Source: Pedinophyceae sp. YPF-701 (taxonomy: Eukaryota; Chlorophyta; Pedinophyceae). From it: 64,000 bases of DNA. The first letter of the stretch is position 1; each line of letters opens with the position of its first letter. Positions 1 to 64,000 of this stretch are shown here, piece by piece. Under the pieces are notes generated by a model. That model saw only the letters and a program-made list of their open reading frames with translations, was not told the origin of the DNA and did not search any database. The position numbers and the translations under genes were made by a program. Location of the stretch: positions 124,001 to 188,000 of the forward strand of contig CAJZHL010000020.1 in the NCBI GenBank assembly GCA_916048055.1. Reading direction: 5' to 3'.

Positions 1-1467
1 TACTCGCTGCGCTGCGCGTACGCCCACGCGGACAGCGACCCCAGGAGCACCGCGACGGTACTGGCCATCAGGACGCCCTGACGCATCGCGGGGCCGAACG
101 ACAGGCGCATCCGCCCGCGCCCCGAGACCAGGAGGTCGTTCGAGGCGCTCTGCCGCCAGAGCGTGACCTGCGCGGCGGGAACACGGCGGAACATGGCATG
201 AGCGCTCGCGTTGTACTTACCCGCTCGAAACCCGCGAAGGTCCCTGAGGGCTCAGCTATGCCGGGGCGGGGCCGTGCGGAGGGGTTGCGCCTCTCGCTGG
301 CCCGCGGGCGCGTCGTGTCGTTGCGGCGTGTGGCAGTGGCCGGGGGGCGCGCACCAGGGGTTTGAGCAGCGCGAGGGGCTGCAGGATGAGAGAGACGACC
401 AGGTGCGTGCGGATGAAGTCGGCGCGCTCCGCGGAGAAGCCGTCCGTGGTGTGCGTGGCCGCGAAGAAGGGGTGGTCTTTGAGGAGCCACATTGTCATAC
501 CCATGGACGTGAGTCCCAAGACGAAAGAGCCCGCCTCCAGCACAATCGGGAGGGCTGCGAATGCGCAGAGAAACGCGGCGCATCGTTGGCGTGGCGCGCG
601 GAGCGCGGTTGCTAGTGCGCCGCACCTGGGGCGCGTGGCGGCCGCGCGGCGTCGCCGCGCTGCAGCTGTGCGCGAATTGCACGTCCCATGCGAGGCTGCG
701 CGTCCGCGGCGGAACGCCGCGACGCACGGCACGGCCCGGGCGGCCCGGGCGGCCAGGAGCGGTGCGCGGAGGCGTGGCGTGCGGGGTCGGCGTGGCCGGG
801 GCTCGGCGCGCGGGGGGGCGTACGTGACCAGAACTTCGAGAGGCCGCGCGTGGAGTGCCAGGCGAGGGCGCTGTCGGCCGCGAAGACCGCGAGCGGCAGG
901 AGGTGCACTAGTGCGGTGGTGACCAGGGTGCTGTCGCCGCCGAGGGTCTCGGCATTGGCGGAGATGGTGATGCAGTCCTCGAAGAAGAGGATACATGCCG
1001 CAGCGAGAACGATTCCGAGCCACCAGTAGGACTGCGCGACCTGCAGAGCGGAGGTGGTCAACGCCAGCGAGATCGGTTGGGGGCTGCGTGGCGCCGTCTG
1101 AGGCCGAATCTGCGCGTTTCTCGTGTCTCCGGAGCATCACGCCGGGGCGTGATGGGCGCGAAGGGGGGGCGGAAACGATCGAATGTCGCCGGCGGCGCGC
1201 GCGGGCGGCCGGGCACACTGGCCCGCAGTCTCGGTTGGGCCGCTGGGAGCCCGCGCGGGGGCGCGCGTCGGTTTTGCGGCGTGTCGGCGGGCAGACAGAA
1301 TACGGTGATTTCAGGTGGTCTGGATGCGGAAGGGGTGCTTGTCTCAGGGGAGCCGTGCGGACCTTGGCGAGCAGCTGTTGGGCTTGACGCGCTGGAGGGC
1401 GGTCGTCCTCGTCGTCCGGGTCCCACTTCACGGGCGGCTGCACTCCCTTCTGCTCGTCGTACCGCAT
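1..1467 (-). CDS. Multi-span membrane protein, unknown family (3' end outside window)
   Basis: Four exons join in phase: 1363-1467, 824-1040, 355-554 and about 1-172, which runs off the window. The ATG is at 1467. Donors are gtccgc, gtacgc and gtgcgc; all acceptors end in cag. The 35-residue first exon is hydrophilic and acidic (DPDDEDD). Later exons hold hydrophobic spans, among them WWLGIVLAAACILFF, LVHLLPLAVFAA, a stretch around IVLEAGSFVLGLTSMGM, a stretch around LVVSLILQPLALL, and GVLMASTVAVLLGSLSAWAY in the last visible exon. That gives at least four or five likely membrane segments with a cytosolic-looking N terminus. I do not recognise the family, so no transport or signalling role can be assigned. 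The exon 3-4 join (...LLKPL then VTLW...) is phase 0. A competing 23-nt mini-exon near 218-240 with a gtaagt donor would break the frame and was not used. Confidence 0.6.
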
Positions 1468-2499
1468 GGTGATTGGTCGCCGCCTTGTCCCGCGCTACGG
1501 AGCTTGCATGCGCGTCGCCTCGTCCACCGGGCCGAGCCACATCACGACCGACGACGCAGCGCTGTCTCGAACGTCACTTCGCTTCTACGTGGCCAAACTA
1601 CCCTGCGACGCCGCGTCCGGAGCCCACGAGCCCTCGCGAGCCAGCCACCCGGGCTCTGTCACAGGTTCGACGTGGGCGTGCTCGATCCAGCCGCGCCTCC
1701 GCCGAGGAGTCATCTTGCGCTGCAACGCGCGGAGATACACGACCTGACATTTGCATCCACCGCGCGCCGCGGCTCACTCAACTCACGCGGCCCCGCGCGC
1801 ACGCGCCGAGAGACCGAGTAGCACGATGTCGACGATCATCGAGCGCGACTACGGCACGCACCGGACACGCGCGTCCGCGTCATCGCCGCCCCGGGCCCGC
1901 ACATGCTGAATTCAGCCGCGCGACGCCGCCCGCGACGCCCGCGCCACCCCCTCGCGCTCCTTTACCAAACACTGATATGATGATGTTCATAATTCATTCA
2001 TTAATGAATTATTGCAGCGACAGGATGCCGGAAACGCCGCCCGCAGCGGCCGCGCGCGCGAGCCGCTTCCGTGCCTGCCCTCGCGCGCCGATTGCTGCAC
2101 GGCGTCGCACTCGTCGCTCGTGAGAACAACACGTGTCCGCAACGAAGGCATTCGTCGGCAGGCATATTTATATACAGAGTATTAATATATATATACGTCG
2201 TGCCTGCACTGCGTCCACGCAGTCGGCGCGCAACACAGAAGCCCAGGCTCAGCCGCCCGCCGCCGCTGCGGTGCCGGTACTGAAGCAGCGGTGCGGCGCC
2301 CGCGCTCAGGTCTGCAGAGCCAGCGGTGCTGGCGATCGCGACCCAAACAAAGAGCAGCGCGCCGGGGTTCGCGCTGCAGACCGGAGCGCCCAGGTTGCGC
2401 GAGGGCGTTCATGCGTGCGCAGCTGCGCCCGCGCGGCGCGGCCGCCCGCACGTGGACCACCGCGCTGCGTGTAGGCGCTCACAGGCCGGGCAGGCGGGG
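1468..2499. other. Intergenic region with two AT-rich patches
   Basis: This lies between the 5' end of the membrane-protein gene and the 3' end of the next gene; both are on the - strand. I see no convincing coding exon. Two patches stand out from the GC-rich background. Around 1965-2015 there is a 14-bp perfect palindrome, attcattaatgaat. Around 2163-2200 there is a run of alternating TA. Either could belong to the promoter of the membrane-protein gene or the 3' region of its neighbour. Confidence 0.5.
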
Positions 2500-4152
2500 C
2501 TAGTCGAAGAGGTCGTCGAAGTTCGCGTCGCCGCCGCGCGCGCGCTTGCTTTTCTGCACCTTGGAGATCAGCACCTCGTCGTCGGAGTCGCTGTGGGACT
2601 TCTTCGCTTTTTTTGGCCGCGGTTTCCCGTCCTTGTCCGTCTTCGCCGCCGCCTTCTTCTTCTTCGGCGCGTCGCCGCTCTCCGACGCCGGCCGCTTCGG
2701 CGCCCGCGGCTTCGACGGCCCGGTCTGCAGCGCGCACACCAACACGCAGCGACCGTCGCACGGGCCGCATCGCACGCGCAGCGCGCGCGCTCGCGGACGC
2801 GAGCGCTCACGCCCCGGGCAGATCGAGCGCGCGCGACGCCGGCGACCCCCGCTGCGGGTGCGCGCGCGACGCGCGGTGTGCGCGGGAATCGTTGAGTTGT
2901 GTGTATTTCGGGGGGCCGCGCACCTCGCCGCGGGCTTTCCGCAGCGCCGCGGTCTTCCCGGCCTCCTCGAGGTACTTGAGCGCCTCGTCCGTCGGGAGGA
3001 GGCCGTGCTGGCACATCCAGCCGCGCGCCATCATCGACGCCGGGCGCTGCGCGTACAACGACGTGTAGAACTTCCGCAGCGCGTCGCTCTCGTCCGGCGG
3101 CTCGCGCGTCTGCCCCGGCTTCTCGAACTTGGGCTTCTCCTTGACCGCCGGCTTGATCTCAGCCTTGACGTCCGGCTTCGATTCGGGCTTGCTTGGACCT
3201 GCTGCGGGCTTGGCCGGCTTCGCCTCGCGCTTGACCTCCGGCTTCTTCTCCGGAGCGCTGGGCTTCACGTCCGGCTTCTTCTCGGCGCCCGCGGGCGCCG
3301 GAGACGGCTTGGCTGCGCCGGGAGCAGGGCCCGCTGATGGTGGAGGCTCTTTCTTGACCTCTGGCTTCGGCGCCGGTGGCTGCGGCTTCGCTGGGGCGGG
3401 CTTCCCTGCGCGGTGCGTGCGTGGGAGGGGCCCGCAGCGTTCGGAGATGCGCGCGGGAACCTGCTGTGATGTTGCACGGCGAATGCGGGCGCTTCGAGGG
3501 GGCGTGCGCGCGTCTGTTGCGACGGAGGGGATGTCGCGGACATCAGGATGGGCGGGGCTGACAGCTTGGACCTCGGGAGCGCGCGTGCGGGCGCTGAGAG
3601 GGCAGGTCCACACAGGTGGGGCCTCAGGGGCGCCGCACGCGCCCGACACGGGTTCGAAAGCATGTGCGCGCCGCACGGGCGTGTGGAGGGCGTCATGAAG
3701 GTATCGCCGGGCGCGTTTTCGGCGCCGGATCGCGGCGCAGCTGCGCGGAATCCCGCGTCAAGCGTCACGAGAGCCGGGGGGGCGGGCGGCGCGGTGCGTG
3801 GCGAGGGAGGGACCGCGGGGCCGTTCTTGCGCGCGAGACGCATGGTAGATGACAGGTCAGCCAGCGGGGCGAGCTACGCGACGGGGCGCCCGCAGTCGAG
3901 CGCGAATCTGAGACGGACAACCAGTGAGTAAAGGTAGTGGATGAACACGCCGCTGGTGTCTTGCGGGCGACCTGGCGGTCGGTTTTCCGGCTCACCTGGC
4001 TCCTTCTTGTCCGCCTCTACCCGCTTCGACAGCGGCAGGTCGTCGTCGGAGCTGTCCGCGGGCGCTGGAGCGGGCTTCGGGGCCGCAGGGGCCGCTGCAG
4101 CGGCCGGGGCGGCCCTCCGCGCGAGCGGGAGGTCGTCGGAGTCGCTCGACAT
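2500..4152 (-). CDS. Charged, low-complexity putative nuclear protein
   Basis: Three exons (3972-4152, 2924-3405, 2500-2724) join in phases 1 and 0 to give a predicted 295-residue protein from the ATG at 4152. The N terminus carries two copies of an acidic-Ser motif followed by LPL and a basic pair (SDSDDLPLARR, then SSDDDLPLSKR), separated by an Ala/Pro stretch. Residues about 61-170 are a Lys/Pro/Glu-rich linker of repeated EKKPxVK units. A short ordered segment follows (LRKFYTSLYAQRP, then MARGWMCQHGLLP), resembling a small module I associate with uncharacterised plant and algal proteins. The C-terminal 75 residues are Lys-rich, with likely nuclear-localisation clusters, and end in the acidic NFDDLFD. 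Composition suggests a nuclear or chromatin-associated protein; no enzyme domain is visible. Intron 1 (3406-3971, 566 bp) is long for this locus. The 5' end faces DNAAF1. Confidence 0.65.
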
Positions 4153-4678
4153 CTCCGCTGCGCTGGTTCGCCTTCGCCGGTCAACGGACGCGCTCTCAGA
4201 GCGTTCTATCGAGGCGCACGGCCCGCCAACGCGTCACAGGTGCACCGCGGAGGCCCTTGCGTCGAAGACGGGACTCGTCTGCGCGCGAAAAGAGGCGGAG
4301 ATGAGCCTCGGGATGAGTGTGAGCGGCGCAGGCCGCGGCAGGGATGCAAGAGGCCCGGCTGAGGCCGCATGGGGCCGCGACGCTGCCAGACGCCCCCGCA
4401 TCCGACTCCACGGCCCGGGGCGTCACCGCCGCCGTCTCCGGCGCCGAGCGCCGCGCGCCACAGCCGCCGCGCGCACTGCGCGGCCTGCAGGCGACGCGAG
4501 CGCTCGGTCCAGACCGCGCAAGGTTGGCCACCGGACGTTTCTGTGTCACGCTCAAGGAAAGCACGCGCACGCGCCGCGGCGGCATCTTCCCTCGCAGTCA
4601 GGAGGCTCCACAGCCGGACTGGAGCGCTGAGGAAGCGCGGGCGACGCCGTATCGAGCGGAGAGGGCGTGTCGGCCGCC
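4153..4678. promoter_or_regulatory. Divergent promoter region shared with DNAAF1
   Basis: These 526 bp separate the start codons of two genes transcribed away from each other: the charged protein on the - strand and DNAAF1 on the + strand. No coding exon is evident. The DNAAF1 ATG at 4679 sits in GCCGCCATGT, close to the eukaryotic optimal initiation context. Specific transcription-factor sites, such as an RFX-type X-box, cannot be called with confidence by eye. Confidence 0.5.
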
Positions 4679-7104
4679 ATGTTCGAGCTCACCCCAGCTG
4701 CCATCAAACAACTATGCAAAGAGAAGCAGTACTATATGCACAAGCCCGAACTGAACGAGGTGCTGCACCTGCAGTACAAGGGCATCGTCAAGCTCGAGGT
4801 ACGCGCCCCGAGACGCCCCCGCACGCGCCCGCACGCGCCCGCCCCCTGCGTGCGCTGAGCGCCACTCCAGAGCCGCGGGGCCCCCACGCGCCCCCCGCGG
4901 CCCCGCACCGCCGTGCCTCAATCGCGCCCTGCGCCCCGGACCGTGTCGCGCCCATTTCCACCAGAAATCCCGCGGAACGTCGCGACGCGCGGCGCCCGCG
5001 CGCCCCGGTCCGCCTGCGCACACCGTGCACGGTGCTCTCCGCGCGCTCCCGCGCCGCTCCCGCGCCCCGCGGCGCCCCCCGAGCTCCTCGCGACACGGCC
5101 TGCGCGCCGCGCGCGCGCCGGACCGGCGCGGTCGAGCCGCGGCGCGCCCGGGGGCCAGCATGCACGCCCGCACATGGCGTGTGCTGTGACCGGTCGCGCG
5201 GCCTCGCCACCGCCGCTGCGCAGAACCTGGAGGCGTTCACGGGCGTGCGGGCGCTCTACCTCGAGGCCAACGCCATCGAGGAGGTCGAGAACCTCGACCA
5301 CATGACGCAGCTTCGATCCCTCTACATTGCAAACAACCTGCTCCGGGAGGTGCGTTGGTTCGGCCCTGACGCCCCGCGCGCAGCCTCTTGTGGTTCCTTG
5401 TGGCTGGAGCTGCACGGACGCGCTGGTTCCGGCGCCCGACGGCGCGCGGCGACGCCGCAGGCGCCCCAGCACGGTCACGCCGTGCAGTCTGCGCGCGCCT
5501 GGCGCCGCGTGACGCGTGTCGGGGCCTGACTGGGCGCGCAGGTGTACTGTTTGGCGAACCTGAAGGCCCTTGAGACGCTCGACGTGTCCGGAAACCTCGT
5601 CGACTCGCTGGACGGTCTGGCGCAGCTGCCCAAGCTGGGCACGCTCGTGGCGGTGGGCAACCGCCTGGAGAAGCCGGACGCGATCGAGGAGCTGCGGCGC
5701 TGCGAGGCGCTGCACACGCTCGACATCAGCAACAACAAGCTCGATGACGAAGCCACTTGGGAAATCCTTATCTCTCTTCCACTTAAATACCTCCGAATGC
5801 AAGGCAACCCCGTCGTGCGGCGCGTCTCCGCGTTCCGCAAGCGCACCCTCGCCGCCATGCCCACGCTCACCTACCTCGACGACGCCCCGGCCTTCGAAAA
5901 GGACCGCCGCCTGGCAGAAGCCTTCGTAGCCGGCGGGTACGACGCCGAGCGCGCCGAGCGGGACAAGATCCGCCAGGAGGTGCGTACATCGCATCACCGC
6001 ATCACCGCATCGCCGCATGGACATGTCCTTCCGATGCACCTCGCGCGCAGACGCGCAGGCTGCTGCTACGACGCGGACGCGTGTTGCTGTTGCGACGTTG
6101 AAGGCGTGGTGGCGCCGTGGTGCGTGCAGGAGGAGCTGAAGCGGCAGCGCAGCCGGCAGGCGTTCAACGACTTCGTCGAGGACGCGAAGCGGCGGCACAA
6201 GGAGAACCCCCCCCCTCCGCACGACCCCATGAGGTTCCGTGCGGTGCCTGTGGGGGAGTCCGATTCCGAGGACGACTCGGACCTGCCGCCGTCGTGCCGC
6301 ATCTCGCGCAAGGGCCGCGGGCTCGACAAGCAGGGGCGCCCCGTCAACGCCCCTCTCGCGCATGTCGCCGGCGACGCCGACGCACTGCAGGGAGCGGACG
6401 GCGACGCCGACGACTGGGTCGTGCTCGACAAGGACGAGGCGAGCGGCGCGGAGGGCGACGCGGCGCCGGAGGCGGCGGCGGCGGCGGCGGCGGAGGGGGG
6501 GGAGTGCGCAGAGGAGGCGGGGGGTGTCGAAGAGGTCGGCGAGGTGGCGTCGGGGGGTGTGCGGAGTCCGCCGGTGCCGCCGCCGGTGCCGGTGCCGGAG
6601 ATGGCGGGGCTGTCGGTGACGGGCCTCGCGCCGGTCGCGCCGATCGATCCGGAGGAGCTGCGGCGGCGGAGGGAGGAGTGTTTGTGTCAGCAGACTCAGT
6701 TCCGAAAAGACCTCCAGGAGCGGGCTCTGGCGCGCGCGGCGTCCAAGGCGGACGTGATGCAGCAGAAGCTCGCCGAGGCGGCCGCGGGGTCCGGCGGCGG
6801 GCACGGCGGCCCCTCCCCCGTCGTGTGGGGGACTCAGAGGTATAAGGAACTGTGGAAGATGGCGCAGGAGGTCCCGGAGGGGGGGGAGTCTGAGGAGGGC
6901 GCGGGACGGGAGGGGAGGGAGGCCGGGGCGGCGGTGGAGGGGCCGGAGGGCGATGCGGGCGCGGCGGTGGAGGGGCCGGAGGGCGATGCGGGCACGGCGG
7001 TGACTGCGGAGGTCAGCGCGGCATCGGTGGCGGTGCCTGCGTCGCTGCCGGATCTGGAGCCGCTGACGGGGGGCGCGGAGGAGGATTTGGACGGGCTGGA
7101 CTAG
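4679..7104 (+). CDS. DNAAF1: Dynein axonemal assembly factor 1 (DNAAF1/LRRC50/ODA7-like)
   Basis: A cytoplasmic factor needed to preassemble axonemal dynein arms before they enter the cilium. Five phase-0 exons (4679-4798, 5224-5349, 5542-5979, 6130-7104, the last two separated by an in-frame 150-bp intron) would make four coding blocks and a 552-residue protein. The N terminus (LTPAAIKQLCKEKQYY) leads into SDS22-type leucine-rich repeats: LYLEANAIEEVENL, LRSLYIANNLLREV, LETLDVSGNLVDSL, LHTLDISNNKLDDE. An LRR cap (YLRMQGNPV, then FRKRTLAAMPTLTYLDD) and the family's following helix (AERAERDKIRQEE) come next. The C-terminal 300 residues are acidic and low-complexity, as in other DNAAF1 proteins, with a conserved-looking EELRRRREE helix. 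The upstream GTG at 4667 is in frame, but the Kozak-like ATG at 4679 is preferred. Presence of this gene implies motile cilia. Coding exons counted as listed number four. Confidence 0.9.
6928..6993 (+). repeat. 33-bp tandem duplication inside DNAAF1
   Basis: Two exact head-to-tail 33-bp copies (6928-6960 and 6961-6993) each encode AAVEGPEGDAG in the acidic tail of DNAAF1. The duplication is in frame and adds length to a disordered region, so it probably does not affect the LRR fold. Confidence 0.9.
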
Positions 7105-7327
7105 GTGTGCGGCCGGGCGGGGGGCGTTCTGTGACGATTCCGTGAGCGGGGGGGGGGTTTTGGGGGGGGTCCGGGGAGTGGTGGGAGCGCGGGTTGATCG
7201 CTGTGCGGGCGGGGCTGTGCGGGGAGATGCGCGGGAGTCCGTGGCGTGCGTGAAGCGTTGAACGCGATTCCGCAAGCGGGGTAGAGAACGCGCGGAGGTT
7301 GGCTGCGACTGTCGCGAGTGACGGACC
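7105..7327 (+). other. DNAAF1 3' flank with dense G runs
   Basis: A short spacer between two + strand genes. Around 7147-7185 there are runs of about 10, 8, 4 and 3 G on the + strand, separated by 3-7 nt, which matches the pattern for an intramolecular G-quadruplex. It would lie in the DNAAF1 3' UTR or the promoter of the next gene. Confidence 0.5.
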
Positions 7328-8072
7328 ATGAACGGGCCGGGCTCGAACTGGCAGGATTACGACGGACGCGATGTGGGATACGGGGACAACGACTTCCGTC
7401 TGGAGGGCCGGGACGCCCCGCACCTCCTCGGGTCAGGGATCCCGCGCGAAAGGGGTCGCCAGAATGTGTTAAGGACGAGCACGCTGACGTACGTGGAGGC
7501 CGACGTCGAGTCCGGTGAGTCGCTCGCTGCCTCGCACAGCTCCTGCCGTACCTTCGAGCGCCGCGTCTGCGCGGAATTCGCCGATACTGTGCACTTCGCG
7601 TCCTGTTTTGTGTCGCAGGCAACCAGCCGTGGGTGTTTGTTGGGTGCGCGCCGTACACGCCGACCGCGGCGAGGCGGTCGGTGCAGAAGAAGCTTGCCGG
7701 ACTGCCCTGGTGCGTGCCGCGCCGGCGCGAAGCTGCCTCGAAGGCGGTCCGGGACGCTCGGGGCCTCGATTGTGTTTCTCAGAGGGCACTTTGTGTCGCC
7801 GTCTTTGGGCGGGTCGACAAGTGTGTTCGCGCAACGAGGCGACTCTGATGGACTCACAGCATGCAGGGCTATGATCTGTGCGTTGCGTTTCGTGCGTCTG
7901 CAGGAAATCGAGGATGGCACGTCGCTGGAACCTGTACAGAGGGCAGTGCGTGGCCGCGGTGCTGGTGCCGGCCGCGGTGGCGGTCGCAGCGGCGCTGCTG
8001 GACGCTCGCACGGGGAACGGGCGACGAGGCCAGAGCGTGAAGTTCGCAGACGTGCTCGTTACGGCCGCGTAG
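7328..8072 (+). CDS. Small three-exon protein with one hydrophobic segment, unknown
   Basis: Exons 7328-7514, 7619-7709 and 7904-8072 join in phases 1 and 2 to give 148 residues ending at TAG 8070-8072. Donors are gtgagt and gtgcgt; acceptors are gtcgcag and tctgcag. The first 60 residues are polar (NWQDYDGRDVGYGDNDFRLE). The middle exon encodes QPWVFVGCAPYTP and a basic stretch. The last exon holds one strongly hydrophobic segment (CVAAVLVPAAVAVAAALL), likely a single membrane span, and a short tail ending VKFADVLVTAA. I do not recognise a family. The phase-perfect joins and the coding-like composition argue that it is real. It is convergent with the channel gene downstream. Confidence 0.6.
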
Positions 8073-8390
8073 ATGCATCGCGGACGCAACCGCGGGCACG
8101 TAGCGTGCAACGGTGCCGCGTGGCGGTGCCGCAGGCGCCGCGCGCAGCGCGTCCGGCGACGGCCCCGCCGACCACGTGCACACGCGAAGGCACCGATCGC
8201 GAGTACGCATCAGATCGCGGCGACCGCGCAGCGCTACCCCTGCAGGTTGTTGACTTGCAAAACAAACAACAGATGATTATCGATCGACACGAATCGATTG
8301 TGATCCACAGCGCGGCAGCTTTCACACGGAGAGCTTCCCCGCGCAGCGAGCCGCGGCGCGCCCCTCCACCCGCGCGCCCAGCGCCCCTCG
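8073..8390. other. Convergent 3' spacer
   Basis: A region between the stop codons of the small + strand gene and the - strand channel gene. No coding exon is seen. An AT-richer stretch at about 8245-8315 probably contains both transcript ends; no canonical AATAAA is present. Confidence 0.4.
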
Positions 8391-11300
8391 TCACCCGTTG
8401 ACGTCATCCATGTCGGGAGGATCCAGAATGTTCTTCCCGATCCCTTCTGCCATCCTCTTCTGGTTGTACTCGATGACGTCGACGGTGTCGATGATCCGCT
8501 GCACCTGGTCCGCGAGCTTCTCGAGCGTCTCGGCCATTTTCCGCGACTCATACCCGTCGTCGTCCGCAGCCATGTCCTCCAGATCCCGCTCCATGATGAT
8601 CTTCGTCTGATAGGGCAGGAAGAGCTCGCGCGCGTCCTCCTTCGTGTGCGCGTGCAGCGCGCTCATCTTCTTCTTCTTCGTCGTCTTCTGCTGCTCCAGC
8701 TCCTTGCGCGTGACGGCGTTTGCCGCCGCCATGGCCCCTTGGGCCGCCTTCTGCACGCCCTGCTGCGCCAGCGCCAGCGCCCGCTGCTGGATCTTCGAGA
8801 TCTGCGACGACTCGATCGACTCCGTCCGCCGGTCGATCTCCAGAATCGCCTCCACGACCTGCAGACGGTACGCCGTCTCGGCGCGCTCCCACACCTCCTG
8901 CAAACACACGAGGTGTCGCGAGGGGCACGTCGCTGCGCTCCCACGCCCGTGGCGTGACGCGAAACCTTCGCTCCATGCGCTGCACTGCAAAGCAAGCTCT
9001 CCGCGTCGCGCGCGCCCTGCCGCACCTCGTACGAGGTGGCCATCATGGCCACGAGGAGGTTGAGCAGCAGGACCTGCCCGACGATGGCGTAGGAGATGGC
9101 GAGGAAGGGCCCGACGTAGGGGCTCGCGGACGTGAGCGGGTCCAGGTAGTCAGACACGCCGTCCAGCATGAGGAAGAACATCCGATACATGGTCTTGGGG
9201 AACGTGCGGAAGTCCGGCGTCTCGTCGCTGTTGCGCATCACGACGAAGAACGCCGTGACGAACCCGAAGTAGAACATCGCGAGGATCAACATGAACCGTG
9301 TGATGTCGCGCCGCACCTGCAGGAAGGGGGGGGGGTTAAACAGTGTCGGCAGCGGTGAGGGATCGCGGGCCCGCCGCCGCGCGTGCAGTGGGAGGAGCGC
9401 GCGCAGAGGAAGAGGGGGGGTGTTTTTTGGGCGCACCATGGTGAAGACCATCATTACGAGTGGCCCCATTGGCTGGAAAGTGAGGAAGTGGCGGGCCATC
9501 TTGCCCCAGGCGAGGAGCGCGATGGCGACCATGAGCCACATGTCGACGTGCTTGTGGATGTGGTGCGAGTCCGGCTCGGCTGCGGGAAGCGGGCGGGTGC
9601 GCGCGCGGTGAGAGGCGGAGCGGCAGGGCGAGGCGGCGGTGGTGGCGGTGCGGTCGGTCGGCGCGCACCGTCTTGGTGGGAGGTGAAGTAGTGGATGAGG
9701 CGGTAGATTTGGAGCGAGGGCACCATGACGTGGAGGGTGATGTCGTTGACGTTGAAGACCGACGACAGGTAGGTTTTGAGTGCCGTGATCCACATGCCGC
9801 GCCCGGTGAGGTCGGCCCACATCTTGAAGAAGTACTTCTTCCCGAGCCCGCCGTTGAACTTGGCCTTCTCGTCGTCCTGGATCTTGCAGTAGAAGTCGAA
9901 CTGCAACGAAACACACAAAGACATATTCATATGAAAAAGACACAAAACACATGTTCAATACAATGCGATTGCGAGGCGTCTTCCTCTCCACGGCTCCACG
10001 CGGCCGACGGCACGTGGCGCCTCGCCCGCCACGCGGGCCGGCCCGGTGCTCGCGCACGGTACGCACCGCGTGAGACAGAACCTCGAGGGGTAGGTCGGGC
10101 GCGCCGAGCTCGTCCGCGAGCTCGTCGGTGGTGCCGTCCTCCTTCGTGACGAAGCCCTCCTCCTCGAGGCGGTCGAACACCACGTCGACCTCCTGGCGGA
10201 ACTCGTTCTGCAGGGGGGGAGGGGGGGGTATTGCAGTGTGGGGTGGGGGGGAGAAGGAATTGGAGGCGCGGATCGCGAGAGGGGGTGGCGTTGCGCGGGG
10301 CCGCACCCGCTCGGCGTGGCGGATCTCCGCGAGGTCGAGGAACTCGATTCCCAGGAAGTAGAAGTTCATCATGAATATGAAAGCCTCGAGTATGATCATG
10401 ACGTAGCCTCCGATGTCGACGTAGCGATGCGGGCCCTCGATCATGCTCATGGCCATCTTCACGGTCAGGATCAGCACGAAGAAGCTCACGATCGACGTCA
10501 CGCGGATCATCCGCCGCCGGTGCCCGCTCAGCCAGTGCGCCTGCACCTGTTGGTCCACCACGGGATGCTTCAGCAGCCAGTGCGCGTGCTGGTTGCTGGC
10601 GATCACCGCGAGCAGCTTCAGGTCCTGCTGGAACTCCTTCTGCTCCAGCCGGCCCCCCTCCGCCGCCAGCTCCGTCCACCAACCGAACCGCACGTTGACG
10701 TACTTGAAATGCTCCCGCGGCGGGACGCCCATCGACAGCAGGTCCGAGTACCTGCGTAGACGACGAGGAAACACTCAAGCGAGCCGCCGTGGGCGCGTTG
10801 CGACGGCCAGCGGAGCGGGCGCGGCCCTCTGCGGCGTTGTTGTTGACGGCGCATGCGCGGGCGGCGCTCGAGCGCACCTGCACGTCTCCCTGCGGTACAT
10901 GTGGTCGAGGCCGATCTCCTTGGCCCAGCCCGGGTCGAGCGCGACGAGCAGCGCGAGCGGCGTCACGCCCCGGATGTCCGGCACGGTCAGATCCGCGCCT
11001 AAATACACCAATTCTTGGATGATGTCCAACTTGATCTGCTTGTCCACGGTCGACTCCAGAACGAGGTGCGCTGGCGTCTTCTTCTCGCCGTTGACCCAGC
11101 GCCGCGACCCCGGGTGCGTCGACCGCCGCTCCACGACCTGGCCGCTCACGTGCGCCGACCCTTCCGCGGCGTGGTGGCCCGTGTGGTGGCCCGTGAGGAG
11201 GTCCTCGTTCTTCGCGCCGGACGCCTGCATGTTGATGATGCGCGTGCGCAGCGGCTTGCCCTTGTGGTCCTTGTCCGGCGCCTCCATCGCGCGCACGTTC

Positions 11301-13872
11301 CCGAAATAGATGTGCGCGTCGCGCAGCGCGGTCTTGGTCTTCTCGGGGTGGTACTGGTCGAGGTCGGAGACGAGGAAGTGGAAGAGCGTGTAGCCGGCGG
11401 AGCACGGGTCGAAGATGCGCGGGTCCGCGCGCGGAATCACGCCCTGCGTTTCACGAACGAACAGTCGAATCTTCTCAATTGAAGCTGAGCCAGGAGAAGC
11501 AGCGGATTCGAGGACAGCGCACGGACGCCACCGAACGCGCGCCCGTGCAGCGCGAACCCCGGCCTCGATCGCCCAGGGCGCCGCACGCACGCACGTCGGC
11601 ACTCCCCCCCGTGTGCGCGTACCTCCTGCCGGAGCTCCCCGAGCGCGCGGATCACGTCGGCCTTCTTCCCGCGCGCCGCAGCGTACAGCGCGGTCATCCC
11701 GTCCTCGTCCGCCCAGTTCGGGTCCGCGTTTCGGTTCACGATCAGGTCCTTGACCTTCTCCGCCTCGCCCAGCGCGGCGCGGCGAATGAGCATGCGCGAC
11801 ACGATGTCCGGCTGGCTCAGCGCGTCGCGGCACATCTCCTCGTACACCGTGCCCTTCATCTGGTCCTCGACGAGCTGCTCGGCGATGTCGGGCGCCATGT
11901 CGACCAGCGTGTCCAGCGGACACCTCCCCTTGTTGCCCTTGATGCGGAAGTCGGACTCCAGGTCGTCGAAGGCCTTGATCATCTTCGACTGCGGAGCGGA
12001 CGGCCAGGCGCGGGGGCGCACGGTCAGACGAGGCGGGCGGGGCCGCGCGATACGATCCCAAGCCGGTCGCGGGCTGCGGGGCTGGTTCACGAGGAGCGCT
12101 GCGCCTGCGAGCGGCGAGCTTTCCGCGGCGCTGTAGGGCGGAGCGTTGCGGTGGGTCCGCGGACCTTGGAGCCGGCGCGCGTCTTGAACTCGGTGATGTA
12201 CTCGAATAGAACGCGCACGGGCGTGCGCATGTTGTCGGCCTGGCAGTTGATCACGTCCTTGCGGCCCACGCCGCGCCCGAAGAACTCGTCGGCCGTCGTG
12301 AGCGTCTTGAACGCGCGCTCGATGTCATTCCAGTATAGCGACATGTCCAGCGCCACAAAGTGAAAGAGCTTGTACCCAGCCGCGAGCTGCACGTGCTGCA
12401 TCGGGTCGCTTGGCAGCCCGATCCCCTGCACCACACACACAAATACACGCGCGCTCAGGCCCAGCACGCCCCCCACCGGAGCCCTCCTCCCTTGCCGCGC
12501 ATGCACAGATGCGCGCACCGCGAAGGAGGTGACGCGTACCTTCTTCGCCATGAGCCCGAGCGCGCGCACCACCTCGTAGTGCTTCTTCCACGCCGCGGCG
12601 TACAGCGCCGTGACGCCGCCGATGCGCGCGGAGTCGTGCTCCGAGAACTCGGCCGCCATGGACGTCAGGTGGCCCTTGCCGACGCTCGCGCGCATCGGGC
12701 TCATGTTGCGCTGCGAGGCGTTCTTGGTGACCTGCATCTGCGCGACGGCGCCCTTCTTGCCGAGGATCTGCTCCATGGTCGCCACGTAGTGGGTGTCGGC
12801 GCCGTCCTCGACCATGCGCCAGACCTCCTCGACGTCGCCGTTGTACGCCGCCTGCACCAGCGCGACGTTGATGGCTTCGTCCTCCTCGTGCTTGCTGCGG
12901 GGCGGCGAGTCGAGGAGAACCACGAGCTGTGAATCGTGCAGCTGAATCGCACGTACAATCCAACATTCGCGGACGCGCGTGGCGGATCGGCGCGGGCTCG
13001 CGGCGGCGCGCGCGTCGCGTGTATCCTGCGTTCAACGCTCGGCGTCGCATCCAGTCGCGCGCACCTCATCTGCGGGGCTTTGCTGCGCAGGGTGTGGCGC
13101 ATGCTCCGCGCAGTAGACGTGACGGCGCGCGTCGACGACAGCGCCGGCGGCAGCTGCGCGTCGCCCGCGTGCGTGCGCTCCGTCGGCGTCGACCCCGACG
13201 CCCCGTCCCCCCCCTGGTGATGGTGATTGTGCTGGGCGGCGCCGGCGCCCGGTCCAGCGTCGTCGCTGCGGCCCTGGTCCAGCGCGAGCAGCGCCGCGGC
13301 CTCGCCCTCGTCGGCGACCGGGTCCTGCGGCTCCGGTCGGGCGTGTTGCGGGGAGCCTCCGCCGCCAAGGACCGCAGGCGCGCCCGCATCGTCGCCTGCG
13401 ACGCAGGTGCAACGCGGACGCGGGGGGGTGTTAAACCGTGGGGGATCTGTGCGGCCCCGCGATGCGTCGCTCTGGGCCGGAGTCTGCCAGGCGGATCGAG
13501 AGCTGGCGGGCTGGCATCGCGAGCGCGTCGCTAGCGGGGCCGCGAGGCAGCGCGCTGCCGGAGTGCATGGCGGGCCGCGCGTGCGTGCCCGACACCGCGC
13601 GAACGGAGACGGGGCCGCGTTTCTGGGATGTGTGGAGCCCAGCGGTGTGCCTCGTGGCGCGGAACGCGAAGGAACGGCGCTCGTGGGCGCGCGGCGGCGC
13701 CGGGAGCAGCTGTTTCGCCGACATGCTGCGGGGCCGCTGGGTGCCGGGGCGCACCTGGGGGGGTGTTTTCCGTCCTGGCTGCCTGGGGCAGGGGCGACGG
13801 AGCAGGGCCGTCGCCTGCGGCGTCGCGCTGGACGAAAGGCACGAAGCCCGTCGGCGTGACCTTGTTGGACAT
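8391..13872 (-). CDS. TRPV-like cation channel with ankyrin repeats
   Basis: Twelve exons, all phase-compatible, predict 1251 residues: 13755-13872, 13065-13395, 12540-12894, 12165-12425, 11623-11988, 10878-11443, 10307-10751, 10067-10207, 9669-9900, 9437-9579, 9026-9316, 8391-8897. Residues 1-149 are disordered. Residues 150-665 hold ankyrin-type repeats (DEAINVALVQAAYNGDVEEV, VTALYAAAWKKHYEVVRALG, MTALYAAARGKKADVIRALG, LVYLGADLTVPDIRGVTPLA). Residues about 700-1083 carry six likely membrane segments, a pore-loop candidate (MFFLMLDGVSDYLDP) and an S6 of TRP type (VLLLNLLVAMMATSYE). The segment after S6 (YRLQVVEAILEIDRR) matches the TRP-box region of TRPV channels. A Lys-rich, coiled-coil-like tail follows. 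Exons 3-4 and 5-6 look like a duplication. Expected in plasma or ciliary membrane; ion selectivity and stimulus cannot be told. The first two exons are the least certain. Confidence 0.8.
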
Positions 13873-14833
13873 CTGGCCTGGAGAGTGCGGTGCTGTTGCT
13901 GGGTTCAGGGCCAGGAGCGGCGCTGAGGCCGACGGCGCGCGCGCTTCGGGCTGGTTGGTTCTATTGAAAGGATCTGACGGCGAGAAAAGGCCGGGAAGAT
14001 GCACACGGCGGCGTCGCGGGCTGCGGTTTGCTGGAACACTTGCAGCGGCGCACGCGTCGCGAGTGGGTCCGCGAGGGCCGGAACGCGAGCGTCCGGGATG
14101 TTCGTGGCCGGAGCGATCCCCGAGAAGCGTGATTCGAGCCTCGGGCTCTCAAGAGCGCAGCGGGGCGATGGAACTACAACAACAGAGGTGCACTGTCCGC
14201 GGCCTGTGCGGTGCGAAACGCGCAGCTCCGGCGCCTTTCGCGGCACACACGATGCGTTGTGCGTGCGAGTGCCCGCCGCAGGCCGGCGCGCGCTCCCTGG
14301 AGTGCTGGCGGGGGCCAACGGTCAGCTCAGCTGATGCGCTGCACGTCTGCCTGGCCGCACACACCGCGGCCCCGGGCGTAACCGAACAGAGACGCGGCCC
14401 AAAAGGCTCTCTGAAGATACATTGTGCACGCGGCGCCGTCGGTCGATCGTCCGGGTTCCGTACAGTCCGGGTTCCGCGCCTCAGAGAGCGTGTGTGCCCG
14501 CAGCGCTGAAAGCCCAGGAGGAGGTCCCACGTGACGTCGCTGTATTGCTGCAGTCGCGTCCCGCTGGCTCGCGGGATCCGCCACAGCACGAGCGTGCGCG
14601 CCAGTCGAGGCGTGGACTCCCGTTCCAGACTCCTTTTGGTGTCTCTTTTTGCAGCCTCGAATCGAGACCTCGCCTGCGACGGCGCAACGTCTGAGACCTC
14701 GCAAACGCACAGCGCTGCTCCTGCCGCGTCGCTCAAAGTCATCCTCGTCCCTCTTCTCGCGCGTCGTAGACAATCGCACATAATTACATGTCAAATCTAG
14801 AAATCTAGAAATCGTGTTTGGACCCCCCCGCCA
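13873..14833. other. Intergenic region upstream of the channel gene
   Basis: Lies between the start of the channel gene and the stop of the next - strand gene. Long open frames exist on both strands, but they are compositionally low and lack conserved motifs, so I treat them as GC-driven. A short AT-rich stretch near 14780-14815 with two tctagaaa repeats follows the neighbouring stop codon and contains TGTAA on the - strand, a possible polyadenylation signal. Confidence 0.4.
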
Positions 14834-17800
14834 TCATGATACGACGAAGCTGTCCATCACCGGCGCGCGCCGGCGGCGCTTGCTGCGCCGGACGTCCGCT
14901 GCCTCAGGCGCAGCCGCCTCCACCGCCACGGTCCCGGGCGTGCCTGCCTTCCCGCCACCCACGGGCCGGGACAGCGGCGTGGCGCGCTCCGCCGCATCGG
15001 GCCGCTTCGCCGGCCGCGTCGCCGGAGGCGGGGGCGATTGCAATGGCGGAGGCGCCGGCAGGGGCGCTCGCACTGGCACCGGCGGGGGTTGAGGCGTCGG
15101 CTTGGACACCGGCGGCGGCGGCGCCGGTGCGATCCCGAACCCCTCCTCCAGCTCTTCGATCTCTCGCAGCCGGCTCCGGTTCCCCTCGGTCTGGACCCAG
15201 CGCGGCGTCTTGCGGACAAGCACGCCCGCGTCGCGGCCCCTTCCGACGCCCTCGGCCCACAGCAGCGGGCAGCGCGCCATCAGGGACCCCGCCCTGCGCC
15301 TCGCCGTGATGAGGCTCGGAGGATCGAGTTTCCCGCGCAGAATGACGCAGTCCTCGCTGTCTGCTTCTAGGAAGTTCTGGGGAATGTCGCCGTCGGCGCT
15401 CGTGGCGCCGCGCACGCCCCACCCGTCCGGCCGCGTCGCCGGGTCGCACGCACGGCCCTGCATTCGGCGCAGCAGCCGCGCCAGCGTCTCCGCCGCGCAC
15501 CGCCGCAGCGCCGCCGCGGCACCGGGGGTTGCGTTGGCCAGCGGCGAGTCGCCGTGGGCGAGCCGGCGAAGGAGGTGGACGTGGGAGGGATCGGTGAGCG
15601 CCCTGGAGATGCGCTCGAGGAGCGAGGGTGCGTCGTGGCGCGCGAGCAGCGCGATCGCGTCCAATGATCGACGCACGGGATCCGCTTGCGCCCTCGAGGC
15701 AGACGGAAAGCTCCTTGCGCGATGGAAGGACGGGCTTGGCCTGTTCTTCTCGCGCGGAATCCTCGCCGCCGCGAGCTCCGTCTCGAGAGCCGCGACGAGC
15801 TGCACGCGCCACACCTCCACGGACGCGTCGTCGGGTTGCAGGGTGCCGAGAATGGCCGTGACGGCCGAGAGGTCCAGTCGGCGGAGGAGCGCCGCCTTCG
15901 CGAGGTCCTCGAGGCAGTACGCGAACCGCGCGAGCCGCGCCAGCGCCTCGAAAGCAGCGGCGTCAGACTCGTGCTTTGATATATACGCCACCCAGGGCCT
16001 TGGTGCTGCGGACACGGCCGGATTATCGAGGTCGAGACACCGCTGGAGCCATGCAGCGACCGCCTGGACCGTCCCGAAGCGCTCCAGCCGCGCAGCTGCC
16101 GTGGTGATGCCACAGATGACTGCCGGCGTTGGGTCCCTAGTTTGGAGCTCGATCACGGTCGCACAGGCCCGCGAGGCCTGCGGCACCCTGCGGTCGAGCA
16201 GTGCGCTGGCCAGGGCGAGGCAGTTGAGTGCACCTCTCTCGCAATCGCGCTGAGCGTGACCCCAGCAAAGGGGGTGTCTGCTTTTCTCGGCGCAGCTGCG
16301 GGCGATGAGCCCCCTCAGTGCGCCCTCGAGCGCGTCCCAGCCGAAGCGTTCCACTGCGTCCGCCACCGACGCGGGGTCCACGAGGTCGCGCGCCTGGCCC
16401 GACTGTGCCCAATCAATTGCCGCCAGCACACGCACGGTGGCCTCCGCGTCGCCCGCGAGGCACGCGCACTGCAGAGCGTCGTCCATGTACTTCCTGTCCC
16501 TCGTCGCGCGCTCGACGAGCACGCGCAGCATCGCACAGGCCTGCGAGTAGCGCTCCGGCGCGAGGGTGGCGACGTCGCCGTCGACTTGCGCGCGCACGTC
16601 CGCGAGCGCGTCGGCGAGCGCGAGGCGCCGCGCCTGGTCCACGCTGCACATGCGCGGGCGCAGCTGCAGCAGCCAGCGCGTGTACGTGTGCTCGATGTAC
16701 ACGATCTCGTCGGCGTCGTCGTCGTTCAAATTCTCCGCTCGTTGCTCGCGCCAGTTCAACGTGCCGATGCGCCCGCCGGTCGGAGGCAGCACCTCCCGCG
16801 CGGGGACGACGTTGCTGCTGCTGCGGCCACCGCCTCGCGGCCGTCCGTCGCGCAGAGAGCTCCAGGACTCCTCGCGTTCTACAATCAGTTCGCGGTCGCT
16901 CAAGTCCATGCCGTAGAGCTCGTTTTCGCCGACGATTTCGCGCTCGGATTCCCGGACGTAGTGGCCGTAGTGTTCCTCGAGGACTTCCTCGCCGTACAGA
17001 TCCTCGTCTTCATACTTCGACAGCAGGTCTTCTTGACCCCCGCACATGCAATTCCAGGTCCCGAACCCGAGCTCCGCGCATTCCCAACAGCTCTCCCCCT
17101 CCCTGTCAATCCTGAAGCCCAGGGTCGTCGTCGCGCGCCCCACGGCCACCTCCAGCCCCTCGACGCCCATCAGCATCCGCGCCACGACAGCGTCCTTCCC
17201 ACGCAGCGCGTCGGCACCGACGGGGGGGGTCTTGGAGCAGTACGCGTGCTCGAGCGGCACGACCAGGCGCTGCGGCACGTCCGCCGGCGGGTCCGCACGG
17301 AGCGCCACGTCGCTCCAGACCCGCGTGATGTCGCGCAGGACCCCCCCCCACGTCCCGGGGGTCTCCGGCGCTGACGTGGCATCGCCCGCGCACGCCGACG
17401 CCTCCGCGTCCACAGCAGCGTCTTCCCTCGGAGTCGCGTCCACCAGGTCGTACACGAGCAGCACGCGCTGGTCGGTCTCCACAGCCTCGAGGTGGTGCGT
17501 ACATCCCGCAAGGAACGCACAGCAGCACGCGTCGGTCCCGTCGAAGTGCTCGCGTGGCCAAACACCGGTCCGCATCTTCCTCTTCCACCCCGCGTGCTTC
17601 ACGACCAGCTCCCCCCCGTACGAGCGGTCCTCGGTGGGTAGAACAAGCACCATGGTGCCCAAAACCCCCCCCCTGTGGTCGCCGGGCTCCCCCAGGTCCC
17701 CCGCGGCGCCGGACAGATGCACCCGCCGCAGCACCGGCTCCACGTCGACCAGCAGGCCCAGCTCGTGTTGCGTCGCGCGGTTCGCGAGGTACTGAACATT

Positions 17801-18310
17801 GTCGCGGAAGGACTCCGACTGCGATACCAGATCGCCGCTGACGTACTCCGGCGCCCGCGGCTCGCTCCCCGATGGATCAGCGTCTCCGTCGCCCGCTGCT
17901 GTTGCGGTCGCGAAGCCCGACAGATGAGTCAGGGTAGAAAACGGCACCGGAACACCGATGTCGACGTATCCGATTCTGAGGCCCGGGAAGCCGGCGGGGC
18001 GGCCGTTGATGGTGCGGAGGGAGCTCCGCGGGCAGGACTCGTACGGGTCGAAGCCGAATTTGCACGAGAACGGCTCGCCGGTGCCGTTGCGCCTGGCAAC
18101 GACGGCGCGGGCGAAGCGGGTCCAGATGGCGCTGCCGGGGAAGTCGCGGGCGTCGCCTTTCGAGGTCGCGCCTGCGCAGTGGTGGGAGAGGGGAAGCGAG
18201 CGGTGTTCGGGCCTGGGCGGGCGTGCGGGCAGGTGCGCCAGGTGGTGGCGGACGGGCACGCGTTCTGACGGACGAGTTCGCGTTTTGTCGTATTTTTTCG
18301 AATGTCGCAT
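14834..18310 (-). CDS. Large protein with 2OG-Fe(II) oxygenase-like core
   Basis: A single uninterrupted frame from ATG 18310 to TGA encodes 1158 residues. Residues about 180-290 match the pattern of a subgroup of prolyl-hydroxylase-like 2-oxoglutarate/Fe(II) oxygenases known from algae and fungi: LGTMVLVLPTEDRSYGGELV (218-237), then a Cys/Ala strand, CTHHLEAV (270-277) and QRVLLVYDLV (281-290). The second metal-ligand His is plausible (272 or 273). The usual HxD that should lie before the first strand is not obvious; the nearest candidate is GDHRGG at about 210-215. Activity is therefore uncertain. The remaining 850 residues are helical and Cys/Ala/Arg-rich with no recognised domain. They end in a Pro-rich linker (about 1040-1095) and a strongly basic RRSKRRRRAP, a probable nuclear-localisation signal. 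Intronless, unlike its neighbours. Confidence 0.7.
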   Translation of the reverse strand: MRHSKKYDKTRTRPSERVPVRHHLAHLPARPPRPEHRSLPLSHHCAGATSKGDARDFPGSAIWTRFARAVVARRNGTGEPFSCKFGFDPYESCPRSSLRTINGRPAGFPGLRIGYVDIGVPVPFSTLTHLSGFATATAAGDGDADPSGSEPRAPEYVSGDLVSQSESFRDNVQYLANRATQHELGLLVDVEPVLRRVHLSGAAGDLGEPGDHRGGVLGTMVLVLPTEDRSYGGELVVKHAGWKRKMRTGVWPREHFDGTDACCCAFLAGCTHHLEAVETDQRVLLVYDLVDATPREDAAVDAEASACAGDATSAPETPGTWGGVLRDITRVWSDVALRADPPADVPQRLVVPLEHAYCSKTPPVGADALRGKDAVVARMLMGVEGLEVAVGRATTTLGFRIDREGESCWECAELGFGTWNCMCGGQEDLLSKYEDEDLYGEEVLEEHYGHYVRESEREIVGENELYGMDLSDRELIVEREESWSSLRDGRPRGGGRSSSNVVPAREVLPPTGGRIGTLNWREQRAENLNDDDADEIVYIEHTYTRWLLQLRPRMCSVDQARRLALADALADVRAQVDGDVATLAPERYSQACAMLRVLVERATRDRKYMDDALQCACLAGDAEATVRVLAAIDWAQSGQARDLVDPASVADAVERFGWDALEGALRGLIARSCAEKSRHPLCWGHAQRDCERGALNCLALASALLDRRVPQASRACATVIELQTRDPTPAVICGITTAAARLERFGTVQAVAAWLQRCLDLDNPAVSAAPRPWVAYISKHESDAAAFEALARLARFAYCLEDLAKAALLRRLDLSAVTAILGTLQPDDASVEVWRVQLVAALETELAAARIPREKNRPSPSFHRARSFPSASRAQADPVRRSLDAIALLARHDAPSLLERISRALTDPSHVHLLRRLAHGDSPLANATPGAAAALRRCAAETLARLLRRMQGRACDPATRPDGWGVRGATSADGDIPQNFLEADSEDCVILRGKLDPPSLITARRRAGSLMARCPLLWAEGVGRGRDAGVLVRKTPRWVQTEGNRSRLREIEELEEGFGIAPAPPPPVSKPTPQPPPVPVRAPLPAPPPLQSPPPPATRPAKRPDAAERATPLSRPVGGGKAGTPGTVAVEAAAPEAADVRRSKRRRRAPVMDSFVVS

Positions 18311-19223
18311 CGCTGACTGAAAGTCTGAAAGCGAGACAGGGTCCTAAGTTGGCTTCAACTGCGCAAGGCGCGGACAGGTGCAGTGCTCCACAGCTGGGCT
18401 CGCGACAGCCCCAATGAGATCATTTGTCGGACGCATCTATCGTCCAACGACGAGGGACATGTCATGTTCTGTGCGTGACCGCGCTGTTCCCCGCATCATG
18501 CACATGTCATGGTGCTAGAGCGCGGGGGAAAACAAACTAGCGCTCAGCTGTCCGGGCCGCCGCCCACGCACCTCCGCCTCCCGCGTTGGTCGCGTCGCGC
18601 AGGACGCCGGTCCTCATCGTGTGAGAGAAGTGATGAGCCGAGAGTCCGATGGTGCGGGCCGCGAAACCAGGTCGTTTGCGGCCATCTGGTGTCCGCGGAA
18701 GGCAAACGACGCGCGCGGGCAGCTGTCCCGCGCAGTACTTTACAGACAAGTCGCCGCCCCCTGCTGACGCGACACAAGAGCGCCCGAATATGTCAGCGAC
18801 GTCTCCTGAGCGCCCCGATGTGGCGCCGAGCGGGCAGAATCTGGCACCACGTGACGGTCAGACGCGGCAGGGAGCGAGGTGGCATCGGTGCTGGGACGGA
18901 TCGGCGCGACGCGAGACTGTCCTGCCTCGCGCGGAACGGCTCCGGCCACCCCGCTCACATCTTTCGTCATCCTTGCCCCTGAGTTGATACTTGCGCTTGC
19001 GAGGCAGACCCGCCCGCCCTGGCAGCGGCGCAGCTGCTCTGTTCCCACCTTCCCTGCCGCCTGGAACGCGCGCGGCACGGAGCCGCCCGCCGCCATCTCA
19101 ACAGATGACACTTGTTGAGAACCAAACAGGGAAACGCGACTCAAAAGCGACTGACACGCAGCAAGACAGCGACGCACTTCTCTCCGCGCAGGTGCAGCCG
19201 TACGGACTCGGCGCGCGCGGATC
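18311..19223. other. Intergenic region between the oxygenase-like gene and the LRR array
   Basis: About 0.9 kb between the 5' end of the oxygenase-like gene and the stop codon of the first array gene. No conserved motif, RNA gene or coding exon is recognised. It shares no obvious block with the spacers inside the array, so the array boundary lies at or near 19224. Confidence 0.4.
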
Positions 19224-21301
19224 TCACAGGTAGAACCCCATCATGCCTTCGAGAAGCGGGGTTCGAGGATCCCTCCACTTATACACCTCCCCCTGACACG
19301 AAGGCGTGCCTTCAGGGACGCTGAGCTTCGTGTCCCGCACGTCCCACGTGTGCAGCCGCGCGATCGCGCCGGCATCCAACACACCCCCCAGCGCTTCGCA
19401 CCCTCGCACGAGCAGCTCCTCCACCGCCGTCGCGCCCTGTGGCAGGGCTCTCAGGCTGCTGCCGCTGGCGTGGAGGACCCGCAGCTTGCCGGCGCTCGAG
19501 CCCGGGAGCACGCACTCCTCGTCGAGCTGGTCGCACTTGACGATGTGCAGCACCTCGAGCGCCGCCATGTTTCCGGGCAGCTTTCGTATAGGCGACCTCT
19601 TCGCGCTCAAACCGCGCAGCGCCGTGGCGCTGGACTCCGGCAGGAAGCCCTCCCCAGCGAGCCGCTCGCAGCTGTCGACGCGCAGGTACTCCAGCGCCTC
19701 CATGTTGTCCGGGAGCCGGCGCATGGAGCACTGCGTAGCACGTAGAAAGCGCAGCCGGGTCCCGCTTGATTCGGGCAGCCATCCGTCCGGATCGAGCTGC
19801 TCGCAATGGCACACGCTGAGGATCTCGAGCGCCTCCATGTGTGCCGGGAGTCGCTCGATCGCCGTGCTGTCCGCGAGGAGCACCCGCAGCCGTCCCGCCG
19901 ACGAGACCGGCAGCCACTCCGTGGGTGCGAGCTCCGGGCAGTAGCTCACGCTGAGCCACTCGAGGTCGGCCATGCCCTCGGGCAGGCCCCGGAGGGTGCT
20001 GTGGTCGGCGACGATGTTCCGGACGCGGGCGGCGCTCGACGGCGGAAGCAACGGCAAAGGCTCGTCCGAAGTGTCATCGAATACGCACTCGCGAATCATC
20101 AGAGACTCGAGGGCCTCCATGCCAGCGGGGAGCGAGTCGCAGCGGCCCTCGATGAGCAGCGTCTTGAGCTTCCGAACGCTCGACTCCGGCAAACGCATGG
20201 CGGCGTCACCCAGGTTTGATATCTGGAGGTGCTCGAGCGCCGTCAAGTCCTCCGGGAGCGCCCGAAGCACGGTGGCGAAGGCGTTGAGCACGCGCAGGCT
20301 GCCGCGGCAGCTGCGCGGCAGGAAGTCCTCGTCCAGCTCGGTGCCGCCTAATGGATCTAGCGCTCGCGCCATAGCACACAGGGAGATGTCTAGCTCCCGC
20401 AGCGCTGTCAGGCCGTCGGGGATCCGCGTGAGGTCGGTGTTGGCGACGCCGAGGACCTTGATGCTCGGCGCCACGCTCGCCGGCAGCCAGTTTTCGCCCC
20501 ACCGCTGCGCGATTTTGCACCCATACAGGTAGAGGTGTTCTAGCTTGGTCATGTCCGGCGTGACGGGCAGCTTGCGCCACTCGCAGCTCGCGCGAAGCTG
20601 CACGATGCGCCCCGCGTCCTGCTCGTCCGCCCCGACCTCCCGCACTACGTGCCACACCGCGGATTGGTCCGGCGACGACAGCGGCAGCCAGCCGATGCGT
20701 GCAGTGGCGCGATTCTCGACCACGCGCCGCAGCTTCCGGTACAGCTCCTGGCTCACGTCGGCCTGGTACGTGGTCCACGTCACGCCCTCGCAGCCCTCGA
20801 GCACCGCCGCCATCATCGTCAAGCACGTCGCCGCCAGCGCAGTCCGCTCGCCGGGCGACAGCCTGCGCACGATCTCCCCGCGTGGCAGCTGGCGAACAAC
20901 TTGCACGAACAGACACTCCGCCTCGTGCTGCGGGTCCTCGAGCTCTGATCCACGGCCCCTGCAAGTAGTGTCGCGCACGGCGATCGGGGGCAATTCACGC
21001 TGCAGCCCAGCCGCATCGCACGAGCCGCACTGTGCAGGACGTGCAGCGTGCCGCTCACCTCGAAGCAGGATGCCCCCGGTCGCTCGGCCGCCCGCGATCG
21101 TCCTCCTGCACAGACGCATCGCAGACAAATCCGGGGGTGTGGAGGGTGCGTGACGACGAAAACTGAAAAACACAGCTCCGGTGCGCTTCTACTGCGCTTT
21201 GTCGCGTCGCGTCGTGGCGGGCCGCGACCGCGCCCACGGGCTCTCACCTCCATGTCTCCGTGTGTCCTTTCCGGCGTTGCCGGGCCAGACGGTCCTCGCA
21301 T
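19224..21301 (-). CDS. F-box-like/LRR protein, array member A (divergent edge member)
   Basis: Exons 21248-21301, 21059-21105 and 19224-20958 join in phases 0 and 2 for 611 residues. Exon 1 (MRGPSGPATPERTHGDME) has the same 18-codon length as in other members, and exon 2 keeps the D-RGRPSD core. The F-box-like segment is at about 58-90 (QLPRGEIVRRLSPGERTALA). Leucine-rich modules follow to the C terminus, alternating LxxLxVxxCxxLxxDxWLPxSS with LRVLxAxxSxxxxLPxxM. It is clearly the most diverged member in sequence and has its own C-terminal tail ending GMMGFYL. Its intron lengths (142 and 100 bp) and upstream block match the family, so it supports the exon model independently. Probable role, from architecture only: substrate-recognition subunit of an SCF ubiquitin ligase. 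Confidence 0.75.
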
Positions 21302-22125
21302 GTCTCTCTCTCGCTGATTGGTCCGCTGCGGAATGTCCTAGACGGGACGTGCGTCGCTCTGTCGGGCCTGGAGGTGGTCGCTGAAGCCCCCTACGGAGAT
21401 GTGCAAAGACTGGGGGGCACCTTATGGGGCTTGCGAACTGTGCCGTTCAAACACGATATGTCGTGTGACGTCTGGTGGCTGGCTATCTCACCGTCGTGTC
21501 CAGCGCCCCCAAGTCGCTGTTGCACGTCCTCTGCGGCCCCTGAGAAGCAACCCGAAGCAGCGGCGCCCTTGGCGCGTTACACGTGCCGGAGGCGCGTTCA
21601 TGCGTCCTATCAGGGACCTTGTGGCGCACCTTGATACTGGGTTAACGCGCCGGGATGCTCTGAAACACGCCCTCGTCGCTGCAGCCACGCGGCGCGGGCG
21701 TCTCCCTGCCAGGCACTCAACCTTGTTCCGGCACCGCGGTGCGTGGCGGTTCGGTCCGTATGCGCACGCAGTATCGCGAAGCAGTCCACGGTGCGCCAAA
21801 GGCGGCCGTCATCGACGGCGTCAGGCCCGTTCGAGGACCCCGGGGAGTTGAGTAGCAGGGTTGGGGGGAGTGAGGAGCATGTGTCAGGGGCGTTTGGCAG
21901 CGTAGCCCCGGGTGAGCAGAGACCGATCCTGCGACTTACAGGGGCTGTGGTGCAGCGCGCCGGCGGGCTGCGGTGTGCAGCCGCACATGTGGGCGCGCAT
22001 GCTACCACGGGACGCCAAGTGACGACCTGCGGTGGACGTGGCCTGCGGCCGCTTCGTCGCCCTGCGCTGGCCCGGCGGCTGGCTCCGTGGCTGCGCTTTC
22101 GGCGAGCGTAGAGGTTCATCCGGCG
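21302..22125. other. Spacer A-B
   Basis: Contains the family's conserved upstream block at about 21483-21570, some 180 bp from the start of member A. The rest resembles the I-J spacer (45196-46002), including a GT-rich stretch near 21850-21900. It lacks the TTGTTGACACAAT motif that other spacers carry downstream of the genes. Confidence 0.6.
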
Positions 22126-24006
22126 CTACCACCACCACCTTGGTATCCCGCCGAACAATGCCATACCGCCTGGCAGCCGCAGCCTGCTTCCCCGCACGTC
22201 CCACCCCTTCAGCCGCGCGGTCATGTGCGGGTCCATGTCATCGTCGAGCAGCTCGCACCCGCTCACGTCAAGCTCCTCGAGTGCCGCAAGGCCCCGGGGC
22301 AGCTTTCGCAGTGCACTGTAGCATGCGTGGAGCGCCCGCAGGTGCGCAGCGCTCGACGGCGGTAGGAAGTCCTCGTCCAGCTGCTCGCAATGGTCGATGC
22401 GCAGCTCCTCGAGCGCCCCCATGCCCGGCGGCAGCCTCACCAGATTGCTGGACCCAGCGCTCAACACGCGAATGTGTCCCGCGCTCGACGCTGGCAGGAA
22501 GTCCTCGTCCACCTGACATTCACGGACAAACAGCTGCTCCAGCGCCGGCATGTTCTCCGGGATGCGCGTGATCGAGCTGGAGGTCGCTCGAATCAACCGC
22601 AGCCTCTTGCGGGATGATGCAGGCAGCCAACCGTCCACGTGGAGATCATGGCAATACGACACGTCCAGCTCCTCCAGCGCCGACATATTGTCCGGCACAC
22701 TCAGCAGCCTTGTGCGGAAGGCGTTCAAGCTGCGCAGTCTTCCCCGGCTGCTCTCCGGCAGCCAACCGTCCACGTCCAGGTTCTCGCAACCGCGCACTTC
22801 CAGCGTCTCAAGCGCCACCATGCCCGCGGGAAGCCTCTCCACCGGGGAAGCACTGAGTATCAGTCTGCACAGCCTCGACACACTCGAGCAGGGCAGGAAG
22901 GAGTCGGGGGCCAAGTTGCGGCAGGAGTCCAAGTGCAGCTCTTCGAGTGTCATCATGTCCTCCGGCACCTTTCGAACCGAGGTGCCGTACGCGTGGAGTA
23001 CTCGCAGCCTCGCGCAGCTCGTCGCCGGCAGCCATTCGTCGGGGTCGAGTTGCCTGCAAGACCCCACGCTGAGCTTTTGCAGCTCAATCATGCCCGGCGG
23101 AACGCTCTGCACGTCGGAGGACAGCATGCGCAGCTCCCTGATCCCCGCCGCGACGTTCCTCGGAAGCCACTTCTTGCCACAACCGCGGATCGCGAGATGT
23201 TCACGCTTCACGCGGATGCCCAGGCTTCGCAGGCCCGTCATGTCCGGCGTGATCGACACGAAGCCCGCTGTGAAAGACTGCGGGCCGATGCGCTCGATGC
23301 AGCTCGCATCCAGCGCGTCCCCGCCCGCCCTCCGGTGGTACAGCATGCCAGTGCTGGGTTCAGGCCACCCCACGAGTCCCCTGCAGTGACGCGGCACCTT
23401 CCCCCGCAGCTTGCCGTGCACCTGCTGGCCCGTGTGTTTGCGTCTCGCGGTCCAAACCGCGTTCTCGCAGCCCTCCAGCACCGCCGCCATCGACGTCGAC
23501 GACGCAGCCGCCAACGCGGCGCGGTCGCGGTGCGGGAGCTTGCCGACGATCACGCCGCAGGGCAGCTGACGGATGGTCCGCGCAATCACGCACTCGTCCT
23601 CCAGCCCGTCGTCACGCCCCCTGCACGTGATCTCACGCACAATGCAATGGCGTTGGACTGAACGCGGCTCGCGCCGTAGCCAGGCCGGGTCGGACGAGCA
23701 GCGCCATGCACAGACACGCCAGCACGGTGCTCACCTCGGCCCACCGCCAGCGCGCACCCCGTCGCTCGGTCGCCCGCCATCATCCTGCGCAGCGATGCGC
23801 ACAACAGGGTCGCGGGATCAGAACAGAACGCGACGAGAGCCGCACGCAGCTCCGCTGTGCCCCCTGTCCCCACGGCTCGCCGGCCGCGGTCGCGCCACCG
23901 TGCGTGCCTCGCGGCGTGACGGGCAACGTTGGGCACAGCAATGGGCTCGCACCTGCGCGCCCGCGTCGGAGAGCTCCGGCGTCTCCGTGCGCGACGTGTT
24001 CGGCAC
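22126..24006 (-). CDS. F-box-like/LRR protein, array member B (inferred start codon is GTG)
   Basis: Exons 23953-24006, 23735-23784 and 22126-23620 join in phase for 532 residues. The exon-1 frame reads xPNTSRTETPELSDAGAQ, but the first codon is GTG where the paralogues have ATG. The near-identical member J has ATG at the same place. The F-box-like segment reads QLPCGVIVGKLPHRDRAALA. The LRR modules are intact, and the C terminus ends LPGGMALFGGIPRWWW, as in J. Either translation starts elsewhere or uses GTG, or this copy is an early-stage pseudogene with an otherwise open frame. Confidence 0.6.
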
Positions 24007-25107
24007 CTCTGGCTGAGCTCCGCTCGTGGTTCTGCGCCAGCTCCGTGCCTTTGTTCAGACGGAGCTCGAACTTGTTGCCCCCCACCCACCCACAAAACAA
24101 GGGGGCTCGCAAACCGTGCCGCTCGAGGACCGTACACGGATCCACGCCACTTCTTCTCAGCTATCTCACCGTCGTGTCCAGCGCCCCCAAGTCGCTGTTG
24201 CACGTCCTCTGCGGCCCCTGAGAAGCAACCCGAGGCAGCGGCGCTTGGCGAGTGCTCGGCGCGTTACACGTGCCAGGTGCGTCGACGTGTACTACCAGGG
24301 TGCTTGTCGCGCACCTTGATGCCCAGATAACGCGCCGAGATGCTCTGAACCACGCCCCCCCGGCTCCAGCCACGCAGTCCGCGCGTCTTTTCGCTGGCGC
24401 TGCTTGCAACCCCGTTCCGCCGGGTCGCTCCAAGTCGCTCCGTGATCGACCGCAGGATCGCGCGACTGTCCACCACGCGCCTCCAAGCGAGCCAGCAAGC
24501 CCGCTCGAGGACGGTCCTGGACCCCGGGGCTCCTTTCCAGGGCCCGGAGGCGTGCTCGCACCCTGTGTCAGGTGATTGTGGCGGCAGCCGCAGCTCGGGG
24601 CGAGCAGCGACCGTCATGCGACGTCCGCGGACGCAGCGAGCACCGCGCCGTCGCGTCACAGGCCTGCTCCGACGCACGCACGCCCTCGTGATCACACGTC
24701 ATCATCGCTGTGTGGATGTACAGGATTCGACGGTGCTCACGTGCCCATGCCGGTACAGGCTGCGTGCGGGCGGAGCTGGGTGTCTGGGCCTGTGCGTGCG
24801 CCACTCCGCGTGTTGAAGTGCCGGCGGCTGCGTGGGGTTGAGTCGCAAGGCAACATTTGTTGACACAATCGCCTACAGGACCGGTCCTGCGACTCACAGA
24901 TGCTGTGGCGCAGCGCGCCGGCAAATGCCATCCGCGCAAAGGCGCGAGCTGCGGTGTGCAGCCGCGCAAGTGGACGCGCATGCATGCGACCGCTGGACGC
25001 CTAGTGACGACGGGGGAGGCCTCGCCTCGCCTGTGCTCGCGTCGATGTGCAGCGCCGCTCCGTCGATGGACATCGTGGCTGCGCTGCCTTGCGTCGCGAT
25101 GAGCTGC
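24007..25107. other. Spacer B-C
   Basis: Conserved upstream block at about 24161-24250. The uninterrupted form of the TTGTTGACACAATCGCCTAC motif is at about 24858-24877, and the common 3'-flank block of about 25000-25107 (shared with H, I, K, O) abuts the stop codon of C. No gene seen. Confidence 0.6.
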
Positions 25108-26960
25108 TCACGATCTGAATCCTTCAGGCAGGCGCAGGTTGCTCCCCGACACCTCCCACGCCTTCAGCCGCGCAGCCGCATCCGCGTCCATGTCCTCGTC
25201 GAGCAGCTCGCACTCCCTCACGTCCAGCTCCTCCAGTGCCGCAAGACCCCGGGGCAGCTTTCGCAGTGCACTTCCCCATGCGAGTAGCTCCCGCAGCCTC
25301 GCCGCGCTCGACGGTGGCAGGAAGTCCTCGTCCAGGTGCTCGCAACGGTTGATGCGCAGCTCCTCGAGCGCCCGCATGCCGGGCGGCAGCCTCGCCAGAG
25401 AGCTGGCCGCAGCGCTCAACACGCGAATGTGTCCCGCGCTCGATGCAGGCAGGAAGTCCTCGACCAACGGACATTCGCACACAGACAGCTGCTCCAGCGC
25501 CGGCATGTTCTCCGGGATGCGCGTGATCGAGGTGCCGGACGCATCAATCACCCGCAGCCTCTTGCAGGATGATGCAGGCAGCCAACCGTCCACGGGGAGA
25601 TTATGGCAATTCGACACGTCCAGCTCCTCCAGCGCCGGCATCTTGTCGGGCACACTCAGTAGGCTTGTGAAGCTCGCGTTCAAGCTGCGCAGTCTCGCCC
25701 TGCTGCTCTCCGGCAGCCAACCGTCCACGTCCAGCCTCTCGCACGCGACCACATTTAGCGTCTCAAGCGCCACCATGCCAGCGGGCAGCCTCTCCAACCT
25801 CGTGTAGCTGAGGTTCAGCTCGCGCAGCCTCGACACACTCGAGCAGGGCAGGAAGGAGTCGGGGGCCAAGTTGGGGCAGCCGTGCAATCGCAGCGTCTCC
25901 AGGGCCGTCATGCCATCGGGAACCTTCCGAACCGAGCTGCAGTGCGCGTGGAGTACTCGCAGCTCCGTGCAGCTCGTCGTCGGCAGCCACTCGTCGGGGT
26001 CAAGATGCCAGCAACTGCTCACGTCAAGATCAGCCAGCTCCGCCATCCCCGGCGGAACGCTCTGCACGTCGGAGTGGCCCATCTTCAGCTCCCTGATCCC
26101 CGCCGCGACGTGCTTCGGGAGCCAGCTCTCGCCACAAGCGAGGGTCGCGAGATGTTCACGCCTCACGCAGATGCCCAGGCGTCGCAGGCCCGTCATGTCC
26201 GGCGTGATCGACACGAAGCCCGCTACCATCTCAGGCAGCGGGCCGATGCGCACGATGCAGCTCGCATCCAGTGCGTCCCCGCCCGCGCGCCGGTGGTACA
26301 CCATGCCAGTAACAGGCTTGGGCCACCCCACGAGCGCCGTGGCATGACGCGGCATCTTCCCCCGCAGCTTACCGTACACCTGCTGGCCCGTGCAATCGAG
26401 TCTCGCGATCCAGCGCGTGTTCTCGCACCCCTCCAGCACCGCCGCCATCATCGTCGAGCACGTCGCCGCCAGCGCAGCCCGCTCCCCGGGCGACAGCCTG
26501 CGGACGATCTCCCCGCATGGCAGCTGACGGACAGTCCGCGCAAGCACACACTCGTCCTCCAGCCCGACGTCACGCCCCCTGCACGTGATCTCACGCACAA
26601 TGCAACGGCGTTGGACTGTTGAACGAGGCTCGGGCCGTAGCCAGGCCGGGTCGGACGAGCAGCGCCGTACACAGACGCGCAGCACGGTGCTCACCTCGAC
26701 GCACCGCCAGCGCGCACCCCGTCGCTCGGTCGCCCGCCATCATCCTGCACAGCGATACACACAACAGGGTCGCGGGCATCAGTACAGCGCGCGACGAGAG
26801 CCGCACGCAGCTCCACTGTGCCCCACGGCTCGCCGGCCGCGGTCGCGCCACCGTGCGTGCTTCGCGGCGTGACGGGCAACGTTGGGGCACAGCAATGGGC
26901 TCGCACCTGCGCGCCCGCGTTGGAGTGCTCCGGCGTCTCCGCGCGCGACGTATTCGGCAT
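25108..26960 (-). CDS. F-box-like/LRR protein, array member C
   Basis: Exons 26907-26960, 26695-26744 and 25108-26578 join in phases 0 and 2 for 524 residues. Exon 1 is MPNTSRAETPEHSNAGAQ; exon 2 is DDGGRPSDGVRAGGAS plus a split Arg. The F-box-like segment spans about 53-85 (QLPCGEIVRRLSPGERAALA). A conserved region of about 65 residues follows (DASCIVRIGP, then FVSITPDMTGLRRL). About seven two-part LRR modules come next. It ends SGSNLRLPEGFRS. It is nearly identical to H and O apart from a tract around codons for LPASSAGHIRVLS, marking a local exchange with another member. Predicted soluble; no signal peptide or membrane segment. Confidence 0.75.
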
Positions 26961-28103
26961 CTCTGGCTGAGCTCCGCTCGTGGTTCTGCGCCAGCTCCGT
27001 GCCTTTGTTCGGATGGAGCTCGAACTTGCCCCCCAATCACCCGCACACAAGCGGGCTCGCACACCGTGCCGCTCGAGGACCGCTCACGGATCCACGCCAC
27101 TGCTTCTCAGCTATCTCACCGTCGTGTCCAGCGCCCCCCAGTCGCTGTTGCACGTCCTCTGCCGCCCCTGAGAAGCAACCCGAAGCAGCGGCGCGCTTGG
27201 TGAGTGCTCGGCGCGTTACACGTGCCAGGTGCGTCGACGTGTACTACCAGGGTGTTCGTCGCGCACCTTGACTCCGCCACAGTCCGCTCAGATGCCCCGA
27301 ACCACGTCGCGTCGCTCCAGCCACGCGCTCCACCCGCTTCACCCAGGCAAGAAGGGTAGGCGCTCAACCCCGTCCGGCACGCCGGGTCGCTTCGAGTCGC
27401 TCCGTGGTCGAGCGCAAGGTCGCCACACAGGACACGGCACGCCAGCAAGCCGGCCAACAAGCTCGGCCAGGCATCTCGTGGCAGGGCCCGGGGGAGCGAG
27501 TACCCCCCATGTGTCAGGTGATTGCGGCGGCAGCCGCAGCTCGGGGCGAGCAGCGACCGGTACATGGCGTCCGCGGAGGCAGCGAGCACCGCGGCGTTGC
27601 GGCACAGGCCTGCCCCGACGCACGCACGCCCTCGTGATCACACGTCATCATCACTGTGCGGATGTACGGGACTCGACGGTGCTCACGTGCCCATGCCGGT
27701 ACAGACTGCGTGTGTGTGGACCTGGATGTCTGGGCCTACGCCGCTCCACTTGTTGAAGTGTCGGCGGCTGTGTGGGTTTGAATCGCAAGGCAACATTTGT
27801 ACTTCGCTGACCTACAGGCACCCTCAACGCGAGGACGCTTGAGTCATTTGTTGACACAATCGCCTACAGGACCGGTCCTGCGACTTACAGATGCTGTGGC
27901 GCAGCGCGCCGGCGGCTGCTATCCGTGCAAAGCCGCCCTAACGCGCGCAGCCGCGCAAGTGGACATGCATGCGACCGCCGGACGCCACGTGATAACGCGC
28001 GGGGACGTGGCCTGCGGCCGCTTCGCCGCCCTGCGCTGGCCCGGCGGCTGGCTCCGTGGCTGCGCTGTCGGCGGGCGTAGAGGTTCCTCCGGCGCGTTCA
28101 ATC
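26961..28103. other. Spacer C-D
   Basis: Conserved upstream block at about 27111-27197. A 51-bp insertion at 27800-27850 interrupts the TTGTTGACACAAT motif and is flanked by a 6-bp direct repeat, catttg; the insert carries short inverted ends CTCAA and TTGAG. No gene seen. Confidence 0.6.
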
Positions 28104-29972
28104 TTAGAAGTCCCCGCCGCGGCATGCCATACCGGCTGGCAGGAGAAGCCTGCTGCCCCCCACGTCCCACTCCTTCAGCCGCCCGGCCACGCCCGCGTCC
28201 ATAGTCTGATCGAGCAGCCTGCACTCCCTCACGTTCAGCTTCTCCAGTGCCGCAAGGCCCTGGGGCAGCTTTCGCAGTGCACTTTCCCATGCATAGAGCG
28301 CCCGCAGCTGCGCAGCGCTCGACGGCGGGAGGAAGTCCTCGTCCAGCCGCGCACACTGACCGACAAACAGCTCCTCGAGCGCCCGCATGCCCGGCGGAAG
28401 CCTCACCAGGGAGCTGCCTGCAGCGTTCAACACGCGAATGTGGCCCGCGCTCGACGCTGGCAGGAAGTCCTCGGCCAACTGACAGTATCGCACATCCAGC
28501 TGCTCCAGGGCCGGCATGTTCTCCGGGATCCGGGTGACCGAGCTGCACGGCGCTTCAATCACCCGCAGCCTGTCGCAGAATGACGTCGGCAGCCAGTCGT
28601 CGCCACCCAGCGCTTTGCAGCCACAGAGCCTCAGCTCCTCCAGCGCCGGCATGTTGTCGGGCACCCGCCGCAGCCTTGTGTGGGTGGCGTCCAAGCTGCG
28701 CAGTCCCGCCCGGCTGCTCTCCGGCAGCCAACCGTCCACGTCCAGCCTGTCGCACGCGACCACATTTAGCGTCTCAAGCGCCACCATGCCCGCGGGAAGC
28801 GTCGTCACCGCGCAGTCGTTGAGGTTCAGCTCGCGCAGCCTCGACACCCTCGAGCAGGGCAGGAAGGAGTCGGGAGCCAACTTGTGGCAGCCGGTCAATC
28901 GCAGCTCTTCGAGTGCCATCATGTTCTCCGGCAGCCTCCGAACCGAGCTGCGGAGCGCCTTGAGTACTCGCAGCTTCGCGCGGCTTGTCGCCGGCAGCCA
29001 TTCGTCGGGGTCGAGTTGCCAGCAACTGCTCACGTCAAGATCAGCCAGCTCCACCATCCCCGGCGGAACGCTCTGCACGTCGGACTGGCGAATCTTCAGC
29101 TCCCTGATCCCCGCCGCGACGTGCTTCGGAAGCCAGTCCTCGCCACAAGCCAGGGTCGCGAGATGTTCACGCTCCACGCAGATGCCCAGGCTTCGCAGGC
29201 CCGTCATGTCCGGCGTGATCGACACGAAGCCCTCTCTCCACTCACGCAGCGGGCCGATGCGCTCGATGCAGCTCGCATCCAGTGCGTCCCCGCCCGCGCG
29301 CCGGTGGTACACCATGCCAGTGCTGGGTTCAGGCCACCCCACGAGCGCCGTGGCATGACGCGGCACCTGCCCCCGCAGCTTGCCGTGCACCTGCACGCCG
29401 ACATCTTCGCGTGTCGCAGTCCAGCACGCTGTCTCGCACCCCTCCAGCACCGCTGCCATCGACGTCGACGACGCAGCGGCCAACGCGGCGCGGTCGTCGT
29501 GCGACAGCCTGTTGACGATCTCCCCGCAGGACAGCTGACGGACGGTCCGCGCAAGCACACACTCGTCCTCCAGCCCGACGTCACGCCCCCTGCAAGTGAT
29601 GGTGCACACAGCAACACCAAAGATCTCGTGCACGGGGCCGTGGTGTTCCGGGTCGTGGCCGGGCCGCGCCGGACGAGCAGCAGGCAGACATAGTCGGCGC
29701 GCCACTCACCTCGGCCCACCGCCAGCGCGCACCCCGTCGCTCGGTCGCCCGCCATCATCCTGCGCAGCGGTACACAAAACGGGTCGCAGGGATCAGCGCC
29801 GTGCGCGACGAGCGCCCCACGCAGCTCCGCTATGGTCCCCGTTCCCACGGCTCGCTGACCGCGGTCGCGCCACCGTGCGTGCTTCGCGGCGTGACGAGCA
29901 ACGTTGGGCACAGCAATGGGCTCGCACCTGCGCGCCCGCGTTGGAGGGCTCCGCGCGCGACGTGTTCGGCAT
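28104..29972 (-). CDS. F-box-like/LRR protein, array member D
   Basis: Exons 29928-29972, 29710-29759 and 28104-29589 join in phase for 526 residues. Exon 1 is 9 nt shorter than usual (MPNTSRAEPSNAGAQ), an in-frame deletion shared only with K. Its second intron belongs to a different sequence lineage (shared with I and K), yet both splice sites and the phase are kept. The F-box-like segment reads QLSCGEIVNRLSHDDRAALA. LRR modules follow, and it ends LPAGMACRGGDF. The duplicated 20.9-kb segment begins inside its second intron. Confidence 0.75.
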
Positions 29973-31074
29973 CTCTGCCTGGTTCGCTCGCGGTTCTGCG
30001 CCAGCTCCGTGCCTAGCTCTACCAAACCTCGAGCCTGTCGTTGCCCTAACAGTGCGCAATCAAGGGGGCTGGCAGACCGTGCCGCTCGAGGACCGTCCAC
30101 AGAGCCACGTGTCGCGGCTGCTTCTCAGCTGTCTCACCGTCGTGTCCAGCGCCCCCAAGTCGCTGTTGCACGTCCTCTGCGGCCCCTGAAGAGCAACACG
30201 AAGCAGCGGCGCGCTTGGTGAGTGCTCGGCGCGTTACACGTGCCAGGTGCGTCGACGTGTACTACCAGGGTGCTTGTCGCGCACCTTGACTCCGCCACAG
30301 TCCGCTCAGATGCCCCGCAACACGTCGCGTCGCTCCAGCCACGCGCTCCACCCGCTTCACTCAGGCAAGAAGGGTAGGCGCTCAACCCCGTTCCAGGACG
30401 CCGCCGAGCCGGTTCGAGTCGCTCCGTGATCGAGCGCGGGGTCGCCATGCAGGACACGGCACGCCAGCAAGCCGGCCAACAAGCTCGGCCAGGCATCTCG
30501 GAGGCACAGCCTGGTGACGTGCTCGCACCATGTGTCAGGTGATTGTGGCGGCAGTAACAGCTCGGGGCGAGCAGCGACCGGCATATGACGTCAGTGGAGG
30601 CAGCGAGCACCGCGGCGTCGCGGCACAGGCCTGCTCCGACGCACGCACGCCCTCGTGATCACAGGTCATCATCGCTGTGTGGATGCACGGGACTCGACGC
30701 TGCTCACGTGCCAGTACAGGCTGCGTGTGCGCGGACCTGGGTGTCTGGTCCTTGGTGTGCGCCGCACAATGCCGTGTTGAAAGACCGGCGGCTGCGTGGG
30801 GCTGAATCCCAAGGCATCATTTGTTGCCACAATCGCCTACGGGACCGATCCTGTGGCTTACAGATGCTGTGGCGCAGCGCGCCGGCGGCGACCGCCATCC
30901 GCGCGAAGGCGCGGGCTGCGGTGTGCAGCCGCACATGTGGACGCGCATGCATGCGACCGCTGGACGCCTAGTGACGACGGGGGAGGCCTCGCCTCGCCTG
31001 TGCTCGCGTCGATGTGCAGCGCTGCTCCGTCGATGGACATCGTGGCTGCGCTGCCTTGCGTCGCGATGAGCTGC
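29973..31074. other. Spacer D-E
   Basis: Conserved upstream block at about 30128-30215, followed downstream of E by the motif in the form TTGTTGCCACAATCGCC near 30823. The second copy (K-L spacer) differs there by one base (GACAC). No gene seen. Confidence 0.6.
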
Positions 31075-33214
31075 TCACGATCCGAATCCTTCAGGCAGGC
31101 GCAGGTTGCTGCCCGACACCTCCCACGTCTGCAGGCGCGCGGCCACGTCCGGGTCCATGTCCTCGTCGAGCAGCCAGCACCCGCTCACGTCCAGATCCTC
31201 CAGTGCCGCAAGGCCCCGGGGCAGCCTTCGCAGTGCACTTTCGCGTGCGTGGAGCGCCCGCAGCTGCGCAGCGCTGGACGGTGGCAGGAAGTCCTCGTCC
31301 AGCTGCTCGCAACGGTCGACCCACAGCTCTTGGAGCGCCCCCATGCCGGGCGGCAGCCTCACCAGATTGCTGGACCAAGCGCTCAACACGCGAATGTGGC
31401 CCGCGCTCGACGGCGGCAGGAAGTCCTCGTCCAGCTGCTTGCAACGGTCGGCCCACAGCTCCTCGAGCGCCCCCATGCCCGGCGGCAGCATCACCAGCGA
31501 GCTATGGTGAGCGCGGAGGCTGCGAACGCGGCCCGCGCTGGATGCGGGCAAGAAGTCCTGGGTCAGCCGACAAACCGTGACGTTCAGGCTCTCCAGTGCC
31601 GGCATGTCCTTCGGGATGGTGCAGATCGAGCTGGCGGACACGTTGAGCACCCGCAATGATTCGCGGCAGCAGCGCGGTAGCCAGTCGCCACGATCCCAGA
31701 GCAGGGCGCATCCATGGAGCGACAGTACCTCCAGCGCCGGCATGCTGTCCGGTATCCGCCTTAGATTTGTGGAGGAGGCGTCCAACCAGTGCAGGCTCGC
31801 CCTGCTGCTCTCCGGCAGCCAACCGTCCACGTCCAGGTTCGAGCACCCGCCCACATTAAGCGTCTCCAGCGCCACCATGCCCGCAGGCAGCTTCTGCACC
31901 GGGGTGCCGGCGACATACAGCTGGCGCAACTTCGCCCTGCTGGTCTCCGGCAGGAAGTCGTCTGCAGCGAGCTGACTGCAATCGAACAAATACAGTTCCT
32001 CCAGCGCCGCCATGCCCGCAGGGAGCCTCGTCACCGGCGTATGGTTGAGCACCAGTTTGCGCAGCCTCGACGCGCTCGAGCAGGGCAGGCAGGAGTCGGG
32101 GGCCAAGTTGACGCAGCGGCCCAGATCCAGCTCTTCCAGGGGCATGCCCTCGGGCAACCGCCGAACCGAGCTGTCAGACGCCTTGAGTTCTCGCACTCTC
32201 GCGCAGCTCGTCGCCGGCAGCCACTCGTCGGGGTCGAGGTCCGTGCAGTGTGACACGTAAAGGTGCTGCAGCGATGCCATGCCCGCCGGGACGCCGCGGA
32301 CATCGCTGTTATCAATGGCCAGCAGACCGATGCCCGCCGCAACATTCGCGGGAAGCCAGCTCTCGTCTGAGTCGCAGTCTCCCCCTCGACGGCTCACGCA
32401 CATCTGCAAGAGTAGAAGCCCTGTCATGTCCGGCGTGATGGGCAGGAACCCTCGCTGCTCGTCCCCGGGTAGCCAAACCGACCCAATGCACTCGATGCAG
32501 CTCGCATCCTGCGGGTCTCCGCCGGGCCGCCTGCGGCACAGCAGCGGCGTGCTGCCGCCTTCATGCCATGCCACGAGCGACCTGACGTGACGTGGCACCT
32601 TGCCCTGAAGCTTGCCAAGGACCTGGGCTCCGATCTCTGCGCACGAGGCAGTCCAGCACGCTGCGTCGAAGCCCTCCAGCACCGCCGCCATCAGCGTCGA
32701 CGACGCAGCGGCCAACGCGGTGCGGTCGCGGAGCGGCAGCCTGCGGGCGATCTCTCCCCCGGGCAGCTGGCACATCGTCTGCGCAAGCGGACACTCGTCC
32801 TCCAGCCCAACTCGACGGCCCCTGCACGTGATCATGCACAGAGTGATGCTACGGCTCTCGTCGCGGTGAGTGTGACCCTGCAGACCCGTTGTGGCCGTGT
32901 TTGGCGAGCTGCACCAGGCAGAGACATCAAGCGGGGCCCTCACCTCGCCGCAGCGCCAGCGCGCACCCCGTCGCTCGGTCGCCCGCCATCATCATGATCC
33001 TGCACAGATACACACACAACAGGATCGCGGCGATCAGTACAGCGCGAGACGAGGGCCGCACACGGCTCCCCTGTACCACGGGGTCGCTGGCCTCGGTCGC
33101 GTCACCATGCGTGCTTCGCTCCGAGACGGGCGCGACGACGAAGGCACAGCAGTTGGCTACCTGGGCGCCCGCGTCGAAGTGCTCCGGGGTCTCCGCGCCC
33201 GACGACTTCCGCAT
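31075..33214 (-). CDS. F-box-like/LRR protein, array member E (long form)
   Basis: Exons 33161-33214, 32944-32999 and 31075-32821 join in phase for 618 residues. Exon 1 is the most diverged of the ATG-bearing set (MRKSSGAETPEHFDAGAQ) but keeps its length. Exon 2 is 56 nt, with an in-frame 6-nt expansion (DHDDGGRPSD). The F-box-like segment reads QLPGGEIARRLPLRDRTALA. The extra length over other members is about two additional LRR modules in the middle and C-terminal half. It ends LRLPEGFGS. Its copy L, 20,901 bp away, encodes the same protein. Confidence 0.75.
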
Positions 33215-34323
33215 CTCGTGCAGCTGTACTGGTGATTCCGCGCCAGCCGCGCGCCTTGCTCGGACGGAGCTCGAACTTGTTGCCCCCCAACCACCCGCAC
33301 AAGGGGGCTCGCACGCCGTGCCTATCAACGTATGTTCGCAGAGCCACGTGTCGCGACTGCTGCTCAGCTATCTCACCGTCGTGTCCAGCGCCCCCAAGTC
33401 GCCGTTGCACGCCCTCTGCGGCCCCTGAAGAGCAACCCGAAGCAGCGGTGCACCGGGTGAGTGCTCGGCGCCTTGGACGCGCACACAGGCGTCGAAGCGT
33501 ACCGTTATGGCCTCGCGGCGCACCTTGATACTGCAGTACTGCGCTGAGATGCCCCGCAACACGTCGCGTCGCTCCAGCCACGCGCTCCACCCGCTTCACT
33601 CAGGCAAGAAGGGTAGGCGCTCAACCCCGTTCCGGCACGCCGCCGGGTCGCTTCGAGTCGCTCCGTGATCGAGCGCGGGGTCGCCATGCAGGACGGCACG
33701 CCAGCAAGCCGGCCAACAAGCTCGGCCAGGCATCTCGTGGCAGGGCCTGGGGGAGTGAGCACCCGGGGTGGGCCACATGTGTCAGGTGATTGTGGCGGCG
33801 GCAGCAGCTCGGGGCGAGCGGCGACCGGTACATGACGTCCGCGGAGGCAGCGATCACCGCGGCGTCGCGTCACAGGCCTGCTCCGACCCACGCACGCCCT
33901 CGTGATCACACGTCATCATCGCTGTGTGGGTGTACGGGACTCGACGGTGCTCACGTGCCCATGCCAGTACAGACTGCGTGCGCGCGGAGCTGGGTGTCTG
34001 GGCCTACGCCGCTCCGCGTGTTGAAGTGCCAGCGGCTGCGTGGGGTTGAATCGCAAGGCATCATTTGTACTTCGCTGACCTACAGGCACCCTCACCGCGA
34101 GGATGCTTGAGTCATTTGTTGACACAATCGCCTACAGGACCGGTCCTGCGACTTACAGATGCTGTGGCGCAGCGCGCCGGCGGCGACTGCCATCCGCGCA
34201 CAGCCGCCCTAAGGCGCGCAGCCGCGCAAGTGGACATGCATGCGACCGCCGGGCCGTGCTCATCGGTGTACGTGCGATTAAGCTGCGCAGGCTCCCACCA
34301 CCGGTGTCCTTAGGTAGTACACT
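33215..34323. other. Spacer E-F
   Basis: Upstream block of E at about 33368-33455 (slightly diverged). The 51-bp insertion is at 34068-34118 with the same catttg repeats as in spacer C-D. The 3' flank of F (about 34255-34323) is unlike that of other members. Confidence 0.6.
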
Positions 34324-36249
34324 TTAGCCATACACCCATCCCGGGATGGGGCATAGTACCCCGCCGCGGCATGCCATACCGCCTGGCAGCCCCAGCATCG
34401 TGCCCCCCACGTTCCATGCCTTCAGCCGCGCGGCCGCGTCCGCGTCCATGTGGTCGTCGAGCAGCTTGCACTCCCTCACGTCCAGCTCCTCCAGTGCCGC
34501 AAGGCCCCGGGGCAGCTTACGCAGCGCACTACCCCATGCGTGGAGCCTCCGCAGCTGCGCAGTGCTCGACAGCGGTAGGAAGTCCTCCTCGTGCAGCCGC
34601 TTGCACCAGTGGATACACAGCTCCTCGAGCGCCCCCATGCCCGGCGGAAGCCTGACCAGAGAGCTGTCCGTGGCGCGCAACACGCGTATGTGCCCCGCGC
34701 TCGACGCAGGCAGGAAGTCCTCGACCAACTGCCGACAGCCACGCACATCCAGCTGATCCAGCGCTCGCATGTTCTCCGGAATGCGCCTGATCGAGCTGTG
34801 CTGCGCTTCGATCACCCGCAGCCTGGCGCATGATGACGTCGGCAGCCAGTCGTCGCCACCCAGCGCTTGGCAGCCAATGAGCCTCAGCCCCTCCAGCGCC
34901 GGCATCTTGTCGGGCGTCCGCCGCAGCTCGGTCAAGCTCGCGTCCAAGCTGCGCAGTCGCGCCCGGCTGCTCTCCGGCAGCCAACCGGCCGCGTCCAGGT
35001 CCTCGCAATCGCGCACTTCCAGCACCTCAAGCGCCACCATGCCCGCGGGAAGCGTCGTCAACGCGCAGTCGTTGAGTGTCAGTTTGCGCAGCCTCGACGC
35101 AATCGAGCAGGGCAGGAAGGAGTCGGGGGCCAAGTTGACGCAGCCGTCCAAGTGCAGCTCTTCGAGTGCCATCATGTCCTCCGGCACCTTTCGAACCGAG
35201 CTGCGTCCCGCGTTGAGTACTCGCAGCCTCGCGCAGCTCGTGGCCGGCAGCCACTCGTCGGGGTCGAGGTCCGTGCAACCGGTAACGTCAAGATCAGCCA
35301 GCTCCGCCATCCTCGGTGGAACGCGCTGCACGTCGGAGGTGCCCATCTTCAGCTCCCTGATGCCCGCCGCGACGTGCTTCGGAAGCCAGTCCTCGCCACA
35401 AGCGAGGGTCGCGAGATGTTTACGCTCCACGCGGATGTGCAGCCTTCGCAGGCCTGTCATGTCCGGCGTGATCGACACGAAGCCCGCCGTCAACCCAGAC
35501 TGCAGGCCAATGCGCTCGATGCAGCTCGCATCCAGCGCGTCCCCGCCCGCGCGCCCGTGGTACGTCATGACAATGCTGCGGTGCGCGCCAGGAACATGCT
35601 CCAGCCACCCCACGAGCGCCGTGGCATGACGCGGCATCTTCCGCCGCAGCTTCCCGTGCACCTGCACGCCGACGTCTTCGCGCGTTGCAGTCCAGCGCGC
35701 TGTCTCGCACCCCTCCAGCACCGCCGCCATCGACGTCGACGACGCAGCGGCCAACGCGGCGCGGTTGCGGTGCGGCAGCCTGCGGACGATCTCCCCGCAG
35801 GGCAGCTCGCGAATGACATGCGCAAGCACACACTCGTCCTCCGGCTCGACGTCACCCCCCCTGCACGTGATCTCACGCACAATGCAACGGACTGTTGAAC
35901 GAGGCTCAGACCGTACCCAGGCCGGGTCGGACGAGCAGCGCCGTACACAGACGCGCAGCACGGTGCTCACCTCGGCTCACCGCCAGCGTTCACCCCGTCG
36001 CTCGGTCGCCCGCCATCATCCTGCACAGCGATACACACAACAGGGTCGCGGGGATCAGTACAGCGCGCGACGAGGGCCGCACGCAGCTCCGCTATGCCCC
36101 CCCGTCCCCACGACTCGCCGGCCGCTGTCGCGCCACCGTGCGTGCTTCGCGGCGTGACGGGCAACGTTGGGGGGGGCACAGCAATGGGCTCGCACCTGCG
36201 CGCCCGCGTCGGAGAGCTCCGGCGTCTCCGCGCGCGACCTGTTCGGCAT
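34324..36249 (-). CDS. F-box-like/LRR protein, array member F
   Basis: Exons 36196-36249, 35971-36020 and 34324-35860 join in phase for 546 residues. Exon 1 is MPNRSRAETPELSDAGAQ. In exon 2, the alternative frame starting with tandem ATGs hits TGA, which supports the frame used here (DDGGRPSDGVNAGGEP). The F-box-like segment reads ELPCGEIVRRLPHRNRAALA. The post-F-box region has an insertion (VPGAHRSIVMTYH) shared with K and M. The C terminus has a unique tail, CPIPGWVYG. Copy M differs by a single residue (Ala to Glu in that insertion). Confidence 0.75.
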
Positions 36250-37336
36250 CTGTGCCTGCTTCGCTCGTGGTTCCGCGCCAGCTCCGTGCCTAGCTCTACC
36301 AAACCTCGAGCCTGTCGTTGCTCCAACCACCCGCAAACGAAGGGGGCTCGCAAACCGTGCCGCTCAAGGGCCGCTCACGGATCTACGCCACTACTTCTCA
36401 GCTATCTTACTGTCGTGTCCAGCGCCCCCTAGTCGCTGTTGCACGTCCTCTGCGGCCCCTGAGAAGCAGCCCGAAGCAGCGGCGCGCTTGGTGAGTGCTC
36501 GGCGCGTTACACGTGACAGGTGCGTCGACGTGTACTACCAGGGTGCTTGTCGCGCACCTTGATGCCCATATAACGCGCCGGGATGCTCTGAACCACGCCT
36601 CCCCGGCTCCAGCCACGCAGTCCGCGCGTCTTTTCGCTGGCGCTGCTTGCAACCCCGTTCCGCCGGGTCGCTCCAAGTCGCTCCGTATTCGGTCGCAGGA
36701 TCGCGAGACTGTCCACCACGCGCCCCCAAGCGAGCCAGCAAGCCCGCTCGAGGACGGTCCTGGACCCCGGGGCTCCTTGCCAGGGCCCGGAGGTGTGCTA
36801 GCACCATGTGTCAGGTGATTGTGGCGGCAGCCGCAGCTCGGGGCGAGCAGCGACCGACTGAGGACCTCTGGCGGCGCAGCGATCACCGCGGCGTCGCGTC
36901 ACAGGCCTGCTCCGACCCACGCACGCCCTCGTGATCACACGTCATCATCGCTGTGTGGATGCACGGGACTCGACGCTGCTCACGTGCCCATACCAGTACA
37001 GGCTGCGTGCGCGCGGACCTGAGCGCCGGTACCTGTGCGTGCGCCACTCCGCGAGTCGCAGTGCCGGCGGCTGCGTGGGGCTGACGCGCAGCATCATTTG
37101 GCGTTACAATCACCTTCGGGACCGATACATCTGGTCTAGGGCAGGGCTCCGGGGGCGATGACCGTCCGCACGAAGGGGCGCGCCGCGGTGTGCGGTGCCG
37201 CGCGTGGTCGCGGGCGTACCCGGCCACCGTGCGTTCAGTGACGACAGGGGAGGCCTCGCCTGTGCCCGCATCGATGTGCTGCGCTGCGTCGTCGACGCGC
37301 CCCGCAGCTGCGCTGCCTTGCGTCGCGATGAGCTGC
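36250..37336. other. Spacer F-G
   Basis: Upstream block of F at about 36402-36490. The 3' flank of G (about 37020-37336) is diverged from the other spacers; the motif is reduced to CATTTGGCGTTACAATCACC. No gene seen. Confidence 0.55.
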
Positions 37337-39227
37337 TCATATGAGCATCTGAATCTTTCCGCGAGACCGCGACGATTTTCCGGGTAGGCGCAGGTCGCTC
37401 CCCGACACGTCCCACGCCTTCAGCCGCGCGGCCACGTGCGGGTCCATATCGTCGTCGAGCAGCTCGCACTCCCTCACGTCGAGCTCCTCCAGTGCCGCAA
37501 GGCCCCGGGGCAGCTTTCGCAGTGCACTTTCGCCTGCGTGTAGCTCCCGCAGCTGCGCAGCGCTCGACGGCGGCAGGAAGCCCTCCTCGTGCAGCCGCTC
37601 GCACTCGTAGACCCACAGCTCCTCGAGCGCCCGCATGCCGGGCGGCAGCCTCACCAGAGAGCTGCGCCCAGCGTTGAGCTTGCGTATGTGTCCCGCGCTC
37701 GACGCTGGCAGGAACTCCTCGACCAACGGACAGTCATGCACAACCAGCTGCTCCAGCGCCAGCATGTTCTCCGGGATCCGCCTGACCGAGCTGCACGGCG
37801 CTTCGATCACCCGCAGCCTGGCGCAGGATGATGTCGGCAGCCAGTCGTCGCCGCCAAGCGCCTGGCAGCCATGCAGCCTCAGCTCCTCCAGCGCCGGCAT
37901 CTCGTCGGGCACCCGCCGCAGCCTTGTGTAGGAGGCGTCCAGGCTGCGCAGCCTCCCCCTGCTGCTCTCCGGCAGCCAACCGGCCGCGTCCAGGTTCGGG
38001 CACCAGCCCACATCCAGCGTCTCAAGCACCGCCATGCCCGCGGGAAGCGTCGTCACCGCGCAGCCGTTGAGTGTCAGTGTGCGCAGCCTCGACACGCTCG
38101 AGCAGGGCAGGAAGGAGTCGGGGGGCAAGTTGACGCAGGTGTCCAAGCGCAGCTCTTCGAGTGCCATCATGTCCTCCGGCAGCCTGCGAACCCGGCTGTG
38201 TCCCGCGTTGAGCACTCGCAGCCTCGCGCAGCTTGTCGCCGGCAGCCATTCGTCGGGGTCGAGTTGCCTGCAATACCTCACGCTGAGCTTTTGCAGCTCA
38301 ATCATCCCCGGCGGAACGCTCTGCACGTCGGACTGGCCCACGTTAAGATTCTTGATCCGCGCCGCGACGTGCTTCGGAAGCCACCTCTCGCCAAACGCGA
38401 GGGTCGCGAGATGTTTACGCTCAACGCGGATGTGCAGCCTTCGCAGGCCCGTCATGTCCGGCGTGATCGACACGAAGCTCGCTAGCATCCCAGGCTCCGG
38501 GCCGATGTGCTCGATGCAGCTCGCATCCAGCGCGTCCCCGCCCGCGCGCCGGTGGTACAGCATGCCAGTGCTGGGAACAGGCCACCCCACGAGCGCCGTG
38601 GCATGACGCGGCATCTTCCGCCGCAGCTTGCCGTGCACCTGCTGGCCCGTGTGTTTGCCTCTCGCGGTCCAGCGCGTGTTCTCGCAGCCCTCCAGCACCG
38701 CCGCCATGAACGTCGACGACGCAGCCGCCAGCGCGGCGCGGTCGCGGCGCGGCAGCCTGCGGACGATCTCCCCGCATGGCAGCTGACGGATGGCCCGCGC
38801 GAGCACACACTCGTCCTCCAGCTCGACGTCACGCCCCCTGCACGTGATCTCACGCACAATGCAATGGCGTTGACTGTTGAACGAGGCTCAGACCGTAGCC
38901 AGGCCGGGTCGGACGAGCAGCGCCATACACAGACACGCAGCACGGTGCTCACCTCGGCCCACCGCCAGCGTTCACCCCGTCGCTCGGTCGCCCGCCATCA
39001 TCCTGCGCAGCGACACACACAACAGGGTCGCGGGGATCAGTACAGCGCGCGACGAGAGCCGCACGCAGCTCCGCTGTGCCCCCCCGTCCCCACGGGTCGC
39101 CGGCCGCTGTCGCGCCACCGTGCGTGCTTCGCGGCGTGACGGGCAACGTTGGGGCACAGCAACGGGCTCGCACCTGCGCGCCCGCGTTGGAGAGCTCCGG
39201 CGTCTCCGCGCGCGACGTATTCGGCAT
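37337..39227 (-). CDS. F-box-like/LRR protein, array member G
   Basis: Exons 39174-39227, 38953-39002 and 37337-38837 join in phase for 534 residues. Exon 1 is MPNTSRAETPELSNAGAQ; exon 2 is DDGGRPSDGVNAGGGP plus a split Arg, again with a stop in the competing frame. The F-box-like segment reads QLPCGEIVRRLPRRDRAALA. The C-terminal tail ends RSRGKIQMLI. Compared with its copy N, the C-terminal LRR codons differ over roughly 0.5 kb (about 37480-37990) while both flanks are almost identical, indicating conversion in one of the two. Confidence 0.75.
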
Positions 39228-40353
39228 CTCTGCCTGCTTCGCTCGTGGTTCTGCGCCAGCTGTGTGCCTAGTTCGGACGGAGCTCGAGCCTGTCGTTGCT
39301 CCAACCACCCACACACGCACAGGGGGGCTCGCAGACCGTGCCGCTCACGGATCAAGGGCCGTTCACGGATCCACGCCACTGCTGATCAGCTGTCTGACCG
39401 TCGTGTCCAGCCCCCCCAAGTCGCTGTTGCACGTCCTCTGCGGCCCCTGAGAAGCAACCCGAAGCAGCAGCGGCGCGCTTGGTGCTCGGCGCGTTACACG
39501 TGCCAGGTGCGTCGACGTGTACTACCAGGGTGCTTGTCGCGTACCTTGACTCCGTCACAGTCCGCTCAGATGCCCCGAACCACGTCGCGTCGCTCCAGCC
39601 ACGCGCTCCACCCGCTTCACTGAGGCAAGAAGGGTAGGCGCTCCAGCCCGTTCCGACACGCCGCCGGGTCGCTTCGAGTCGCTCCGTGATCGAGCGCGGG
39701 GTCGCCATACAGGACACGGCACGCAAGCAAGCCGGCCATCAAGCCCGGCCAGGCATCTCGGATGCACAGCCCGGAGGCGTGCTGGCACCATGTGTCAGGT
39801 GATTGTGGCAGACTGCAGCAGCAGCTCGGGGCGAGCGGCGACCGGCACATGGCGTCCGGAGGCAGCGAGCACCGCGGCGTCGCGTCACAGGCCTGCTCCG
39901 ACGCACGCACGCCCTCGACATCACACGTCATCATCATCGCTGTGTGGATGCACGGGACTCGACGGTGCCCACGTGCCCATGCCGGTACAGACTGCGTGTG
40001 TGTGGACCTGGGCGTCTGGGCCTGTGCGTGCGCCACTCCGCGTGTTGAAGTGCCGGCGGCTGCGTGGGGTTGCATCCCAAGGCATCATTTGTTGACACAA
40101 TCGCCTACGGGACGGTCCTGAGACTCACAGATGCTGTGGCGCAGGCGCGCCGGCAAATGCCATCCGCGCAAAGGCGCGAGCTGCGGTGTGCAGCCGCGCA
40201 AGTGGACGCGCATATGCATGCATGCGTGCATGCGACCGCCGGACGCCTAGTGACGACGGGGGAGGCCTCGCCTCGCCTGCGCTCGCATCGATGTGCAGCG
40301 CCGCTCCGTCGATGGACATCGTGGCTGCGCTGCCTTGCGTCGCGATGAGCTGC
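39228..40353. other. Spacer G-H
   Basis: Upstream block of G at about 39390-39475. The uninterrupted TTGTTGACACAATCGCC motif is near 40090, then the common 3'-flank block leading to the stop of H, with a local cat/gcat microrepeat near 40212-40235. No gene seen. Confidence 0.6.
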
Positions 40354-42206
40354 TCACGATCTGAATCCTTCAGGCAGGCGCAGGTTGCTCCCCGACACCT
40401 CCCACGCCTTCAGGCGCGCGGCCGCGTCCGGGTCCATGTCCTCGTCGAGCAGCTCGCACTCCCTCACGTCCAGATCCTCCAGTGCCGCAAGACCCCGGGG
40501 CAGCTTTCGCAGTGCACTTCCCCATGCGAGTAGCTCCCGCAGCCTCGCCGCGCTCGACGGTGGCAGGAAGTCCTCGTCCAGGTGCTCGCAACGGTTGACC
40601 CACAGCTCCTCGAGCGCCCGCATGCCCGGCGGCAGCCTCGCCAGAGAGCTGCCCTCAGCGCGCAACACACGTATACGGCCCGCGCTCGATGCAGGCAGAA
40701 AGTCCTCGTCCACCGGACATTCGCACACAGACAGCTGCTCCAGCGCCGGCATGTTCTCCGGGATGCGCGTGATCGAGGTGCAGGACGCATCAATCACCCG
40801 CAGCCTCTTGCAGGATGATGCAGGCAGCCAACCGTCCACGTGGAGATTATGGCAATTCGACACGTCCAGCTCCTCCAGCGCCGGCATGTTGTCCGGCACA
40901 CTCAGTAGGCTTGTGAAGGCGGCGTTCAAGCTGCGCAGTCTCCCCCTGCTGCTCTCCGGCAGCCAACCGTCCACGTCCAGCTTCTCGCAACCGCGCACTT
41001 CCAGCGCCTCAAGCGCCACCATGCCAGCGGGCAGCCTCTCCACCCTCGTGTAGCTGAGGTTCAGCTCGCGCAGCCTCGACGCGCTCGAGCAGGGCAGGAA
41101 GGAGTCGGGGGCCAAGTTGGGGCACCCGTGCAATCGCAGCGTCTCCAGGGCCGTCATGCCATCGGGAACCTTCCGAACCGAGCTGCAGTGCGCGTGGAGT
41201 ACTCGCAGCTCCGTGCAGCTCGTCGTCGGCAGCCACTCGTCGGGGTCAAGATGCCAGCAACTGCTCACGTCAAGATCAGCCAGCTCCGCCATCCCCGGCG
41301 GAACGCTCTGCACGTCGGACTGGCCCATCTTCAGCTCCCTGATGCCCGCCGCGACGTGCTTCGGGAGCCAGCTCTCGCCACAAGCGAGGGTCGCGAGATG
41401 TTCACGCCTCACGCAGATGCCCAGGCGTCGCAGGCCCGTCATGTCCGGCGTGATCGACACGAAGCCCGCTACCATCTCAGGCAGCGGGCCGATGCGCACG
41501 ATGCAGCTCGCATCCCGTGCGTCCCCGCCCGCGCGCCGGTGGTACACCATGCCAGTAACAGGCTTGGGCCACCCCACGAGCGCCGTGGCATGACGCGGCA
41601 TCTTCCCCCGCAGCTTGCCGTACACCTGCTGGCCCGTGCAATCGAGTCTCGCGATCCAGCGCGTGTTCTCGCAGCCCTCCAGCACCGCCGCCATCATCGT
41701 CGAGCACGTTGCCGCCAGCGCAGCCCGCTCCCCGGGCGACAGCCTGCGGACGATCTCCCCGCATGGCAGCTGACGGACAGTCCGCGCAAGCACACACTCG
41801 TCCTCCAGCCCGACGTCACGCCCCCTGCACGTGATCTCACGCACAATGCAACGGCGTTGGACTGTTGAACGAGGCTCAGACCGTACCCAGGCCGGGTCGG
41901 ACGAGCAGCGCCGTACACAGACGCGCAGCACGGTGCTCACCTCGACGCACCGCCAGCGCGCACCCCGTCGCTCGGTCGCCCGCCATCATCCTGCACAGCG
42001 ATACACACAACAGGGTCGCGGGCATCAGTACAGCGCGCGACGAGGGCCGCACGCAGCTCCACTGTGCCCCACGGCTCGCCGGCCGCGGTCGCGCCACCGT
42101 GCGTGCTTTGCGGCGTGACGGGCAACGTTGGCACACAGCAATGGGCTCGCACCTGCGCGCCCGCGTTGGAGTGCTCCGGCGTCTCCGCGCGCGACGTATT
42201 CGGCAT
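40354..42206 (-). CDS. F-box-like/LRR protein, array member H
   Basis: Exons 42153-42206, 41941-41990 and 40354-41824 join in phase for 524 residues, with intron lengths identical to C. Exon 1 is MPNTSRAETPEHSNAGAQ. The F-box-like segment and first half match C almost residue for residue; one LRR module (VDEDFLPASSAGRIRVLRAE) differs. Copy O differs by a His-to-Pro change (NLHVDGWLP versus NLPVDGWLP). It ends SGSNLRLPEGFRS. Confidence 0.75.
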
Positions 42207-43325
42207 CTCTGCCTGAGCTCCGCTCGTGGTTCTGCGCCAGCTCCGTGCCTTTGTTCGGATGGAGCTCGAACTTGTTGCCCCCCACCCGCACACAAGCGGG
42301 CTCGCACACCGTGCCGCTCGAGGACCGCTCACGGATCCACGCGACTGCTTCTCAGCTCTCCGACCGTCGTGTCCAGCGCCCCCAAGTCGCTGTTGCACGT
42401 CCTCTGCGGCCCCTGAGAAGCAACCCGAAGCAGCGGCGCGCTTGGTGAGTGCTCGGCGCGTTACACGTGCCGGGTGCGTCGACGTGTACTACCAGGGTGC
42501 TTGACACGCACCTTGACTCCGCCACAGTCCGCTCAGATGCCCCGCAACACGTCGCGTCGCTCCAGCCACGCGCTCCACCCGCTTCACTCAGGCAAGAAGG
42601 GTAGGCGCTCAACCCCGTTCCGGCACGCCGGGTCGCTTCGAGTCGCTCCGTGGTCGAGCGCGGGGTCGCCGCACAGGACACGGCACGCCAGCAAGCCGGC
42701 CAACTAGCTCGGCCAGGCATCTCGGGGGCTCGTGCCACAGCCCGGAGGCGTGCCTGGCACCATGTGTCAGGTGATTGTGGCGGCGGCAGCAGCTCCGGGC
42801 GAGCAGCGACCGGTACATGACGTCCGCGGAGGCACCGAGCACCGCGGCGCCGCGGCACAGGCTCCGACGCACGCACGCCCTCGTGATCACACGTCATCAT
42901 CGCTGTGTGGATGCACGGGACTCGACGCTGCTCACGTGCCCATGCCAGTACAGGCTGCGTGTGGGCGGAGCTGAGTGGCTGGTCCTACGCCGCTCCGCGT
43001 GTTGAAGAACCAGCGGCTGCGTGGGGCTGAATCGCAAGGCAACATTTGTTGCCTTTCAACAATTGTGGCAATATTTGTTGACACAATCTCCTACGGGACC
43101 GGTCCTGCGAGTTACAGACGCTGTGGCGCAGCGCGCCGGCGACTGCCATCCGCGCGAAGGCGCGAGCTGCGGTGTGCAGCCGCGCAAGTGGACGCGCATG
43201 CATGCGACCGCCGGACGCCTAGTGACGACGGGGGAGGCCTCGCCTCGCCTGTGCTCGCGTCGATGTGCAGCGCCGCTCCGTCGATGGACATCGTGGCTGC
43301 GCTGCCTTGCGTCGCGATGAGCTGC
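42207..43325. other. Spacer H-I
   Basis: Upstream block of H at about 42354-42440. The conserved motif is interrupted by a 29-bp insertion (43052-43080) between two copies of atttgttg; the insert can pair with its flank (ATTTGTTG with CAACAATT). Repeated at the window end. No gene seen. Confidence 0.6.
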
Positions 43326-45195
43326 TCACGATCTGAATCCTTCAGGCAGGCGCAGGTTGCTCCCCGACACCTCCCACGCCTTCAGGCGCGCGGCCGCGTC
43401 CGCGTCCATGTCCTCGTCGAGCAGCTCGCACTCCCTCACGTCCAGCTCCTCCAGTGCCGCAAGACCCCGGGGCAGCTTTCGCAGTGCACTTCCCCATGCG
43501 AGTAGCTCCCGCAGCCTCGCCGCGCTCGACGGTGGCAGGAAGCCCTCCTCGTGTAGCCGCTTGCACCCGTTGATACAAAGCTTCTCGAGCGCCCGCATGC
43601 CCGGCGGCAGCCTCACCAGAGAGCTGTCCGCGGCGTGCAACACGCGAATCCGGCCTGCGCTCGACGCAGGCAGGAAGTCCCCGACCAACTGCGGACAGTC
43701 TCGCACATCCAGCTGCTCCAGCGCCCGCATGTTCTCCGGCATGCAGCTGACCGAGCTCTGCGACGCATGGATCGCCCGCAGCCTCTTGCGGGATGACGTC
43801 GGCAGCCAATTCTCGCCACCCAGCGCTTGGCAGCCACAGAGCCTCAGCTCCTCCAGCGCCGGCATATTGTCGGGCACCCGCCGCAGCCTTGTGCGGGAGG
43901 CGCCCAAGCTGCGCAGTCTCGCCCTGCTGCTCTCCGGCAGCCAACCGTCCACGTTCAGGTTCGGGCACCAGCCCACTTCCAGCGTCTCAAGCGCCACCAT
44001 GCCCGCGGGCAGCCTCGCCACCGAGGAGCTGGTGAGTGTCAGTGTGCGCAGCCTCGACACACTCGAGCAGGGCAGGAAGGAGTCGGGGGCCAACTTGTGG
44101 CAGCCGTCCAATCGCAGCGTCTCCAGGGCCGCCATAGCCTCCGGCAGGATCCGAACCGAGCTGCAGTGCGCGATGAGTACTCGCAGCTTCGCGCAGCTTG
44201 TCGCCGGCAGCCATTCGTCGGGGTCGAGTTGGGTGCAAAACCTCACGCTGAGCTTTTGCAGCTCCGCCATCCCCGGCGGAACGCTCTGCACGTCTGAGTG
44301 GCGCAAGTTGAGATTCTCGATCCGCGCCGCGACGTGCTTCGGAAGCCACTTCTCGCCACAAGCCAGGGTCGCGAGATGTTTACGCTCCACGCAGATGCCC
44401 AGGCTTCGCAGGCCCGTCATGTCCGGCGTGATCGACACGAAGCCCACTACCATCCCAGGCAGCGGGCCGATGCGCTCGATGCAGCTCGCATCCAGCGCGT
44501 CCCCGCCCGCGCGCCGGTGGTACACCATGCCAGTGCTGGGTTCGGGCCACCCCACGAGCGCCGTGGCATGACGCGGCACCTTCCGCCGCAGCTTGCCGTG
44601 CACCTGCACGCCGACATCTTCACGTGTTGCAGTCCAGCGCGTGTTCTCGCAGCCCTCCAGCACCGCCGCCATGAACGTCGACGACGCAGCGGCCAACGCG
44701 GTGCGGTCGCGGTGCGGCAGCCTGTTGACGATCTCCCCGCATGGCAGCTGACGGATGGTCCGCGCAAGCATACACTCGTCCTCCAGCCCGACGTCACGCC
44801 CCCTGCAGTGATGGTGCACACAGCAACACCAAAGATCTCATGCACGGGGCCGTGGTGTTCCGGGTCGTGGCCGGGCCGCGCCGGACGAGCAGCAGGCAGA
44901 CATAGTCGGCGCGCCACTCACCTCGGCCCACCGCCAGCGCGCACCCCGTCGCTCGGTCGCCCGCCATCATCCTGCGCAGCAGTACACAAAACGGGTCGCA
45001 GGGATCAGCGCCGTGCGCGACGAGCGCCCCACGCAGCTCCGCTATGGTCCCCGTTCCCACGGCTCGCTGACCGCGGTCGCGCCACCGTGCGTGCTTCGCG
45101 GCGTGACGAGCAACGTTGGGGGCACAGCAATGCGCTCGCACCTGCGCGCCCGCGTTGGAGTGCTCGGGCGTCTCCGCGCGCGACGTATTCGGCAT
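43326..45195 (-). CDS. F-box-like/LRR protein, array member I
   Basis: Exons 45142-45195, 44922-44971 and 43326-44802 join in phase for 526 residues. Exon 1 is MPNTSRAETPEHSNAGAQ. Intron 2 is of the D/I/K lineage, with a one-base deletion in the acceptor tract (actgcag instead of acttgcag). The F-box-like segment reads QLPCGEIVNRLPHRDRTALA. The central LRR modules (around LTLTSSSVARLPAGMVALET) are shared with K, while the C-terminal end matches C/H/O, a mosaic. Confidence 0.75.
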
Positions 45196-46002
45196 CTCTG
45201 TCTGCTTCGCTCGTGGTTCTGCGCCAGCTCCGTGCCTAGCTCTACCAAACCTCGAGCCTGTCGTTGCTCCAACCACCCACAAAACAAAGGGGGGGCTCGC
45301 ACAACGTGCCGCTCGAGGGCCGCTCACGGATCCACGCCACTGCTGCTCAGCTATCTCACCGTCGTGTCCAGCGCCCCCCAGTCGCCGTTGCACGTCCTCT
45401 GCGGCCCCTGAGAAGCAACCCGAAGCAGCGGCGCGCTTGGTGAGTGCTCGGCGCGTTACACGTGCCAGGTGCGTCGACGTGTACTACCAGGGTGCATGTC
45501 GCGCACCTTGATACTGGAACAACGCGCCGGGATGCTCTGAAACACGCCCTCGTCGCTGCAGCCACGCGGCGCGGGCGTCTCCCCGACAGGCGCTCAACCT
45601 TGTTCCGGCACCGCGGTGCGTGGCGGTTCGGTCCGTATGCGCACGCAGTATCGCGAAGCAGTCCACGGTGTGCCAAAGGCGGCCGTCATCGACGGCGTCA
45701 GGCCCGTTCGGGGACCCCGGGGAGTTGAGTAGCAGGGTTGGGGGGAGTGAGGAGCATGTGTCAGGGGCGTTCGGCAGCGTAGCCCCGGGCGAGCAGAGAC
45801 CGATCCTGCGACTTACAGGGGCTGTGGTGCAGCGCGCCGGCGGGCTGCGGTGTGCAGCCGCACATGTGGGCGCGCATGCTACCGCCGGACGCCAAGTGAC
45901 GACCTGCGGTGGACGTGGCCTGCAGCCGCTTCGTCGCCCTGCGCTGGACCGGCGGCTGACTCCGTGGCGGCGCTTTCGGCGAGCGTAGAGGTTCATCCGG
46001 CG
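45196..46002. other. Spacer I-J (short)
   Basis: About 300 bp shorter than most spacers, and closely similar to spacer A-B apart from its left part. Upstream block of I at about 45351-45440. The 3' flank of J matches that of B. No gene seen. Confidence 0.6.
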
Positions 46003-47879
46003 CTACCACCACCACCTTGGTATCCCGCCGAACAATGCCATACCGCCTGGCAGCCGCAGCCTGCTTCCCCGCACGTCCCACCCCTTCAGCCGCGCGGTCA
46101 TGTGCGGGTCCATGTCATCGTCGAGCAGCTCGCACCCGCTCACGTCCAGCTCCTCGAGTGCCGCAAGGCCCCGGGGCAGCTTTCGCAGTGCACTTTCGCC
46201 TGCGTGGAGCGCCCGCAGCTGCGCAGCGCTCGACGGCGGTAGGAAGTCCTCGTCCAGCCGCTCGCAATGGTCGATGCGCAGCTCCTCGAGCGCCCCCATG
46301 CCCGGCGGCAGCCTCACCAGATTGCTGGACCCAGCGCTCAACACGCGAATGTGTCCCGCGCTCGACGCTGGCAGGAAGTCCTCGTCCACCTGACATTCAC
46401 GGACAAACAGCTGCTCCAGCGCCGGCATGTTCTCCGGGATGCGCGTGGTCGAACTGGAGGTCGCTCGAATCAACCGCAGCCTCTTGCGGGATGATGCAGG
46501 CAGCCAACCGTCCACGTGGAGATCATGGCAATACGACACGTCCAGCTCCTCCAGCGCCGACATATTGTCCGGCACACTCAGCAGCCTTGTGCGGAAGGCG
46601 TTCAAGCTGCGCAGTCTCCCCCGGCTGCTCTCCGGCAGCCAACCGTCCACGTCCAGGTTCTTGCAACCGCGCACTTCCAGCGTCTCAAGCGCCACCATGC
46701 CCGCGGGAAGCCTCTCCACCGGGGAAGCACTGAGTATCAGTCTGCACAGCCTCGACGCGCTCGAGCAGGGCAGGAAGGAGTCGGGGGCCAAGTTGATGCA
46801 GGTGTCCAAGTGCAGCTCTTCGAGTGTCATCATGTCCTCCGGCACCTTTCGAACCGAGGTGCCGTACGCGTGGAGTACTCGCAGCCTCGCGCAGCTCGTC
46901 GCCGGCAGCCATTCGTCGGGGTCGAGTTGCCTGCAAGCCCCCACGCTGAGCTTTTGCAGCTCAATCATGCCCGGCGGAACGCTCTGCACGTCGGAGGACA
47001 GCATGCGCAGCTCCCTGATCCCCGCCGCGACGTTCCTCGGAAGCCACTTCTTGCCACAACCGCGGATCGCGAGATGTTCACGCTTCACGCAGATGCCCAG
47101 GCGTCGCAGGCCTGTCATGTCCGACGTGATCGACACGAAGCCCGCTGTGAAAGACTGCGGGCCGATGCGCTCGATGCAGCTCGCATCCTGCGCGTCCCCG
47201 CCCGCCCTCCGGTGGTACAGCATGCCAGTGCTGGGTTCGGGCCACCCCACGAGTCCCCTGCAGTGACGCGGCACCTTCCCCCGCAGCTTGCCGTGCACCT
47301 GCTGGCCCGTGCAATTGCGTCTCGCGGTCCAAACCGCGTTCTCGCACCCCTCCAGCACCGCCGCCATCGACGTCGACGACGCAGCCGCCAACGCGGCGCG
47401 GTCGCGGTGCGGGAGCTTGCCGACGATCACGCCGCAGGGCAGCTGACGGATGGCCCGCGCAAGCACGCACTCGTCCTCCAGCCCGTCGTCACGCCCCCTG
47501 CACGTGATCTCACGCACAATGCAACGGACTGTTGAACAAGGCTCAGACCGTAGCCAGGCCGGGTCGGACGAGCAGCGCCATGCACAGACGCGCAGCACGG
47601 TGCTCACGTCGGCCCACCGCCAGCGCGCACCCCGTCGCTCGGTCGCCCACCATCATCCTGCGCAGCGATGCGCACAACAGGGTCGCGGGATCAGAACAGA
47701 ACGCGACGAGAGCCGCACGCAGCTCCGCTGTGCCCCCTGTCCCCACGGGTCCCCGGCCGCGGTCGCGCCACCGTGCGTGCCTCGCGGCGTGACGGGCAAC
47801 GTTGGGCACAGCAATGTGCTCGCACCTGCGCGCTCGCGTCGGAGTGCTCCGGCGTCTCCGCGCGCGACGTATTCGGCAT
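46003..47879 (-). CDS. F-box-like/LRR protein, array member J
   Basis: Exons 47826-47879, 47608-47657 and 46003-47497 join in phase for 532 residues. It is the near-identical partner of B but keeps the ATG. At the exon 2 donor the usual AG|GT is AC|GT, so the residue split across the junction changes from Arg to Thr while the GT is retained. The F-box-like segment reads QLPCGVIVGKLPHRDRAALA. It ends GMALFGGIPRWWW. Confidence 0.75.
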
Positions 47880-48998
47880 CTCTGCCTGAGCTCCGCTCGT
47901 GGTTCTGCGCCAGCTCCGTGCCTTTGTTCGGATGGAGCTCGAACTTGTTGCCCCCCACCCACACACAAGGGGGCTCGCAAACCGTGCCGCTCGAGGACCG
48001 CTCACGGATCCACGCCACTGCTTCTCAGCTATCTCACCGTCGTGTCCAGCGCCCCCAAGTCGCCGTTGCACGTCCTCTGCGGCCCCTGAGAAGCAACCCG
48101 AAGCAGCGGCGCCCTTGGTGAGTGCTCGGCGCGTTACACGTGCCAGGTGCGTCGACGTGTACTACCAGGGTGCATGTCGCGCACCTTGACTCCGCCACAG
48201 TCCGCTCAGATGCCCCGAACCACGTCGCGTCGCTCCAGCCACGCGCTCCACCCGCTTCACTCAGGCAAGAAGGGTAGGCGCTCAACCCCGTTCCGGCACG
48301 CGGGGTCGCTTCGAGTCGCTCCGTGATCGAGCGCGGGGTCGCCATGCAGGACACGGCACGCCAGCAAGCCGGCCAACAAGCCCGGCCAGGCATCTCGGAT
48401 GCACAGCCCGGTGACGTGCTCGCACCATGTGTCAGGTGATTGTGGCAGACTGCAGCAGCAGCTCGGGGCGAGCAGCGACCGGTACATGGCGTCCGTGGAG
48501 GCAGCGATCACCGCGGCGTCGCGGCACAGGCCTGCTCCGACGCACGCACGCCCTCGACATCACAAGTCATCATCGCTGTGTGGATGTACGGGACTCGACG
48601 GTGCTCACGTGCCCATGCCGGTACAGACTGCGTGTGGGCGGAGCTAGGTGGCTGGTCCTACGCCGCTCCGCGTGTTGAAGCGCCGGCGGCTGTGTGGGGC
48701 TGAATCGCAAGGCAACATTTGTTGCCTTTCAACAATTGTGGCAATATTTGTTGCCACAATCTCCTACGGGACCGGTCCTGCGACTCACAGACGCTGTGGC
48801 GCAGCGCGTCGGCAAATGCCATCCGCGCGAAGGCGCGAGCTGCGGTGTGCAGCCGCGCAAGTGGACGCGCATGCATGCGACCGCCGGACGCCTAGTGACG
48901 ACGGGGGAGGCCTCGCCTCGCCTGTGCTCGCGTCGATGTGCAGCGCCGCTCCGTCGATGGACATCGTGGCTGCGCTGCCTTGCGTCGCGATGAGCTGC
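47880..48998. other. Spacer J-K
   Basis: Upstream block of J at about 48029-48115. It carries the 29-bp insertion (48725-48753) also found in spacer H-I and at the window end, then the common 3'-flank block before the stop of K. No gene seen. Confidence 0.6.
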
Positions 48999-50873
48999 TC
49001 ACGATCTGAATCCTTCAGGCAGGCGCAGGTTGCTCCCCGACACCTCCCACTCCTTCAGCCGCGCGGCCACGTCCGGGTCCATGTCGTCGTCGAGCAGCTC
49101 GCACTCCCTCACGTCTAGCTCCTCCAGTGCCGCAAGGCCCCGGGGCAGCTTTTGCAGTGCACTGTAGCATGCGCAGAGCGCCCGCAGCTGCGCAGCGCTG
49201 GACGGCGGGAGGAAGCCCTCGTGCAGCCGCGCACACTCGTCGGCCCACAGCTCTTCGAGCGCCCGCATGCCGGGCGGCAGCCTCACCAGAGAGCTGCGCC
49301 CAGCGTCGAGCTTGCGTATGTGTCCCACGCTCGACGCAGGCAAGAAGTCCTCGACCAACTGCGGACAGTCTCGAACAGACAGCTGCTCCAGCGCTCGCAT
49401 GTTCTCCGGGATCCGGGTGACCGAGCTGCGCGACGCTTCGATCACCCGCAGCCTGGCGCAGGATGACGTCGGCAGCCAATTCTCGCCACCCAGCGCTTGG
49501 CAGCCACAGAGCCTCAGCTCCTCCAGCGCCGGCATATTGTCGGGCACCCGCCGCAGCCTTGTGCGGGAGGCGCCCAAGCTGCGCAGTCTCGCCCTGCTGC
49601 TCTCCGGCAGCCAACCGTCCACGTTCAGGTTCGGGCACCAGCCCACTTCCAGCGTCTCAAGCGCCACCATGCCAGCGGGCAGCCTCGCCACCGAGGAGCT
49701 GGTGAGTGTCAGTGTGCGCAGCCTCGACACGCTCGAGCAGGGCAGGAAGGAGTCGGGGGCCAACTTGCGGCAGCCGTCCAAGTGCAGCTCTTCAAGTGCC
49801 ATCATGTCCTCCGGCAGCCTCCGAGCCCGGCTGTGGGCCGCGTTGAGTACTCGCAGCTTCGCGCAGCTCGTCGCCGGCAGCCATTCGTCGGGGTCGAGAT
49901 TTGAGCAATTAGACACGTCAAGATCAGCCAGCTCCGCCATCCCCGGCGGAACGCTCTGCACGTTGGAGTGGCGAAGCTTCAGCTCCCTGATCCCCGCCGC
50001 GACGTGCTTCGGGAGCCAGTCCTCGCCACAAGCCAGGGTCGCGAGATGTTCACGCCTCACGCAGGTACTCAGGCTTCGCAGGCCTGTCATGTCCGGCGTG
50101 ATCGACACGAAGCCCGCCATCCCCCCAGACTGCGGGCCGATGCGCTCGATGCAGCTCGCATCCCGTGCGTCCCCGCCCGCGCGCCGGTGGTACGTCATGA
50201 CAAAGCTCCAGTGCTCGCCAGGAACATGCTCCAGCCACCCCACGAGCCCCCTGCAGTGTCGCGGCATCTTCCGCCGCAGCTTACCGTGCACCTGCACGCC
50301 AATATTCTCGCATGTTGCAGTCCAGCACGCTGTCTCGCACCCCTCCAGCACCGCCGCCATCGTCGTCGACGACGCAGCGGCAAACGAGGCGCGGTCGCGG
50401 CGCCACAGCCTGTTGACGATCTCCCCGCATGGCAGCTGACGGACAGTCCGCGCAAGCACGCACTCGTCCTCCAGCCCGACGTCACGCCCCCTGCACGCGA
50501 TGGTGCACACAGCAACACCAAAGATCTCGTGCACGGGGCCGTGGTGTTCCGGGTCGTGGCGGGGCCGCGCCGGACGAGCAGCAGGCAGACATAGTCGGCG
50601 CGCCACTCACCTCGGCCCACCGCCAGCGCGCACCCCGTCGCTCGGTCGCCCGCCATCATCCTGCGCAGCGGTACACAAAACGGGTCGCAGGGATCAGCGC
50701 CGTGCGCGACGAGCGCCCCACGCAGCTCCGCTATGGTCCCCGTTCCCACGGCTCGCTGACCGCGGTCGCGCCACCGTGCGTGCTTCGCGGCGTGACGAGC
50801 AACGTTGGGCACAGCAATGGGCTCGCACCTGCGCGCCCGCGTTGGAGGGCTCCGCGCGCGACGTGTTCGGCAT
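48999..50873 (-). CDS. F-box-like/LRR protein, array member K
   Basis: Exons 50829-50873, 50611-50660 and 48999-50490 join in phase for 528 residues. It shares with D the shortened exon 1 (MPNTSRAEPSNAGAQ), exon 2 and the upstream region. The LRR exon is different: the F-box-like segment reads QLPCGEIVNRLWRRDRASFA, the post-F-box insertion (VPGEHWSFVMTYH) resembles F, central modules resemble I, and the end matches C/H. It is a mosaic whose left half lies outside the young duplication and right half inside it. Confidence 0.75.
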
Positions 50874-51975
50874 CTCTGCCTGGTTCGCTCGCGGTTCTGC
50901 GCCAGCTCCGTGCCTAGCTCTACCAAACCTCGAGCCTGTCGTTGCCCTAACAGTGCGCAATCAAGGGGGCTGGCAGACCGTGCCGCTCGAGGACCGTCCA
51001 CAGAGCCACGTGTCGCGGCTGCTTCTCAGCTGTCTCACCGTCGTGTCCAGCGCCCCCAAGTCGCTGTTGCACGTCCTCTGCGGCCCCTGAAGAGCAACAC
51101 GAAGCAGCGGCGCGCTTGGTGAGTGCTCGGCGCGTTACACGTGCCAGGTGCGTCGACGTGTACTACCAGGGTGCTTGTCGCGCACCTTGACTCCGCCACA
51201 GTCCGCTCAGATGCCCCGCAACACGTCGCGTCGCTCCAGCCACGCGCTCCACCCGCTTCACTCAGGCAAGAAGGGTAGGCGCTCAACCCCGTTCCAGGAC
51301 GCCGCCGAGCCGGTTCGAGTCGCTCCGTGATCGAGCGCGGGGTCGCCATGCAGGACACGGCACGCCAGCAAGCCGGCCAACAAGCTCGGCCAGGCATCTC
51401 GGAGGCACAGCCTGGTGACGTGCTCGCACCATGTGTCAGGTGATTGTGGCGGCAGTAACAGCTCGGGGCGAGCAGCGACCGGCATATGACGTCAGTGGAG
51501 GCAGCGAGCACCGCGGCGTCGCGGCACAGGCCTGCTCCGACGCACGCACGCCCTCGTGATCACAGGTCATCATCGCTGTGTGGATGCACGGGACTCGACG
51601 CTGCTCACGTGCCAGTACAGGCTGCGTGTGCGCGGACCTGGGTGTCTGGTCCTTGGTGTGCGCCGCACAATGCCGTGTTGAAAGACCGGCGGCTGCGTGG
51701 GGCTGAATCCCAAGGCATCATTTGTTGACACAATCGCCTACGGGACCGATCCTGTGGCTTACAGATGCTGTGGCGCAGCGCGCCGGCGGCGACCGCCATC
51801 CGCGCGAAGGCGCGGGCTGCGGTGTGCAGCCGCACATGTGGACGCGCATGCATGCGACCGCTGGACGCCTAGTGACGACGGGGGAGGCCTCGCCTCGCCT
51901 GTGCTCGCGTCGATGTGCAGCGCTGCTCCGTCGATGGACATCGTGGCTGCGCTGCCTTGCGTCGCGATGAGCTGC
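50874..51975. other. Spacer K-L
   Basis: Copy of spacer D-E. Upstream block of K at about 51029-51116; the motif near 51724 reads TTGTTGACACAATCGCC. No gene seen. Confidence 0.6.
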
Positions 51976-54115
51976 TCACGATCCGAATCCTTCAGGCAGG
52001 CGCAGGTTGCTGCCCGACACCTCCCACGTCTGCAGGCGCGCGGCCACGTCCGGGTCCATGTCCTCGTCGAGCAGCCAGCACCCGCTCACGTCCAGATCCT
52101 CCAGTGCCGCAAGGCCCCGGGGCAGCCTTCGCAGTGCACTTTCGCGTGCGTGGAGCGCCCGCAGCTGCGCAGCGCTGGACGGTGGCAGGAAGTCCTCGTC
52201 CAGCTGCTCGCAACGGTCGACCCACAGCTCTTGGAGCGCCCCCATGCCGGGCGGCAGCCTCACCAGATTGCTGGACCAAGCGCTCAACACGCGAATGTGG
52301 CCCGCGCTCGACGGCGGCAGGAAGTCCTCGTCCAGCTGCTTGCAACGGTCGGCCCACAGCTCCTCGAGCGCCCCCATGCCCGGCGGCAGCATCACCAGCG
52401 AGCTATGGTGAGCGCGGAGGCTGCGAACGCGGCCCGCGCTGGATGCGGGCAAGAAGTCCTGGGTCAGCCGACAAACCGTGACGTTCAGGCTCTCCAGTGC
52501 CGGCATGTCCTTCGGGATGGTGCAGATCGAGCTGGCGGACACGTTGAGCACCCGCAATGATTCGCGGCAGCAGCGCGGTAGCCAGTCGCCACGATCCCAG
52601 AGCAGGGCGCATCCATGGAGCGACAGTACCTCCAGCGCCGGCATGCTGTCCGGTATCCGCCTTAGATTTGTGGAGGAGGCGTCCAACCAGTGCAGGCTCG
52701 CCCTGCTGCTCTCCGGCAGCCAACCGTCCACGTCCAGGTTCGAGCACCCGCCCACATTAAGCGTCTCCAGCGCCACCATGCCCGCAGGCAGCTTCTGCAC
52801 CGGGGTGCCGGCGACATACAGCTGGCGCAACTTCGCCCTGCTGGTCTCCGGCAGGAAGTCGTCTGCAGCGAGCTGACTGCAATCGAACAAATACAGTTCC
52901 TCCAGCGCCGCCATGCCCGCAGGGAGCCTCGTCACCGGCGTATGGTTGAGCACCAGTTTGCGCAGCCTCGACGCGCTCGAGCAGGGCAGGCAGGAGTCGG
53001 GGGCCAAGTTGACGCAGCGGCCCAGATCCAGCTCTTCCAGGGGCATGCCCTCGGGCAACCGCCGAACCGAGCTGTCAGACGCCTTGAGTTCTCGCACTCT
53101 CGCGCAGCTCGTCGCCGGCAGCCACTCGTCGGGGTCGAGGTCCGTGCAGTGTGACACGTAAAGGTGCTGCAGCGATGCCATGCCCGCCGGGACGCCGCGG
53201 ACATCGCTGTTATCAATGGCCAGCAGACCGATGCCCGCCGCAACATTCGCGGGAAGCCAGCTCTCGTCTGAGTCGCAGTCTCCCCCTCGACGGCTCACGC
53301 ACATCTGCAAGAGTAGAAGCCCTGTCATGTCCGGCGTGATGGGCAGGAACCCTCGCTGCTCGTCCCCGGGTAGCCAAACCGACCCAATGCACTCGATGCA
53401 GCTCGCATCCTGCGGGTCTCCGCCGGGCCGCCTGCGGCACAGCAGCGGCGTGCTGCCGCCTTCATGCCATGCCACGAGCGACCTGACGTGACGTGGCACC
53501 TTGCCCTGAAGCTTGCCAAGGACCTGGGCTCCGATCTCTGCGCACGAGGCAGTCCAGCACGCTGCGTCGAAGCCCTCCAGCACCGCCGCCATCAGCGTCG
53601 ACGACGCAGCGGCCAACGCGGTGCGGTCGCGGAGCGGCAGCCTGCGGGCGATCTCTCCCCCGGGCAGCTGGCACATCGTCTGCGCAAGCGGACACTCGTC
53701 CTCCAGCCCAACTCGACGGCCCCTGCACGTGATCATGCACAGAGTGATGCTACGGCTCTCGTCGCGGTGAGTGTGACCCTGCAGACCCGTTGTGGCCGTG
53801 TTTGGCGAGCTGCACCAGGCAGAGACATCAAGCGGGGCCCTCACCTCGCCGCAGCGCCAGCGCGCACCCCGTCGCTCGGTCGCCCGCCATCATCATGATC
53901 CTGCACAGATACACACACAACAGGATCGCGGCGATCAGTACAGCGCGAGACGAGGGCCGCACACGGCTCCCCTGTACCACGGGGTCGCTGGCCTCGGTCG
54001 CGTCACCATGCGTGCTTCGCTCCGAGACGGGCGCGACGACGAAGGCACAGCAGTTGGCTACCTGGGCGCCCGCGTCGAAGTGCTCCGGGGTCTCCGCGCC
54101 CGACGACTTCCGCAT
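51976..54115 (-). CDS. F-box-like/LRR protein, array member L (copy of E)
   Basis: Exons 54062-54115, 53845-53900 and 51976-53722 join in phase for 618 residues. The predicted protein appears identical to E, including the variant exon 1, the expanded exon 2 and the extra LRR modules. Being identical to E, it adds copy number but no new specificity. Confidence 0.75.
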
Positions 54116-55224
54116 CTCGTGCAGCTGTACTGGTGATTCCGCGCCAGCCGCGCGCCTTGCTCGGACGGAGCTCGAACTTGTTGCCCCCCAACCACCCGCA
54201 CAAGGGGGCTCGCACGCCGTGCCTATCAACGTATGTTCGCAGAGCCACGTGTCGCGACTGCTGCTCAGCTATCTCACCGTCGTGTCCAGCGCCCCCAAGT
54301 CGCCGTTGCACGCCCTCTGCGGCCCCTGAAGAGCAACCCGAAGCAGCGGTGCACCGGGTGAGTGCTCGGCGCCTTGGACGCGCACACAGGCGTCGAAGCG
54401 TACCGTTATGGCCTCGCGGCGCACCTTGATACTGCAGTACTGCGCTGAGATGCCCCGCAACACGTCGCGTCGCTCCAGCCACGCGCTCCACCCGCTTCAC
54501 TCAGGCAAGAAGGGTAGGCGCTCAACCCCGTTCCGGCACGCCGCCGGGTCGCTTCGAGTCGCTCCGTGATCGAGCGCGGGGTCGCCATGCAGGACGGCAC
54601 GCCAGCAAGCCGGCCAACAAGCTCGGCCAGGCATCTCGTGGCAGGGCCTGGGGGAGTGAGCACCCGGGGTGGGCCACATGTGTCAGGTGATTGTGGCGGC
54701 GGCAGCAGCTCGGGGCGAGCGGCGACCGGTACATGACGTCCGCGGAGGCAGCGATCACCGCGGCGTCGCGTCACAGGCCTGCTCCGACCCACGCACGCCC
54801 TCGTGATCACACGTCATCATCGCTGTGTGGGTGTACGGGACTCGACGGTGCTCACGTGCCCATGCCAGTACAGACTGCGTGCGCGCGGAGCTGGGTGTCT
54901 GGGCCTACGCCGCTCCGCGTGTTGAAGTGCCAGCGGCTGCGTGGGGTTGAATCGCAAGGCATCATTTGTACTTCGCTGACCTACAGGCACCCTCACCGCG
55001 AGGATGCTTGAGTCATTTGTTGACACAATCGCCTACAGGACCGGTCCTGCGACTTACAGATGCTGTGGCGCAGCGCGCCGGCGGCGACTGCCATCCGCGC
55101 ACAGCCGCCCTAAGGCGCGCAGCCGCGCAAGTGGACATGCATGCGACCGCCGGGCCGTGCTCATCGGTGTACGTGCGATTAAGCTGCGCAGGCTCCCACC
55201 ACCGGTGTCCTTAGGTAGTACACT
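54116..55224. other. Spacer L-M
   Basis: Copy of spacer E-F. Upstream block of L at about 54269-54356; the 51-bp insertion is at 54969-55019. No gene seen. Confidence 0.6.
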
Positions 55225-57150
55225 TTAGCCATACACCCATCCCGGGATGGGGCATAGTACCCCGCCGCGGCATGCCATACCGCCTGGCAGCCCCAGCATC
55301 GTGCCCCCCACGTTCCATGCCTTCAGCCGCGCGGCCGCGTCCGCGTCCATGTGGTCGTCGAGCAGCTTGCACTCCCTCACGTCCAGCTCCTCCAGTGCCG
55401 CAAGGCCCCGGGGCAGCTTACGCAGCGCACTACCCCATGCGTGGAGCCTCCGCAGCTGCGCAGTGCTCGACAGCGGTAGGAAGTCCTCCTCGTGCAGCCG
55501 CTTGCACCAGTGGATACACAGCTCCTCGAGCGCCCCCATGCCCGGCGGAAGCCTGACCAGAGAGCTGTCCGTGGCGCGCAACACGCGTATGTGCCCCGCG
55601 CTCGACGCAGGCAGGAAGTCCTCGACCAACTGCCGACAGCCACGCACATCCAGCTGATCCAGCGCTCGCATGTTCTCCGGAATGCGCCTGATCGAGCTGT
55701 GCTGCGCTTCGATCACCCGCAGCCTGGCGCATGATGACGTCGGCAGCCAGTCGTCGCCACCCAGCGCTTGGCAGCCAATGAGCCTCAGCCCCTCCAGCGC
55801 CGGCATCTTGTCGGGCGTCCGCCGCAGCTCGGTCAAGCTCGCGTCCAAGCTGCGCAGTCGCGCCCGGCTGCTCTCCGGCAGCCAACCGGCCGCGTCCAGG
55901 TCCTCGCAATCGCGCACTTCCAGCACCTCAAGCGCCACCATGCCCGCGGGAAGCGTCGTCAACGCGCAGTCGTTGAGTGTCAGTTTGCGCAGCCTCGACG
56001 CAATCGAGCAGGGCAGGAAGGAGTCGGGGGCCAAGTTGACGCAGCCGTCCAAGTGCAGCTCTTCGAGTGCCATCATGTCCTCCGGCACCTTTCGAACCGA
56101 GCTGCGTCCCGCGTTGAGTACTCGCAGCCTCGCGCAGCTCGTGGCCGGCAGCCACTCGTCGGGGTCGAGGTCCGTGCAACCGGTAACGTCAAGATCAGCC
56201 AGCTCCGCCATCCTCGGTGGAACGCGCTGCACGTCGGAGGTGCCCATCTTCAGCTCCCTGATGCCCGCCGCGACGTGCTTCGGAAGCCAGTCCTCGCCAC
56301 AAGCGAGGGTCGCGAGATGTTTACGCTCCACGCGGATGTGCAGCCTTCGCAGGCCTGTCATGTCCGGCGTGATCGACACGAAGCCCGCCGTCAACCCAGA
56401 CTGCAGGCCAATGCGCTCGATGCAGCTCGCATCCAGCGCGTCCCCGCCCGCGCGCCCGTGGTACGTCATGACAATGCTGCGGTGCTCGCCAGGAACATGC
56501 TCCAGCCACCCCACGAGCGCCGTGGCATGACGCGGCATCTTCCGCCGCAGCTTCCCGTGCACCTGCACGCCGACGTCTTCGCGCGTTGCAGTCCAGCGCG
56601 CTGTCTCGCACCCCTCCAGCACCGCCGCCATCGACGTCGACGACGCAGCGGCCAACGCGGCGCGGTTGCGGTGCGGCAGCCTGCGGACGATCTCCCCGCA
56701 GGGCAGCTCGCGAATGACATGCGCAAGCACACACTCGTCCTCCGGCTCGACGTCACCCCCCCTGCACGTGATCTCACGCACAATGCAACGGACTGTTGAA
56801 CGAGGCTCAGACCGTACCCAGGCCGGGTCGGACGAGCAGCGCCGTACACAGACGCGCAGCACGGTGCTCACCTCGGCTCACCGCCAGCGTTCACCCCGTC
56901 GCTCGGTCGCCCGCCATCATCCTGCACAGCGATACACACAACAGGGTCGCGGGGATCAGTACAGCGCGCGACGAGGGCCGCACGCAGCTCCGCTATGCCC
57001 CCCCGTCCCCACGACTCGCCGGCCGCTGTCGCGCCACCGTGCGTGCTTCGCGGCGTGACGGGCAACGTTGGGGGGGGCACAGCAATGGGCTCGCACCTGC
57101 GCGCCCGCGTCGGAGAGCTCCGGCGTCTCCGCGCGCGACCTGTTCGGCAT
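55225..57150 (-). CDS. F-box-like/LRR protein, array member M (copy of F)
   Basis: Exons 57097-57150, 56872-56921 and 55225-56761 join in phase for 546 residues. It differs from F by Glu for Ala in VPGEHRSIVM; the Glu form is also found in K, so it may be ancestral or reflect exchange. Same C-terminal tail CPIPGWVYG. Confidence 0.75.
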
Positions 57151-58237
57151 CTGTGCCTGCTTCGCTCGTGGTTCCGCGCCAGCTCCGTGCCTAGCTCTAC
57201 CAAACCTCGAGCCTGTCGTTGCTCCAACCACCCGCAAACGAAGGGGGCTCGCAAACCGTGCCGCTCAAGGGCCGCTCACGGATCTACGCCACTACTTCTC
57301 AGCTATCTTACTGTCGTGTCCAGCGCCCCCTAGTCGCTGTTGCACGTCCTCTGCGGCCCCTGAGAAGCAGCCCGAAGCAGCGGCGCGCTTGGTGAGTGCT
57401 CGGCGCGTTACACGTGACAGGTGCGTCGACGTGTACTACCAGGGTGCTTGTCGCGCACCTTGATGCCCATATAACGCGCCGGGATGCTCTGAACCACGCC
57501 TCCCCGGCTCCAGCCACGCAGTCCGCGCGTCTTTTCGCTGGCGCTGCTTGCAACCCCGTTCCGCCGGGTCGCTCCAAGTCGCTCCGTATTCGGTCGCAGG
57601 ATCGCGAGACTGTCCACCACGCGCCCCCAAGCGAGCCAGCAAGCCCGCTCGAGGACGGTCCTGGACCCCGGGGCTCCTTGCCAGGGCCCGGAGGTGTGCT
57701 AGCACCATGTGTCAGGTGATTGTGGCGGCAGCCGCAGCTCGGGGCGAGCAGCGACCGACTGAGGACCTCTGGCGGCGCAGCGATCACCGCGGCGTCGCGT
57801 CACAGGCCTGCTCCGACCCACGCACGCCCTCGTGATCACACGTCATCATCGCTGTGTGGATGCACGGGACTCGACGCTGCTCACGTGCCCATACCAGTAC
57901 AGGCTGCGTGCGCGCGGACCTGAGCGCCGGTACCTGTGCGTGCGCCACTCCGCGAGTCGCAGTGCCGGCGGCTGCGTGGGGCTGACGCGCAGCATCATTT
58001 GGCGTTACAATCACCTTCGGGACCGATACATCTGGTCTAGGGCAGGGCTCCGGGGGCGATGACCGTCCGCACGAAGGGGCGCGCCGCGGTGTGCGGTGCC
58101 GCGCGTGGTCGCGGGCGTACCCGGCCACCGTGCGTTCAGTGACGACAGGGGAGGCCTCGCCTGTGCCCGCATCGATGTGCTGCGCTGCGTCGTCGACGCG
58201 CCCCGCAGCTGCGCTGCCTTGCGTCGCGATGAGCTGC
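57151..58237. other. Spacer M-N
   Basis: Copy of spacer F-G, with the upstream block of M at about 57303-57391. No gene seen. Confidence 0.55.
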
Positions 58238-60134
58238 TCATATGAGCATCTGAATCTTTCCGCGAGACCGCGACGATTTTCCGGGTAGGCGCAGGTCGCT
58301 CCCCGACACGTCCCACGCCTTCAGCCGCGCGGCCACGTGCGGGTCCATATCGTCGTCGAGCAGCTCGCACTCCCTCACGTCGAGCTCCTCGAGTGCCGCA
58401 AGACCCCGGGGGAGCTTTTGCAGCGCACTCCTACGAGCGTGTAGCGCCCGCAGCCGCCCTGCGCTCGACAGCGGTAGGAAGCCCTCCTCGCGCAGCCGCT
58501 TGCACCCGTTGATACACAGCTCCTCGAGCGCTCGCATGCCGGGCGGCAGCCTCACCAGGGAGCTGTTCGCAGCGTTCAACACGCGAATGTGGCCCGCGCT
58601 CGACGCAGGCAGAAAGTCCTCGACCAACTGCGGACAGTGTCGCACAGACAGCTGTTCCAGCGCTCGCATGTTCTCCGGGATGCGGGTGACCGAGCTGCGC
58701 GACGCTTCGATCACCCGCAGCCTGGCGCATGATGATGACGTGGGCAGCCAGTGCTCGCCATGCAGCGCTTGGCAGCCAGGGAGCCTCAGCTCCTCCAGCG
58801 CCGGCATCTCATCGGGCACCCGCCGCAGCCTTGTGAAGGCGGCGTTCAAGCTGCGCAGTCTCCCCCTGCTGCTCTCCGGCAGCCAACCGTCCACGTCCAG
58901 GTTCGGGCACCAGCCCACATCCAGCGTCTCAAGCACCGCCATGCCCGCGGGAAGCGTCGTCACCGCGCAGCCGTTGAGTGTCAGTGTGCGCAGCCTCGAC
59001 ACGCTCGAGCAGGGCAGGAAGGAGTCGGGGGGCAAGTTGACGCAGGTGTCCAAGCGCAGCTCTTCGAGTGCCATCATGTCCTCCGGCAGCCTGCGAACCC
59101 GGCTGTGTCCCGCGTTGAGCACTCGCAGCCTCGCGCAGCTTGTCGCCGGCAGCCATTCGTCGGGGTCGAGTTGCCTGCAATACCTCACGCTGAGCTTTTG
59201 CAGCTCAATCATCCCCGGCGGAACGCTCTGCACGTCGGACTGGCCCACGTTAAGATTCTTGATCCGCGCCGCGACGTGCTTCGGAAGCCACCTCTCGCCA
59301 AACGCGAGGGTCGCGAGATGTTTACGCTCAACGCGGATGTGCAGCCTTCGCAGGCCCGTCATGTCCGGCGTGATCGACACGAAGCTCGCTAGCATCCCAG
59401 GCTCCGGGCCGATGTGCTCGATGCAGCTCGCATCCAGCGCGTCCCCGCCCGCGCGCCGGTGGTACACCATGCCAGTGCTGGGAACAGGCCACCCCACGAG
59501 CGCCGTGGCATGACGCGGCATCTTCCGCCGCAGCTTGCCGTGCACCTGCTGGCCGACGCGTTTGCCTCTCGCGGTCCAGCGCGTGTTCTCGCAGCCCTCC
59601 AGCACCGCCGCCATGAACGTCGACGACGCAGCCGCCAGCGCGGCGCGGTCGCGGCGCGGCAGCCTGCGGACGATCTCCCCGCATGGCAGCTGACGGATGG
59701 CCCGCGCGAGCACACACTCGTCCTCCAGCTCGACGTCACGCCCCCTGCACGTGATCTCACGCACAATGCAATGGCGTTGACTGTTGAACGAGGCTCAGAC
59801 CGTAGCCAGGCCGGGTCGGACGAGCAGCGCCATACACAGACACGCAGCACGGTGCTCACCTCGGCCCACCGCCAGCGTTCACCCCGTCGCTCGGTCGCCC
59901 GCCATCATCCTGCGCAGCGACACACACAACAGGGTCGCGGGGATCAGTACAGCGCGCGACGAGAGCCGCACGCAGCTCCGCTGTGCCCCCCCGTCCCCAC
60001 GGGTCGCCGGCCGCTGTCGCGCCACCGTGCGTGCTTCGCGGCGTGACGGGCAACGTTGGGGCACAGCAACGGGCTCGCACCTGCGCGCCCGCGTTGGAGA
60101 GCTCCGGCGTCTCCGCGCGCGACGTATTCGGCAT
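58238..60134 (-). CDS. F-box-like/LRR protein, array member N (converted copy of G)
   Basis: Exons 60081-60134, 59860-59909 and 58238-59744 join in phase for 536 residues. The N-terminal half and C-terminal tail match G. Between about 58380 and 58895 the LRR codons differ (for example HGEHWLPTSSSCARL and CINGCKRLREEGFLPLSS) and resemble modules of I and K, adding 6 nt overall. A second small tract near 59553 changes GKHTGQQ to GKRVGQQ. Frame and splice sites are intact. Confidence 0.75.
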
Positions 60135-61260
60135 CTCTGCCTGCTTCGCTCGTGGTTCTGCGCCAGCTGTGTGCCTAGTTCGGACGGAGCTCGAGCCTGT
60201 CGTTGCTCCAACCACCCACACACGCACAGGGGGGCTCGCAGACCGTGCCGCTCACGGATCAAGGGCCGTTCACGGATCCACGCCACTGCTGATCAGCTGT
60301 CTGACCGTCGTGTCCAGCCCCCCCAAGTCGCTGTTGCACGTCCTCTGCGGCCCCTGAGAAGCAACCCGAAGCAGCAGCGGCGCGCTTGGTGCTCGGCGCG
60401 TTACACGTGCCAGGTGCGTCGACGTGTACTACCAGGGTGCTTGTCGCGTACCTTGACTCCGTCACAGTCCGCTCAGATGCCCCGAACCACGTCGCGTCGC
60501 TCCAGCCACGCGCTCCACCCGCTTCACTGAGGCAAGAAGGGTAGGCGCTCCAGCCCGTTCCGACACGCCGCCGGGTCGCTTCGAGTCGCTCCGTGATCGA
60601 GCGCGGGGTCGCCATACAGGACACGGCACGCAAGCAAGCCGGCCATCAAGCCCGGCCAGGCATCTCGGATGCACAGCCCGGAGGCGTGCTGGCACCATGT
60701 GTCAGGTGATTGTGGCAGACTGCAGCAGCAGCTCGGGGCGAGCGGCGACCGGCACATGGCGTCCGGAGGCAGCGAGCACCGCGGCGTCGCGTCACAGGCC
60801 TGCTCCGACGCACGCACGCCCTCGACATCACACGTCATCATCATCGCTGTGTGGATGCACGGGACTCGACGGTGCCCACGTGCCCATGCCGGTACAGACT
60901 GCGTGTGTGTGGACCTGGGCGTCTGGGCCTGTGCGTGCGCCACTCCGCGTGTTGAAGTGCCGGCGGCTGCGTGGGGTTGCATCCCAAGGCATCATTTGTT
61001 GACACAATCGCCTACGGGACGGTCCTGAGACTCACAGATGCTGTGGCGCAGGCGCGCCGGCAAATGCCATCCGCGCAAAGGCGCGAGCTGCGGTGTGCAG
61101 CCGCGCAAGTGGACGCGCATATGCATGCATGCGTGCATGCGACCGCCGGACGCCTAGTGACGACGGGGGAGGCCTCGCCTCGCCTGCGCTCGCATCGATG
61201 TGCAGCGCCGCTCCGTCGATGGACATCGTGGCTGCGCTGCCTTGCGTCGCGATGAGCTGC
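60135..61260. other. Spacer N-O
   Basis: Copy of spacer G-H. Upstream block of N at about 60297-60382; the motif is uninterrupted near 60997. No gene seen. Confidence 0.6.
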
Positions 61261-63113
61261 TCACGATCTGAATCCTTCAGGCAGGCGCAGGTTGCTCCCC
61301 GACACCTCCCACGCCTTCAGGCGCGCGGCCGCGTCCGGGTCCATGTCCTCGTCGAGCAGCTCGCACTCCCTCACGTCCAGATCCTCCAGTGCCGCAAGAC
61401 CCCGGGGCAGCTTTCGCAGTGCACTTCCCCATGCGAGTAGCTCCCGCAGCCTCGCCGCGCTCGACGGTGGCAGGAAGTCCTCGTCCAGGTGCTCGCAACG
61501 GTTGACCCACAGCTCCTCGAGCGCCCGCATGCCCGGCGGCAGCCTCGCCAGAGAGCTGCCCTCAGCGCGCAACACACGTATACGGCCCGCGCTCGATGCA
61601 GGCAGAAAGTCCTCGTCCACCGGACATTCGCACACAGACAGCTGCTCCAGCGCCGGCATGTTCTCCGGGATGCGCGTGATCGAGGTGCAGGACGCATCAA
61701 TCACCCGCAGCCTCTTGCAGGATGATGCAGGCAGCCAACCGTCCACGGGGAGATTATGGCAATTCGACACGTCCAGCTCCTCCAGCGCCGGCATGTTGTC
61801 CGGCACACTCAGTAGGCTTGTGAAGGCGGCGTTCAAGCTGCGCAGTCTCCCCCTGCTGCTCTCCGGCAGCCAACCGTCCACGTCCAGCTTCTCGCAACCG
61901 CGCACTTCCAGCGCCTCAAGCGCCACCATGCCAGCGGGCAGCCTCTCCACCCTCGTGTAGCTGAGGTTCAGCTCGCGCAGCCTCGACGCGCTCGAGCAGG
62001 GCAGGAAGGAGTCGGGGGCCAAGTTGGGGCACCCGTGCAATCGCAGCGTCTCCAGGGCCGTCATGCCATCGGGAACCTTCCGAACCGAGCTGCAGTGCGC
62101 GTGGAGTACTCGCAGCTCCGTGCAGCTCGTCGTCGGCAGCCACTCGTCGGGGTCAAGATGCCAGCAACTGCTCACGTCAAGATCAGCCAGCTCCGCCATC
62201 CCCGGCGGAACGCTCTGCACGTCGGACTGGCCCATCTTCAGCTCCCTGATGCCCGCCGCGACGTGCTTCGGGAGCCAGCTCTCGCCACAAGCCAGGGTCG
62301 CGAGATGTTCACGCCTCACGCAGATGCCCAGGCGTCGCAGGCCCGTCATGTCCGGCGTGATCGACACGAAGCCCGCTACCATCTCAGGCAGCGGGCCGAT
62401 GCGCACGATGCAGCTCGCATCCCGTGCGTCCCCGCCCGCGCGCCGGTGGTACACCATGCCAGTAACAGGCTTGGGCCACCCCACGAGCGCCGTGGCATGA
62501 CGCGGCATCTTCCCCCGCAGCTTGCCGTACACCTGCTGGCCCGTGCAATCGAGTCTCGCGATCCAGCGCGTGTTCTCGCAGCCCTCCAGCACCGCCGCCA
62601 TCATCGTCGAGCACGTTGCCGCCAGCGCAGCCCGCTCCCCGGGCGACAGCCTGCGGACGATCTCCCCGCATGGCAGCTGACGGACAGTCCGCGCAAGCAC
62701 ACACTCGTCCTCCAGCCCGACGTCACGCCCCCTGCACGTGATCTCACGCACAATGCAACGGCGTTGGACTGTTGAACGAGGCTCAGACCGTACCCAGGCC
62801 GGGTCGGACGAGCAGCGCCGTACACAGACGCGCAGCACGGTGCTCACCTCGACGCACCGCCAGCGCGCACCCCGTCGCTCGGTCGCCCGCCATCATCCTG
62901 CACAGCGATACACACAACAGGGTCGCGGGCATCAGTACAGCGCGCGACGAGGGCCGCACGCAGCTCCACTGTGCCCCACGGCTCGCCGGCCGCGGTCGCG
63001 CCACCGTGCGTGCTTTGCGGCGTGACGGGCAACGTTGGCACACAGCAATGGGCTCGCACCTGCGCGCCCGCGTTGGAGTGCTCCGGCGTCTCCGCGCGCG
63101 ACGTATTCGGCAT
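61261..63113 (-). CDS. F-box-like/LRR protein, array member O (copy of H)
   Basis: Exons 63060-63113, 62848-62897 and 61261-62731 join in phase for 524 residues. It differs from H by NLPVDGWLP for NLHVDGWLP, making it like C at that position, and by a few silent or spacer changes. It is the last complete member in the window. Confidence 0.75.
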
Positions 63114-64000
63114 CTCTGCCTGAGCTCCGCTCGTGGTTCTGCGCCAGCTCCGTGCCTTTGTTCGGATGGAGCTCGAACTTGTTGCCCCCCACCCGCACAC
63201 AAGCGGGCTCGCACACCGTGCCGCTCGAGGACCGCTCACGGATCCACGCCACTGCTTCTCAGCTCTCCGACCGTCGTGTCCAGCGCCCCCAAGTCGCTGT
63301 TGCACGTCCTCTGCGGCCCCTGAGAAGCAACCCGAAGCAGCGGCGCGCTTGGTGAGTGCTCGGCGCGTTACACGTGCCGGGTGCGTCGACGTGTACTACC
63401 AGGGTGCTTGACACGCACCTTGACTCCGCCACAGTCCGCTCAGATGCCCCGCAACACGTCGCGTCGCTCCAGCCACGCGCTCCACCCGCTTCACTCAGGC
63501 AAGAAGGGTAGGCGCTCAACCCCGTTCCGGCACGCCGGGTCGCTTCGAGTCGCTCCGTGGTCGAGCGCGGGGTCGCCGCACAGGACACGGCACGCCAGCA
63601 AGCCGGCCAACTAGCTCGGCCAGGCATCTCGGGGGCTCGTGCCACAGCCCGGAGGCGTGCCTGGCACCATGTGTCAGGTGATTGTGGCGGCGGCAGCAGC
63701 TCCGGGCGAGCAGCGACCGGTACATGACGTCCGCGGAGGCACCGAGCACCGCGGCGCCGCGGCACAGGCTCCGACGCACGCACGCCCTCGTGATCACACG
63801 TCATCATCGCTGTGTGGATGCACGGGACTCGACGCTGCTCACGTGCCCATGCCAGTACAGGCTGCGTGTGGGCGGAGCTGAGTGGCTGGTCCTACGCCGC
63901 TCCGCGTGTTGAAGAACCAGCGGCTGCGTGGGGCTGAATCGCAAGGCAACATTTGTTGCCTTTCAACAATTGTGGCAATATTTGTTGACACAATCTCCTA
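63114..64000. other. Spacer after O, truncated by the window
   Basis: Copy of the left part of spacer H-I. Upstream block of O at about 63261-63347; the 29-bp insertion is at 63959-63987. By analogy a copy of member I should start just beyond the window. Confidence 0.6.

Follow-up and report, generated by a model that had tools for sequence, protein, structure and literature searches.

Fifteen tandem genes for leucine-rich-repeat proteins with a putative diverged F-box in Pedinophyceae sp. YPF-701

The fifteen genes in the window, i.e., the whole 64,000-nucleotide stretch of DNA that was analysed, belong to a 22-member tandem run within a large algal gene family. Their products appear to combine a diverged F-box with leucine-rich repeats (LRRs) and probably serve as SCF receptors for changing targets, a reading to which we assign a probability of about 0.6. 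The proteins would be intracellular, and the diverged F-box may still dock on SKP1; if so, they would function as SCF ubiquitin-ligase receptors. Their LRR face would bind fast-changing target proteins, most likely those of viruses or other pathogens, and duplication, gain and loss of modules, and gene conversion would renew the repertoire.

Array layout, gene models and LRR modules

The window had been described as carrying a fifteen-member head-to-tail array on one strand, with a spacing of about 3 kb. A check of the open reading frames (ORFs) recovered all fifteen long ORFs in these positions on the minus strand, at the same spacing (Table 1). The array continues past the window: the tandem run spans C20:143395-206971, and seven of its 22 members are located to the right of the window. 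The proteins of the other 14 genes in the window are 47–100% identical to that of gene 8, which, together with the exon structure common to 14 genes, argues against a chance arrangement. In the genome of Pedinophyceae sp. YPF-701 the family comprises at least 82 genes on 16 contigs; this is a lower bound (82 of 370 candidates scored, among the matches listed, 150 of 153). The LHC proteins of this photosynthetic alga belong to the green type. No viral relatives were confirmed among 305 pattern matches in viral_contigs, and no prokaryotic relatives among 35 pattern matches in genome_contigs, using one or two peptide patterns. Apparent giant proteins beside the family members on contig C29 were discarded, the frames of 3018 and 5602 aa being runs of N; a third long open frame at this location comprises 3704 aa.

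Fourteen of the 15 genes fit a three-exon model, in which exon 1 (45 or 54 nt) and exon 2 (50 or 56 nt) precede the LRR exon in frame, with phases 0 and 2. The GTG codons at which their ORFs start therefore do not open the last exon. The start codon is ATG in 13 of the 14 modelled genes, and the end given for the array, position 63113, coincides exactly with the ATG in exon 1 of gene 15. For gene 1, a pattern search did not yield an exon 1. The proposal that almost every gene keeps an open frame is borne out by these models, and exon lengths differ between genes in multiples of 3. A test of indel lengths on a DNA alignment (gap runs in multiples of 3 in 57% of coding versus 25% of non-coding cases) was set aside, because the alignment fragments gaps (8 of 52 in the N-terminal part).

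Table 1. Features of the window (positions are those of the 64,000-nucleotide stretch)
Feature	Position	Strand	Remarks
Gene 1	19224..21105	-	most divergent; 47% identical to gene 8
Gene 1, exons	exon 2 (candidate) 21105-21059; exon 3 20958-19224	-	
Gene 2	22126..24006	-	exon 1 starts with GTG
Gene 3	25108..26960	-	three-exon model
Gene 4	28104..29972	-	three-exon model
Gene 5	31075..33214	-	additional LRR modules; same LRR-exon sequence as gene 12
Gene 6	34324..36249	-	three-exon model
Gene 7	37337..39227	-	contains island divergent from gene 14
Gene 8	40354..42206	-	reference protein P0001
Gene 8, N-terminal F-box-like region	41500..41799	-	100 aa; putative F-box-like core approximately the first 41 aa; profile comparison
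Gene 9	43326..45195	-	three-exon model
Gene 10	46003..47879	-	three-exon model
Gene 11	48999..50873	-	three-exon model
Gene 12	51976..54115	-	three-exon model
Gene 13	55225..57150	-	three-exon model
Gene 14	58238..60134	-	three-exon model
Gene 15	61261..63113	-	three-exon model
Gene 15, exons	exon 1 63113-63060; exon 2 62897-62848; exon 3 62731-61261	-	
Recent segmental duplication, left copy	29598..45411	.	genes 5-9
Recent segmental duplication, right copy	50499..64000	.	genes 12-15 and one gene past the window end
Island in LRR code of gene 7	37490..37986	-	versus gene 14: 69 substitutions, two 3-bp indels
Island counterpart in gene 14	58391..58893	-	best other genome match 90%

The two-part module of the preliminary description, a Cys-type LRR with WLPxSS followed by an LP-type LRR, was found in all 15 genes of the window. 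The A module of about 25 residues (LxxLxVxxCxxL...WLPxSS; 5–8 pattern matches per gene) is followed by a B module of about 20 residues (LRxLxAxxSxLxxLPxxMxA; 6–9 matches). Pfam LRR_4 and LRR_14 matched all 19 family members scanned (E values up to 10), and the LRR part of the AlphaFold model has pLDDT values per block of mostly 88–97; the proteins are LRR proteins with a predicted LRR solenoid. NB-ARC, the hallmark domain of NLRs, was not detected in the family members scanned by Pfam, and occurs at two places in the genome, both on contig C2. Each protein probably starts with a short tail, followed by a diverged F-box, a stretch of about 100 residues and several LRR pairs.

Relationship of the N-terminus to F-boxes

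The N-terminus had been described as F-box-like. At the level of Pfam this was not confirmed: the F-box model PF00646 (cut-off 20.5 bits) was absent from the ten of the 15 window proteins that were scanned whole, from all 19 family members scanned (nine of them window proteins), and from ten N-terminal fragments. Support came, however, from relatives on contig C1 and from profiles tested against decoys. The ORF at C1:857645-859057 contains an F-box of 25.7 bits (20.7 bits over the whole ORF) and, in the same frame, matches the LRR family HMM with 177 bits, and a second C1 relative of the same LRR family contains a Pfam F-box of 27.1 bits. At C1:860306-861634, the LRR family match reaches 288.6 bits, and the F-box scores 19.9 bits in the whole sequence and 24.0 bits as a fragment. 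A gene on contig C8 yielded an F-box score of only 12.8 bits, which is below the cut-off. As judged from these matches, the LRR part of the family shares ancestry with genes of this genome in which an F-box is present at Pfam level.

The family N-terminal HMM aligns in register on the F-boxes of the C1 bridge genes, and the family N-terminus still shows the F-box core's hydrophobic pattern in the same register. On the two other C1 F-boxes the N-terminal profile scored 15.1 and 11.4 bits, values reached by none of 640 decoys and none of 1800 shuffled sequences. Altogether, none of the 640 decoys reached the best four of nine F-boxes, but two of the nine (L001 and L004) were not separated, with 74 and 417 decoys, respectively, scoring better. 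Comparison with the F-box by hhalign gave probabilities of 71.5 with 19 and 57.9 with 34 sequences, equalled each time by one of 200 shuffled decoys. Sequence searches of the PDB returned no match to the N-terminal profile (best E 0.7) or to the F-box fragment of a relative (best E 0.48). The AlphaFold model places helices at residues 11–18, 23–26, 30–49 and 61–74 of the N-terminus at low confidence (pLDDT about 35–55). Taken by profile and through intermediate sequences, the evidence supports homology of the family N-terminus to F-boxes. The genome contains three SKP1-like places, on contigs C7, C5 and C15.

Selection and exchange between gene copies

Exposed LRR positions change faster in amino acids than the remainder of the repeats, and in C20 their dN/dS exceeds 1; both the LRR scaffold and the N-terminus are constrained in the C20 as well as the C10 array. 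The exposed set (positions 2, 3, 5, 7 and 8 of each LRR) was fixed in advance, and the C20 sample consisted of 14 of 23 aligned genes, leaving out the near-identical right-hand copies 12, 13 and 15. In C20, dN/dS by counts was 1.77 at exposed positions (column bootstrap 1.24–2.63) and 0.59 in the rest of the LRRs; the exposed pN was reached by none of 2000 random position sets. A maximum likelihood (ML) codon model gave 1.59 for the exposed positions (2dlnL 7.88 versus 1, kappa held at the free estimate), 0.36 for the rest of the LRRs (2dlnL 113.9) and 0.34 for the N-terminus (2dlnL 58.6); codon models presume one tree, and recombination violates this assumption. Fast change also occurs outside the exposed set: by counts in C20, the 49 codons preceding the first LRR have a dN/dS of 1.35, and repeat positions A10, A11, A24, B10 and B19 are above 2.

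In C10, 4 of 2000 random position sets reached the observed exposed pN. Its exposed dN/dS was 1.14 by counts (0.82–1.62) and, by ML, 0.64, i.e., below 1 (2dlnL 8.67); constraint was evident in the rest of the LRRs (2dlnL 94.6) and in the N-terminus (dN/dS 0.41; 2dlnL 17.2). Analysis of dN/dS along the modules, which the preliminary description had named as a check, was positive for the exposed positions of C20 but not, by ML, for those of C10; the remaining LRR positions and the N-terminus are constrained in both arrays. Selection for diversity, as suggested in that description, is supported by the elevated exposed dN/dS on a constrained background and the recombining copies in C20, and more weakly in C10. 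A fast-changing LRR face is the pattern expected of a recognition system with ever-changing targets.

Exchange between the gene copies is mosaic. The summed-run statistic for recombination was reached by none of 1000 permutations, and four-gamete conflict plateaus within about 50 codons; the longest shared run is unremarkable, since 79 of 1000 permutations reach the same length. The duplicated segments are about 99.9% alike across 15.8 kb, with 12 single-site differences, apart from one island in LRR code (497 bp on the gene 7 side), in which genes 7 and 14 differ by 69 substitutions and two 3-bp indels. A comparable divergent island occurs in the C10 array. Hypermutation is not favoured as the origin of the island between genes 7 and 14, because the LRR-exon dN/dS of genes 7 versus 14 is 0.49 and because K in the LRR code (0.204) is lower than in intron 2 (0.259) and the 3' flank (0.278); it exceeds K in intron 1 (0.115) and the 5' flank (0.162). 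A simple donor within the genome was rejected for the island of gene 14, whose best other match is only 90% identical, and the best match to the island of gene 7 in the window and its right flank was 89.5%. None of the 60-base windows sampled from either island was identical to the other copies examined (best 59/60).

The missing donor would also be expected if the near-identical 15.8-kb segments with their island were an assembly artefact (mixed haplotypes or a false repeat), and tandem arrays like that of C20 are hard to assemble. We consider this quite unlikely: outside the island the copies show 12 single-site differences, they are flanked by different neighbours, and a comparable pattern is seen in C10. 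An artefact would affect the island only and not the family. The selection results are independent of genes 12, 13 and 15. Donors in the form of alleles of other individuals would be expected, too, of a mating-type or self/nonself repertoire under selection for diversity as such, and rapid change at surface positions fits such a function; these signs are, however, equally compatible with immunity. The family genes are spread over at least 16 contigs rather than forming a single tightly linked locus, and none of the findings link them to mating, so that this explanation, though possible, has no specific support and seems very unlikely to us.

Loss of SKP1 binding is a further possibility, by which LRR recognition proteins descended from F-box ancestors would use the N-terminus in another role, or act as decoys or inhibitors. 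It would account for the disappearance of the Pfam-level F-box from the family members scanned and its retention in a small C1 group, and it accommodates the low dN/dS of the N-terminus in C20 and C10, a conservation by which this region is probably functional. The hydrophobic pattern and register kept in the F-box core speak against such a loss, which we regard as unlikely. Finally, the family might mostly drift, expanding and contracting in tandem with little effect on fitness. Whole-gene dN/dS by counts is fairly high (median 0.735 over 249 of 253 pairs, above 1 in 18), and C10 has no clear excess over 1. Nevertheless, both arrays are constrained in the N-terminus and in the LRRs outside the exposed set, frames are intact with exon lengths differing in multiples of 3, and change clusters at exposed positions, which together render drift highly improbable.

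Comparison with known receptor families

FBXL proteins such as SKP2 and TIR1 consist of an F-box followed by LRRs of a uniform CC type. The algal proteins appear to share this order, but in them Cys-type LRRs of 25 residues alternate with LP-type LRRs of 20 residues, and no Pfam F-box is detected in the members scanned. To our knowledge, intracellular recognition of viruses and parasites by single-celled algae is poorly known, and the literature searched yielded no green alga with a large, rapidly changing family of F-box/LRR proteins. Assuming that the SCF receptor reading holds, a single-celled green alga devoid of a large NLR set might rely for intracellular immunity on more than 80 LRR receptors derived from F-box proteins. 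These would mark invading viral or parasite proteins for destruction, and gene conversion with alleles that no single genome contains would renew their binding surfaces; this extension is possible, but we propose it tentatively. The family provides concrete candidate receptors for intracellular recognition of viruses or parasites in a single-celled alga, with testable predictions: the N-terminus should bind SKP1, the exposed LRR face should bind the targets, and repertoires should differ between strains of unequal virus resistance.

The large F-box families of Caenorhabditis are described as tandemly expanded, with purifying selection on the F-box and dN/dS peaks in the C-terminal substrate-targeting part; the authors propose foreign viral or bacterial proteins as targets, and the domain lists given there include LRR-6 at the C-terminus of one or few F-box proteins (PMC8665587). 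The algal family resembles them in tandem expansion, a constrained N-terminus and a fast C-terminal part, but differs in its two-type LRR and in an F-box below Pfam detection. The brown-algal LRR-ROCO proteins, candidate immune receptors with ROC-COR domains, are reported to have shuffled repeats under diversifying selection, with one exon per LRR motif and exon shuffling (PMC11378527). Shuffled LRRs and diversifying selection are common to both families, whereas the LRRs of the family studied here all reside in one exon and exchange resembles gene conversion. GALA effectors of the bacterium Ralstonia, according to their description (PMC2244805), unite an F-box and LRRs, of the CC-type GALA-LRR, in a single protein. 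The plant FBK and FBA families are described as having undergone waves of expansion, with a purifying regime on the F-box and positive selection on the interaction domain; of six green algae, one is reported to have an FBA protein, and it has only one (PMC3719486). Expansion, a constrained N-terminus and a fast putative binding part recur in the algal family, with LRRs in place of the Kelch or FBA domain.

Extent and gene structure of the family

The array belongs to a real, constrained and fast-evolving family of F-box-derived LRR genes, which is apparently lineage-specific as far as the searched collections tell. The host genome (27.9 Mb, 32 contigs) encodes green-type chlorophyll a/b-binding proteins and hence is that of a photosynthetic green alga; the window corresponds to C20:124001-188000. 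The fifteen-member array reported in the preliminary description was recovered as 15 minus-strand ORFs, in a part of the window with a G+C content of about 0.67; the tandem run extends past the window to 22 genes, and one further member is located at 231 kb on the same contig. Grouping of 150 listed of 153 matched stretches gave at least 82 genes on 16 contigs, a lower bound in that scoring covered 82 of the 370 candidates from the first look. Additional places, including some on contigs C7, C8, C11, C13, C19, C30 and C31, were detected with a distant-relative query and are outside this count. On contig C29 (stretches L050 and L051), two seeming ORFs several thousand residues long that adjoin family members are runs of N in the sequence provided.

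Features of the array, the family and other loci (C numbers, contigs of the assembly; other coordinates, window positions)
Feature	Location	Strand	Remark
Window array	19224 to 61261	minus	stops of the 15 ORFs
Entire tandem run	C20:143395-206971
Second family array	C10:362.8-418.6 kb
Divergent island	37490-37986		LRR code, genes 7 / 14; 69 substitutions and two 3-bp indels
F-box and LRRs in one open frame	C1:857645-859057
Neighbouring gene	about C1:852790-854192		F-box and LRR frames differ
F-box + LRR cluster (L053, L054)	C1:850501-862200
Family member	C15:63328-65142	plus	within L052 (C15:62501-70500)
Skp1 match	C15:68335-68475	minus	within L052
NB-ARC matches	C2:628633-637725		open frames of 1621 and 1955 aa
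Ion_trans/PKD-channel match	8663-10774	minus
Ankyrin match, weak	12087-12923	minus

A common three-exon model with phases 0 and 2 and a single terminal stop fits 14 of the 15 window genes. Exon 1 (45 or 54 nt) ends in CAG with GT next, exon 2 (50 or 56 nt) is followed by GTGAG, and exon 3 is preceded by TGCAG. These splice patterns were derived from the same sequences; the model is supported by the divergence K of exons 1 and 2 (0.077 and 0.051), which is lower than that of the introns (0.115, 0.259) and flanks (0.162, 0.278). Gene 2, which has GTG at window position 24006 where the other fitted genes show the exon-1 ATG, may be dead or start translation elsewhere. For gene 1, exons 2 and 3 were located, while a pattern search did not find exon 1. 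In the C10 array, 12 of the 17 ORFs found have a MAPRRRSD start in one open frame with the LRRs; this basic protein start appears nuclear-signal-like. No signal peptide was evident in the family proteins on inspection by eye.

All 19 members scanned showed Pfam LRR_4 and LRR_14 matches. The number of LRR modules varies, genes 5 and 12 having extra ones and two 365-residue members outside the window having lost modules. In an AlphaFold model of gene 8, for which the proteins of all 15 window genes were aligned as input, the LRR blocks mostly reach pLDDT values of 88–97, with strands at about repeat positions 3–5; values over the first 90 residues are 35–55.

Origin of the N-terminus

The N-terminus had been described as F-box-like. 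Among the window proteins and other family members that were scanned, none had an F-box detected by Pfam, but relatives on contig C1 and an in-register profile alignment speak for this assignment. Of 11 places with Pfam F-box matches genome-wide, two, both on C1, precede LRRs of the same family as the array. A third C1 gene scored 288.6 bits for the LRR family and, for the F-box, 19.9 bits as whole protein and 24.0 bits as fragment (cut-off 20.5); a C8 gene has a weak F-box (12.8 bits). The C1 genes form a small cluster. A profile of the family N-terminus, constructed without these relatives' F-boxes, aligned on them in register (best-domain scores of 16.2, 10.9 and 6.8 bits).

This profile was tested on nine F-boxes (handles L001–L008 denote F-boxes of this genome) against 640 decoys and 1800 shuffles. 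Its scores on L007 (15.1 bits) and the C1 F-box (11.4 bits) were reached by no decoy and no shuffle, those on L003 and L006 by no decoy and two shuffles each, and that on L008 by one decoy and nine shuffles; for L002, L005, L001 and L004, 13, 20, 74 and 417 decoys, respectively, scored as high. Alignment of the N-terminus with the F-box by hhalign gave a probability of 71.5 (57.9 with a larger set); one of 200 shuffles, with an odd very high score, was equally good. As judged from these comparisons, the N-terminus is probably a diverged F-box (probability about 0.8), and, with rather less certainty, it would dock to SKP1. The SKP1-like gene marked by the Skp1 match on contig C15 has a family member about 3 kb away, which may be coincidence.

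Selection and recombination in the LRR part

For the C20 array, 23 genes were aligned and 14 kept for dN/dS analysis; genes 1, 5, 12, 13 and 15 were excluded, as were r21, r22, r23 and c12, which are divergent. Exposed positions (2, 3, 5, 7 and 8 of each repeat, from the LRR consensus) were fixed ahead of the run, but the proteins had already been read by then. By counts, dN/dS was 1.77 at exposed positions (column bootstrap 1.24–2.63, with 0.0015 of resamples ≤1; leave-one-out 1.70–1.85), 0.59 (0.45–0.77) in the rest of the LRR part and 0.65 in the N-terminus. The 49 codons preceding the first LRR gave 1.35, and positions A10, A11 and A24 of the ~25-residue and B10 and B19 of the ~20-residue repeat exceeded 2. 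The observed pN at exposed positions was matched by none of 2000 random position sets. An ML codon model (kappa held, no refit) yielded 1.59 for exposed positions (2ΔlnL 7.88), 0.36 for the rest and 0.34 for the N-terminus.

The C10 set comprised 13 genes (17 ORFs, 15 with the start motif, two near-identical ones removed). Enrichment of pN occurred at the same positions (reached by 4 of 2000 random sets); dN/dS by counts and by ML was 1.14 (0.82–1.62) and 0.64 (2ΔlnL 8.67, below 1) for exposed positions, 0.87 and 0.33 for the rest of the LRR part, and 0.95 and 0.41 for the N-terminus. The ML values therefore indicate constraint in both arrays, and diversifying selection is supported in one, the exact values being soft because recombination violates the single-tree assumption of the codon model. 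The selection for diversity suggested earlier is thus supported at exposed positions of C20 and weaker in C10. A receptor role of the proteins is favoured.

In a recombination test on 213 variable third positions of 12 genes, the summed-run statistic was above all 1000 permutations; the longest shared run was unremarkable (79 of 1000 permutations reached its length), and four-gamete conflict rose from 0.26 to about 0.4 over roughly 50 codons. The segment 29598–45411 and its copy 20.9 kb further on show 12 single-site differences outside one divergent island. The closest other genome match of the gene 14 island is 90%, and different parts of the islands of genes 7 and 14 best match different copies. 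A similar island on C10 (89–95%, in the LRR code of one gene) is flanked by 96–99% on the gene's downstream side and 99–100% on the other. Mis-assembly may be the source of such islands; gene conversion with copies or alleles absent from the assembly is the likely one.

Comparison with known families

Caenorhabditis F-box families, for which pathogen proteins were proposed as targets, show an evolutionary pattern resembling that of the algal family (PMC8665587). The plant FBK and FBA families likewise combine a conserved F-box with a positively selected interaction domain, and FBA was represented in green algae by a single protein in one of six species (PMC3719486). Outside the green algae, a parallel exists in the LRR-ROCO genes of brown algae (PMC11378527); no green-algal equivalent was described by title in the open-access literature searched. 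Two NB-ARC matches within large open frames occur on contig C2, the only such places found in the genome. Within the window, the Ion_trans/PKD-channel match and the adjacent ankyrin match perhaps represent a single TRP-like channel gene with ankyrins.
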